64,000 bases of DNA from Fragum whitleyi (Eukaryota > Mollusca > Bivalvia > Cardiida > Cardiidae): assembly GCA_948146395.1 (NCBI GenBank), contig OX411548.1, forward strand, positions 65,057,020 through 65,121,019. Direction: 5' to 3'. The position numbers and the translations under genes are program-made. Under the pieces are notes generated by a model that was given only the letters and a program-made list of their open reading frames with translations, was not told where the DNA came from and did no database searches. Shown here in pieces: positions 1 through 64,000 of the stretch (positions within the stretch are counted from its first letter, which is position 1; each line of letters starts with the position of its first letter).

Positions 1-28
1 GTTTTTCGTGAAAGAATAAAATTCTAAC

Positions 29-205
29 CCAGCGGGAAGCAACTAAATGTGTGACAGTCGCCATATTCCTCCGGCTCCCCGACGCATGGCGACGTTAGAT
101 TTCCGAATGATAACTCATCGCAAGTCCTGTTTCTGTACCGGGTACCGCCGCCACACGTGACGTCACAGCTTGTCCAAGTACTCCATTCAAACCATAATCC
201 AGCAA
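29..205 (-). CDS. Exon 32: TSR27
   Basis: 177 bp, phase 1-1. Acceptor attacag|TTGCTGG, donor CTGG|GTTAGA. Motifs: [24 protein letters not shown]. It is four codons longer than the array exons, starts Val-Ala-Gly, and has ELSFGN where others have GPFYGG. The donor is in phase 1, so the gene continues to the left of the window. Confidence 0.87.
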
Positions 206-3200
206 CTGTAATAATTAGAGAAATATGTAAATATTTTCGATAGTCATAGATCAAGGCGTTTTATTTAAATCCAATTCAATTAAATATCAACTTAAACTGT
301 TCTGAAAAAGGTGAAAATGTTAAATATAAAAAGCAATTCTGTATACTTAGTTTTCGTATAGAAAGTTCAACAGAGAGCTTATCGGGCTCAAAAATGGATT
401 CTTTTTTCTTTGTTTCACGCTCGAAGTTTAAACAGAAGAGTTTTAATTAGACATTAAGACAAGTTTTTGGCTTCTGATATTTTTTCTAAATGAAACACAA
501 TATTGAATCTTTACACCCTAATATTTTAGTTCATTATTCGACATTTTTCGACGGCACTTATCGTTACGTCATAACTAACGTCATTTTATTGATTCTTACG
601 TCACTATTTGATAACTTCTCGAAATATCGCGTATTGACGACGGATTCATTGGCCAAAGTTTCAAAAGTATACAATAAACAAACAAATCGAATTTATCGAC
701 CGGCCCTCGTATCTGAAACATTTTTAACACGTCAACATTCAATGAGGAATATCGGTTGGTTTCCTCCCTCGAAACTATTCCCAAAGGAGGAAGGGTCCAA
801 ATCAGTGGTTACCTTGGGTTTTATCCTTATTTTCTTTGCAGTGTTAGATTTAAAGATAAGCCCTTAATCAAATATTGCGCAGCTTATAAACTCAATACGC
901 TATTGTAAACATTTCAGGAAAAATCCAATATCTATAGACCTGCAATTTCAAGTGAGTGATCAAAGATCAACTTTACATTGAAAATGATAGGAGATAACGG
1001 TTTCTCAAACCTCACTCTTTCTTGCGGAACTATACCTGTAGACGTTGCAGGTTAACTATCAGTTATCCGGTGTTCATTGGGGATAAATACTATTTAAACA
1101 CACGTTGCTTAATGCAATCAAAAGACCCCGTGGCCAAATGGTTAGTGTGGAGAACTCAAAGGCGTCCAAACGCCGCACTGTATGCGCATAGGTTCGAGTC
1201 GTACATAGATCAATGATTTTATATATTGATATTTTTTCCATTCTTTTAAATCACATTTTTACGAATTCTCTTGTGTATGCAAGTTTCTTCAGTAAATGTA
1301 TGTCTTTATAAATAGTAAAACGTCTTTTTGAATATATATATTTCTTAGCTATCTTTTTTATTCATTTACAATAAAATTTAAACAAACAGTACATTTTAAT
1401 GAATTTCAAAGGCCCTTTCAATGTCGAAGAAATATTCAATACTGCTCGTTTAATGACAGCTTTTCCAGAATTTCCCCTTCTTTTCTTTTGCATGCCGACA
1501 ACAGACTAATACTCCTCCGTAAGATTAGTGTAAAATACTGCAATCGAGCTTGTCCTTCGATACTTTTGACACCAGGAAGCTATTTGACATAAGTCCCTTC
1601 TCAGTTATAAAAATGCACATTATCCCCAAGAAAGGGGGAAAACAGAATGTGAAATTTGTTAAACACCTTCATTATATAAGTTCTTGACTACTAAAATATA
1701 TTTTATATTATTATACTTTCCGCCCTCTCGTCTTTTATAATTGATAAGAAAATAATGATTAACAAACCCTGTTGGGAAAAGTCTTGTAAGCAACCCGCCA
1801 TAAGAAATAAAATAGTGCGAACTGTTGATAAAAAAAGAATGATAAAAATATGAAATTTGTTAATATTGGGATTTGAACCGTGTTCTCCACGACAATAGTC
1901 ACTGTGCCTAGCCGTATTAGCCATTTCTCATCGATAAGAAGTCGCTCTAAAATAGTTATTTATCACATGCATTGCCAATTTACCAATGTCACGCCTCAGT
2001 AGGTTTATCAATATACACCCTGTTTACAATAATATTGTAGTCCCGATAATGCTCAAAAAAGCGAATTCAGGTTATATAAGATACATTTGACGTAAAATAA
2101 ATATTTATTTTCTTCTTTGCTATTGAAAACTGTAGCATAAATACGAATTGTATAAATAAATATTTTGTAATTAACAAAATAAAGTTCGCAACTTCTCCAA
2201 AGAAACTGTGGATAAAATCCAAGGAAAAATACTAAAAGAACCGCTAACTATTTTGGAACACCTCTGATTTAATCTACAAAGCAAACAAGGGAGATAACTC
2301 CCAAAGTCTCCAATTATAGGCAATATTCGACATTTTTCGACGGCACCTACCGTTACGTCATTACATGACGTTATTTCATTAATTCTTACGTCACGACTTG
2401 ATAACTTCTCGAAAAATCGCTAATTGACGACCAAATAAGTAACCAAGGTTTCATAAGTACAGTCAAAACTGTGTTATTGGCAACCTGTATTCAGAAAGAG
2501 TCTTAAGCAAGCGGCCACCAGTTCAAAAATGAACCAATTAAGCAAGCACCTGTCTTAAGCAAGCACTTTTTGAATGTACCTTGGGTACTTGCTTAAAACA
2601 GGTTTGACCGTATATAATAAACGAAAAACTCGATTTTATCGACCGACCTTAGTATTTGAAATATTCTTAACACGTAAATCTTCAAGTTATCTAACAAGAA
2701 TAAAAAAACCGAGAGAAAAGACGGTTACATTAATTTTCAAAGAACATGCAAGGAAAAAATCATACAGACAAGAGATAAGCGTCGGATATAGTCTCTGAAA
2801 AGAATGACAATCAATAGATTTTTGTATTTCATTCATGAATCCCATAAGAGCAGATCGATTGCATATTCTTTGTCAATTAACAAGGGGGAAATAACTCAGA
2901 AAATGAGATGAGTAGAGTAATGGTTCTTAGGCACCGCGCTTCTCCCAAATAAGATCTATCAACCTGTGAAATTTCGTGATACTATCTTGCACCCTTTTTT
3001 AGATAAACTCCGGACAATAAATAATGTAAAATAATGATTTTGTCCGTCCGTCTGCAAGTTAATTTTCAGCCTTTCATCCCTTCTTGTGTCTGTATGAAAA
3101 AGAACATCGAATTGTCTAACCAAAAATAGTACATATTTGAATAGGGGCTGAGTCAAATGTATATGGTTTGAATTGAGTCGTCTTGGTATAAAATCGAGTA

Positions 3201-6200
3201 TCTTAATAAAATTATAATTTTTAATTTCTTGGGGTATCAAATCTGAGTGCATTCTCTCTTTGTTCATTAACCGTTCGACAAGATAACTGACAATTGTTCT
3301 TATCAATTCTGAGATGAACCCTATATTCACATATTTAGACCAACCAAAAAGCATTATTTAACGAAGTCGTTGTGAATTTCACGAGGAAAACTAGATCAGC
3401 AGGCGAGTGATAACGGTACAAATTACGTGATATTTAAGTTTAAGATGATATGACCGTCGATATGCTAATAAGTAGGTTCAAATAAGGAATAATGGACAAT
3501 TCCTCTATCAAATGTTGTGTATAAAACAAAGTGTTTTTACTATATTTTTACATTTTCTTATTACTAAACAGCACCCATCACCCATCGTGTTTAAGAGCGG
3601 AAAATGCGAATATATAAACATTAATAAGATAGACAAAATCATTGTTTTTTTCAAATCATTTCATTTTCAAAAAATGTTTGAATGGTAATAAGCTTCAATT
3701 AGATTTGAACATATTCAAATTCTTCATTCAAGTTTGATTTTAAAAGTTACTGATGAAAAGGTTGGTCGATACAGAAGTCAAACGGACTATTAGATTTACT
3801 TTTCATGGCGTATAAATATGCTGTCATCTCGGACGAAGATGGATTAAATTAGATAAGTTGAGGATGATTTCATACATATGCAATAACCGAAAATAGATTA
3901 AAAGAGTTTAATTGAAGAATGTATTATACGTACTTGGACAGAGCATTTGATTACACTCCTTAGTGTCATTAGCAGGGCCTTCACACTCTGCACCACCGTA
4001 GAACGGTCCATCGCAATCTCTTTCTCGGACACTGATCCCGCCTCCGCATGTGGCTGAACACTCTTGCCATTCGCCCCAGCTTAACCACACTCCGTCAACT
4101 GTAACGAAAATTTTGAATCACTAACAGTTATTAATAGTGTAAAATTGAAACTTACCTCTATCATAACCATTTTTAATCGCTCATTCAACGCTCCATCCAT
4201 TCTTAACAAAACGCTCCAAAATCGTAAAAAAAAAGAAAAAAAAATCGGAATCGTCAAAAAAGATTTTTTCTTTGAAAATTAACAACTAGGTCCACTTCAT
4301 TTTTAGCCTTTGTGAATTTTAAATTGCCTGATTGGTAATTAAAACCAACAAATAACGTATATCTTTTTTCAAGAGAGGTAATAAATATCGCTTATTTCGT
4401 CCCATTTCCAATCTCTTTTAAATTTCATTCAAAACTCGCTCAACACACTCATTCAGTATCATCTTGTCAATTTCACGATCTTCCTAGCTGTATGAAAAGA
4501 GGGGATAGAGGAGGTCAATGCATTTCAATCTCAAAATAAAAATCCTAAGAAATTCATTTACTTTGTGAAAACTTGTTTCAAATAAAGAATACGAGTTGTA
4601 TTATCGATGAAAGTTTAAAAGCATGCTACTACAATATGAATGCTTAATCAATTTTGACGATCTGGAACATCAGCAAATAAGGTTGAAACTCGTTCATATA
4701 GAACTTAAATGAGGTAGAAGTTGTTTTATTTATGCAATTCACTTCAGGGACATACTTTAAAACTCTACGTATATATTTCATTTTATCAAAAGTTTCACAT
4801 GGTGTATGTATGTAACCATTAAAAAGTTTTTATGTTTAATACTAGGATATGATATAGTTTGCAATACCATTAACCCCGGACATAGGATTAAATAAAAGGT
4901 CAGTTAGAAAAATTGCCTACTTACTTGGACAGTTGTGCATGTTACACTCCTGTGAGTCGTTCCTGGGACCTTCACAGTCGGCCCCTCCGTAAAACGGTCC
5001 CTCACAAGTTCGATTTCGCCATTGTATGCCTCCACCACAAGTGACGTTACAATTCTCCCACGCGCTCCATTCGAGGAATTTGCCGTCAACTGAAACGTTT
5101 CCGGGAGACATGATATAAAACTGGCAAGTATTAAAAGATATTTGAATAATATAACATAAAAAAATGATAAATAATTAAGCATCAATTACTTTTAAGTAAA
5201 TAAGTGTAGTATTTTAAAATTATATTTTCTAGAGTCTAGTTGTAAAGACGATTCACTAAAGCAGTGTGTCTATATTTGGCACAATTAACAAGACTAGCTG
5301 TTTCTACTTAAGATCTGAATCTCCTAGCAAAGATTGAAAATGTATCTTTTATATTTTAATATAGAAATTACATCCAAGGAATTCAAAAGAATATCATTTT
5401 TATAAACAATATTAATTTAAGAATTCTTACTAAGAGAATATGAAAAGTTTGTACTATAAAATGTTTACAATATGTGATTACGTGACTCTCGCTAATGATG
5501 TGTGATGATTAATTGTTCTTTCCTAAGAGATTAGATCCCTATAATAAGCATATGTATATCTATTGAACTACGTTGCGTCACATTTAAATCTATCACCACA
5601 CAAATTAAGGATAGATAACCATTGGTTTTAAAAATATTGTTAACCTGAGAAAATACCACTGCAAAATGATCATAACAATCAAATTTTGTGGTACATGTAT
5701 TTCATTGTCCTTGTTTATATCATTTTCACGTCTGATCCACGGACCTGTTGACCTTTGGAATCATGCGGAGTGGAACAACAAAAATGACATAGTTACAGTT
5801 CGCTTCGTTTACGTGTTTTTGATCACCAGGGTTTGATACTTGTGTGGTCAAGATTATAATGTGGATATGTGGGTCATTTCTTGCTACAGTTTTACTTTCT
5901 ACTGTATGATTTGATAGTTCAGAAATCTAATTGTCATTACGGACGAGACTTTATCGAAACAGATAATTACAAAACAAAGTTTGGATATCTTGAATTTATT
6001 CGGTAAGAATCATCAGTACAAATAAATGAATCATCTGTAGCTGATACAAAGAGATAAAGAGACTAAGACGGTCCCTTTTAAACCACATTATGGTCTTGTT
6101 TTCCTTTCAATCACAAAATCATAGTTAGTAGAATTTGTTGATTTGTAAGAAAGAATATGATAGGACTTCGAAAAGTCATATCCATTTCAGGTGCTAGCAA

Positions 6201-9200
6201 AGATAAGAATTTCTGATTAAAAGAGTCTACCTCATTTATAGCAAAAAACTCAAATATTCAAATTTCAAAAAGAAATATCGAAGATTCTATAACCAATAAT
6301 ATTAGATTTAAATGTAGATTAATAGAACAAATGTCACTCAAACTAAATCAAATTCGAGTTTCATCAACTGTGGTTATATTTCCACAGTAAATAGCCTGCG
6401 ACAAATAAGTGTGACTTGAATGGCCATCATAGAAATTATATCGTTGTTATAAGTTAATTGTACTAATAATACCATAGCTTATTATTATAAGATAGCTTTG
6501 CCGTTTGATAATTAACATTAATAAGGAGTATCAACTGGATCAGTATACTTCATAAGTAAAGAGTATCTAACCTTCTTTGAGTGAGACTTTTATATATGTT
6601 TTTCGTGGTTTTGAAATAATACAAATGTTTATCTTTAAATTAATAAACTCGATTAATCTTGACATTACTTATTAAAGATCGACAACATGATGTTCCGTGC
6701 ATCGTTAGTGTTGAGGCAAAGGGTGCTTTGAATAGGTTAGATTTCGTTGCTCGTGATATCGTGATAACATACAACATACAAAACAACATCATTGGCAAGA
6801 ACTATAACTATCTCAAAAATATTTTTATTGATTGTTTAAATTGAATTTGTTTTATATATCAGATCGGCAGAATGATCACCCAAGACCGACACACCAAAGG
6901 TCTCTCATCTGATAGAGGGACCAGAGTTGTCTCAAGTCAGGAAGGAATTGGCGTGATCATTCCACACTGACGAATGCCGCGCAGTTTCGCTTAAAGGCAC
7001 TTTATGATATTTGATTGGCACGTGGTTATCTGACCCGGGCAGTTGTGTGTGTTGCAATCTTGGGTCTCAATAGCCGGGCCTGAACAGTTGGCTCCCCCGT
7101 GGTATGGGCCGTTGCAGGTCCTGTTTCGGGAGTGTTTGGCCCCACCGCACGTGACCGGACATTCCTCCCACTGGCTCCAGTCCATCCATATTCCATCAAC
7201 TAAAATATATAGACAAAACACAATGATATATTGACATACAAAGGACAAAATTACCTTTAAATATATTGAATAAATGTATATTTAAAGAAAATATATTTAA
7301 TTACCTTGATTATTATTTTCAGGTGATCACTTCACTGCTTTCAAAATTAAAAAAATATAAAGAATATAAACTTCGTAGTAGTATTGATACAATGTAATTT
7401 ATTTACTGAATATTGCCCTGTATTGAACTGTTTTTATACTAAGATGTCTTTTATCAATATGCAAATGGTTTGTCCACTTTAGGGTATAATCCTTCGCTTT
7501 TATAATGTTATTCTAAACACTATCATTGACCTGTATCGTACTGTTTTTTTTTTTAAACTAAGATTTCTTCTTTCAATGTGACAATGGTTTTTCCCATCTA
7601 GGGTATGATCCTTCGCTTTTATAATGCTATTTTAAACACTATCTTTACAGAAAACAAACATATAAGAAAGAAAGAGTTAACCTGGAAATCCTCATTTTAA
7701 GGAAAATAATAAAAGTCTTTTTCATAAACTTCTAATCAGACACTTCAAACGATAAAAAATCACATCACGAAGTAAGACACATCTAAAAAATATCAATCTA
7801 GGAGTAAAGACACGTGAAAAGTGGTCTTCACATTTGTCTGTTTTTTTAAGCCAGGTGCTTGTATCAATCCTGTAAGACCAATTTCCATTTGACCTGCTTT
7901 CTAAATATACTACCACAACTCCTTTAGCATACGGGGAATCATCTACTATGCAGATAGGATAGAACATCAACCCATAATGTAAAATAAAACTAAACATTCT
8001 CTACTACATCCAAATTTAATATGACAAGTAAATTTAAGGTATGGCTTAAGGAGAAATTGTTTACTTTTTGATGCAAATATGCCAATTATAAATTAATCGA
8101 TTCATTTCCGGTCGACATCTTAAACAATGATAGATCATGGTTCGGATACCATTTCAAGGTATGCTTCAGACTGTTTATTCCTGGCATTGCCATATCTTTC
8201 CAAACGTTCAATTATGGAGGATTTAAACAGTTTTATGATGGTGTTTTATATACATCAACTTAAGAAGTAGATGAAAATGTTAATTTCTATTTTGATAAGC
8301 CCCATGTATGTGCATTACTGTAGGAATTTTTAGGAGAGTGCATGAGGATATTCATTTGAATATGATGCTTTGTCCTGAGTATTAATAAATTAATCAGCCC
8401 TTGTGGACTTCAATCGCTTTCATGATCGTTTTAATATAAGCATTGTTATACTTAAAAACAACCTTTTTTCCCGATTGCACTTTTTAAATTTGAAAATTGA
8501 TCTACTGACTGCGATTACAGTTAAACTTGTGTTAAGCGACCACCGAAGGAACCACCAAAAAGCGGTTGTTTATGGGAATCGTCGCTTTATACAAAATATT
8601 ATAATAAATGTGACAGTTCATTTTGATCGCATTTATAGATTGTCGGTCAAGTCGTACTTAATCCTATGATGTTTAAACCCATTAGAATCGTCTTATTGAG
8701 ACGATTCTAATGGGTTCAAACAACATAAAATTCAACAAAAACCAACTTTTCGTGAAGAATGTCCCCTTTTTCTGAGATTTTGCTTACGGTGAAGGGACTT
8801 TTATGGTGGTCGCTTAATAAAATTGGTCGCTTAATACACGTGGTCGCTCGAGCAATATCGACTGTTTTTCATTCATAATCGCATTACCGGGGCAGGGAAA
8901 GTCGTTACAAGTCCTGTTTTCAAGATCTGGTCCCTCGCAGTCAGCTCCACCATAAAAGGGACCATCGCATGTCCGGTTCCTCCACTGAATCCCTGTACCA
9001 CACGTGACGTCACACTCCTGCCATGTTGCCCACGGTATCCATACACCATCAACTGAAAAACAGAAATAATCGTTTTTTTTTCTTTTTACTAGCTGATCTA
9101 TAGCTTACCAATAGATGTTTAAGTATTAAATTGAGATTGTCATCATGACAAATGTTCTCGGATCGCGATTGTATGTTCAATTTATTACATATACACTAAT

Positions 9201-12200
9201 GTCATTTTCAATAGTAATTTCATGACAAAATTAATTTGAAAGAAAAAAAAATAAAAATAAAAAACCTAAACAAATCGTAAATGAGGCCATTTATAAAAAC
9301 TAGACTTTTAATGTCTTTTCTTCATGAAAAGGTAAAATGATTTTTTTTAAAGAGAAATGAGAAGCTAATTAATATTTATTTTAATCCGGAAAAGTCGGCG
9401 TATTCTAGATATTCCCATTAGTACGACGCTTATTGCAAAGGTCTATGAAATGGTCCTATTTAAGTAAACAAATATATGAAACCCCCTTACTTGGACATTC
9501 ATGCATATTACAATCTCTGGAGTCCATCAGCTCTCCCTCACACTCAGACCCATTATAGAAGGGACCTATGCATGTTCTATTTCTCCACTGTATTCCTCCA
9601 CCACAAGTCACATTGCATTCGTAGAATTGTGACCATGTCGTTAGTATGCCGTCAACTGCAGTAAAAGGGCATACATCTTACCAATAAATTTAATAAAAAT
9701 AAAGGTTCTATATTATCTTATTTAAAATGTTTTCAATCACAATATAACAATTAATTAAGTGTAAATTCTATGAAAGACACATAAAATGTACTCCGAACAT
9801 TTTAAGAACTAGCGGTTTGCAAGAGGATTGTAAAAATACTATCCATATGTCATTTAAGTCATGCTACTTACTCGGACAATTGAACGTGTTGCAGTCCCGT
9901 GTTTCCATTTCCGGTCCCGTGCAATTTGCGCCACCGTAAAACGGACCCTCACAGTCCCTGTATCTAGATTGGTTGCCGTTTCCACATGTGAGAGAGCATT
10001 CATCCCAATCTGACCAATCTTCCCAGACTCCGTCAACTTAAAAGATTAGGAAAGGGAGTGTTAAGTATAAAAGCAAAAAAGGCGTATTGGTGTTTTATAT
10101 TTAAGATGCTTCGACATCGATGAGCCAGACAGTCACGTGTTTGTGTTGATTTCATTTTATTCAAAATCTATTTATTTCATTTTTTGTATGGACCGTATCA
10201 ATGTGACACTCTTAACAAATACATCTCATTCATGAACTCTTCGTCATGGATACAAACAGTAATATTCACTGCTCTCTGTTCACTGCTCTCTGTCAAGTCG
10301 ACACTCCCTTCGACTTCTTTCTTGATTTATCAGAATATAAAAGAAATGAAAGGAATTTTAGGATCAATTCATTTCTTTTAAATTATTATTTGTTTTGTTG
10401 TATCTTTCTTTTAATCATTTATACGCACATCACACACATCTGTATGGTGTTAACATATTTTAACCATTTTCATTAATACTTCATGTATTGGAATGAGCTA
10501 CACTTACTTGGACATTCATGAGTGTTACAATCCTCCATACTGATATTTCGATCAGGACACTCTGCCCCTCCGTAAAATGGACCAATACAATCTCTGTATC
10601 GCCATCTAGTGCCGCCTCCACAGGAAGTGTTACACGTACTCCACGTCTGCCATTCATCCCATACACCGTCGACTAGAATACATCATATTTACCCTTGTCA
10701 GGTTACTGTTTTAGTCCGTTCCCTCATCTTATGCCACATTTTCTTTTCTAATCTTATTCCGATATAAGCATACAAAACGTTGAGCGTGGAAAAAAGTGAA
10801 AAGTTCTCAGACTTGACTTAATGGCAGACAAATTATTTAAAAAGGAAGAAAGAAAGAACAGAGTTGAGATGTGTGGATGCTAGATTCTACCTAATGTGTG
10901 CTAAAAAGAGTTTAGCTAGATGTTGGCTGCGCATTCATGACAATTGAACAGGCACTATGCTCGACTAGACAGAAATATAAGCAACTAATATTAATTTGAC
11001 AAAACAACATAGTACTAGTATAACAACAAATAACTAGCATATTTTACATGTATTAAAAAGTAATATTATCGATTTTTACATTTTGTAGATTATCATATAA
11101 AGTACTTGTTATCAATTCACTTTGAAAGATCAGATAAACAGTTTACACTTCCTAGTAAATTACATCATTTCATATTTTACTTTACAATATGTCTCTTAAT
11201 CGATGTCAGGAATATATGTCGAAAACATCCGAACGATTTGTTAGTTGTTTTGTGGCTAACCATACTTTAAAAATCACTGTTCACTGCACACGCACATATA
11301 ACCACAAGACTGCAATACTACACGTACAATTTAGAGGGGGTATTTATTCAACAATATACTAAATAACCAGACTTTATTCTAGAGGGTTATATCACAGCTA
11401 CCACTAGACCACTAGACGATATCTCATGAAGGGGTACGTTAATTTTACTGTACCGGGACAAGCGTGTGTGTTACAAATGCGCTGTTCCTGGTATTCACCA
11501 ATACAATCCAGACCATAATTGTACAAAGTTAGGCATTCACGTGCCCTCAATTGAAAGCCACTACCACATGACTTTGTACAGCTAGACCAGACCTTCCATG
11601 TACCCCAAGTACCATCATCTTGTATTGATAAAACAATATTAGGATAACTTTATTCAATTACGTTCACTTTGTAGCAAATTTAAAATGCCTATTTCTAGCA
11701 TAATTCTGCATTACTAAACACAGGTAGAAAACACTATCAGGATTAGCGTTTTTTTGGATTCAAACATCCTATACCTGAATCTTGTTCGAATCTAATCGAA
11801 TACTTTGAAGAGGTTCTTTTATTAGTAATGAAATTTTCTCCTTGTTTGAACATTGTGTTTGCAATTCCTATTTTTTTGGCATCGTGACAAGTATTTAGTA
11901 CGCCAGTTTCGTTACTATCGGTACATTCCCTGTTTTCATTCACTAAATATAGAAATCCTTAGTTGAACTTACTAGGGCACTCATGAGTGTTGCATTCTTC
12001 AGTGTGGTTAGACGGTCCTTCACATTCTGCTCCGTCAAAGTACGGTCCATCACAATCTCGGAATCTTGTTTTGTTACCTGTACCACACGCATGGGTACAT
12101 TCTGTCCAGTTACTCCAAGGTAACCACACTCCATCAACTAAAATATTTATCTTCATCTTATCATTTTGTATTGATAGTGAAGGAATAATGAATTAAAAAG

Positions 12201-15200
12201 AGTCCGAAATCAAAACAGAGACACATCCTAGGATCTAAGGCATGTTATGGAATAGATTATTAAATCTGATGTGTACCAAAACTATATAAGCTACCTCTTT
12301 TTCTGATTAATTCAAAATTAAGATGTGATTGTGATCAGACCTATGTTTCATATTTTCCGTATAAACACTATATTTACAAATTTAGGAAGAAAACCCTGTC
12401 ATTTCAATTTCATAGCCTTCATAAAAGAACTTGAAAATCAAATGAAAGTTTCTATATGCCGGTTATGCCGATTGTTTCTTCACTGCATATTTTATAAATA
12501 TTTCTAATTAATTGCTTCTAAATTTGTAGTACGAGTATGCAAACATCGCTCTACAGAATTTTATAACTCATGAAATAAAATTCATTTTGAATTATAAGAA
12601 ACTTTTTATTTTTTCACAATCTACAGTATCGTATTGCATGCATAATCCTCATATTCCTGGAATTTATAAGTTTTGTTTACCTGGACATTCGTGTATGTTA
12701 CAATCTCTATACTGCTCACCGTCACCAGTACAATTAGACCCGCCATGGTGGCTCTCGGAACAAAATCGTGTACGCATGGAGTAACCGCCACCACATGTCA
12801 CATTACATGTTGACCACTTTGTCCATAATGACCATTGTCCATCAACTGTTTAAAGAAATGCTAAGTTTGAAACCTTAAGAATATTTACGATTCATCAAAT
12901 AAATGTACTTTTTTTCTTGGTTATCAATAAATATCAAAGTTGCTTTCTCTTTTCAAACACAATCAGTGCCTGCTATATCATGGTGCATTATTGAGCGTAG
13001 GACATGTACGCAACAAATGTTATTGCAAAAAAATTAAAATAAGAAGAATATAGTGAAATCCATAATCAATGACAGCCTTCATGATCTTTTTCGTATCACT
13101 TAAAATCTTTTGATCGAAGTATTTTACAGGTAAGTATAAACATCTCGGTATCCAATTTGTTCTTCGTCAATGGACTCGAAAGGATAGATTCAGTTGGCAT
13201 GGAATTCTCATTACATGAGCCTGTGCGAGACAATTCCAACTATTTGACATGTGCGTGAAGGGCCATCGATAAACAACCTTGACTGCCACGTAGTATAACT
13301 AGAAGTTTGCTTGGCTTTCTAAAGACACGTTTGGACCCTATCTTTCTAAAAAGTACATACGTGAAGACTCTGGACAGACTGTGCAGATGCACAGGCTGGC
13401 CAGTCTTTGCTTTGCACACATTTGAAATTGTTGGAAATGTCACGCACAGGCTCATATACTTTCGTAAATATTATTTTATCATGCAATGACCTGGACAGGG
13501 ATAAATATTGCATTCCTGTGACTCTTCTTCTGGTCCTGTACAGTTAGCCCCACCGTAAAAAGGACCGTCGCAGATTCGGGTTCGATTCTGTATTCCTCCT
13601 CCACAAGTAACTGGACATTCGTCCCAATCTGTCCAAGGATCCCATACTCCATCAACTGAAAGTCGAGCATCAATGATGAGGTTTTGTTATTAATTATGCA
13701 ATATTATGAACAACTACGTCGCACTAAGCTACATTGGTTAAATAAGAGTCTTTAGAGTTTATTTACTACAATTGAAATGCTAGATTTACTTCGACGTAGA
13801 TGCAATCATCACTTCTAACTTATTTGCATTCGGAAAGGTCACGGATAAAATACAAAAATGATAAGTGTCTCTCATAAATGTCAAGAGAAACTAATCGACA
13901 ATCATAAATACAAACAACATCCGACTTTAACTAAAGTAGTTTTGAAGGGGGGTGAACTGTGGTAACTTGACGCAATATATTCACAAGAAAACATAGTCTT
14001 ATAACTGGTAATTAAACTGAAAAACGAAACTTCTTTTTTCCAATTCCGCCAATCATGCATTTAATGGCCATAATGAAAAGATCATGTTTTAATCAATTTT
14101 TCGTCCACAGTTAACTATGGCGGCATCGAATGTGCGAGATAGGATTTCATTCTGTTTATGGTCTCTTATGTGATAAACACACTTAAGATACAGCCATTAT
14201 CATGTACATGCGAGAGCTACAGAAATCACGGCCCCCACCTTTGCCCTTAAACCCTGGATCAGATTAAGGATACGAACATCGTCATTACAACATATGTAAC
14301 AACTGAGCAAGAATTTGAATAGGAGGTAGCAGTTAGCATAGTTAGCGACCAAGACTGCCCAATTAATATTAGATGGAGTTCATATTCGGCTGTAATTGAA
14401 TATACTTTGATATTACATATAATTAGTGTTTGCTTAAATTTTTAAAATAGTTTAAAACAAACATCTAGTTTTGTATTCTTCGAGTATAGGAAAGAGTACA
14501 ATCAGATTTATTGCTTATTTTGCATTTACCTGGACACATCCTCAAGAAGCAATCTTCCATTTGATCCCATGCTCCTTGGCAGTCATCTCCGCCAAAATAA
14601 GGGCCATCACATGTTCGGTTACGAGTTCGAGTTCCGTTTTCACAACTTGTACTGCATTCCGTCCATTCAGCCCAAGGATTCCACAAACCGTGAACTGATT
14701 CGGAAATAAATTGTGTAGACAAAAATAGAGTGGACAAACTAGAAGACATAAAAATAGCATGTATATCATAACCCCTTCAAGGCCAGAATTTGGAAGTTTT
14801 TAATAGAATCAAGCATATATGTTCTAAATCGATTGAAATAACTACAGAATCTCAAAAGATACTTTATATCCATTTGATTCCAATATATCCATTTGAATTT
14901 TCCCATTATATTTTCAGGATTATGTACAGTAGTTAAAAATGTTGCACGACATATGAAATTCCTTTTAAGTCATGGACCCGAGAAAAAAAAAAAAAAAAAC
15001 ATACAGACGTTTAATTTTTACGTATTTTGTTTTCATGGTAAAATATCAGATATGAATCTATAAAAAACTCCCCCTTATCTGTATAAAAAACAGAGGAAGT
15101 GAATCAAATTCAACACAGATATAATTTGATTGAAGTCCCCACTCAAAAAATTGAGATAAGTCTTTGTTCTCTCCTCTTTAACGGTTTCATATACTTACCA

Positions 15201-18200
15201 AAGTCCATTCATGCATATAATAATCCCACATCAATTATATCTAGTTGTGCATAAAACAGTTTGTTCTTTGAGCAAAAGTGATTATGATAATAAGCACAGC
15301 TTCACAATAGTAAAGTGTCATTTTCATGATTCATATTGAATAATACACATTTTCTAGCATTCATGTATCAACATTTATTCATGCATTGGTTAAGATGAAA
15401 GTAGGAATCAACAAACCATCCATCAAGCAGTAGTTATGAGACAATGTATGCTCTCTTCCCTCATGCGGGTATTTCAAATTGTAATAAATTATATCTTCAA
15501 CGCCTTTTATCTTTATTTATGATCTATGCACTTCCTCCACTACCGCTGATTATGCGATTTCGAGTTTTCTATGCTTTGAATTGTTATCTATATAATCTGC
15601 TTATTGCTTTTTTGTATTTTAAGAGTTCGTCACTTCTGAACATACTTTTACGCATAGCTTTGTATTGAATAAACGGAATGGATTCGTTTCTACATTTATC
15701 TCGTTCAGATGGTCCTTGTTTCATAACTTTAAATGTCATTTGAGAATTATCTTATAATTATACAAATATCCGTGTGATAACATGTCATATGATATTTTTT
15801 ATGATATCACATAGTTATTTTCAGAACAATGATATGATGCGGTTATTCTTAGAAACTTGCATTTCTGTTAGAAACATCTACGAAAACAAGGCAAATGCAG
15901 GTTTTAAGATAAATATAATATATACTTAGGGTATTGAATGAAAAGTATCTGACGAGGCTGTGGTAATTGATAATTGCCTCGGAAGAGCCTCGACAATGAT
16001 CAATTCTCCCAACCTCGTTATATATTTTTTCTCATACAAAACACTAAGTACGTGTTAAATATTTATCGTTTTGAACGTAAACAGGACGGTTTGTTGAACT
16101 ATAATAGGAGAAACAACAAATATCGGGGAAAGGAGAAAATGGTTATAGTTTCGTGAACATGAAAAATAGACAAATGAAAGCTATGATTTGATGACACACG
16201 GATTTCTTTGAAGGATCAATCGTTGCAATAACGTTATATAGAAAATAATGCCAATCGTCATTGCGACTAAGGAACCACAACGTATAATTGAAAAGAAATC
16301 GGAATACAGCCAATTTTAGTCTATGTTTACATGATTTCATCATTTTTCATGTAACACGTTCCTGTTTTTTGTCATATAAAAGGGTCTGGTAGGGAAACAC
16401 TGTTGGGGAAGGGAGAAAACATGGTGGAATCAACCCGGGTACCTGGACAGCTGGAAGGATTACACAGTTCAGATTGCTCCGTGGGTCCGTCACAAGGAGC
16501 TCCGCCGTGGTAGGGACCGAAACAGGTTCGATTCCTGTAGGTGTTCCCACGACCACAAGTATGAGAACATACACTCCAGGTTGACCATTCCGAGAACAAA
16601 CCATCAACTGAAAAAATGAAACAAAGATATGTGAATGTTTGAAAATTGTAAAAAGGTTCTGTGATTTAAAGTACAAATCATTTGCAATTGATGAAAGGCG
16701 TCTGAAACATATAATTTAATCCAAAATATTTCTAAAGGATGGAAATATAAAACCATTACTCAGTTACAACATAACTTGTGAAGCAGGGATACAATTCTGA
16801 ATATCTTAACTTACAGAATATGTGCAAACATTTGCCAGTACATTTAATACCTATTTACAGACTTTTCAAAAGCAGGTATAATCGCTGAAGAAGATGCAAG
16901 CAATACAGACACCAAAAGGCTAAAGTTTCTGAAAACACCAGGTATCAAATTCAGAAAAAAAATCATATGACTTCATTGATACATTACTTGGACAACGTAT
17001 TGTGTTACAATCTCTGGTTTCGTTTTCGTCTCCATCACAATCTGCACCACCATAGAACGGTCCCGTACAGTTCCGGTATCTAGACTGTGATCCAGTGTTA
17101 CAAGTGACTGTACACTCCGTCCAGTTGGACCATATCTCCCATTTACCGTCAACTGAATAATGATAAGTAAAAATAGATTGAGAGACCACTCAACGACATA
17201 GAATTAGGTCTTGATCCTTTTTAAACATTCGTAGCACTACTTATTAAATATTTCGAATTAAGAAACCTTGTTTATATAATCAAAATAGTGTAAATGATTT
17301 TATTATTAAATTTTGAAATTTCGGACAAAGAGTCAATGAAATAGTAAAGATTGCGTGAAATACCATTATACATAAAAGGTTAAATAAAGAAAAATATAAC
17401 CTGCGTAAAAAAAGGCCTTATAAAACTAGACAGCATGTAAACCTATTAAAATGATAAATTTTGCAAAGCCGGAGCTTTACGTCACAGAAATACATATAAG
17501 TTATATATTTGTTACAAATATGTTAGAAGTATGTGTGAAATGATACAGTATACGTTGGTGAGATCGAACATTGTTAGTATATGATGAATGCAAATGAAAC
17601 ATAGTGATGTGATTGTTAGTTTACACTGTTGTAGTATTACCTTTATGGAAGTACACACACATTGCATATTATCTTACAACTATACAAATATCCGTGCGAT
17701 AACATCCCATATGATATATATTATGTTATCACATAGAAATTATTAGAACAATGCCATAATGCGGTTATTTGTAGAGACTTGCGTTTCTGTTAAAAACATC
17801 GACGAACACCAGGCAGACAGAGGTTATAAGATAAATATAATGCGTACTTAGTGTATTGTGTGAAAAAAATCTAACTTGGTTGTGGGAAAATGATAATTGT
17901 CGAGGCTCATCAATTCCCAAAACCTCGTTAGATATTTTTAAAACAATACACTTAGTACGTATTATATATAAAGAAAAATGAAAAATATGTCCTATTGTTT
18001 AAAATTTTGGAAAATGTCGGTTTCCCCAAATATGCCGTCACAATGATTAGATGGCGTAAGTGACTCAACAATGTATAGACACTAACTACGTTTAAGCAAT
18101 GATTCGACCTAATAATGAAAATAATACTTCATTAAATTTCCGATGGAAAAATAAAATATTTAGACATCATCGTGCTATGTCCATACTCTCTCATTATATG

Positions 18201-21200
18201 TGTATCGCACTACCTTAAAGAAAATACCAGTGACTGCGTTTTCATAAGATTAATTGATGGTATTATGTTGATGTTAATGAGTTTCGCAAAAAAACAGGCC
18301 TTCGAAAACTATCTTATAATATCTTCCTATTATCCTTGCTGAAGACAATCTAGACGAAAGACTTAAGCAAGGCATTAATTTTGGTTTGATATTGTAACAC
18401 ATTGAATAAAGAACTGATATGAATGATTTATAAGTCCTGTTTTTTTTCACGAGACAATATACAAGAAGCACAACCGACTTTGGTACATGGGACGCTGAAA
18501 TGGACAAAGACACATATTTTACACATTGTAGAACATGTACATAAAACACGAACAAAGTACCACGTAAATTCTATGGAAGTCAAAAGCTTAGTATCAAACA
18601 TATATACAGAATACATATATAATGGGAAGATGGTTTATATGCATCAAGAGAGGATGATGTTGTCTCACGATGAGATAGATGATTTTTATTACGATCATGA
18701 TAGGTATAAACTACGCGTATAAGCATTAAACAGGTAAAAAAATGTATCTTTTTATCAAAATACTAAATCAAATTAAATAGATTATAATGCAAACATTTCT
18801 TTAAAAAGTAAGCCAAATGTCATTCATTTTTATCATGTTTAAACAATCAAGTATTTAAAGGCCAATATTAGGTTATGACAAGAGTTGTTTCCTCATAGGC
18901 AACTTTCAACTGTTGCTTTCATTTATACCACACGTGTACATATTTCTGTCCCACAGAGTAATAATGATGCCATTTTAAGACTGACATTATACAGTATCAT
19001 TTGGACGAGTTAGAGAGGTTTATGACATGAAAACATAAAATTTAAAATTATACTGAATTGACCAAGTAGCAGCAGAAGGAACAAAGATACGACTTCAGAA
19101 CATTCTCTTTATTCTGAAGTAATTGTAATGATGATGGATAAAATTGGCGTTTTTTTTTTTGTTAAGAAGTAGAAACCGCCCATTGACTTCATTTTGTGAG
19201 AATAATTACATTAAAAATGGAGAAGAAACTCATCTTACTTGGACATTCCTGTTCGTTACAACTTTTGGTGTCTGTACCAGTACCGTTACAAACTTCTCCT
19301 CCATTTTCTGGCTGGTTACAGATTCGAATACGTGTCGTGTTTCCTCCGCCACAAGAAGCGCTGCAGTCTCCCCAGGGTTGCCAGGATGCCCATTCACCAT
19401 CGACTACAGTAAATAATGTGTATATTGGTTATTTATAAAGATTATTTAGATTTAGAACCTTATGCCTTATAAGAATCTTAGACTCTTGTTATTGTTATTT
19501 GCCGTTTCATTATCTTAAAAAAATTACCCTTGTCATGCTGGATACGGAATATTTCTGCTTTGGCAGAAGGTAAAGACAGTGATCAGCCTACACTTAATAC
19601 AGTCTGATCCTTCTCTACACAACCTCTTTAACTCCTTTAAAGAGAGAACTGTTGATGAAATTAATTTTTCAAAAAGAGAGATTTTCCTACACCCTTGGAT
19701 TCCAGGACTTTCAGTACTTAATATGACGAAAATGATGAAATGTGAAATAGATTCAGCACGATAAGTGTTTAGTCATTGAAGCATGTTTCAATTGCACAAA
19801 TGGGAAAGAAACATGTAATATGAGTTGCTGATGGTAACTAATAAATGCATGATTAGCTTAGACTTGAAATTAGGGTGATAATAATTCTGATAAAAGAGGG
19901 CGTTGAAAATGCTCTAAAGAAATGCACATACTTTGAAGCCAATGGTTTACGGACAAAAAAGTGTGTTCTATTTTGTCAACATACTTTTTTGTCCTTTTTT
20001 CGTGAGTTCTACTTTCATATTTTTTTCATGTTAAAATAAACATTCTTTTAAATTTGTTTGAGATGTAGAATATTATTACCTGGACATGCTTCCTCGCTAC
20101 ATGTGGTCCATTCCTTGTCGTCCCCAGTACAATTCGCCCCACCAAAGTAAGGTCCATAGCACATCCGTGTTCTCGAATGATGTCCACCTCCGCAGGTCGT
20201 ATTACACGTGCTCCAGGGTGTCCAATCGCCCCATATCCCATCGACTGAAATTTCACCCAGTTTTCAGTCTAATTGTGGGCCACGAGACAAATATAGAAAT
20301 TCCGATGATATCCCTTGATTTGAAGGCGATTGTCGCCCCGTTTGTGCTTGCGTTTGAATTGGGACAATTAACGTGTAAAGGATCGTTTTAGAAGATGAAA
20401 GAATGCACTTCTATGAAATGAGCATGTGCGAGAAATTTACAACGTTTTCAATTGAGAATCAAGCAAGGAATTTGACTAGAGTGTTAAATGTGCGCTTAGA
20501 TAGGCGTAATTAAATTACGTCTCTGAGTGTTTCCAAGAGAGACAGCAGAAACTCTATTGTTCTATGTTTCAGTCTAGGTCGCCCTCTGTTTGCGCCTTAC
20601 ACTTTTTCAATTTGTTGAAAATGTCTCGCACAGGCTTAGATATGATCACTTCTAAGAAGACTGTGGTACGAGTGAAAGGCTACGTTTAAGTTCACAAGAT
20701 AGCAGTACCTTTTCGTAAGCGTAGCAATACATACGGAACGAGATAAGCAGTATTGTAGAATGTCCTAGAGAGACCTTCACCATGTATATATATTTACAAT
20801 ATGACCTACGTTTCGGGAGTGTAATAACTCGGTTGAATATTTTTGATATTACACGAGTGTTATATCACGAGTGGAATTACTATGCAAATGAGCAAAGAAG
20901 GTATAACAACAAAGTATTTTCGGTGTGGAAATGACGTCAAAATGCATTTGATGATGTCAAAAAGCAATCGGTGTCGTTTAGCGAAATAACTTGAATGGTT
21001 AAATTTCTGGAATATCCTCGATTTATCACATAAATTCAGGTCATATTGTAAATAGAATATCAAATTTGTGCTCGTAAAACATCGTATTTATTAAACTCGT
21101 CATCTAGAATACTCGGCGCTCACATTTCTACTTCTTTTACAACCACACAGGCCTTGCGAAAGTGATTAGTATTCTGGCTATCAAGTAGTGAAAACTTTCA

Positions 21201-24200
21201 TCAATTTTGAATCATGTTTACAGCAGATCTGCAACGTTTATGTAAAATTTACTTAAATTAAGATAATTCAAAAAGGTATTGCTATATTGTTAAAATGTGG
21301 TTACGTTTTCACTATAATATGGTACTACGGGATTACAGTGTTGTTGAAAGCACCTAGTTATATTTATTTACAATCTTTTACATGTGTAGTTACAGGTTAC
21401 ACTATTAGACTACAAGAATACATTTGTGACCCATCACGTTGTAAAAATGATCATCTGGAAATTTAAAAAAAAAAAAAAAAAAATAGAATAAAAAAAAAAA
21501 AAAAAATAGGCGATTTGCTCAAGAAGAGGTCAGCCAGAGATCATATTACCAAATTTAGAATTGATAAAAGGAAATTAGTGTTTTTTTTTTTTTTATTATT
21601 TTACAAAATGATGAAGCAAAAATTCGAGTACACTATTACTTGGATGTTGTTTTTTTTGTTTTTGTTTTTTTTATTTTCCTGAAGGTCCTTTTACGAATGA
21701 TGGGTCACATTTTTTGATAATTAAACACAGACGAAAGAAAATGATTGGTCAAATGATTCTGTCTGTGAAATAATCGAAATACTATGTTTTTTTTATATAT
21801 ACCACAATAAAGACCATAACATTAAGTAAAAAGAATTATTTTCGTTTTGAATTTTGATTTGTAAGTGATATGCATTAGACCAATCTTTTCCTGTCTCTAT
21901 TTGTTTGTTAACGATAGAAGTACGAATTACAAAAATTGCGCTACAAAGGTACTTTGTTATGCAACACTTCTAAAATACAGGAATTCTATTTTGAGGATTT
22001 CTTCTAACATGCAATTTTTAGTTTGATCTAGTTGAACTATAAATTTAGGTTATTGGAGCATGAACATGTGTTTAAAACTATAAAAAAATATTTTATGATT
22101 TATTTTGGAAGCGTCTATAAACAATGGAAGCATGTATAGACAAGCTAATATAATCTTGAAAATAGGTTGATTTCGATTTTCGCCTAATCAAGAATTTTAG
22201 TATCTTTATTTATTTTTTATTTTTTTTTTATTTCTTTTTTTTTAAGATGGATATTTTCTTCTTTCAAGATTTTTATATAAGTAATAATCTTCTTTTGATG
22301 GTTTTAAACACATTTTTATGCTGCCAAATCAAAATGCTAAAATAATCTTTCGACATAGCTTTGATTAAATCTAAAGTTCATATGACTTTTGAAAGCCAAC
22401 AGAAAACTATTAATTTTCGAAAGTTCAATTTTAAGCAGTATTCAATGACGGGTTTTTAAACAATGTAAAGGAAAACTGTCGAAAGACACATGTTTTACTA
22501 GGAAAGCTAGCCTACCAATTACACGTCTACAACCTAATCTGAAAAATGACCAAACAAATACAAAACATACTTGGACATTCGTGCGTGTTACACTCCATAC
22601 GGTCCTCAGCAGACCCATTGCACGGATTCCCGCCGAAGAACGGACCATAACAGTCGCGAACTCGTAGTTGTATTCCTCCACCGCATGTAACATTACATTC
22701 CTGCCAAGGTTGCCACATTTCCCACACACCGTCAACTAAAAAGCAAGGTATGCGCCAAGATTTGCGAGTGTTAATGCGATTATAGTTAAAGCATGTGTCA
22801 TATCTTTGTAACCGCACCTCAAAAGATTTAACAGCATATGGTATCGTCTGCTTTTTGAGAAAAGGTGGGTTAAGAAATGTTTTTGGTGCTTATCTAACCA
22901 AATTTATTTTTTATACAATCTAAATTTAGTTTCAATGTATGCATAAAGTGGATCTAAAAAAAAATTGTCTGAAAAATTAGCTGTTGAGATGCGCTTTAAA
23001 GATGTCTTATTACATATTTATCACTGGACAATATTTCTACTATACTGTAAGCAATACAAGCATATATAAGGTTATACGGTTATATTTCACAAGAGCATCT
23101 GGTCATCAATGCACTACTACGGCTATTCTACAGCATGAGCATTATGGTCTTGCTCTCCAATTTTGACATACCGGGGCATTCGTGCATATTGCACTCACGT
23201 AATTCTTGAGAAGAACCAACACATTCCTGGCCTCCAAATAATACTCCTTCGCAGTTTCGAACTCTCAACTGCTGACCGCCTCCACATGTGCGATCACAGG
23301 ACTGCCAAACTTTCCAGTTACCCCATTCGCCGTCCACTTGGTTTTGTAGCATTTTGAGTTTACAAGTTATAGTTATACAATCTCACCAAAAATACTTTTA
23401 GCTCATTCTTAGAAGTTAACAGTCTTTATTTTGATAGATTTGATCATGTTTTATACGTATCTTGAACCAGAGTAATATTAATAAGACAAAGTTATCTAAC
23501 TAGATCTAGATTATTTATTTCTTTTCTCTTTTAATACCTCAGGAATTTGGTTGAAAATGGCAATTTGGAAATGCCTAAGTTTGGGATGAATATCAAGTCA
23601 AATAATGAAAATCAAATTCCTCACTAAGTAATCTTCCAAATTTCTGTTAATAGTGAATTAATTTGTTTGTAAGTAAATTTTGGATTTACCTCTTGTAAAG
23701 AGTGATTAATCAAAACATTTACGAAAAGTTTAACCAGCAAATTGGTGAACATTAGTTATATTTTCACTAGAAGTATATTTTGTTTATTCAATTACGAAAC
23801 TTAATTACTCACATAGCTACCCTTGGCTTCCATAACAAACAGTTATCTGAGATATCATTGGCCTACATATATGTAATATCACGTTTTCAATGACGTCATC
23901 ACAACGTCATATTAGGGAAGTTTTGGTGGTAATTCTGTCTTCAGAGCTTTTCATTTTTTTTTTTTTTTTTTTACGTACTTGTAAACTGTTGATAATGTTA
24001 GACAAGGTATGTAATACTCGATTTTATTTGAGGCAAGCTGATCTTGACCGATTCTGAAATGTTATATAAAGGGTCTCGTCTAAAATAGAAAAAAGTTATT
24101 AAGCTCGCAAAGGGTCCTTGCTTTATAACTTTTTCTATTTTAGACTCGGTTAAGATCAGCTTTTCTCAAATAAAATCTAATGACAGATCCTACATATGAG

Positions 24201-27200
24201 CCTGAGCGTGACATTTCCAACAATTTCAAAAGTGCGCCAAGCAAAGACTCTGGCCATCCTGTGCATCCACACAGTCTGTCCAGAGTCTTCACTGAGCAAT
24301 TTGTAGATAGCTAAGATCACAGAGTATATTGAGGCAGTCAGACATTCTTCTATTTGGACTACATAGCTTTCTAGGATGCTCAATATTCACCCCATGCGCA
24401 GATGTCAAATCGTTGGAAATATCACCCGAAGACTCAAATGTAACAATTATTCTTTCTATCAATATACAGTAAAACGTGTATTAAGTGACCACGCATTTGA
24501 CTATCAAAAACCGGTCGTTAAAGAGAATGGTCGCTTAGTATACTGTTTGTTTAACAAATTAGAAACATTATTTTGATTGAATATTCATGTTATTTGGAAT
24601 TTTTAAATAATCTTATGTTGTTAAAAACTTACAAGAATCGTCTCATAGAGACGATTCTAATGAGTTTTATCAACATATGATTGATTTATAATACGTTTTA
24701 GATCAGTAATACCTACTTTTTAAGATATTCTAATTTTAAAAAGGTAATTTTGAAAGCGGTCGCTTAATACAAATAGTCGCTTAATGGACGTGGTCGCTTG
24801 AGCAAGATTGACTGTACACTTACCTGGGCATTCTTCAGTGACACAAACCGCTTCTTCATAATAATCTCCGGAACAGTTCTGCCCATTAAAGTAGGGTCCA
24901 AAGCACGTGCGATCTCTGGACTTGGTACCATTAGCGCACGTGACGGAACATTCGCTCCAGGGTGACCAATCCGTAAATACACCGTCAACTGGAATATTAG
25001 ATAAAAATTATGTAAATTTTTCTAATAATTTCAAGTTTTTTCCGTATTCAACGCAAATGAATTTAAATATGAAATAGCATCTGAATAATTAAGTTTAGGT
25101 TCTTTTTTAAAAAAAACAACAACAACACTTTAGTTATTTGGATGAATGACAAGTTTATTTCAAATATCTCTGGACAAGAGAGAAACTATATATGCGTACA
25201 AAGAATATGCATTTAAAACATTTAGAGATAGGTAATTTTCACGTCTGTTATCAATGATTCTTTCGATGATATGTTACTATTTCTAAAACGTTTCTCGCAT
25301 TTATACAAAACGAATATGTTTATGGACTGAAGTATATCCTCTTTGTTAATTGTAAATTATCTTGAAATCTTTAAGCCATTTTAGCTAATTCTCAATCTTC
25401 TTTTAAAAACAGAAAAAAACCCCAAAAGTATTATTTTTATTTTACAAAACAGAAAAGGAAAAAATACATACTGGGACAGTTAAGGTCATTACAAGATTCT
25501 GTTTCTTCAGACGGACCCATACAGCCGGAACCACCATGAAGTGGATCATTACAGTCACGAGTTCTTGTTCGGTTACCGCCCCCGCAAGTGACAGTACAGT
25601 CGCCCCATTCTTCCCATAATTTCCAGCTTCCATCAACTACAAAATATCATGATGAAATAACACTACAGGACACAAGTATAAATTGATATGAATTTAAATC
25701 ATTTGAAAAAAAACCGATGAAGTGCAGAGGTAACTATGCAAGTTTATCTTATAACTATACAAATATTCTTATGATAATATCCCATATGGTATTTTTATGA
25801 CATCACGTGGATATTTTTAGAAAAATGACGTATTGCGGGTTTTTTTTTTTATAAACTTGAATTTCTGTTAAAAACATCGACAAAAAGAAGGCAAATACGG
25901 GTTATAAGATAAAAATAATACGTACTTAGTATATTGCATGAGAAAATATCTTACTAGGTTGTGAGAATTGATAAATGTCTAGGCAGAGCCTCGACAATTA
26001 TCAATTCCCCCAACCTTGTTAGATTTTTTTCATACAAAAGATTAAGTACCTTTCAAATAAGACTTGTTGACGAAACATGTCAGAAAGGTTTGTCATTTAG
26101 GATTCTCTTGGAAATATAGGCTATGAACTTAATAATTATACACTTGTACATATTATATCACTGCACATATTTCCGATATTTTTTTTTATTTTTTTTTTTT
26201 ACATAAAACAAATCTCAAGGTGATATCGTTAATTTTGGACCTAAAAATTGTATCTACAACTTTTCTTAAAGCTAAAGATGCAACAATTCTGTGGCTTGAT
26301 TAATCATTATCATTATACTTATCACAGACGCTCTCTCACCTGGACAAGAGAATGCATTGCACGTTTCTATCTCATCTGCATCTCCCTGACATTCAAGTCC
26401 GCCGTAGTAGGGTCCAAAGCACACCCTTGATCGGTTTCTACTGCCGTATCCACACGTGTGAGAACACATCGTCCAATCGGCCCAGTCGCCCCACACACCA
26501 TCCACTGTAAAACAAATAAAAGTGGAAAATTGAATAACGTATACATCATACATGTATTTGCATAAAATAAGCCGAGTGAAAGCCATATACTTCAGTATTT
26601 ACAACATACTGAAAGAGTTTAGTTTAAGTTGATTCTATCAAGATGCGAGAATTATAATAGGCTGAAAAAATATCTTTCACGTTTTCGATGACATTAATTT
26701 TTGAAAGTGAAATTCCTTTTTCATGCTTGTGTACAAAAGTAGATCCGAAAACCTTGAACAATCTTATTTAACAATTCACTGTATAGAAAAGACACAAAAT
26801 CATACAAATCATTATGCAGAATGTATTGTTTGTAGTTTTGCAAATGGTTCTATTATTTTTGAAAAACGAAGTGTTTTAAGAATGAGAGGGAATACCTGGA
26901 CACATTTTTGGGAAGCATTCCTCAACCTCTTGATCTGGTCCGGGGCATCCCGCTCCACCATAGAAGGGTCCTGTGCAAGTTCTTGTCCTGAACCTGGTAC
27001 CATTGGCACACGTGACATCGCACTCCGACCACGGACTCCAAGAATTCCACACACCATCGACTGCATTAGCATACAGAAATCAGCAAAGTTTCGAGAAGAA
27101 CCCAATTATGTAATACAAAAGTTTCGGTTTCCTGGTAGCCTTATTTCTCAGTACTGGCGCCGACCCCGTGAATCAAGATAGAAAGCTTATATCTCTTGCC

Positions 27201-30200
27201 TGCATTTTATCTACTTCAGCTACAATTGTGTCATGAGTGAGTAATTGATCTATTGTGTGAGGTAGATGAGAGAAGAAAAAAGCAGTGTCGCACCATATTT
27301 TCGAATTGCAAAAGTATCATTACAATCGTACAAATGCACTGATATATCAATGAAAAGCAGTAATGATATTGTCAATAATTCTACACGTTTTAAATGTAAA
27401 TGTGCATGTTAAGTGGTTCATAAACAATCATTGTATTATCAGCACCAAACTGCAGTAAGAGTTTATACTAACGGCTGTTTTTCTCGACCCCTCGATATCT
27501 ACCATCGAACATATTTTTCAAACAATATCATATCAAGAAGGTTTTGCTACACTGCTTTTGGCTTTGTAAGCAAATCACACCTATTTTTTGGCTCACTTTT
27601 CCGTCTTTCGGCTATGAGACATTTAGATAAATTCTAATCTACATGAATATTTCTATATTCTATAAGCTATTGAAACATTCCAAAAGATCTATCTAATCTA
27701 CAGTTCTATTTCTCTAGATACTACATCTAACAACAGTTGTAGTACCAGCACAAGGGGTTTCCGTGCAAGTCTCAAGTGTTCTATTAGTTCCGAAACAAGG
27801 GTACGTTGACACGTGACATTCTCGAAAGCGGTAGCGCACGCCTTCACCACATGTGACGTCACATCCGCTCCATGCTCCCCAGCCTCCCCACGTTCCGTTG
27901 CCTGGTAACGAGATGTAACAAATTAATGCAAAACCATCCTTTTCTCTTTCAAAATGAAATAATCAAACCAAAATATTGAAGGAAAAATAGACACCTATAT
28001 GATGAAAGTTTTGTGAAATTTGCGTTCAGTGAATTAAAACAACAATACTTAAAAAAAGGAAATAAGATGACCTATTTGTTTTCAAAGATTAACTAAATGC
28101 ATTTGACTCACCAGTTCTTATCATTCTATGGATGGTTTTACATAAATTCGTTTTGTCTCGTAAATTGGCACAATGGAACATACATGTAATAATGATTTGG
28201 CCGGACAAACAGGGGTCAAAAGTGGAACAATTACATTTTATTGTTGTTTTATTTAACAAGTGAAAGACTGTGACAAAAACGTGCACATTCATAACAAACA
28301 TAAATAAACACTAAAATAATTAAACTATTTCAAAAACAAAACACAAGTTACAGACAAAAAATCAGGACACGGATTGTCCGATTTTGCCCTTTCTTGGTAG
28401 TTGTGGTAAATCTTTGAATAATTTTGTAGTCAATTTACGTAGAGGTCTGGATTCTCATGTCTCTACTGAATAACACAGTTATAGGCTCATAATATTTTTG
28501 AGACCTATAATTTCAAAGTCCACTCCTCATTTCTTAATGTTGTTGTTCGAGATGGCCTAATCATGTAATTAGTTCAGTGCATAAAACGTATCTCAAAACG
28601 ATAATAATGATGGCTGCAATTGTGTGCTTTGGTGAAAACTTTTTTTTATTTTCAATATCATTCACAGATCATGTGTTGTTTTTCTAAATGAAATAGATGT
28701 TTTAATTAAATTTTGTAAATCAATGATAGAGGAATCTGGGTCGTAGGCCGCCGTTCCTTTGTTGACAATAGATTTTAAATCCATTGTTCTCTTTCCATAA
28801 AAAGAGGACATACATGCATTTCAAATTAAAGGAAATATGCATTTTCATTCAACATACATACTAGGTGGAAGTTTAAGATAATAAGGAAACATGTGGTAGA
28901 TTAGAAAAAAAAAAACATTTGTTTTTCTTTTTCTTCTTCGAAATAAATAAAAATGATATTACACACAATAGAATAGAATATTTTCTGTAACTTAGAGACC
29001 ATTTCTCACAATTTTAATTTTTATACAAAATTAATATTTACTGCAATTCAAGTGATAGTTTTTACTAAAACTGTAAAATAAATTTCACTCTTTTATTGTA
29101 ATAAGCGTCAGATAAGAAATAACGTCCCCGTGCAGTGACAACATCAAGTGTGACATTCTGTGCCGAGTGAGCTTTGATCCAGCAACCTGTGAATATAGTA
29201 AATATGAGTGAGCAAATCCATGAGTTCATAGACAACGGCATCATAATTTCAGAGAAAAAATATAGTAAGTTGGGACAAAAACCTTATAACTATCGAACAG
29301 TTACGAGGTTGTGCTCGTCAACTGACGACATTTCAAAAACAAGTGATCTCGATATATGCTCATATGAAGAGACAGAATCTTAATGAAATGAGCATATGCG
29401 TGACATTTCCAACATTTGCCATGTGCGTATTGGACCAACTTTAGGCAGCATAGACAGCCACATAGTTTAATAAGACGATTACTACACAGTATTAAGCCAC
29501 TGAAAAACCTTATCTATCTACATTGTGCAAAGTAAGACTCTCGTCAGACTGTGCAGACGCACAGGCTGGCCAAAATCTTTGCTTTGGTGCACATTTGAAA
29601 TAGTTGGAAATGTCAAGCACAGGCTCAAATATTCTTGGTAAGCGACCAAAATGTCTAACTCGAGCATGAAAACATTTAAGACGCCCGCCGACGATATATT
29701 TCTGAGCTTTTCTGGAACTCTATGACATTTTGTGTGATTAGTGCGTTTTGTGAAATTATAGATAAAGTAGATAAAATCTGCAAAAGAGATCGAAATATAT
29801 AAATATATTTGTACATAATTAACATATTCTTTGTTTAATCCGTATTATTAGAAATCATATAGTTCTTCTTAAAATCGCTTGAAAAAGTATATATACTATT
29901 GGCATAAAGTTAATCATATTGGAGCTAGAATTACTAATGACATATGTGGCACTTAAAAATGAAACAAATCTAACATGACCAAACTTAAATTGCTATCTAT
30001 TTCAAGAAAAGATAAGTTAACGTTTCATGAGTTCACTAATTGACATTTTCACCTACATATGCAATGAGTATGCATATTTGAAAGTCAACCTCTAATTTCC
30101 AAATTCGTAGCAAATAATCTTGGTGGCCAAAGCACATCAAATGATTTATAGAAACGCTGTAATATTAATGAAATCTTCAAAATTTATACTTTTTGGGTAC

Positions 30201-33200
30201 ACTTTTAGAATCATGTGAGAACTTGTAACTCGCAGTCTATGGCTACTGTCATATACTGTGTGTAACGCCACTCTTTTTTTGAATGGTGGCTCAGCACCTT
30301 TTGATCATCGAAGACACACGGTTTAGGTTTTTTACACATTGGAATTCCGAATACATTCTTTGCAACTGAATAATACGAAATTGTACAAAACTCTCAGCAT
30401 TAAGTAGAAAAATGTGCTTAACTTTATGCCAATAGTTTAACGTTTATCATATAATCATAAACAATTAAGAGTCACTAAATTAGTGAAATTTATTTGAAAG
30501 GGACTTTGATAAAAAGCAAAATTGTTAAACAAATCACGAAAATCATTAAATATGGTTCAAGCTCAGTAATGAAGTGGAATATTTGGTACATCAAATATGT
30601 ACAAAACTTTGTTAATGAAGAAACTAGAGATGCGCAAGTCTCAATTGGTGATCAAAAAGAATTTTACCTACACTACTCAAAAGTTCTAAGCGGCCACCTT
30701 AAATTTCCCGATTGTTCACATATTTTTCGCTTTTATTTCGAAATGTTAATTTTGCCTTTTGAAAGAGTAGCCATTTAGAAATCATACTGTCTAAGTCTTT
30801 TGTAAAATCGTGCACCAGGAAAACCTAAAAACGGAATCAAGTGCCTGTACCCTCAAATTCAAAAGTCACAAAAATGACAATTTTTAGAGAAATTTGAATT
30901 TTCGACACTTGAAAAACGCACATCATATCAATTTAAAGTACCGATATCAGTGCCAGAACGCATGTGAACCTCAAAAAATTAAAAGAAATGTCACAACCTC
31001 CCTCACTTTTCTTACCCCAACAAGAAATGTCAAAAATACCCCACCCACCAATGTTAACTTTGAATTCTAGGGTACTCCTTCCCATTAGCTTAATTTTAAA
31101 ACATTTTAGTGTCGAATTTCTTTGCTTACTTTTTCATTTGTACTTTATAAATGACTTTGCTACATTATGCAAGTGAAAACGGGCTGAAACCATGCAATAT
31201 TTACAACATATGATCAAAAAAGCAAGTGGCCGCTTAGGAGTTTTGAGGAGTGTATACTAGTGTATACAAAATTAACCTTAATCTCAGAAGTAAACTTCCT
31301 TTTTGCAATGTCCGCGGAGAATTAATATTTGAAAGCAGACTGGATCCGTAAGCTATAACAGAGATTGCATTTTGAAAATGATTTTAAATGGATGTAATCA
31401 AGCAATTTTAAACCAGCAAAAAAGATACGTGACAATGTTGCCTTTTCTTAAGACTGGCAACATTTGTAAATACGTATTTTTTGTTGCCCCTCATTCGGGT
31501 AGCTGTTCTAATTACGGGAAAAGTCAATAAAAATGGGCCTTTTGTCTAACTAGCACACGTTACATGTTATATTTGAAATAACGATGATTTAAATAATTAA
31601 TAATGATAATAATAATAGTAATAATGATAATAATCCACCTTAATAATGGTTAAAATACGTATTCTACTTCTACTGCTAATACTACTTAATTCTATTGCTA
31701 GTACGAGAATGATAAATTATCAAATATTTTTCAACATGCGCAAACACTTCTGCTTAGAAAATGATCTTAATTATGAGCGGGGATCGTAGTTGAGAGTCAG
31801 AGAGTTGACTTCGAAATAAGTAGGTGATGAGTTGGATTCTCGGCTATGGACATTTAATCTTTCAAAGACCCCTTTCTTCGACCCAAGTACTGGCGAGTTC
31901 TCATGGCAGCATAATCGCGTGGGTTAAGTTTTAGATGTAAAATCGTTTTTCCGAATCATTGTAGGAAAACAGATTTAATGGATTCTCATAAATGTCTGAC
32001 ATTGAACCAAAATAACTCTACAACTACAAGGAAAATTCCCAGCTATTTTAAACAAGGCGAGAACAGGGAACTAGCCTAAATTGGTTATATATTTTTTTTT
32101 ACCTTGGTGAATTAGCCTGCATAAAGTAAACAAGTCTAATGAGCACAAGACCTTTTTTTCTTTGGGGGAACTAAAAGTTATGCCAGTGATTCCAATTCAT
32201 GAACATAAAAGTTAACTGACAAACTCAGAGATAATATTGAAACTCTGCACAACTAATAATTGAAAACATTAAAAGGTAAAATTAGATTCGAAAAAGCCTG
32301 CTTTATTACCTTTTTTACTCGACTTAGCGAAGCACATATAAAAAAAGACACTCTCAGCATTAAGTATCAGTCTTCAGAATATATCATGATTTCACTAAGT
32401 GTTAAACAGATGAACCGGTCCTGCGATCACGCTACAAAAACGTTTGAGAACTTTTTAAAACAGTACAAATGGCACTGCTTTGAATACATGCACAATTTCT
32501 TAAATGTTTTGTTTTTGGTTACATCTTTATTAAAGGGTGATTCTTTAATGGTTAAACACGAAATGTTGTGGGAAACGCAATGTCTTGCCTTAATTTTATG
32601 AAAAAGAAGTAAAAGTTCAACTTACTTGGACACATAGGAAGTGTACATGGCTTGTACTGTATTCCATCGCCCTTGCAGAAAGTCCCGCCAAAATTAGGGG
32701 GCGGGTGTGCACAGTCGCGTGTTCTTGTGCGCGTGCCGTTTTCACACGTGACATCACAATCTCCCCAGGAACTCCATAGACTCCAACCTCCTCGTACTGT
32801 TGCAAAAGTAAATAAATAAAGTAAACTGAATAAGAAAATTTGCAAGGTTTAGAAATTTGCAAGATGTTCGGTGAAGTCTTTTCTTTATAAATGCCTTGAC
32901 TTCACGATTTCGCTTTTAAATAAACTTTTAGAAGATTAAGATTATTTTCTTCGAAGCTTTTAAGTAGATTTTCGAGAAATATCAGTAGATTATCACTTGA
33001 TCAATTCACGACCAATAGAGAGAAATTACCAAACAAATATACGTTGCTTTCATTCATTTTATCCTATGTCGAGTTATCAAAGTGGAGACCAATATATTAC
33101 TTCATCATGAATGTTGACTAGTTATCACGAACAGATTAACGCGCTTTAAGAGAATTTGTCCCTTATTTTTCACAATGCGTTCTATTTGTGTATTAAGAAA

Positions 33201-36200
33201 ATAGAATAATCATTTGTTTTTCGTGTAAGATCGAAACATATTTCGTTTTGTGAACAATAAAAGCTATATTTCCACTCGTAGCTACGCCACTTGTGAGAAT
33301 TTATTTTTCGTTGTTCACTAAATGAAAGATCAATCGATCGTATACTGAAATAATAAAATATCCTCTTTGATGAGATCACAAAATACCCACATCCATAATC
33401 ATAACAGATGAGAATCCAAAAATGCAAAGAAAATTCAGTCAAAATCTAAAATTCATTTCATGATCAATCCTAATATACTATGATAAAAGGGGAAAATACT
33501 TTTCAGCTGATGTACGTTTTGTCACAAGTTTGAAAACTCTTACACGGTACCGTGTTGCATACAGTTACTGTCCTTGTATTTTATAAGTGAAATATATTTT
33601 CCTGGTTTGAAAATCAAATTATGGTCGTCTGGATTTAAGCTGTAGTTAAGAAGTTTCGGATGTAAACTGACCTTTTGTTATTTCTGCTATTGTCTTTCAA
33701 TTATTTTTCTAGCAATCAAAAGAAAGTAAAAAAAAAAAAAAGAATAAAAATGAAAAAAAAAAGAACCCCCCCCCCCCAAAATCACTTTTACCTCTACACT
33801 GTATCCCACCAAGTCTGACACAGTTTTCCGCGTCTGTCCGCACACACTGTTGTATTGTCTTCTCCGTACCATTACAGTGTAGAGTCTTTATCGGGTCACC
33901 AAACGTAGCTTCACTGATGTCGTATGTCGAGATATCCACGGTGTTGGTTTCGTTCATGCCTTCTCCGACAATAGTAGAGTTGCCTTCAACTTTTTTATGA
34001 GATTGAAAATTGATTTTTATCCTTTATCTAGGAAACCTGGATAAAATGTTGTCACTTTGTAAATTCAAATGCTTAACCCCGATAATACATAACAAACATT
34101 TTTAGACTAGTCCAATTTAAAAGAATTCGCAGACGTTAATCACAATCGCAAATAGAATGCAAAATATATGAAATATTGGAAAAAATAAAAATGATTTTTT
34201 ACTTTTTTTTTTCTTATTCATTGTGTCTTTTGATGATTTTATTGTCAATTAGGCAGGTTTTCCGAGATAAAAGATCATAAGTGTTTTTATCGAGATACTA
34301 GTATCATATCTAAACGAAAAAAAGTACCACAGCCGAATGTCTAAATCTGCTGCAGTTACTTTATGTTGAAAATTTCAAGTGGGAAATGGGAAATGATAAT
34401 TGCAAAAAACATATACTATCATTTCCATATAGACTGATCTAGTGTTAGCACATGGCGAGCTTGAAGTAAATAATCTTTGAATGTTGAGCTAAGATACGAC
34501 ATCGGAAGAAATTTTTTACGCCGTCAACTCTTGCGCTAATTCGGAACATCACTCGGCCATTTCCGTAAACTGCATCAGACCTTGGCACTCGGGAACCCTC
34601 GGCGATTCTACGGAATAGACCTCGGGAATAATACGGGCGCTGCCATGAAAGCGCGTCATTTCGCACGTGGGTTTATATGACGTCAAAAAACACAACTGAG
34701 AATGACGCTGCGAAAAGCAAAATCAACGTAAGGTAAATATTGGGCATATTATGATTTGAAAACAAAACGAAGTGTTTTACTGCGTTTTGCTTTCAAATCA
34801 TAATATGCAAAATGATCTCCATAGACGATCTGAAAGCATTAAAGGAATTTGCTTTTCTTCAAGCGTATTAGCCAAAGTACCACCAAGAGTCGAATTACCT
34901 AATCATTTACCAAAAATTACTACACATACGTCCGAGGTACTTTCCAGTTTACGGAAAAGTCCGAGCGATGTTGCGAATGAGACCTCGGATGTATGTAGTG
35001 CGGGTGGGTATGTAACAAAATCGTGCATTTTGTTAGGCGGAAACAGTGTAGGAATAACTATCACTGTAGATTTATATCTTTTACAGTAAATAACGGCTGA
35101 AAAATCTTAATTTTTGAGAATGACGAATCATTCTCAAAAATTAAGATTTTTTCAGCCGTTATTTAAGAATCTAAGTAATAGTTATAGTTCATTTCTGATA
35201 ATTTACGCCATATAACCTAAGCGGAGCGTTAGCGGAGCGCAAGGTTATATGCGTAAATTGTCAGAATATGAACTATAACTGTTTTACCGATCGACTTATT
35301 TTTTCATCAAATAACGCTGGGTCAAATGGGCTGCGTGTCAATCAATGATGTCAGTCATTTTTATTGCGTCATACATTCTTCAATCAAATCGAGGTAAACA
35401 AAAAGTGGGAGGGGCGAATTAATTTCTATCGGATTTCTGAAATTATTTTGTCATTTGGCGAGACAAAATCAGTTGAGAACGTTTGGTGCACAAATCCTTG
35501 TTGTTGCTGCTACTGGTTTTGGATTTTGAATCGCATATTCAGCTGCACAGAGGTAGCGAGTCGGACTACCATTCAAAAGGTCCCGGGTTCGATCCCCGAC
35601 GGCGGCACTCATCCCCTCCGACTATTTGTCTCCAAGCTATGGATCGATAATCGTAGACCCATGTAGGATAGCAGCTGGAGGCTAGGAAAGAATAGTGGTA
35701 GGCCTACTTGTTTAGGAAATACCAGAAATTCATCGTTAATTTCTCGAGCCTCAGAGATATAACTGAAATATTGTTGAACGCGGTGTTGAACCCCATACGA
35801 AAATGAATTAAAGAAAAAAAAACAAAAACAAAAAAACAAACAAACAAACAAAAAAACACGTCATGTTCATATCATTAATATAAAGTTTGCAACAAGACTT
35901 AAGGTAGCAATGGACACATGGCGTCATTTTTTTCCGCCCAATGAATTTTTTTCTTGGTCACATATGTTGTAGATTAACATTGTGTAGTCATTATATCAAA
36001 ATTTGAAGGTACCTTTCCACGCTCGTTTTCATGCTAGAGTTATCTGCCCTTGAGTGGTATAGGCCATTTTTCAGTAAAACGGTTATATTCATTTAAGGTC
36101 TAGTATAAACCCTTTACTAAGTTATAGCTATAAAACAAATACATTTTGATAGACCTTATACATGTACACAATGGCTATTGACAAGAAAATTTCTCTTTGA

Positions 36201-38934
36201 TCAATTGCATTTGCACAATTTGCTTTCAAAAGTTAAAAATGCACTAATTTTTGTAATTTTACTAGGTAAAAATGCCACAAAAACCTATTTTTTTGAAGAA
36301 ATTACCCAATGAATTTTTCTTATTTTCTGATATGTTTATAATTCATATTTTTCCTTTATTTGGTAAAAAATTCAGCATACCTTTCCATGCAAATAAGAAA
36401 GTTTTTCGTTATTTTTCAGTGTCCCCCCCTAATAGAATGACGGTTTTAACGCATTTTTATTGTTAAATTTAATGATCCAGTCATTCTATTGATATCATAT
36501 GTTGAAAAGAAGCTAAATTATGAAGTTTTACCATCATTATTCTACGTTATTTCCATAAGTAGAATCTTACGAAAACCGGTCTTTTTAAACAACGCGCAAA
36601 AAGAGCCGTAAAATAAACGAAAACCCACTTCCGGTTTATAGAGTCGGGAGGCGGCTGTCCATTGCCACCTTAAATAGAAAACATTCATGGTATATTGAAA
36701 GCTGTAGTTACCGGGTTTTTTGTTCCCCACCCATACGTCACGGTTTAACGGGTCACACTGGCTTTCGATATTGGTCAACTATCATAGGCCTAACATGCTT
36801 CGAATCCTTTTTTTTTTTGCAAATATTTCGATCCCTTTTATCCTTGAAGTAGACCTAGGCATTTTATCTACCTTCCATAGGAATATTTGATTGCAGTTTG
36901 TTATTAAGATTGGGGCCTTGAGATCTACTAAATCAAAATGTCGTTCAAAAGATCCAGAGTATTCATTTTAAAAAGGACGTGATAATTTATATCGTTTCAA
37001 CCCTGGCGTCTTTTCTTTTTATGTCAATGTAAAATGTGGAGTACAGAAAGGCTCGGTTCGAGTAAACTCGTCGATGCTATTTTTACTGCTGTATTCAATG
37101 TAGATGAATATTAAATTTTATTATCAGAATCATTGATTTATCAGCTAAATCTTCTTTTGATTAACATACAGAAAAAGTATTGAAGAATTTTCTCCTTTTT
37201 TTAGTTAGAAAATGTGTATAAGCATATATCAAAAGAACATTCACAAAACTTTTTTTTACAAATACTTGATTACAAGTAAAGGGTCTTTCTGGACATTTTA
37301 TCAGACTAGATTATGACGTCACTGTCTGGTTTTGAATGTAGTCCCCGCCCTTCATGACCTAGTGTCACGTAGCTCACTTATTCGAGCAAATCGTCAGGTT
37401 ATGGGATATATTTTTTGAATTTCAAACGAAATAGCGGCCTTTCATTGGAGGAAAAAATAGGGCGATCGGTAAAGATATTTATAATAGGATACGATGGTTT
37501 CACGTCAGTGACTTAAACGAGCAGCGTTGGCGACGTTGAATGTTTTCACTCAAAGTTTCGAGGGCCATCGTCATTTCAACTGACGCCATCGAGTTTTTCC
37601 AGGGTTTTCCCGTATTTTTTAAAAATAGTCCGTCTATGTACATCCGAGGATTATCGTGAGATTGGCCGAGTGGTGTTCCGAATTCTCCTGCGCTCTCAGC
37701 TAAGCCGACACTTACGACGACAGGGTCATGACGATACTCCGACTTTTTTTGTTCCTGAACAGCTAAGGTAGAAATACGCTTATTAACGGATATGCTGTGC
37801 ATATCCATACAAAGCGAGATAAAGTTTAAGGGCCATTTCCTCAAAGACAACAAGAAAATAATCCTTTATATTATAAAACAGTGCGAAGCTGCAAATCGAA
37901 AATCAATTGACTAACCAATGTACTCATTTACAATAAGATGGCCGCCAAAATAAGACATTTACGTCATATTGTTAAATCATTTTCCGTGATGGGCGACTAG
38001 AATACCGCAACTAAAGCTTGAAAAAGCTGTAGTTAAGACGTTTGGGTCGCCCTCTGTGTATTTTGTTATTTATATCTCTCTATCTTTCAAATAAGGCAAG
38101 TGTGCTCATCATCACAAGAGCAATTCAGACTTTCAATGGGGTTTAGCTTTTTTGTAAGAATTAAAATTTATGCCCCTTACTTACATAATTTCTTTGCATT
38201 ATCCAGCACCTGCAGTTGAGCATAGGCATGCGCACATGGTGGTCAAGTTGAAATTAAGATTATATTCTGTGCATGAAAACCAATAACTTATTTGAGAAAA
38301 AAAAAACCCCAAGGAAATAGCATGGGCTTTCATTTTGATCTCTAGCAAAATTTGAGCAGTTTACATACCTGTAAAGGCCCCTTCAAACCCAATTTGTTTA
38401 CAAGCAATGTCTTTTTCTGTGACTCCCCAATGGTCGTCTGCGCAAATCGACATTCTTGTATCCGTGATATCGTCTGTTATCTCCAGACGACCTTCACCGT
38501 GGGCAAGGATATTTCGCATCATCAGCATCCCTAGAAATATACATCACAGGCAATTATTTCAAAAACATATTTTTGTCATATAATTTATGTAAAGGGATTC
38601 AAAAACATCTCGATTTCAAAATTAACATAATGTGGGTGGAGTAGTTCTAATATTTCATTTTTTTTCAAAATGGCAATAATAATGATTTTTTCTTCAATAA
38701 TTTGATATCCGGCACGCAAAACTCATTGAAATTATCCTTTATTGGAATAATTTCCGACTTTTTCTGATACTGAGATTTTCAAATTCCTCTAAAAAAAATG
38801 CGACTTTTGTGACTTTTGTTAAAGACGGCTTATGTGTTTGACCATTTGTTACAGCCACAATGAACAAAATTTCAAACCCATTTTTCTCCTAGAATACGCA
38901 AGTTTAGACGATCATTCCTCCATTCCATCTTTCT

Positions 38935-38970
<36 letters not shown>

Positions 38971-39133
38971 TTATCGAAAGACTACACATACATGTATGTA
39001 TACATGTGGTAAACACAGGTGGTCGTTTAGAAGTTCTTGCAATATGCATGCAACATACATGCGATAAAATACTTTTTAATCTACACCGGCCTCCTTAGTA
39101 AACAATCTATTGCATAATGATGTTATGGGTGAA

Positions 39134-39165
<32 letters not shown>

Positions 39166-40561
39166 TAAAAAAAACTTATTTGTAGGCGATTCGGCAAAAG
39201 ATCCATTGAAAGAGTGTTGAGTCTTCATCTTTTTCAGGCCGACAAAACTGCACAAACTGATACGATAAGTAATAATTCGGTCTAAAACGACTTTTTGATT
39301 AAAATAATTTCTCCAGTAAATTACTTATAAAGTTTCAAAGTGTCGACTACAAAAAACTCTTGTCATTTTTTTTCCTCTATCCAAACTATTCATTTAACGG
39401 ATAGTTCCTTCTTGCGTGTTAGGTTAACCCTTTGCTGTTTAATCCCTGCTTCTAACGTGCCTGTGATTATATGATTGAGAAAATATTGTGAAAAAAGAAG
39501 AAATTGCTTCTGACAAGCAATTTCTTCTTTATCCACAATATATTCTACCCTACTGAATGGTTATTTTTCAAATTAAAGTCACTTTTAATTTTCGACTGCA
39601 AAACTTTTGAATTTGGACAGATCCAAAATTTTGTAAAACAGGAAAAGGTTAAGTAAATTCTGATTGCTACCTACCACGACAATTTATTCCTTTGCAAGGC
39701 GCCGTTTCGTTTGTGAATCCCAGGCAAAATCTATCAACTCCCGGCACTCCACCGTTGGAACAGGTTCGATACCTATGTTTGACCCCTCTACCACATGTGT
39801 TCTCCGTAGAACAAGGGCCCCATTCCTGCCAGCCTTCCCAACCTATAAAGAACGAAAATATTAACCCTTCTCACGCATATTCCTACAATACTTACAGCTT
39901 TGACAGACAGTGTAGGCTAGAATCAGTCTGCACTGTGCAGACTGATTCTAATAAAAACTACCTGCTTTGTGTTTAAATATTGGTCGAGTCTGGTTGAAAT
40001 GAAAAAAAAAAAATAATAATAATAAAATATAATAAAAAATGGCAATTTAATTTCACACAAAATAAAAATTCAGCATGACCACTGTTTAAAATTCACAAAT
40101 AGTCTCTTGATTACCTTTTGCTGAGGAAGTTAGACAATAATTATGTATGTCTTATCAACGGATAATTTGACAACTCATATTTCTTTTTTTTCAGCCGAAA
40201 AATGTATTTTTAAAAATGCCGAGGAAAATCATAATGTTTACGCCTATCATTGATGTGTCTAGTTAAAAAAATAAGCAGAATGTCTACCAATTAGCAAAGA
40301 TGAAACTAAGAACTCACGTGGACAGCTGATAAGCGTACACATCTTATATTCCACATCCCGTCCGAAACATTTCGAGGACGAAACGGCTTTGTTGGTCACG
40401 AGGTCCATACAGCTACGCCGCCTGGTGGTATAACCCGTCGCACACGTGACCGAACACGGACCCCACTCCTCCCACTCGCCCCACCCGAGGTCATTCACTG
40501 GAAATAGGGATCATATGAAAAACGATAGAAGAAATGGCCTTTTTTAATTTTGTTATAACTC

Positions 40562-40602
<41 letters not shown>

Positions 40603-43600
40603 ATAAAACTCCATGAACTTAACATGAAAAACTGGCTTGATTAATCAAATTTGATGAAAAAAATTACACACAGATAAGAGTCTTTTCTTTAAGGTCCATA
40701 ATAAAAGTAACATTTTAGAGTAAGAGCAGATTTTCTATTGAAAAATAAATTAACATTTTTTTTCAATAGAAAATCTGCTCTTACTCTAATATGTTACTTT
40801 TATTGTGGACCTTGAAGAAAAGACTCTTAACTGTGTGTAATTGTTTTATCAAATTTATATTTAAATTTAAATTAATATATATTTTTCATACCTTAACTGA
40901 CTTGCAAAAGAATACACTTCGTTAAAAATGGTTTTTATCTCATTTACTGCTGATGATGTATCATTATTTTTTTAATTCTTCCTAACCGTGGTATTCTTAT
41001 AAATTATCAAAAGAATAATTTAAGATTTTTTGTGCTAAATTCTTTATCCCATGTATGAGACTACTACTGTGGTATGTGCATACCGAATGCGGTTTTTGAC
41101 AAAATAATTGCTTTGACAAATTAATTACAATAAACGAAGAAGATAATGTTAATTTTCAAATGTAGTAGGCACTAGTGAATTCGCGCTTGATGGAGCTGTC
41201 GAGGCCTTTCTTTTTCTACGAACATGGGCCCAGAAGTTTGCGTAAAAAAGAATTTAGAAAAAGGCCTGTGATGGAATAAATTTTTCCAGTCTTTGCATTG
41301 GAGTTTTGACTCTAATCAAAACACGACCATTAACTAAGATGGCCATTTTCTATGAATAATCCAAAAGTGAAATAGACTCTCACGATTTTTGCATCAACAA
41401 TATTCCCTCCTTTAGGGATTTTGATACTACATTTAATATTGAAAATGAATAGAAATAGCAATCTCATTCTTGTGTTGAACAACTTGGATGGAAGGGTGAA
41501 ATAACTTTTGAAAAATAACACATTTTCAAAATGTTTATCATGACCATATCACTTTGATATGTCAATTTCTAAAAAAATAACATACTTGAAACTTATAGAA
41601 TTTCTCAAAATGTAAAGAAAGAAATACAATTTATAATTGGTTCAATGAAATGAATGAATATTTACTCTTTATCATATTTACTTTCGTAAACAAAAAATAT
41701 GCGTTTCTTTTGCAAGTCAGTAAATATACTTTGTGGAACTTGAAATATAGACTTCGCTTCATGATAATATCAGTATGTATTTGGTTGTACATAAGGCTCG
41801 TTCATGTCGTCAAACAGTTCCTTTCAAAGAGAGGAAGTATCTTTTTTTTAATCTAATGCCAAAGTAACGAAAACCGAAAGTTATTCAAAAATGATTTAAT
41901 TAGCCAGATTTGGGAAAATATTCGAACATTCGTACTTTTGAGCTCGCAATGGGTACCAGTCCATCCATCAGCACAGAAACAGAAAAAGGTCCTCTCCATC
42001 TTCGCGTTCATCGTATCCAGGCAACGGGCGCCATTTTGACATGGATCCTGTGCACACGGACCTAAAGCTTCCTGTAATTGAAAAGAAAACGCTCTTCCTC
42101 AAATTATGTGTGAAATCTGATGTAGCTGGCTTCTTTATTCGAACACGTGTGTCCCGAGAATCTGGGTTACTCGCAAGACATCGACAATGTTCATGATTCA
42201 TTTCCGAGGTATGAACGACGAAATAGGACTTCTTCTATGGTCGAATACGGACAGGTTGGATTACTACGAAGAACACCGAGTTGTAACGAAGAACAAAGCA
42301 GTACACCGGATTAGATCAGATGATACTACTATTTTCCCGAATATATAGCCAAATTCGAACCAATTTTAAAATTTTCGAAATCAGAATCAAATCGAGATAT
42401 GTAAGACCGGGACTTGCATCTCGCTTTTGACAAATAATACGGCGTTTTAATCTCGAGGATGATTTTATTTATATAAAATTGTTACAGAATACGATATTAC
42501 TGCACACCATTGTTATAAGTTAATTTGTAGTTAATTTAAGGGGGGTCTTTTTCAATTCATTTATATATGAAACTAAAAACCTTATCCCGCTGTATGAAGT
42601 CGCGAAACATTAATGAAAATATAATGGCTGCAAATATTATGATTTATGAAAAACAAAACAAAAGTATCATGGCCTTTCATAATTAGAAAATACTTTCTGC
42701 GCAAGCTAACAAAATAGTTTCGCACTCGAAATATCTTTTATGTCGGAATGAAACCGATTTTCAATCATTCAGAATGCACAAATCTTTACAGAGACTTCAT
42801 ATAATTAGTTATACATTTTTTATATCTGAATACTATAAAAACTAACTCTATACAATTTCGAGGCAGACTTCCTAGGAACTATTTTTTGTGCAAGCAAACT
42901 TAATATCGGCGCCAAAATTATTATATAGACAATATTTTATTGACTTAAACTTTACAGTTTCTCGTCATAATATGTTTTAACAAAACCACAAATAATTAGT
43001 CACATTAGCAAAGTATAAGCATTCAAGACATTTCTGGATCCATCAAAAACTAGATTACGTTATCAAAAGACCTAAAATATAAGTATCATAATAGATCAAT
43101 TGGAAGAGAAGCAAGTTCTTAATACAACTAATGACTGAACTGTTCAATATCTTATCTTACATTACAGTCATTACTCATTTAATACGTTATTTATCAAACT
43201 TGATCGTCGTGCAAAAGCTTCTTTAATAAACTTAGAAAGATTTAATAGAGTCTTTTTATTCTTGCTCTTAAGGAGTATAGACAACTTATATACATTTGGG
43301 CGTAAGTAAAAGAATTTATCTATGTAAATACGTCTTATATCAGAGTATTTATTGCAGGCAAGGAGGAAATGAAACTCATCCTCTATATCGTTTGTATTAC
43401 ACAATTCGCAATAACGCAGATTTCTCTCAATTCTACAGTTGCCGTATCTGCCAGTCTCAATTCTTAGAGCGTGAGATGAAAGCCTTATCCTTGAAATGTA
43501 GCTAAACCATTATACAACTGTGGCTCTGAATGATCTTTCCAACAATTTGAAATGCAAAGCCTCTGGCCAGACTGTGCAGTATGTTCAATGCAGTCTTCAA

Positions 43601-44145
43601 TATGTTGTGTGTAGATAGTTAAGATGTGAATTACAGTCATTCAGCGAATATTCTAATTGCACTATTTGAATATATTTAACACAAAAACCTGTATTAAAAA
43701 TAGAATTAAAACATAGGATTGATTAGGATTTTTGTTTCGTACATCCATGAATTAAAAAAAGGCACTCTTTTCATATCTATTTAATATTATTCATGCTGCT
43801 CAGATATGAAAACGTATAATATCAGTAAATTTGAAATTCAAGCTACATTTGAAACGACTTTTCGGTTAATATAACGAAATATATTAGTAATAATAATTGT
43901 ATGTATTTCTACAGTAACAATTATTATGTAATTTATCTTCTGAAATGGAATTTCCACAGTAAAGCATTAATAATATATGCATTTTTTTAAAACAATTTTT
44001 TAGATAAAACAATTCAATATAATCAATGTTACTATTCTACTGGTATTGTATGATATATATCTGTGTCTTTTATTATGGGCCAGTTGCCTAGAAATACATG
44101 ACAAATAAAATTGGAAAATTGAAATTAAGCACAGAAGTAAAGGCA

Positions 44146-44178
<33 letters not shown>

Positions 44179-44716
44179 TATAATGAAAAAATAATGAAAA
44201 TAAAGAAAAACTCGACATATTTTGGGACCATTTTGTGCACAAACATACGCATTATCTGAGCGTTCAAAATTGGTTTAACACCTCATCTATTCATTAGGCA
44301 ATCGGAATGTAAGGAAAAGTGGCAAAATCAACTTGAATTGAATTATTTTGACTACAGACCTGTTCAAGGGAGAAAGCGTTTCGATGATGATATTCTGTAC
44401 CAATACCCGCTTCTTCATCGACAAGACTTTCGTTAAACTGTTCGTGATCCGCATCATTCAGTTGACAAACAAATTCTGCGGCCTGGTAGTTGAAGGATCG
44501 ACATCGGCTCGACTTCAGACACTCGTAGGCACAATGAATCACCTGCCTCTTCGTGGAAAACTCCTCAAACACGCGCCCCACGAGCCTCCTCCCCGGGAAG
44601 GAGAGCGTCGAATTTACGGTGAACTCATACACTCTAATGTCCGATTCGCATATAACAAATGAAGATATATTCACCAATGCAACAATTGATAATAAAAATA
44701 TGGATAAGTTTCCCAT
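29..44716 (-). CDS. Large secreted PAN-EGF-TSR-SRCR-TSR(n) multidomain gene, 5' complete, 3' beyond window
   Basis: Gene-level entry joining 33 exons listed separately. Order from the 5' end: signal peptide and PAN/Apple, EGF, TSR1, TSR2, SRCR (two exons), TSR3, an unrecognised Cys exon, TSR4 to TSR27. The PAN-EGF intron is phase 0; all later introns are phase 1, and the split codon at the TSR-TSR joints is usually Ile or Val followed by Asp-Gly. Summed coding length is about 5,491 bp (1,830 residues) with no stop. TSR-rich secreted proteins of this kind (hemicentin, coadhesin, SCO-spondin) act in extracellular matrix or cell-surface recognition; PAN and SRCR are protein- or glycan-binding modules. 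I do not recognise a named protein with this order. No transmembrane segment is visible in the part seen. Exon joining is by splice signals and phase only, so whether all exons enter one transcript is inferred. Confidence 0.8.
535..745 (+). repeat. Dispersed repeat copy 1 (uninterrupted)
   Basis: Begins with the string ATTCGACATTTTTCGACGGC and ends near TTTTTAACACGTCAA. Clearly homologous to 2327-2680. It keeps an intact AAAGTATACAATAAAC segment where the other copy carries a TA-bounded insert. Type of element unknown. Confidence 0.7.
1126..1205 (+). other. tRNA-like Pol III promoter (A and B box) in repeat
   Basis: GTGGCCAAATGGTTAG resembles an A box and AGGTTCGAGTC a B box, with a GGCGTCCAAACGCC hairpin between them like a long variable arm. 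The acceptor stem is not intact, so this is a SINE-type head, not a functional tRNA. Confidence 0.55.
1868..1925 (-). other. Second, opposing tRNA-like promoter in repeat
   Basis: On the minus strand, a TGGCTAA-x-ACGGC A box and GGTTCAAATCCC B box with tRNA-like spacing. The same feature is present in the second copy near 55505-55570. Confidence 0.5.
2327..2680 (+). repeat. Dispersed repeat copy 2, interrupted by a TA element
   Basis: Same start string as copy 1 and the same ACGTC-rich body. Interrupted at a TA by 2458-2612, after which the homology resumes through the CGATTTTATCGACCGACC segment. Confidence 0.7.
2458..2612 (+). mobile_element. 155-bp TA-flanked miniature inverted-repeat element
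   Basis: Ends are ACAGTCAAAACTGT and ACAGGTTTGACCGT in inverted orientation, flanked by TA on both sides. The paralogous site at about 667-682 lacks it, showing the empty site. Contains short direct repeats of AAGCAAGC. TA duplication and CAGTCAAA-like ends suggest a Tc1/mariner-mobilised MITE. Confidence 0.7.
3934..4098 (-). CDS. Exon 31: TSR26, last of the 165-bp series
   Basis: 165 bp, phase 1-1. Acceptor gttacag|TTGACGG, donor CCAA|GTACGT. Motifs: [33 protein letters not shown]. Confidence 0.92.
4160..4487 (+). repeat. ~400-bp repeat family ending GTCAATTTCACGAT, copy
   Basis: Shares CATTCA, CGCTCCAAA, GGTAATAAATATCGC and CAAAACTCGCTCAACACACT strings with copies near 51629-51999 and 53834-54246, and partial copies at 45.6, 59.2, 60.7, 61.6 and 63.3 kb. 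Some copies start with the inverted form, GTGAAATTGAC. Non-coding, probably a MITE. Confidence 0.65.
4925..5089 (-). CDS. Exon 30: TSR25
   Basis: 165 bp, phase 1-1. Acceptor tttcag|TTGACGG, donor CCAA|GTAAGT. Motifs: [10 protein letters not shown] (Phe for first Trp), [24 protein letters not shown]. Confidence 0.92.
5090..7034. other. Intron with a structured 91-nt hairpin and otherwise plain AT-rich DNA
   Basis: Between TSR24 and TSR25. Apart from the hairpin at 6871-6961, I see no exon, repeat family or coding stretch that I can support. Confidence 0.5.
6871..6961. other. 91-nt predicted multi-stem hairpin
   Basis: Outer arms AATGATCAC / GTGATCATT (9 bp, perfect), continued by CCAA / TTGG after one bulged base and by CC / GG. 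An inner stem, GGTCTCTC / GAGGGACC, pairs over 8 positions with one G-T. The whole is more GC-rich than its surroundings. Could be a tiny MITE or a structured RNA; strand undetermined. Confidence 0.45.
7035..7199 (-). CDS. Exon 29: TSR24
   Basis: 165 bp, phase 1-1. Acceptor ttttag|TTGATGG, donor CCGG|GTCAGA (weak). Motifs: [33 protein letters not shown]. Confidence 0.9.
7417..7645 (+). repeat. Tandem duplication, two ~114-bp units
   Basis: Unit 1 (7417-7529) and unit 2 (7530-7645) share CCTGTAT, ACTGTTTTT, ACTAAGAT and AGGGTATAATCCTTCGC (one mismatch) in the same order. Non-coding. Confidence 0.75.
8516..8865 (+). mobile_element. TA-type MITE with AAGCGACC ends, copy a
   Basis: Ends ACAGTTAAACTTGTGTTAAG and, inverted, GTGGTCGCTCGAGCAATATC then GACTGT. 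A central palindrome (about 8668-8730) is built on AGAATCGTCTTATTGAGACG. Non-autonomous; same family as 24465-24816 and 45206-45549. Its right end is 22 bp from the TSR23 donor. Confidence 0.75.
8888..9052 (-). CDS. Exon 28: TSR23
   Basis: 165 bp, phase 1-1. Acceptor ttttcag|TTGATGG, donor CCCG|GTAATG. Motifs: [34 protein letters not shown]; ends TCNDFPCP. It has no internal ATG. A TA-type repeat ends 22 bp beyond the donor. Confidence 0.92.
9491..9655 (-). CDS. Exon 27: TSR22
   Basis: 165 bp, phase 1-1. Acceptor tgcag|TTGACGG, donor CCAA|GTAAGG. The tryptophan ladder is reduced ([10 protein letters not shown]: only one Trp). [31 protein letters not shown] is shared with TSR23 and TSR25, suggesting these exons are close relatives. 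Confidence 0.92.
9872..10036 (-). CDS. Exon 26: TSR21
   Basis: 165 bp, phase 1-1. Acceptor tttaag|TTGACGG, donor CCGA|GTAAGT. Motifs: [33 protein letters not shown]. Confidence 0.92.
10508..10672 (-). CDS. Exon 25: TSR20
   Basis: 165 bp, phase 1-1. Acceptor ttctag|TCGACGG, donor CCAA|GTAAGT. Motifs: [34 protein letters not shown]. Confidence 0.92.
10673..11453. other. Intron, nothing recognised
   Basis: 780 bp between TSR19 and TSR20: AT-rich, no repeat family or exon signal that I can support. Confidence 0.5.
11454..11618 (-). CDS. Exon 24: TSR19 (divergent member)
   Basis: 165 bp, phase 1-1. Acceptor tacaag|ATGATGG gives Asp-Asp-Gly, donor CCCG|GTACAG. Motifs: [25 protein letters not shown]. 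The loop is LYNYGLDC, without Gly-Pro or Gly-Gly. Still open, and exactly the array length. Confidence 0.88.
11973..12137 (-). CDS. Exon 23: TSR18
   Basis: 165 bp, phase 1-1. Acceptor ttttag|TTGATGG, donor CCTA|GTAAGT. Motifs: [10 protein letters not shown], then CTHACGTG: Ala replaces the Ser/Thr that would carry O-fucose. GPYFDGAEC loop. Confidence 0.92.
12681..12845 (-). CDS. Exon 22: TSR17
   Basis: 165 bp, phase 1-1. Acceptor aacag|TTGATGG, donor CCAG|GTAAAC. Motifs: [24 protein letters not shown]. The loop is [10 protein letters not shown] in place of GPFYGG. Confidence 0.92.
13215..13455 (+). mobile_element. MITE with GAGCCTGTGCG ends, copy 1
   Basis: Starts ATGAGCCTGTGCGAGACAAT and ends with the inverted form, ATTGTTGGAAATGTCACGCA then CAGGCTCAT. 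The centre carries CTGGACAGACTGTGCAGATG. Related copies lie at 20418-20638, 24196-24438, 29388-29629 and, in part, near 43510. No ORF of substance. Confidence 0.75.
13491..13655 (-). CDS. Exon 21: TSR16
   Basis: 165 bp, phase 1-1. Acceptor ttcag|TTGATGG, donor CCAG|GTCATT (weak). Motifs: [34 protein letters not shown] repeat of the GAGCCTGTGCG-ended family ends about 35 bp from the donor. Confidence 0.9.
14530..14694 (-). CDS. Exon 20: TSR15
   Basis: 165 bp, phase 1-1. Acceptor aatcag|TTCACGG, donor CCAG|GTAAAT. Begins Val-His-Gly rather than Val-Asp-Gly. Motifs: [34 protein letters not shown]; ends DCFLRMCP, resembling TSR5. Confidence 0.92.
14695..16442. other. Intron with one MITE and a poly(A) run
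   Basis: Between TSR14 and TSR15. Has an A18-type run near 14982 and the 15750-16058 element; the rest is AT-rich without identifiable content. Confidence 0.55.
15750..16058 (+). mobile_element. MITE with TATACAAATATCCGTG, copy 1
   Basis: Begins TTATAATTATACAAATATCC and ends near CATACAAAACACTAAGTACG, with an internal palindrome CTCGGAAGAGCCTCGACAAT region. Three other copies at 17668-17964, 25747-26047 and 56057-57303 share the same order of blocks. Confidence 0.75.
16443..16607 (-). CDS. Exon 19: TSR14
   Basis: 165 bp, phase 1-1. Acceptor tttcag|TTGATGG, donor CCAG|GTACCC. Motifs: [10 protein letters not shown] (Phe for first Trp), [23 protein letters not shown]; most like TSR6 around CSHTCG. 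Confidence 0.92.
16988..17152 (-). CDS. Exon 18: TSR13
   Basis: 165 bp, phase 1-1. Acceptor attcag|TTGACGG, donor CCAA|GTAATG. Motifs: [33 protein letters not shown]. Only about 380 bp from TSR14. Confidence 0.92.
17668..17964 (+). mobile_element. MITE with TATACAAATATCCGTG, copy 2
   Basis: Same block order as copy 1; the centre reads ATAATGCGGTTATTTG, giving the uninterrupted state of the site occupied by a transposon in the 56-kb copy. Confidence 0.75.
17965..19238. other. Intron stretch with one unassigned open frame
   Basis: An open frame on + at 18423-18722 (99 codons) ends in an acidic, Tyr-rich tail ([13 protein letters not shown]). I cannot assign it or find splice or promoter support; probably chance or an old element. 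The rest of the stretch holds nothing identifiable. Confidence 0.4.
19239..19403 (-). CDS. Exon 17: TSR12
   Basis: 165 bp, phase 1-1. Acceptor actgtag|TCGATGG, donor CCAA|GTAAGA. Motifs: [24 protein letters not shown]. The loop is QPENGGEVC. Several NxT sequons. Confidence 0.9.
20080..20244 (-). CDS. Exon 16: TSR11
   Basis: 165 bp, phase 1-1. Acceptor tttcag|TCGATGG, donor CCAG|GTAATA. Motifs: [33 protein letters not shown]. Confidence 0.92.
20418..20638 (+). mobile_element. MITE with GAGCCTGTGCG-like ends, copy 2
   Basis: Left end ATGAGCATGTGCGAGAAATT, right end inverted GAAAATGTCTCGCACAGGCT. The interior differs from the other copies, so only the termini are conserved. Confidence 0.65.
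20639..22570. other. Intron, AT-rich with homopolymer runs
   Basis: Contains A- and T-runs near 21464-21506, 21579-21594 and 22210-22242. No exon or repeat family that I can support. Confidence 0.5.
22571..22735 (-). CDS. Exon 15: TSR10
   Basis: 165 bp, phase 1-1. Acceptor ttttag|TTGACGG, donor CCAA|GTATGT. Motifs: [37 protein letters not shown] is both a sequon and part of the O-fucose site. Confidence 0.92.
23172..23336 (-). CDS. Exon 14: TSR9
   Basis: 165 bp, phase 1-1. Acceptor aaccaag|TGGACGG, donor CCCG|GTATGT. Motifs: [25 protein letters not shown]. The loop is [10 protein letters not shown] nearby in-frame TTG/ATG in the intron is not a start. Confidence 0.9.
24018..24178. repeat. 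Foldback element, ~75-bp arms
   Basis: Arms run from TTTTATTTGAGGCAAGCTGA through GTCTAAAATAGAAAAAAGTT, and are complemented by AACTTTTTCTATTTTAGAC and AAGATCAGCTTTTCTCAAAT. The loop is around 24095-24110. Non-coding snap-back repeat. Confidence 0.75.
24196..24438 (+). mobile_element. MITE with GAGCCTGTGCG-like ends, copy 3
   Basis: Left ATGAGCCTGAGCGTGACATT, right inverted TCGTTGGAAATATCACCCGA. The centre carries CAAAGACTCTGGCCATCCTG and CAGTCTGTCCAGAGTCTTCA. Lies next to another MITE (24465). Confidence 0.7.
24465..24816 (+). mobile_element. TA-type MITE with AAGCGACC ends, copy b
   Basis: TA then ACAGTAAAACGTGTATTAAG at the left; GTGGTCGCTTGAGCAAGATT then GACTGT and TA at the right. Central palindrome on AGAATCGTCTCATAGAGACG. 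The right end is 7 bp from the TSR8 donor. Confidence 0.78.
24824..24988 (-). CDS. Exon 13: TSR8
   Basis: 165 bp, phase 1-1. Acceptor ttccag|TTGACGG, donor CCAG|GTAAGT. Motifs: [10 protein letters not shown] (first Trp replaced by Phe), [20 protein letters not shown] and NCS sequons. A TA-bounded repeat ends 7 bp beyond the donor. Confidence 0.92.
25472..25636 (-). CDS. Exon 12: TSR7
   Basis: 165 bp, phase 1-1. Acceptor tttgtag|TTGATGG, donor CCCA|GTATGT. Motifs: [25 protein letters not shown]; the loop is DPLHGGSGC instead of GPFYGG. Confidence 0.92.
25747..26047 (+). mobile_element. MITE with TATACAAATATCCGTG, copy 3
   Basis: Starts CTTATAACTATACAAATATT and ends near TTTTTCATACAAAAGATTAA; internal CTAGGCAGAGCCTCGACAAT as in the other copies. 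In the intron between TSR6 and TSR7. Confidence 0.72.
26340..26504 (-). CDS. Exon 11: TSR6
   Basis: 165 bp, phase 1-1. Acceptor tttacag|TGGATGG, donor CCAG|GTGAGA. Motifs: [35 protein letters not shown]-fucose consensus kept. Confidence 0.92.
26896..27060 (-). CDS. Exon 10: TSR5, first of 22 uniform 165-bp exons
   Basis: 165 bp, phase 1-1. Acceptor tgcag|TCGATGG, donor CCAG|GTATTC. Motifs: [34 protein letters not shown]. Ends EECFPKMCP, so the usual CN before the penultimate residues is CF, as in TSR15. Confidence 0.9.
27746..27901 (-). CDS. Exon 9: TSR4 (short variant)
   Basis: 156 bp, phase 1-1. Acceptor ttaccag|GCAACGG, donor GCTG|GTACTA (non-consensus at +5). Contains [10 protein letters not shown] and [16 protein letters not shown]. 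The GPFYGG loop of the main array is replaced by a shorter segment ending in PCFG. It starts with Asn-Gly instead of Asp-Gly. It is the last TSR before the uniform 165-bp exon series begins. Confidence 0.85.
28112..28267 (-). CDS. Exon 8 (candidate): cysteine-containing non-TSR module
   Basis: 156 bp, open throughout, phase 1-1. Good acceptor (tttttgtcacag|TCTTTC) and consensus donor (ACTG|GTGAGT). It has six cysteines in [17 protein letters not shown] and NLC, with an NKT and an NCS sequon, but no tryptophan ladder and no TSR signature. Joined to TSR4 it gives a Gly codon in frame. I do not recognise the domain. It could be a rapidly diverged module or a decaying exon; the splice signals and symmetric phase are the main support. 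Confidence 0.5.
29388..29629 (+). mobile_element. MITE with GAGCCTGTGCG-like ends, copy 4
   Basis: Left ATGAGCATATGCGTGACATT, right inverted TAGTTGGAAATGTCAAGCAC; internal CAGACTGTGCAGACGCACAG close to copy 1 at 13.2 kb. Confidence 0.72.
30669..31254 (+). mobile_element. 586-bp TA-flanked inverted-repeat element
   Basis: Left end CACTACTCAAAAGTTCTAAG then CGGCCACC; right end, inverted, CACTCCTCAAAACTCCTAAG then CGGCCACT. TA on both sides. Carries no transposase; probably a Tc1/mariner-type non-autonomous copy. Confidence 0.72.
32626..32796 (-). CDS. Exon 7: TSR3
   Basis: 171 bp, phase 1-1. Acceptor caacag|TACGAGG, donor TGTCCAA|GTAAGT. Contains [10 protein letters not shown] and [16 protein letters not shown], so tryptophan and O-fucose motifs are intact. 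It carries a Pro-rich AHPPPNFGG variant of the GPxFGG loop. It is isolated from the main array by about 4.7 kb. Confidence 0.9.
33792..33989 (-). CDS. Exon 6: C-terminal half of the SRCR domain
   Basis: 198 bp, phase 1-1. Acceptor aaaaaag|TTGAAGG (weak pyrimidine tract), donor AGAG|GTAAAA. The end matches the SRCR C-terminal half: [23 protein letters not shown], giving the remaining four cysteines of a six-cysteine group-A SRCR. The first ~25 residues are a low-homology segment with NST and NET sequons, an extended loop relative to the usual domain. Donor phase joins TSR3 as a Val codon. Confidence 0.82.
34535..34985 (+). mobile_element. Inverted-repeat element with internal palindrome, copy 1
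   Basis: Terminal inverted segments TTCGGAACATCACTCGGCCA and, inverted, TTCGCAACATCGCTCGGACT, both leading into TTTCCGTAAACTG. A central hairpin is at about 34742-34805 (GCATATTATGATTTGAAA / TTTCAAATCATAATATGC). A related copy lies in opposite orientation at 52611-53010. Confidence 0.7.
35086..35166. repeat. Near-perfect palindrome, ~38-bp arms
   Basis: AAATAACGGCTGAAAAATCT, then TAATTTTTGAGAATGA, mirrored by TCATTCTCAAAAATTA and AGATTTTTTCAGCCGTTATT around a 3-4 base centre. One mismatch or indel seen. Confidence 0.85.
35180..35285. repeat. Palindrome with GC-rich core
   Basis: Arms GATAATTTACGCCATATAAC and GTTATATGCGTAAATTGTC, meeting at a core with two GCGGAGCG repeats (35220-35242). Immediately follows the palindrome at 35086, so the two form a cluster of snap-backs. 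Confidence 0.7.
35541..35862 (+). mobile_element. tRNA-derived SINE
   Basis: A tRNA-like head at about 35544-35608: AGAGGTAGCGAGTCGGAC as A box region, GGGTTCGATCCCCG as a perfect B box and T-arm. A body of ~230 bp follows, ending in TTGTTGAACGCGGTGTTGAA, which resembles the conserved 3' domain (TGTTGAA-x-GGCGTTAAAC) of many mollusc/deuterostome SINEs, then an A-rich (AAAC)n tail to about 35862. Retroposed by a partner LINE; lies in the SRCR intron opposite to the gene. Confidence 0.82.
35899..36673 (+). mobile_element. 775-bp TTAA-bounded inverted-repeat element
   Basis: Left TTAAGGTAGCAATGGACA, right (inverted) TTAAGGTGGCAATGGACA. TTAA at both edges fits a TTAA target such as piggyBac uses, though the rest of the terminus was not matched to a family. 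No transposase. Confidence 0.68.
38369..38530 (-). CDS. Exon 5: N-terminal half of an SRCR domain
   Basis: 162 bp, phase 1-1. Acceptor tttctag|GGATG, donor ACAG|GTATGT. Encodes GRLEI, then [11 protein letters not shown] and [12 protein letters not shown]. These match the first half of scavenger receptor cysteine-rich domains, where GRVEV, W-G-x-V-C-DD-x-W and CRQLGF-GGA are typical. Two of the six group-A cysteines are here. The other half is on the next exon, about 4.4 kb away, after an intron filled with repeats. Confidence 0.85.
38937..38968 (+). repeat. Poly(A) run of about 30
   Basis: Uninterrupted A run after TTTCTC, in the intron between SRCR-a and TSR2. Confidence 0.9.
39130..39170 (+). 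repeat. (AAT)n microsatellite
   Basis: About eleven ATA/ATAAT trinucleotide units in the intron between TSR2 and SRCR-a. Confidence 0.9.
39482..39541. repeat. Palindrome, ~26-bp arms
   Basis: AATATTGTGAAAAAAGAAG and AAATTGCTT mirrored by AAGCAATTT and CTTCTTTATCCACAATATT around TGAC. Minor mismatches. Confidence 0.75.
39675..39842 (-). CDS. Exon 4: TSR2 (divergent)
   Basis: 168 bp, phase 1-1. Acceptor tttatag|GTTGGG, donor CGTG|GTAGGT. Shows [10 protein letters not shown] and GVKHRYRTC. The first cysteine segment reads [10 protein letters not shown], with extra residues before the second cysteine, so it does not match the usual O-fucosylation consensus. The joint with TSR1 restores an Arg codon in frame. 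Confidence 0.82.
39914..39946. repeat. Short perfect palindrome
   Basis: TAGAATCAGTCTGCA then CTG then TGCAGACTGATTCTA: 15-bp arms with a 3-base spacer, next to TSR2. A related CAGTCTGCGCAG palindrome lies near 53770-53812. Confidence 0.8.
40318..40497 (-). CDS. Exon 3: TSR1 (divergent thrombospondin type 1 repeat)
   Basis: 180 bp, phase 1-1. Acceptor tttccag|TGAATGAC, donor CCAC|GTGAGT. Contains WGEWEEW (possible C-mannosylation) and CSVTCATG (fits the POFUT2 O-fucose site C-x-x-S/T-C-x-x-G), then two arginine-rich strands and a longer insert before the last two cysteines. It lacks the GPFYGG motif of the main array, so it belongs to a different TSR subgroup. Confidence 0.88.
40561..40602 (+). 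repeat. (CAA)n microsatellite
   Basis: About fourteen CAA units in the intron after the EGF exon, close to TSR1. Confidence 0.92.
40644..40856. repeat. Large foldback, ~95-bp arms
   Basis: Left arm includes AATTACACACAGATAAGAGT, AGGTCCATAATAAAAGTAAC and TTTAGAGTAAGAGCAGATTT; the right arm is its near-exact inverse ending AGACTCTTAACTGTGTGTAA. The loop is about 20 bases (AAAAATAAATTAACATTTTT region). High identity suggests recent origin or conversion. Confidence 0.88.
41936..42071 (-). CDS. Exon 2: EGF-like domain
   Basis: 136 bp, phase 0 acceptor (ttacag|GAAGCT) to phase 1 donor (AAA A|GTACGA). It encodes one EGF-like domain with six cysteines in order: [13 protein letters not shown], then [13 protein letters not shown]. 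The GWTG turn before the last cysteine is the classic EGF signature. There is no Ca-binding D-x-D/N-E motif at the start, so this looks like a non-calcium-binding EGF. It sits about 2.3 kb downstream of the PAN exon, and the phases join exactly. Confidence 0.88.
43171..43514 (-). pseudogene. 5'-truncated non-LTR retrotransposon, C-terminal zinc-finger region
   Basis: An open stretch of about 114 codons ending in a stop. It reads [20 protein letters not shown], then [20 protein letters not shown] and a tail of repeated Leu/Ile-Lys helices. CxxC, then [11 protein letters not shown] and a Y-xx-R spacing, is typical of the zf-RVT region after the reverse transcriptase in many animal LINEs. The RT itself is missing, consistent with 5' truncation. 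A stop marks the 5' limit of the open frame. Confidence 0.72.
44148..44180 (+). repeat. (AAT)n microsatellite
   Basis: About ten AAT units in the first intron. Confidence 0.9.
44360..44716 (-). CDS. Exon 1: signal peptide plus PAN/Apple domain
   Basis: Starts at the ATG at 44716-44714, which has G at -3 and G at +4. The first ~24 residues are a signal peptide (hydrophobic [17 protein letters not shown] core). A PAN/Apple domain follows with the typical spacing: [18 protein letters not shown], then FVCQLND. The exon is 119 codons and ends with a phase-0 donor (CAG|GTCTGT), matching the phase-0 acceptor of the EGF exon. A TATA-like string, TATTTATGTATAAA on the minus strand (44761-44774), lies about 50 bp upstream of the ATG; it could be a core promoter, but an untranslated 5' exon cannot be excluded. 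Several N-x-S/T sequons are present. PAN domains bind proteins or carbohydrates in secreted proteins. Confidence 0.88.
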
Positions 44717-45205
44717 ATCTAATAAACACTATTATATTTACACTGAAATTTTCATGGAACTTTATACATAAATAAGCCCACAAAAACACGTTTTAATAAT
44801 CTTATGTACGTATATATGAACACATAGAAGTCCGAACGTTGTCTGGGAGAAGATTCCAAACTACGTAGAAATTAAAGACGGCTTTGGAAATAAAAGAGGA
44901 GAAATCAAAAGAAAGGAAGAAACACCAGATTCGCTAATTTGACTTTAACTAGGTATATTATTTCGGATGCATCAATATCCAGAGACATAAAAAGATTAAC
45001 TGCCACTATGGCGATACCAAAGCACATGGGTAATCTAGAGATAGGACAATAAATATTTAATCAAGGTAGGAAATTTAATTAAGATCGGGGCCGTAGAATC
45101 TTTAGGCAATCATCGCGTTTTCGGGGTAGCTTATTGACTTGTTATCGATTCCCTCATAAATATTCATGTCCGATCGTTAGACCCTTAACGCCAATAATAG
45201 CGATA

Positions 45206-45549
45206 TACGGTAAAACTTGTGTTTAGCAACCACTAAGGGGACCATTAAAAAGCGGTCGCTTATGTAAATGGTCGCTTAATATATTTTTCTTGTTAAATAA
45301 GCCATGTCATTTGATAGCATATATTTAGATAGTCGTATAATTCTTGCTTAATCCTATGATGTTCGAACTCAACAGAATCTTCTCACTGAGACGATTCTAA
45401 TGTGTTCCAACATCATAAGATTAAATGAAAAGCAAAAAGAAAGTCCACTTGTCAGAGATTTTGCTAAAGATGAAGGTACTTAATTATGACAGTCGTTCAA
45501 TAAAAGTGGTCGCCTAATAGAGGTGATCTCTCGAGTTTTATCGACTGTA
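45206..45549 (+). mobile_element. TA-type MITE with AAGCGACC-like ends, copy c
   Basis: Left ACGGTAAAACTTGTGTTTAG, right GAGTTTTATCGACTGT then A. Same central palindrome (AGAATCTTCTCACTGAGACG) as copies a and b. Lies upstream of the gene's first exon. Confidence 0.72.
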
Positions 45550-45609
45550 TTGAAAAGGGATCACCCCTCATACACCTTTTAGAGAAAAGAAAAAAAAGAG
45601 AATTGACAC

Positions 45610-45880
45610 TTCATTCAAAACAATTCTTTGAAAGTCGATAACTCAGTACTTCTTTCAACTTCATTCATATCATTCAATCCAAACCATTAAATTCTCAGAA
45701 AAAGTTTAAAAAAGAAAAAAAAAAAAAAAAAAAAATGGGTGGACAAAATCCACGTGCTTGAATTTGGAAATATCTGATTGGTGATTGAAGACATATAAAT
45801 CCATTTATAAACCATGTTATATTTTCATATCTCTATTTTCGTTACCCGCTTTAATTTCATTCAAAACACAAATGTTATAA
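45610..45880 (+). repeat. Partial copy of the GTCAATTTCACGAT repeat family, with poly(A)
   Basis: CACTTCATTCAAAACAATTC, TTCATTCATATCATTCAATC and a run of about 19 A near 45717 are followed by weak similarity to the 51.6-kb copy. Boundaries uncertain. Confidence 0.4.
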
Positions 45881-46025
45881 ACAAATTTAAAATAATTAAA
45901 ACAACAAAAAAAAAACCAACACCAAAAACAACAACAAAATAATAATAATAATGATGTTTAAAAAATAATAAAAGAAAAAAAAATAGTTATAATAATAATA
46001 ATAATAATAATTATAACAGTAATAA

Positions 46026-46115
46026 ATATAATTCTCCGCGTTACACCGTATAGCGGAGAATTGCTGTCTCAATCAGTGCGACCAAAACCGGTTACGTAGG
46101 TTTGGTCAGTGTGTT
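46026..46115 (+). repeat. A1 split direct repeat
   Basis: 90 bp, identical by eye to 50582-50671. Contains the hairpin AATTCTCCGC / GCGGAGAATT and a second imperfect one, ACCAAAACC / GGTTTGGT. Confidence 0.92.
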
Positions 46116-46117
46116 AA

Positions 46118-46271
46118 TTTAATTCTTTGTTAGTTTCGGACACGCCCAAGTTCAAAAGAAAGAGTAACGAAGAACAATTCCGTTTCAATGCCAAGGTCTC
46201 CAATAAATTGAACGATGTAGAACAGTCTATTGAGTTTAACTCTGCTCAAGCCTTGGATAAGCTTACTGAAG
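46118..46271 (+). CDS. 5' coding exon of the retroelement (gag-like, N-terminal)
   Basis: Open from 46118 (after a TAA at 46115-46117) to a donor GAAG|GTATTT at 46271/46272. Charged helical content: KFKRKSNEEQF, then NKLNDVEQSIEF and LDKLTE. There is no ATG in this frame, so translation may start at a non-AUG codon or on an upstream exon (an acceptor-like TTTGTTAG precedes 46134). The donor is phase 1, matching acceptors at 46792 and 49413. Function unknown; the position suggests a Gag-like N-terminus. Confidence 0.6.
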
Positions 46272-46791
46272 GTATTTTTTAGCGCAGAGAAGTATAGTTT
46301 TCTTAACAAGCCGTACCGCTTTAATTAAGATGCCAATTATTGTAATTAAATGAATAAAAACTACATTGATGTGTATTGATAATAATTATGACTTGATAAA
46401 TAAGATATTCAGTTGACTGATAATCATTTTCTACTGTTTTGAATAAGTGTGTTTCACAGCGTTAATTTGGCTATGCTTAAAGGATAAATCGGCAAAGTTT
46501 ATACTTTTTAATAGGTGACAAGACTCAAAAGAAATTAAGTCAAATGACAGACATTAAAGAATTTACGCAGGATTTTTAGTAGGGCCGTTTCAATTATAGA
46601 GTGGATATTAACGGTCTACATTATTGTTATTTTGTAATATTTATTAGGTATGAAAATTATTTCCTATTTATTTATAATTCTATATATCTATATAGACATC
46701 TTTACATCTTATTATTAGGTTGAAAACCAACACGAATGAGTTCTGAACACTTTACTGAGACCTGTTTGAGTACATTTTGTATTGTTTTCAG
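46272..46791 (+). other. Probable intron inside the retroelement
   Basis: GTATTT donor at 46272 and TTGTTTTCAG acceptor ending at 46791; 520 bp, richer in A+T than the flanking exons and with stops in all relevant frames. Splicing restores a continuous phase-1 frame into the RT ORF. Confidence 0.55.
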
Positions 46792-49358
46792 CTAAAGATA
46801 TGATAGCTCACAGGCAAAAACTAATAAGGATGGCAGATTCCAACGAGCTGGGATGGCGCATGGTTCATGAATACGAGTCTAACCCACTGGCAGATGATTC
46901 GGACGATGAACGTCGAATGTACAAGGCTGAGGCTAGGGCTTCAAAGAAACTTAAGGCGGAACGAACCAAAAAGACGAAACAGTATAGGGCTTCATCATTT
47001 CGGAGAACAGAGAGTCAACCGTCGGCTACCTCAACGTCTACAGCTACATCTAGCGTTACAAAGCCAGGGTTGTGTTACATGTGTGGTAAGGCTGGTCACT
47101 GGAGAAAAGAGTGTCCTGGATCATCTAACAATAAGATGAGTATTAATTCTTTTTCATATTCTCTTATTAAGGATAAGGAACAGAATAGTTTAGAAAAAGA
47201 ACCCGAGCAGGCTGAAATTCGTCCAGTTTATTCGCCTGTGGGAAGGCTTAAAGCTATGGCAAGTAGGTGGAAATCAGCAAACGCTTCAGCGTATATTTAT
47301 GATGTAGTCTGTTCAGGATACAAAATTCCATTCAAAACCTCACCGAATTCTGAATTTCTCAAAAATAATAAATCCGCTAGAGATAATCCACAGTTTGTCG
47401 ATGAAGAAATAAAGAGCTTAATTATGAAAGGGGTAATTAGTTTAACAAAAGAAAAACCCTATGTTGTAAATCCTTTGACAGTTGCTTACAACAGAAAAGG
47501 TAAACCACGCCTTATTTTGGATTGTAGACACATTAACAAACATCTGCACTTATTTATCATTAAATTCGAAGATGTAAAAGTGGCTGAAAGTTTGTTCGGT
47601 AAAGGGTCATATCTTTTCACTTTTGATTTAAAAAGTGCCTATCACCATATTGATATTTTTCCCGATCACAGGACATATCTGGGTTTTTCATGGACCGTTC
47701 ACGGTAAAACATCGTTTTATGTTTATAATTCACTACCGTTTGGAATTTCGTCTGCTGGACATATTTTCACAAAAGTGACTCGCGTAGTTGTTGCTTATAT
47801 ACGATCACAGGGTATAAAAATTGCCATGTTTTTAGATGACGGTATAGGTGGCAGCGAAAATTTACAGGAAGCTCTGTTTGCGAGTAATTTCAAGAGATCT
47901 ACATTGTTAGAGTTTGGTTTTCTAATAGCAGATGAAAAATGCACATGGCAACCATCTCACAAGGTTACATGGTTAGGACATGTATTCGATTTTATATTGA
48001 ACCGTCTTTTCATAACGGAGGAAAGAATATGTAGATTGTTAAAGTCGATAGATTCAATTTTAGATATTATTTATCTGGATCAGTTCAACCTTATACAGGT
48101 AAGAAAATTAGCGTCTGTTATAGGACAGATCATATCGCTTTATACAGTGTTTGGAAATAGGGTAAGATACAAGACCAGGGAATCTTACAATTGTATCTTA
48201 TCGAGGGCGAGCTGGAATTCGCCCGTGATTGTTTCTAGTAAAGCCTTGGACGAATTAAGATACTGGAAAAATTCAGTGAAAAGCTTAAATGAAGTCGGAA
48301 AACCCTTGCAAGAATTAGTTTTACATGATTATTTACTGTACAGTGACGCCAGTAGCGTTGGTTACGGTGGGTATATAGTTAAAAATGGTTTATTTAGAGA
48401 GAGCGCTTTGAGCGCATATAGTCCCCAGGAAGCGGGTAGTGCGGCCGATATTGTGCCATTACATTGGCTCCCGGAAGTGAGCGCCTCGTTTGACGAGGTC
48501 AGTAGTATGAGTGAGGGTCGTAAAAGCCCGGGTTTTGAACATCGGCTCGCGGAAGAGAGCGAAGTTCACGATTATAGAAATACAATACAAGAGTGTAGTT
48601 TGTATGTCATTGGTTGTTGGGACGAAAACGAAAAGGTAAAAAGTTCAACTTGGAGGGAAACGGAGGCCGTATCTAGGATAATAAAAAGTCATGGTCAGGT
48701 ACTTCGTAACTGTTCAGTTAAAATATATACTGATAACAAAAACGTCTGCTCAGTATTGCTAAATGGTAGTAGGAAAAAAGATCTACAAAAGATTGCAATT
48801 TCAGTAAACGCATTTTGCGATCTGAATGGTATTAAATTTAGTCCCGAATGGGTTCCTAGGGAGAAAAACCAGTTAGCAGACCATCTAAGTAGGTGCTTTG
48901 ATAGCGATGACTGGTCGGTCTCAAACGAAATATTTGCTTGGTTGGATAGCGTGTGGGGTAAGCACACGATTGATAGATTTTCTTCACATTATAATAATAA
49001 ATGTGTACGTTTTAACTCGAAATGGTGGGTTCCTGAAACAGAAGGCATAAATGCTTTCCACCAATGTTGGAAGGAAGAAAATAACTGGATTGTTCCCCCT
49101 CCTAGGCTTGTTGCAAATTGCTTGAAAAAACTTGAAATAGATAAAGCCAAAGGCACTTTGATAACACCGAAGTGGTCGTCTGCTCCGTTTTGGCCTTTAT
49201 TATGCGAACGTGATGGAAAATTCAAAAAGTTTGTCAAAGACGTTCTATATCTACCAAGAAAAGGGTCAATTCGCATAGGAAAGGGGAACAATGGTATATT
49301 TCAAAATGATCCATTGCAGTTCGATCTATTGGCATTAAAAATAGATTTTGCGGTGTAA
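46792..49358 (+). CDS. Zinc knuckle - reverse transcriptase - RNase H polyprotein of DIRS-type element
   Basis: About 855 codons without a stop. First ATG at 46800; I begin at 46792 because a good acceptor makes this an exon start. Residues are counted from 46782, three codons before the exon. Zinc knuckle CX2CX4HX4C at 98-111. RT at ~180-410 with motif A FDLKSAYHH (Asp282), motif B LPFGISSAG, and motif C FLDDG (Asp352-353), the FLDDG form being characteristic of DIRS elements. RNase H at ~515-705 with acidic residues in YSDAS (522), WRETEA, YTDN (651) and ADHLSR (700). The C-terminal domain, with W-to-WK and PPP motifs, is the conserved region seen between RNase H and recombinase in this order. 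A GC-rich insert at about 545-600 has no obvious counterpart in the RNase H fold. Confidence 0.9.
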
Positions 49359-49412
49359 CAATGCAATTTTGCTTTATTGCCACAATTTTATTTCACTTTT
49401 CTTTTATGACAG

Positions 49413-50418
49413 GTCTTGACTTAACCAAGCATTTAGAGAGCCAAATGGCAACGGCTGGTATACACTCGGGGGACGATACCTCGGAACATATGGCAAGATA
49501 TCTTTTAAATTCTCATGCCGATAGTACAGTAAAGAAATATAGTGGGTATTCAAAGTGTTCAGTCAGTTTTGTGTTAAGCATTCTTTAAGCGCTAAGCCAG
49601 CGGAGCCTATGGTGGTGGCCACGTTTTTGACGAATATGTTGGACGACAACAAAACGTACAGTGTAATTTCCGCCATAGTTTACTCAATTAAGTGGATACA
49701 TTCACTTTATGGACTTTCGGATCCAACGAATAATCCTATTGTGCAGGATTTGTTATTAGCTGCGAAAAGACGTCGATCCAAACCAACCAACAAAAAAGAC
49801 TTAATAGATTCAGATGTCCTAATTGAGCTTTGTAATCGTTTTAAAAATGATATGACTCTTGTGAATTTAAGAGATTTGTCAATGATATTAATTTGTTACT
49901 CGGGGTTTCTCAGATTTAACGAAATGAGTTCTCTACTATGTTCCGATGTGCGTTTCGATGATATTCATTTAGTTTTGAAAGTTAGGAAAAGTAAAACAGA
50001 TATTTACAGGCAAGGAAAGGAAGTTTTGATTGCAAGAGGGAAAACCGTAGCATGTCCCTATAACATGTTACAAAAATATATGTCATCTGCAGGTCTTTCA
50101 GTTAGTGAGGATTCTTATCTTTTTAGGCCAATGTTGAAATCAAAAGGAAAATATGCATTGATAAATGAAAATAAACCTCTAAGTTATACCAGAGCAAAAG
50201 AGTGCATTATCAGTAAACTGAAAATGGTCGCACCGGGGCTTAAACTCGGGACACACTCTCTGAGAGCTAGTGGGGCCACATGTGCTGCCAACGTGGAGGG
50301 TATTTCAGATAGATGTTTGAAAAAACATGGACGATGGAAAACGGATACTGCTAAAGACGGCTATATCGCTGATTCTTTAGAGAAACGATTGATGGTTTCA
50401 AAGTCTTTAGATTTATAA
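49413..50418 (+). pseudogene. Tyrosine recombinase of the DIRS-type element, frame broken near 49543-49588
   Basis: Exon start taken at 49413 after a strong acceptor (CTTTTCTTTTATGACAG). The N-terminal part reads on in one frame (LDLTKHLESQMATAG) to a stop at 49586-49588; the catalytic part continues in another frame, open from 49543 to 50418. The two frames overlap only at 49543-49588. The catalytic domain keeps all expected residues: Arg120 in SGFLRFNE, His234 and Arg237 in HSLRASG, His258 in KHGRW, and Tyr270 (counted from 49555). In this order the recombinase inserts a circular DNA intermediate. The break may be an indel mutation in this copy or, less likely, a programmed shift. Confidence 0.82.
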
Positions 50419-50517
50419 TACATAATACGAATATGTTTCTAAACATTTTTGGAAATTCTGAAACGTGAGAATAAATTGAATTTGAATGCCCTACTTCTCT
50501 ATGCTTTGAATTTGTTC

Positions 50518-50576
50518 TATACGCATCTCGCATACGCAAAACAGGGTTGTTGTTTTGGTTTTGTCTGTGAGGGTAT
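50518..50576 (+). repeat. B1 split direct repeat
   Basis: 59 bp, starting TATACGCATCTCGCATACGC, identical by eye to 51137-51195. Five bases separate it from A2. Confidence 0.92.
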
Positions 50577-50581
50577 GAGAC

Positions 50582-50671
50582 ATATAATTCTCCGCGTTAC
50601 ACCGTATAGCGGAGAATTGCTGTCTCAATCAGTGCGACCAAAACCGGTTACGTAGGTTTGGTCAGTGTGTT
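50582..50671 (+). repeat. A2 split direct repeat
   Basis: 90-bp copy of A1. The B1-A2 juxtaposition is expected at the internal junction of Ngaro/PAT elements and would template the joined ends of a circular intermediate. Confidence 0.92.
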
Positions 50672-51136
50672 CTATTTATAGACGAATAGTGTATACGTGG
50701 TCACTTCTAGCGAGACTTTCTAACAGGCAACATCGTAGTTTCATTCAAATTCAATTTTCAGAAAGAACGAGAATCATAATTCAAAGAATATATATATATA
50801 TATTTATAGCTGGAATTCAAAATGATAGATTTCATAATTCATGTAAAATAATTTCAAGGAGTATTGGCGTAGGTCCGCGCGCTAGATATTCTAGGAATAG
50901 TCTGAGATTCATACCAATCACTGGTTCTTGGGTCGTGCATGTTGCGGACACACGTTTCCTCCAAAGCGGGGTTTTTCGTGGACGGCCAGTATTCTTAAGA
51001 TGAATATCTAATACATTCAGTGAACCTAAACAGTTCGCTGGGGTAGGGATCAGAGCGTAAATTGTTAGTTGATTTTTATCAAATATTTTGTTTGTAAATA
51101 TATGTAGGTATTTGTATTACCCGCTGTTGCCCTAAT

Positions 51137-51195
51137 TATACGCATCTCGCATACGCAAAACAGGGTTGTTGTTTTGGTTTTGTCTGTGAGGGTAT
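51137..51195 (+). repeat. B2 split direct repeat, right end of element
   Basis: 59-bp copy of B1. The sequence between A2 and B2 (465 bp) is non-coding; right after B2 lies the (AAT)n run. Confidence 0.9.
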
Positions 51196-51221
51196 TGAGA
51201 CTAAAAAGTAATAACCACTGT

Positions 51222-51287
<66 letters not shown>

Positions 51288-51288
51288 T
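51222..51288 (+). repeat. (AAT)n microsatellite, about 22 units
   Basis: Pure trinucleotide run just outside the right end of the DIRS-type element. A similar, shorter (AAT) run lies just left of A1 (about 45990-46015), so the element may have entered an AAT-rich site. Confidence 0.92.
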
Positions 51289-51628
51289 ATATAATTCAAT
51301 TTTATTCCGAATTAAAAATCTTTCACCTTACATTCACCTTATCATCTCAACACAGTTAATAATTTAAATGCTGAATGAATAAATATATTTTATAGATTTT
51401 ATAGATGTAGGTGGTTTAGTGTTTCCTGCCTTGTAAAGACAGATCGACATTTTTTCAAACAGTACAGAATCATCGAACTGCGAGATGGATTTAGTAGTTT
51501 TGTGGTTCACTGGTATGCAACTATGTGAATAATTTAATGGTTCTTTCCATTATTTTGCAATTATAAGTTAATGCTGTACCTTTACTTTTTGCAGCCTTAG
51601 AGGAAACATAGTACAGTAAACATCATCG

Positions 51629-51999
51629 TGAATTGACATTCATCTTATTCAAGCCATTCCAAATCACTCGCTCATGGCTCCATTCATTCATTCCAAACAC
51701 TTACTCAAACTCCAAACTTACCGAAAAAGATAGATCAACAACGCCATTCAAAGAAAAAATCGCGATTTCATTGACAGATTCAAATTGTTAGCGTCTCGAA
51801 GAAATAGGAAGCTATTCATAGAACTTGTATGCATTTTAATTGAATGGAGGTAATAAATATCGCATATTGTCATCCTTAACAAAATTTGCGATAATGAATT
51901 ACCTCCCATTTAATTCACTCAAAACTTGCTCTACACACTAATGCGATTTCATCACAAAACTTTTTCAAGGAGCATTCACCGCGTCAATTTCACGATGGT
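51629..51999 (+). mobile_element. MITE with GTGAAATTGAC / GTCAATTTCACGAT ends, copy
   Basis: Left CATCGTGAATTGACATTCAT, right CGTCAATTTCACGATGGTGT. The body has a weak internal inverted repeat around GGTAATAAATATCGCATATT / GCGATAATGAATTACCTCCC. Best complete copy, with 53834-54246. Confidence 0.7.
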
Positions 52000-52610
52000 G
52001 TTAGATGTGCAACTAGATTTCGACTCGAGGATGTATTGGTACAAGTAGTTCTAGAATAAGAAAAATCGAAAATCATAGCTGGTCGACAAGAAATGACAGA
52101 ATTTTTGTTAAAAGTCGTGTCAAAACCAGCCAAATAAAATTCCTTTAATATTTAGCTTTGTAATCTACGAATAATGTCGCTTGCGAAAGGGACATAACCA
52201 TGCATGACTTTCTGAAATACTGAAATCGTTTTTATTTCTCTTTTGAAATTACATTGAATAAAAAGACATAAGTTCCCTTTTTCTTAATATCAGTCAGACC
52301 TTCACTCTGACAACAACCAAGGGATAAAAAAAGGACATGAACTCCAATTGAAAGAAATTTTTGACCACAGAAAAAAAAGCGCGTCTCCATCATCATCATC
52401 AACAACAACAACAACAACAACAAAAAAAAAACAAACCCAAAACGTATCACCACAGTAACATCAATCATACCCCAAGCCAAATCATACATTGTGTAAAAAT
52501 GACAAAAAATAGAAGAAAAAAACAACAAGCTGATCAAGATTTTTTTCAAAATCAAATAGTACCCTCAAGTTTCCATAAAAGCCATTTTCTGTTCTCATCG
52601 TCCTTTGCAT

Positions 52611-53010
52611 TCGGAACATCGCTCGAACTTTTCCGTAAACTGAAAAGTACCTCGGACGTAAGAGTTGTAATTTTGGGTCATTTTTTTAGAGTAATTCGGC
52701 TCCTGGTGGTACTTCGGTTAGTACGCTTGTAGAAAATCACATTTTATTATTACTCTCCGATCATCTTTGCAGATCTTTTGGTCATACTATAATTTGATGA
52801 CAAAACGCAGTAAATCACTGCGTTTTGTTATCAAATTATAATATGCCCACTTTTATTCTTTCGTTGATTTTATTTTATGCAACGTCATCCTTAGCGTAAC
52901 GTTGATGTTTGTGACGTCATATTAACCTACGCGCGCTATGACGCGTTTTTATGGCTGCGTCCGTATTATTCCCGAGGTCTATTCCGTAGAATCGCCGACG
53001 GTTCCCGTCA
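52611..53010 (-). mobile_element. Inverted-repeat element with internal palindrome, copy 2
   Basis: Opposite orientation to 34535-34985. Shares TTCGGAACATCGCTCGAACT, TTTCCGTAAACTG, the central hairpin (GCAGTAAATCACTGC, near 52780-52850) and the GACCTCGGGAATAATACG block. Its far end is truncated. Confidence 0.68.
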
Positions 53011-53215
53011 AAAGTCTTCGTATTTACTGTAGATATGATATATTCTTTTATTTTTGCTCTTATACTTTCGTACTGTACTATCATCGTTTTATTAATTCAA
53101 TAAAGACTTAGTTTATACTAATTTTTTCAGTTCGATTGCGACGAAAGCTTTTAAAAGCTTATAAAATCGCTCTCGAACACTTAATCCTGATATTTTCCCT
53201 TAGAAAGATGCAGTG

Positions 53216-53395
53216 GTTTAGGCCCACTGCCACCCAATTATACCATTGGGTGAACTGGAGCTGGCTATTATGTGTTTTCCCATAAAAAGACCTCGGTGAC
53301 AGTGGGGCTCGAGCCACGAACCTCCAATTAACGGGTCGAGTGCATTTACAAATAGCCCACCGAGGCAGTCAGGCAATAAAGGCTTGCTCTCGTCA
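53216..53395 (-). mobile_element. tRNA-derived SINE head, minus strand
   Basis: On the minus strand CCTCGGTG (near 53372) and CACCGAGG (near 53298) form an acceptor-like stem about 75 bases apart; GGCTCGAGCCCC gives a B box. A ~90-bp body follows. A T-rich tract on this strand precedes the head and is probably unrelated. Confidence 0.65.
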
Positions 53396-53833
53396 TAACA
53401 TTTAAAAAAAAAAAATAAATAAAAAAAATATAATAATAATTTTAAGAAGACCATCTTAAAGGCTCTTAAGGATTTAGATTCTTATTTAAAATAACAATTA
53501 AAATGTGAAAAAAAGAGTGTATGATATTTCCTTTTTACGAGACAATAAATGGTTTCATACTTCACCAAGGATTTGTTTTATTAGACTTTATAAGACAATG
53601 GATATGTGACCCGTCACGAGAAAAGCACCATCTTGGAACTCTGTCAAAATCAATATTTGAAAAAGCGATCGGTCCCAGTAGAGGTCAACTATGGTCAGTA
53701 TTTATAAAAAAGAATCTTATACAGTAAGGTAGAATGTACATTCAGGTTTCATCTTAGTGCAAAAAATCGACCCTGGTCAGTCTGCGCAGTCCGCGCAGAC
53801 AGACAAGGGTCGACAAATTACGTACTACAGTTA

Positions 53834-54246
53834 AAAACGCCGTGAAATTGACATTCATCTCGATCAAAACTATTTCACATCACTCGCTCAATGCTTGATA
53901 AATTCATGCCAAACACCCTCAAATCATAAAAAACGCTCCAAACTCACTGAAACGATAGAATCAACAACCATTCAAAATGTTAAAAGCCAGGAAAAAAAAA
54001 AACAAAAAAAAACAAAAAAAAAAACGCGATCTCACTGACATAATTCAAGTTTTTAGCGTGTGATTGGTTCTAGAAGAAAAAGGAAGCCATTTATAGAACC
54101 TGTATGCATATTTTATTGAAGGGGGTAATAAATATTTGCGATATTAGATTACCTCCAATTAAATCCAACCTAAACTCGTTCCACACGCTCATTTAATTTC
54201 ATTCCAAAATCATTCCAAAAGCATTCACCTTGTCAATTTCACGATT
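53834..54246 (+). mobile_element. MITE with GTGAAATTGAC / GTCAATTTCACGAT ends, copy
   Basis: Left CGTGAAATTGACATTCATCT, right CTTGTCAATTTCACGATTAT. Internal A-rich segment near 53993-54024. Same block order as the 51.6-kb copy. Confidence 0.72.
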
Positions 54247-54616
54247 ATGTTAACTGTTGCCAGATGGTCCCTTTTCACTTGACGGTTCACATATGTATAA
54301 ACTTAATGTAATTTCAAAACGGATATCGAGTCTACAATTTATTAGTTTGTCTCCCCTTTCCTTTCACCCCTAAGACTCGTAAATCAATCGGTCTCAGACG
54401 AAAAAGGAGAAACTACAGAAAAAAAGTTTTTCGCGGTAGATGAAAAGTGTAACCGAACTTATGACCTTATTTGTACTTTATCAGGCTTTCTACGTTGATA
54501 ACAGAGACTGGAATTGAATCAGTAGAATGCAACGTGTTTACATTTGCTAAAAATTAGACAAAATTTTGCTTGGTCGAGTGAAAATTTCACATGCGCCGAT
54601 AACATAAAAATAACCT

Positions 54617-55718
54617 GAAATATAAACTCAACACGCTATTATAAACATTTCAGGGAAAATCCAATATCTACCTGTAGACGTTGCAGGTTAACTATCAGTT
54701 ATCCGGTGTTAATTGGAGAAAAATACTATTAAAACACACGTTGCTCAATGCAATCAAAAGTCCCCGTGGCCAAATGGTTAGCATGGAGTACTCAAAGGCG
54801 TCCAAACGCCGCACTGTTTGCATGCGCATAGGTTCGAGTCGTACATAGATCAATGATTTTAATAATATTTTTCTAAATTCTTTTTTAATCACATTTTCAC
54901 GAATTCTCTTGTGTATGCAAGTTTCTTGTGTAAATGTATGTCTTTTTCAAGTAAAATGTTCTTTTTAAATATATATTTCTTGGTTATCTTTTTTTATTTA
55001 TTTACATTGAATTTTAATCAAACAGTACATTTTAATGAATTTCAAAGGCCCCTTCAATGTCGAAGTAATATTCAATACGGCTCGCTTAATGGCAGCATTG
55101 CTTTTCCAGAACTTCTTCTCTTATTGGGCATGCCGACAGCAGCCTAATACTCCTCCGTAAGATTAACGCAAAATAGTGTAACCGAGCTTGTCATTCGATA
55201 CTTTTGACATCAGGAAACCCTTTGACATAAGTCCCTTCTCAGTTATTTAAATGCACATTGTCCTTCCCAAAAAGTTGAAATCAAAATATAAAACTTGTTA
55301 AACACCTTCATTATATAAGTTCTTGACTACTAAAACATCTTTAATATTATTATACTTTCCGCCCTCTCGTCTTTTAAAATTGATAAATAAATATGATTAA
55401 CAAAGCCTGTTGGGAAAAGTCTTGTAAGCATTCCCCACCAAAAGCAATAAAAAAAGATGTGAACTGTTAATAAAAATGGATGATAAAAATATGAAATTTG
55501 TAAATATTGGGATTTGAACCGTGTTCTCTACGACAACAGTCACTGTGCCTAGCCGTCTTAGCCAATTCTCATGGATATGAAGTCGCTCTAAAATAGTTAT
55601 TTATCACATGCATTGCCAATTTACCTATGTCACGCCCCAGTAGGTTTATCAATATACACCCTGTTTACAATGATATTGTGGTCCCGATAATGCTCAAAAA
55701 AGCGAATTCAGGTTATAT
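54617..55718 (+). repeat. 1.1-kb repeat with two tRNA-like promoters, copy 2
   Basis: Matches 884-2076 from AAACTCAACACGCTATTATA to GCGAATTCAGGTTATAT. The + tRNA-like head is at about 54761-54844 and the - one at about 55505-55570. Flanked on both sides by related sequence (54440-54600 and 55885-56045, each beginning CCGAACTTATGACCTTATTT), as if inserted into or between duplicated DNA. Confidence 0.75.
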
Positions 55719-55840
55719 GTGAAAACAGCAACAACAACAACAACAACGAGCAAACAAACAACAAACCCCAAACAAACAATAAAAAAAAAACAAAAAAACA
55801 AACAAACAACAACAACAAAAACAAAAAAAAAAAGGGACTT
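55719..55840 (+). repeat. A-rich (AAC)n/(AAAC)n tract
   Basis: Imperfect CAACAA and AAAC repeats immediately after the 1.1-kb repeat; resembles a retroposon tail. Confidence 0.8.
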
Positions 55841-56056
55841 ATTTCACTAAAGTAGAATTGCCACGGTAGATCTACAATTGCAACTGAAATCGCGACCGAA
55901 CTTATGACCTTATTTCTACTTTATAAGGCTTTTTGCAATGGTAACTCGGTTCAGTTAGTCTAATTCATTAATCATTCGGTCCTTGGCTCAAAAAAGTTAG
56001 CATTTGCTTGGTCAACTTGAAACTTTACATAAACCAATGACAGATGAATAAATTTA

Positions 56057-57303
56057 TCTTATTATAACTGCACAAATATCCGTGTGATAACAATCCATAT
56101 AATATTTCTTTTGTGATATCGCATGATTGTTTTTAGAGCAATGAGATTATCACGGGGGGGTGATGTCCATAATCGGAGCCACTGGCTCCGCTTTCAAAAT
56201 CATGAGGGGAACTTCCGCTCCATTTGTCACAGTCGCGACCGCCAACTTTTGCCGTTACGGCTTAACGTGCGAAGTATAATAGGCAGGCCAAAACAACTGG
56301 CAGGCTCCGTAGAAATCTTTATCTCTTTTCAAATTCAATACTAATTGATAGCCATATAATTAACCTGTACGTACATGTTCTAAGGAATATTAATGTTGCT
56401 GATTGGCTAGTCACCGGAATTTTATAATAAAAGTAAACATGATGAGGTGAGAGCAGAGACGTAACATAGACAACATGCGTCGTGGAATGACGAGAAAAGT
56501 CGCACTATGAAACAAGCGGAAACTTCATATCGAAGGAGGTTAGGGAAGAAGAATAAGACACTCCACAACTTCAGAGCCAGGATACATAATCAGAGCCAAT
56601 CCACATAATCGGAACCAAACTATTTCTTTGATTCATCTCATATTGTAGGCAAGCATATTGGGGTAGAGCATTGTGGTTGTTTTGTTAAACTCGTGCATAC
56701 TGAAAACAATAGTATACGTTATTAATCTTGTTCAAAATATTGCATTTTGAAGGTAAAACCACGTGTTTTGATATTCCTGGCTCAAGATTGCTCTGAGAAG
56801 AAATCATTTTTAACAAAAACCAACGAGCGTTTTTACAATTCTTGAGTACGTTAACGTGGCAAAATGTATAACTGGTCGAATAGCATTCGACTTTTTAATG
56901 ATTAATGAATAAAATCCGATATAAATGAGGAAGTTCCGATACCTATCCCATTTTTTCAGTCCAAAAATGAAATGTTTACATCTACATAATCGGAGACGCA
57001 CGTGGAGCGGAAGTTCCCCACATGATTTTGAAAGCGGAGCCAGTGGCTCCGATTATGGACATCACCCCCCGTGATTATGCGGTTATATCTAGAAACTTGC
57101 ATTTCAGTTAGAAACATTGACAAATATAAGGCTAATAGAGGGTTTAAGATAAATATAATACGGACTTAGTGTATTGTACGAATAAAATATATAACTCGGT
57201 TTAGGGAACTGGTAATTGTCTTGGCAGAGCCTCGACAATTATCAATTCTCCAAACCTCGTTAGATATATTTTTTTCATACAAAACACTAAGTACGTATTA
57301 TTG
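56057..57303 (+). mobile_element. MITE with TATACAAATATCCGTG, copy 4, interrupted
   Basis: Left part 56057-56150 and right part 57074-57303 match the other three copies; the middle is occupied by the 923-bp transposon. Excluding it, the element has the usual ~320-bp length. Confidence 0.75.
56151..57073. mobile_element. 923-bp CAC-ended DNA transposon with ~72-bp inverted repeats
   Basis: Left end CACGGGGGGGTGATGTCCAT, right end its inverse with one G fewer; identity continues ~72 bp through AATCGGAGCCACTGGCTCCG to ACTTCCGCTCCA with about two differences. Flanked by ATTAT on each side (56146-56150 and 57074-57078), a likely 5-bp target duplication; the uninterrupted MITE copies have a single ATAATGCGG or similar. 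CAC termini with 5-bp duplication fit Transib-like elements, and CAC termini also occur in Chapaev/CACTA. No transposase is encoded. Internal copies of CATAATCGGA are present. Confidence 0.8.
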
Positions 57304-57610
57304 ATTTATAACCTGAAACACGTTGCAAAATATATGAGAAAAATATTACGAAAAAAGGGAAACATTTTTGAAAACTACAAGTACAACAACAAGTCTCTTT
57401 TTATGTCAATGTTTTATCCCCTTAATAGCATTTATCACTACGACCGTTAGTATGTGTTTTTTTTCCTGAAACTCAGTCTGAAACATCGTCTTAATCAAGT
57501 TATTTTTGTAGAGATTTAATGGTGTCCAACATATAAAGATTTTATTAGTATTATGCGATAATCTTTATATGCTATCAAAATGGCTCGACTTATTTATCAT
57601 TCAATTTTGT

Positions 57611-57685
57611 ATCAAGCGACCAATCCAACAATCGACTACTTTTTGGTGGTCCCCTAAGTGATCGCTTAACGCAAGTTTTACTGTA
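57611..57685 (-). mobile_element. Fragment of the AAGCGACC TA-type MITE
   Basis: AAGCGACCAATCCAACAATC and GGTCCCCTAAGTGATCGCTT then AACGCAAGTTTTACTGTA: one terminus of the family in opposite orientation; the rest is missing. Confidence 0.6.
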
Positions 57686-60127
57686 AATAGAAAGTATAGG
57701 TGTTTTTTCGAAACTGAGCTCTGACCTAGATGTTGAGTCCATTACCATAGGTTTATGAGTAAACCTTAGGATCTAAGACAAGCACTAAGTTTCATTTGAA
57801 AGGTAATTTGTATCTTTATTATGTCTGTTTTATCTATTTTGAAAGAATAGCGCGGAAATTTAACCGTTAAAAGTAGATTTCACAGCTCAACGCTCAAAAT
57901 CTACCTATAAGAAAATCCGATATACAATGTGTGATAAGTATGGCAAAATCATTGTTTTTCGATAAGAAGTCAATAACCAGATATCTAGGCCTATAGGTAC
58001 GCGTTAATTAGTAATGAAGCAAAGGCGAATAAAACGGATATCAAATTATTTATTTACCTGTTTGTTGCGTGATTAACGCTTTTTTGTCAATCATTAATGG
58101 ATGTAAGACTCTTCCAAAAAGAAAGAAACACACACACAAAAAAAAGATTTATATATACATATACCTTTTTAAAGGGTTTAAGTTCGCTCTAAACGGATCT
58201 CAGTCACATGGCGACGGCTGTAAGACTTTAACCTTTATCATATCTCATTTATTATAAAAGATATTTGCTTGAAACTTGGCAAGTGTATTCTCCATTGCAA
58301 GAGCAATCAACGGGTATTATTCAAAATTAATGTTGTTAGGGTTGTGCGACTTTTCAAACTAAGAATTTTTCACTTTCAATGTTCCACAGCCTAGTGAAAT
58401 CACTAGGGACCCGTTTTACTAGACTAGACTAAAATTGATCGTAAGTCAAAATCACAAATCATACCTGATGTATCATTCATTGATAGATTCTGCCTTGCAA
58501 TTTCTCTTTAGAAGATGATTTCAATGAGAAGATGCATGACATAATTCCATATTTAGTTACTACGGTAGAAGCAACTTTAATTTTTTATTTACGCAAAACA
58601 TTATCTTTGGATGTTTAGTAAAATAGGCCCAGGTCTCCGATATAATTACGAAATGATAATGCCAATATCCAAGGCTTGTAGTTCAAAAATACGACAAATG
58701 ATTCGAAAATGTGTCACAACAGGGTGTACAACCTTAAGATACAATCACCATCAAGTCAAATCATTTCCGAGAAATTAAAACCGCCTTTACTAAAGAAATT
58801 GAAAGTCGATTTATCTTGCATCAATTCGTCTTCATGACAAGCCTAGCCGATGAGTTTGTGATGTGGGGATTGAGTTGATAGATTTACTGATATATAGATA
58901 AATCACTTCAAACCAAGATGAAAACTTGCAGAAAATTAATCTGCCTAGAATTTTCTCACAGAATTTAACGGTGGGTTTTTTACTTATATACGGAATGTGT
59001 CCCAAGACGGAAAGAGAAACTACTCTGCGTTCAGGATCACAAAATGGTGCAAACAGTTTTGCATTTATACCCCGCTTTGCACGCAAGTGCACGTGCAAAG
59101 CGGGGTATAACTGGAAAAACTATTTGCACCGTTTTGCTGGACCTTCAAAATTCGGAGATCTGAAGAATGTGAAAGTTGTGATACTGCTTACCGCGCAGAT
59201 TGACTGACACGATACTTTTAGCACTACGCAGTTATTAACAGAATCTCAACCAAACCCATCACAAATCTATCCATTTGCACCCATTCATTCCAAACACTCA
59301 CCAAAACCATCCAAATATGCTAAAAACAAATAAACAAGATAAGATCAACAACTGCATTCAAAATAAGTATAGCTACAAAAAATATTGGGATTTCACTGAC
59401 ATAATTGAAATTATGTATTTAGTGCCTGAACGGTTCTTGAAGAAATGGAAAGGTAATAATAGAACTTTTATGCATATTTTTTTAAAGGAAGGTAAGAATA
59501 TCGCTAGTTTTGTTCATCCTGGTCCCTTCACTGAAATTATGAAAGTACTTGTTTGAGTAATCCTTACGTTTTAAGAAAAGCAGAACCATTGGTTTAAAAT
59601 GTAAATTGTAAACTTTCTTAATGTGTTATTTTAATCAATTTACCTATTTCGAACAAATGGCAGAGAATCTAACAGTAAAAAGTTGATTTCACGGCTCACC
59701 GCGCGAAATCTAACTATATCAATGGGTATTTAATGAGTCATCTATAAACATATAAAATCGAGGCTTTGTCGAAGATTAATCTGCTTTAGAATGTCAATTT
59801 AAAAGTACGTTTGGTATTTCATTAACAAAAAGCCGATTCGTTTTAGAATACAGCACCAAAATTTGTGAAAATGCGACATCATGCTTTGAGTTAATTGATT
59901 ACACATTTTTGCGGGACATATAGCGCAGTTTACGATGACACCATCATATAAAGTTCACAACATCCTGAAATTGACAGGGTGAATGATTTTGGAATCAACT
60001 TGATTGAGTCCAATGGGTGAGTTTTGGGTGAAATTTGCCAATTTCATTATCTCCCTTTAAATGAAATATGAGTAAATTTCTTTTTTTTCAAGACTAATCA
60101 AACGCTGTAATTTTCAATTATATAAGT
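57686..60127. other. Intergenic, repeat-derived
   Basis: Two copies of a block reading AAAGTAGATTTCACAGCTCA or similar, with AAATCTACC as inverse (57868-57906, and related text at 59677-59715); a palindrome at 59038-59140; a partial GTCAATTTCACGAT-family copy at about 59242-59560. No host gene that I can support. Confidence 0.5.
59038..59140. repeat. Palindrome with GC-rich perfect core
   Basis: Core ATACCCCGCTTTGCACG / CGTGCAAAGCGGGGTAT (17 bp perfect, 8-base loop). Outer arms CAAAATGGTGCAAACAGTTT and CTATTTGCACCGTTTTG with mismatches. Confidence 0.82.
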
Positions 60128-60181
60128 GAACTCTTTAGCTCAGCGGTTATAACTTATCCGCGTGGGTTCGACACCGGCTCA
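60128..60181 (+). other. Degenerate tRNA-like head, probably SINE remnant
   Basis: TTTAGCTCAGCGGTTATAAC is a good A box and GGGTTCGACACCGG a B box, but only ~20 bp lie between them, so it cannot fold as a tRNA. Confidence 0.5.
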
Positions 60182-60908
60182 CACCAGTTGTTTTCAGCTA
60201 TGCTTAAGTTGCGGACAGTTTGTTCAAAAGAGTTATCCTTTACGCAGGGTAGGTTTTTCCAAAAAAAACCCCCAACAACATCAGTTGATAACTAAAATTA
60301 GGAATATATTTGGTTTCATGAGCAATGAAAGCTTTATGTTTCATATTTGTTAAATCACCAGATGTGGTACGATATCATTTCCTAATTAAAAAAAAAAAAA
60401 AAAAAAAAAAGAACAATGAAAATCATCTTATTGTCTAATCGAAGACAATCAATGTAAGATTTAGCCAGCCTGTTATGAAAGCGAATCCGTAAGCTTTATT
60501 GGTTATTCAAGCCAACGTTTTTTTCACAAGTTTAGACCTTAATTCTAAATAACCTTTTGCTTTTTAATAATATCTTACAAAAAAACTTTTTTGACTGTTT
60601 TGATGACGCGTTTTACGAATACAAATTTTATATCATATTTAAGATGTGAGAATATTCGTAATTCATTTTGAACCCTCGTATACTGATTAGATGACAGCAT
60701 AGTGAAATTGACAAGATGAATGATTTAAAAATGACTTTGGAATGAAATTGAATGAGTGTGTGGAGCAAGTTTGGAGTGAAATTCAAGGGAGAACAAAATT
60801 AGCGATATGTATTGGCCCCTCTATAAGAAATACGTATATAGATATACGAATAGTACAGGAATTTAACAGTTAAAAGTAGATTTCACGGCTCATCGCGCAA
60901 AATCTACC

Positions 60909-61067
60909 TATATCGGCACCGGTGTGCCACCAATAAAGACAGGGTGCGGGTGTAAAGGACCCCGTTCAGTGCAGGCCAAACAAGAAGAGGAGGAAGAGCA
61001 GCCTCAACCTAAAGATCCTCGTCTATCAACACCGCTAGATGAAGAAGATTTTACGAGATTTTTTTAA
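60909..61067 (+). pseudogene. Short coding-like remnant, C-terminal end, followed by A-rich tract
   Basis: About 52 open codons ending in TAA at 61065-61067, with marked protein-like composition: IGTGVPPIKTGCGCKGPRSV, then an acidic run and DPRLSTPLDEEDFTRFF. Richer in G+C than its surroundings. It follows directly on a truncated repeat (AGATTTCACGGCTCATCGCG) and is followed after ~55 bp by C and A homopolymers. I do not recognise the family. May be the 3' end of a retrocopy or of a mobile-element ORF. Confidence 0.4.
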
Positions 61068-61774
61068 CACATGCTGATATTATCCTCGCCAAGAATGAAA
61101 CACCCCCCCCCCCCCAAAAAAAAAAAAAAATAAATAAAAAATAAAAAAGAAAAAAAATATATAGTCCACAAAGACTGGCTCAATAACATTTCCATTATAG
61201 ACTTGGATAAGATCAACCTGTGTGAAAAATCTCGTTACACAGATCCAATGTATGTTTACATCACCGAGAAGCAAATCATCGATGAACTTCCAGAATAACT
61301 TTTGGTAGTTAATCAATGTTATTTCCTTTGTCTCGAAATTAAAACTCAAAGTGTAATCCAAAACACCAGCTTTGATTCAAAATCACTGTCATGCCATTAA
61401 TGAATAAGCAAATGAGATTTTAATACTTCTGTCAGAATCTCAGACATATTGCGCCCATGAGCATATAACCTCTTACGGTTGTAAAATGCGACTCGTCACG
61501 CTAAAAGGATCATCCGAGTAAACAAATACAGTTATAACTCGAATACGATATTGTGACTTGTGATTGCATTACATTTGTATATAGTCGACGATTCAAAATA
61601 GCAAATTCGACTTATAACAATATCTGAAAATTGATCAGGAAAATAATTTTGGAATGATGTTAGAATAAAATTGAATGAATTGGATAAACCAGCTTTGCTT
61701 GAAATTAAAGGGAAGTAATATGACATCGATAATTTCGCCCAGATGGACGAAATTATCGATATTTTATTACCTCC

Positions 61775-61778
<4 letters not shown>

Positions 61779-61821
<43 letters not shown>
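61779..61821 (+). repeat. Poly(A) run of about 43
   Basis: Long uninterrupted A tract after TTACCTCCATTT, within a partial GTCAATTTCACGAT-family copy (61637-61775). Confidence 0.92.
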
Positions 61822-61822
<1 letters not shown>

Positions 61823-64000
61823 ATTGTACGTACATTTCTTCAAATAGATTTGTGCGTCTACGTGAAGTCTTCTAAAACAAAACATTATAATAAAAAATAA
61901 ATAGTTATTTGTTTGGTTTCAATCAAGTCTCGGAATATTCTGATCGATGTAGGACGTTTTGACTGAGTGGACCATTAAGTTAATAAATTAATCATTAACG
62001 CAAATTAGCAAATTCCTTTGAAAAATTGCGGTGATGAGCCATTAAGAAAATGATAAATTTCCAAAGCTCCCCAAGGGCCGCCGCTTCGTCAGTCCATCCG
62101 TCCGTCAATTTCCGTTCGTCTGGAGTGATTTCTCCATAACCCTTGGGCGAAATTTTATGAAACCTTTCGTGTGAAATTCCTAAGATATGATGCGGATGGG
62201 TTTTTATTTCCTTTTTTCTTTTTAATTTGATCCCTCGTCACGGAAAAAACTTAATGAAGAAATAAGTTTTCCTCGGGAAAGCCTCGTCATGATAAATTCT
62301 CCCAACCTCGACCAAATAACTTTGTTATTTCAAGACACTAACATGTTATTCTCTATATATAAATTTAACATTATAAGGCAAGAGAACAATTTTCAAATTC
62401 AGTCATCAATCATAGATAATGCACCTGATGTATTCGTCAACCCGGAAATGATTCTTCCATTAGCCAGATCCCATTAAAGTCTAAATAGCCGTTTAAGGTG
62501 ACATGCGAACAAAAAGGTAGCTAAAAATTCGGTGTTGGGTGCGAAATAATATTTATTGAAAATTTTCGAAAATCAGCATTCCTGGAGAATTTTTTGTATT
62601 GCATTTTATAACAATAGAGAATAATGTTTAAGGGCGACCAGTACATCATAACATTAGCTTATTTACACTGACTCAGAGGTAATAAGGTTTTAGTCTCCAA
62701 ACGGCCGATAGTGAGTTTTCATTTGCTTATCGTCTAAGTGCTTATCGAAAGTAGGGTATTATGTTTACGTAATTTAACTTTTTTTGGCGGTGTATTTATC
62801 AGTGATAATCCAATCGTAATGCATTGATTATTACCGAAAAGCATCTAAAGAATGTGCGTAAAGCGCTTTTAGGATATGATAACCAATTGGAGCCCACATT
62901 CCGTGTTTAATGAGAAACGTCAGAAAATCTTTACTTGGTAGACCAACGATCCTTGTTTAGGCAAAATCATGTTTAAAGCCGACTTAATTAAAAAAAAGGA
63001 ACAAATTATAACTACGACTTTAATTATAAAAGAGTTATTAGAATACAAACAAATATCCCGTTCGGAAGTCATAACTATTGACAATGTAATTCAGCCTTTA
63101 ATTTCCTTGTAAAATACCATTCTAGACATTGTTATTAGTTTTTATTGAAAAAATATGAAATGATAGCAAATGAAAATAAGGACCTGAGACGCTCAATAGC
63201 CTATAACGTTTCGAAATTAATGAGTTTTTAACCACTTGTTCCGCGTCAGCTTTTTAAATTCAGGAAGACTGCCATTCAAACGTTCGACTGTCCAAAGGTT
63301 CTTGACCAGATGTTTATCTCATTACTACAGTTAAGTACAACCATTCCTCTTAACTGCGTTCTCAATCGCTTTCTCAGCGCTCAATTCGCTCATTCCAAAC
63401 CCCCACTCAAACATTCAAAAACGCTCCAAATGACAAATAAATATTGATCAATAACTTCACTCAAAATAGAAATAGCTAGGAAAAAATGGCGATTTCACGA
63501 TTTGAGTGAGAGTTTGGAATGCATGAATGGAGCACTGAGTGATCGATTTAGATGGTTTGGGTTGAGATGAATGTGAATTTCACGATGTTGTTAACTTAAG
63601 GCGTATTTGCGTCCAACACACACACATCTTGTTTTTTTATGATATTTTATGCGACTACTTCCTTAAGAAGCGATTGGTTTAGGCAATTGGGTCACTTCAT
63701 ACGTATAATAAGAGTTGACATTGTTTTGACTCTTCGAAATTCCATTCTTTAACATAAGAAATCCCTCGATATGAGTGAGTTGATGTATTGGAATAAAAAT
63801 TGATTGAGATTGACTGTGCCTCTTGTTCTATGATTTTTTATTCGGCGCTGGCTGTCAGTATCAAGATAATTTTACGGTTGGGCGCATTGGGGTCCAACAA
63901 AATCATATTGTTTATTGTTGATATGGCATTTTATGCGACCATTTCTTTAAGCGATCGTTTAAGGCAAAAAGGTCACTTCTTACGTTTGATAAGAGTTGAC
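61822..64000. other. Intergenic, repeats only
   Basis: A CCATCCGTCCGTCAATTTCC motif near 62093, of a kind common in dispersed animal repeats; a fragment of the TATACAAATATCC-type MITE near 62215-62310; a GTCAATTTCACGAT-family copy at about 63338-63600 ending GTGAATTTCACGATGTTGTT. No coding region that I can support. Confidence 0.5.

Follow-up and report, generated by a model that had tools for sequence, protein, structure and literature searches.

The giant TSR gene carried by the 64,000 nucleotides of Fragum whitleyi DNA analysed here (hereafter, the window; contig OX411548.1, C6, positions 65057020-65121019; the assembly has 38 contigs and totals 1.22 Gb) is a real gene that had been read correctly within the window. 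It belongs to a protostome family with the order PAN-EGF-TSR2-SRCR-TSRn-tail, which is conserved and mislabelled and has apparently not been described. The protein is a new combination of known modules and not a new kind of system. A widespread protein, often named in databases after a vertebrate brain protein unlike it in domain content, is thereby precisely identified.

Structure of the gene

The gene is on the minus strand, with the start codon at 44716, and extends past base 1 of the window. The model within the window comprises 31 exons, from 44716 to 29, which join into an uninterrupted frame of 1778 codons. All of the 30 introns are in phase 1 except intron 1, which is in phase 0; the compatible phases reported in the earlier note were found again. 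However, the splice sites were picked while watching the domain frames, and the agreement of AG/GT sites and phases is therefore not independent evidence. Seven splice sites were weak by eye: the donors of the PAN exon (GTCTGT), TSR16 (GTCATT), TSR24 (GTCAGA) and TSR27 (GTTAGA), and the acceptors of the second SRCR half, TSR9 and TSR19. The TSR27 donor has outside support, as its join to the downstream exon reads CFPL-AINCAAW, versus CEPL-AIHCADW in Ruditapes. The model was built from the genome sequence alone, and the records of the relatives are mostly gene predictions with common pipeline biases.

Exon 1 (44360-44716) contains the start codon, the signal peptide, read from a hydrophobic N-terminus, and the PAN domain (Pfam PAN_1, 3.1e-8), and exon 2 (41936-42071) contains the EGF domain (Pfam EGF, 3.1e-7). 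TSR1 and TSR2 are encoded by exons 3 (40318-40497) and 4 (39675-39842), the two halves of the SRCR domain by exons 5 (38369-38530) and 6 (33792-33989; Pfam SRCR, 2.7e-7 for the joined domain), and TSR3 and TSR4 by exons 7 (32626-32796) and 8 (27746-27901), these four TSRs being identified from the exon join and Pfam on the joined head. Exons 9 to 31, identified from the exon join and Pfam TSP_1, encode in turn TSR5 (26896-27060), TSR6 (26340-26504), TSR7 (25472-25636), TSR8 (24824-24988), TSR9 (23172-23336), TSR10 (22571-22735), TSR11 (20080-20244), TSR12 (19239-19403), TSR13 (16988-17152), TSR14 (16443-16607), TSR15 (14530-14694), TSR16 (13491-13655), TSR17 (12681-12845), TSR18 (11973-12137), TSR19 (11454-11618), TSR20 (10508-10672), TSR21 (9872-10036), TSR22 (9491-9655), TSR23 (8888-9052), TSR24 (7035-7199), TSR25 (4925-5089), TSR26 (3934-4098) and TSR27 (29-205), the final TSR of the array. 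From TSR5 on, these exons have 165 bases each, except the last, which has 177. Each TSR of the 25-TSR rod is on its own exon between phase-1 introns. Two introns are long, one of 4379 bases ahead of the second SRCR half and one of 4724 bases past TSR3. Inspection by eye of the minus-strand frames that separate TSR3 from TSR4 (minimum 25 aa) revealed no domain. An extra domain is thus unsupported, and the x in the domain order of the earlier note is most simply the 4724-base intron.

Beyond the window, exons 32 (C6 65043832-65043683) and 33 (C6 65042697-65042287, encoding the C-terminal domain) carry the reading frame on past TSR27 in phase 1, also on the minus strand. They are followed by three separate exons (C6 starts 65039763, 65038604 and 65037683), each of which has a phase-compatible acceptor, encodes a variant of a homologous ending GPVIC and reaches a stop. 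Their sequences suggest alternative C-terminal ends, which would give full-length proteins of 1992, 1983 or 1989 residues. No TSR past TSR27 was present in 60 kb downstream among the minus-strand frames of at least 25 aa that were cysteine-rich or long or had the tryptophan motif. The 24+ TSRs proposed for the last part of the array are therefore 24: the number holds and the suggested excess does not. The protein also does not end in TSRs, as the order in the earlier note does, and its real end is a procollagen-C-propeptide-like domain.

The window contained no tRNA or Rfam matches. Within intron 1, an open frame (43174-43509, minus strand) resembles by eye the zinc-binding C-terminus of a LINE reverse transcriptase, and intron 2 contains a hairpin (40657-40847) with 92-base arms, 93% complementary, and a 7-base loop, which looks like a small mobile element. 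A retroelement of the tyrosine-recombinase (DIRS/Ngaro) type (46026-50671) is located ~1.3 kb upstream of the start codon; it has an 862-aa frame (zinc knuckle and reverse transcriptase) and a 291-aa tyrosine-recombinase frame, and on either side of it is a direct repeat, the two copies sharing 90 identical bases. Three 65-base repeats were found at 57845, 59654 and 60848, the second 74% and the third 88% identical to the first. Downstream of the gene (L014, C6 64997021-64999151), inspection by eye showed long frames that resemble gag and include a zinc knuckle.

Domains of the encoded protein

The earlier note had suggested running Pfam on the joined exons and searching for PAN, EGF, SRCR and TSR together in other mollusc proteomes. 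In the joined head, TSP_1 (1e-37), PAN_1 (3e-8), SRCR (3e-7) and EGF (3e-7) all scored over the curated gathering cut-offs, and 23 TSP_1 stretches were obtained from TSR5 to TSR27, versus 23 expected. The exon join and Pfam thus agree with the original reading of one giant gene with this domain order from 44716 to 29, and the estimate of at least 27 TSRs becomes exactly 27 (2+1+24), two before the SRCR and 25 after. Secretion, also proposed at the outset, is supported by the hydrophobic, signal-peptide-like N-terminus and by the lack of a transmembrane segment in the window protein (best 19-residue hydropathy past residue 40, 1.03). We counted 49 WxxW and 24 CxxS/TCxxG motifs in the window protein, which we take to be C-mannosylation and O-fucosylation sites, respectively. 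The PAN-EGF part is apparently present as a single copy in the genome.

The domain past the last TSR, outside the window, is fibrinogen/procollagen-C-propeptide-like and was matched by the family tail profile at 4e-59. Pfam at 0.01 gave no match for this tail, the tail exons alone having sub-threshold matches only, and a phmmer search of the tail against PDB sequences returned 0 matches. With Pfam E up to 10, COLFI was found in 2 of 12 tail sequences (best 2e-4) and Fibrinogen_C in 7 (best 4e-6). A COLFI fold was predicted for the tail domain of a homologue, rather than for the tail of the window gene itself. The later tail profile was built partly from proteins that it then scored, and the earlier one, built from molluscs only, also scored molluscs.

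The tail domain had 71 matches in the genome, two of which are exons of the giant TSR gene. The other 69 are on 10 other contigs (C19, C4, C17, C16, C12, C11, C14, C1, C3 and C5; e.g. L038-L045, L047 and L048), the top three with 43-44% identity, and several have a stop in frame. Of twelve tail loci (3.1-3.4 kb each), two belong to this gene and the other ten contained tail matches but no TSR, PAN, EGF or SRCR, and none of the other tail copies was seen by eye within 100 kb of a listed TSR (150 TSR places scored of 695 candidates). The tail is therefore a common module in this genome and is not, on its own, a mark of the family. Its copy number weakens the tail as a family mark and leaves the domain order unaffected, so the odds of the readings considered below are unchanged.

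A larger second TSR cluster was found on the plus strand of C2 (14695930-14754497, L019-L025), with 48 TSR matches, one of them weak, and many of its TSRs have an NPEPQYGG-like stretch. This cluster was rejected as a gene of the same type, as no PAN, EGF, SRCR or tail was found between 14.65 and 14.79 Mb, a region where some of the sequence is N.

A conserved family in protostomes

We searched with the window head as query and with a profile from nine molluscs, for which 120 of 258 matches were listed. Among these listed matches, relatives were found in bivalves and gastropods, in Owenia (annelid), Lingula (brachiopod), Tubulanus and Lineus (nemerteans) and Priapulus (priapulid). Of the 145 retrieved proteins, 18 have PAN-TSR2-SRCR-TSRn-tail in a single chain (P0001-P0006, P0008, P0034-P0037, P0040, P0043, P0044, P0047, P0051, P0052 and P0069). 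They come from 16 species: 12 molluscs and one each of annelid, brachiopod, nemertean and priapulid. Owenia has two of these proteins, and two others are, by their names, isoforms of one Magallana gene. The phyla of four of the relatives were checked, and outside the molluscs the complete order is represented by one species per phylum. Thus, the gene is not the unfamiliar curiosity of a single mollusc that it had seemed to be, since the order recurs in five phyla among the retrieved proteins.

Head identity to the window protein was 60% for Ruditapes, 58% for Mercenaria and 52% for Mya. The one-chain members have 6 to 27 TSRs after the SRCR, and the Lingula member has two SRCRs. EGF was scored in 16 of the 18, the exceptions being Mya and Priapulus; filtered hmmsearch missed the EGF of the window protein and several others, and the unfiltered search recovered all but these two. 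With profiles built exclusively from molluscs, the tail was detected outside that phylum as well, at 1e-68 in Owenia, 3e-65 in Lingula, 2e-59 in Priapulus and 2e-51 in Tubulanus. In Owenia P0034 and Priapulus P0043, PAN_1 passed at E 0.01, the Pfam SRCR and EGF models gave no match, and the SRCR was reached only by the mollusc-built SRCR profile. Fourteen more of the 145 proteins have a truncated order, with Dreissena reduced to TSRs and tail.

The 43 rows with a non-TSR match correspond to 32 members, 10 non-members and the window model. The rejected candidates were six neurexin-4-type proteins (one so named), a sponge (P0121) and a clam (P0134) protein with SRCR and TSR, a Haliotis protein with TSR and PAN (P0136) and a medusa protein with EGF (P0024). 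The sponge, coral, sea star, acorn worm and tunicate entries that were checked had neither a PAN head nor a tail with these profiles. A TSR protein in a Verrucomicrobiales metagenome bin (P0137) is probably a eukaryotic contamination.

The earlier note knew of no described protein with this order. The open-licence literature searched contained no description of the PAN-EGF-TSR2-SRCR-TSRn-tail architecture, and the combination is not named in the accessible part of a sea-slug survey of TSR and scavenger proteins. To this extent the claim stands, but the family is already present in databases under misleading names.

The tail tree grouped the window with Ruditapes, Mercenaria, Mya and Dreissena, and the TSR1-TSR2-SRCR tree with Ruditapes, Mercenaria and Mya (support 100/99 in both). 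The deeper branches of both trees were weak and at odds with the species tree, with Priapulus inside the lophotrochozoans in the tail tree. The 18 one-chain proteins are orthologues or close homologues of the window gene. Reciprocal best matches to Ruditapes were obtained for 18 of the 27 TSRs, in the same order and with 60-81% identity, the mean identity of TSR5-27 of the window to one another being 48%. Only 8 of 27 were reciprocal with Owenia, and the order was mostly gone, except for the first three and the last. The array is therefore older than the divergence of these clams, whereas on a longer time scale it has been reshuffled. The shared domain order in five protostome phyla makes it probable that an early protostome already had this architecture and passed it on. 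This shared order is a test case for the building of an early protostome matrix.

Possible function

We favour, with some confidence, a secreted multidomain extracellular-matrix glycoprotein of ~1985 residues, acting as a tether or bridge in the matrix. The head (PAN, EGF, two TSRs and SRCR) would bind glycan or protein ligands, and the rod, probably C-mannosylated and O-fucosylated, would serve as a spacer, very roughly 0.15 micrometre long if its 27 units were fully extended at the usual length of a single TSR. The C-terminal domain would anchor, bind or oligomerise the molecule, so that the protein could tether or bridge components of an extracellular matrix, perhaps one that is apical or cuticular. 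The ends are conserved, with 6-27 TSRs between them, and the molecule therefore fits a tether of variable length better than a signalling receptor. The symmetric exons would permit in-frame skipping, and the three candidate last exons could provide alternative C-terminal ends. By analogy, the tail domain may mediate trimerisation, and a procollagen-propeptide-like domain on a TSR rod makes this a testable question. Neurexin-IV/Caspr, which carries a related domain, is monomeric.

SRCR, TSR and fibrinogen-like domains serve recognition in invertebrates, and this genome has an expanded set of tail domains (the 69 further matches). A secreted immune recognition protein, the head and perhaps a fibrinogen-like tail binding microbes and the TSR array bridging to haemocytes, would accommodate both facts, and genes called SCO-spondin-like are upregulated in abalone haemocytes after Vibrio (PMC11250055). 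However, that label spans many unrelated TSR proteins and such reports have no direct tie to the window gene. Furthermore, the PAN-EGF part is apparently single copy and the order has been kept across five phyla, which is not the pattern of typical expanded immune families. We consider this function unlikely; the immune or barrier role suggested at first found no direct support here and is retained only as an alternative.

A structural role in shell, mucus or an adhesive matrix seems less likely still. A pearl-oyster gene with its best match to Xenopus SCO-spondin-like has been found expressed in several tissues, mantle included (PMC3893171), and limpet pedal mucus contains TSP1 proteins (PMC7333891). 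However, the two mucus proteins with TSP1 have other partners, a cystine knot in one and vWFD with EGF and Kazal in the other, and members of the family also occur in animals that make no mollusc-type shell (a priapulid, nemerteans and an oweniid).

The database names (SCO-spondin-like) and the TSR array would also be explained by a true SCO-spondin orthologue making a glial secretion like Reissner substance. According to PMC5543218, a SCO-spondin antibody stains the radial glia of Owenia and Priapulus, both of which carry the family, and Ofu-SCO is expressed in Owenia radial glia. However, SCO-spondin consists of vWFD, C8, TIL, LDLrA, TSP-1 and SCOR repeats and a cystine knot (PMC7333891, the limpet-mucus paper). 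At Pfam E<=0.01, the window protein and its counterparts in Owenia (P0034), Priapulus and Lingula had no match to vWFD, C8, TIL, LDLrA or a cystine knot. Orthology is thus refuted at the domain level, with TSP-1 as the only match among these six domain types, and we regard this origin as very improbable. The five usable frames of the Ofu-SCO primers published in PMC5543218 had no exact match in P0034 or P0069, so the identity of Ofu-SCO with either protein is unsupported; this is not decisive, as the primers may correspond to untranslated sequence. The SCO-spondin label does not match the domain content, and expression reports under that label therefore need re-reading.

A bolder extension of the tether model is doubtful: the tail, outside any collagen, would trimerise three TSR rods with PAN/EGF/SRCR heads, the alternative last exons tuning assembly, and this early-protostome protein, and not SCO-spondin, would be the antigen in the radial glia of Owenia and Priapulus. 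If true, the antigen reading would alter an argument for bilaterian glial homology. Finally, the two long introns (4379 and 4724 bases) could separate two neighbouring genes wrongly joined as head and TSR array, but this is scarcely credible because the one-chain order occurs in 18 of 145 retrieved proteins and the trees of both ends group the window with the same clams.

Comparison with known proteins

Vertebrate SCO-spondin resembles the window protein in its long TSR array and in being a secreted glycoprotein, but it has vWFD, C8, TIL, LDLrA and a cystine knot, whereas the window protein has PAN, SRCR and a procollagen-like tail. Neurexin-IV/Caspr is the nearest named sequence relative of the C-terminal domain. 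Its F5/8C and laminin G domains and transmembrane segment had no counterpart matched in the window protein. The C-propeptide of fibrillar procollagens (COLFI) is the nearest solved fold of the tail domain, as judged from the predicted structure; fibrillar collagens have a triple helix, whereas the window protein had no Pfam collagen match. Spondin-like TSR arrays are shared with hemicentin, coadhesin and the C2 cluster, but the immunoglobulin, vWA and nidogen-type domains of hemicentin had no match in the window protein. Sponge P0121 joins SRCRs to TSRs, as in the window protein, but without the PAN head and the tail. The closest counterparts are the family relatives named SCO-spondin-like, SSPO-like, adt-1-like, hypothetical or uncharacterised, which differ in the number of TSRs after the SRCR (6-27), in the EGF unscored in Mya and Priapulus and in the two SRCRs of Lingula, and which have the same order from PAN through to the tail.
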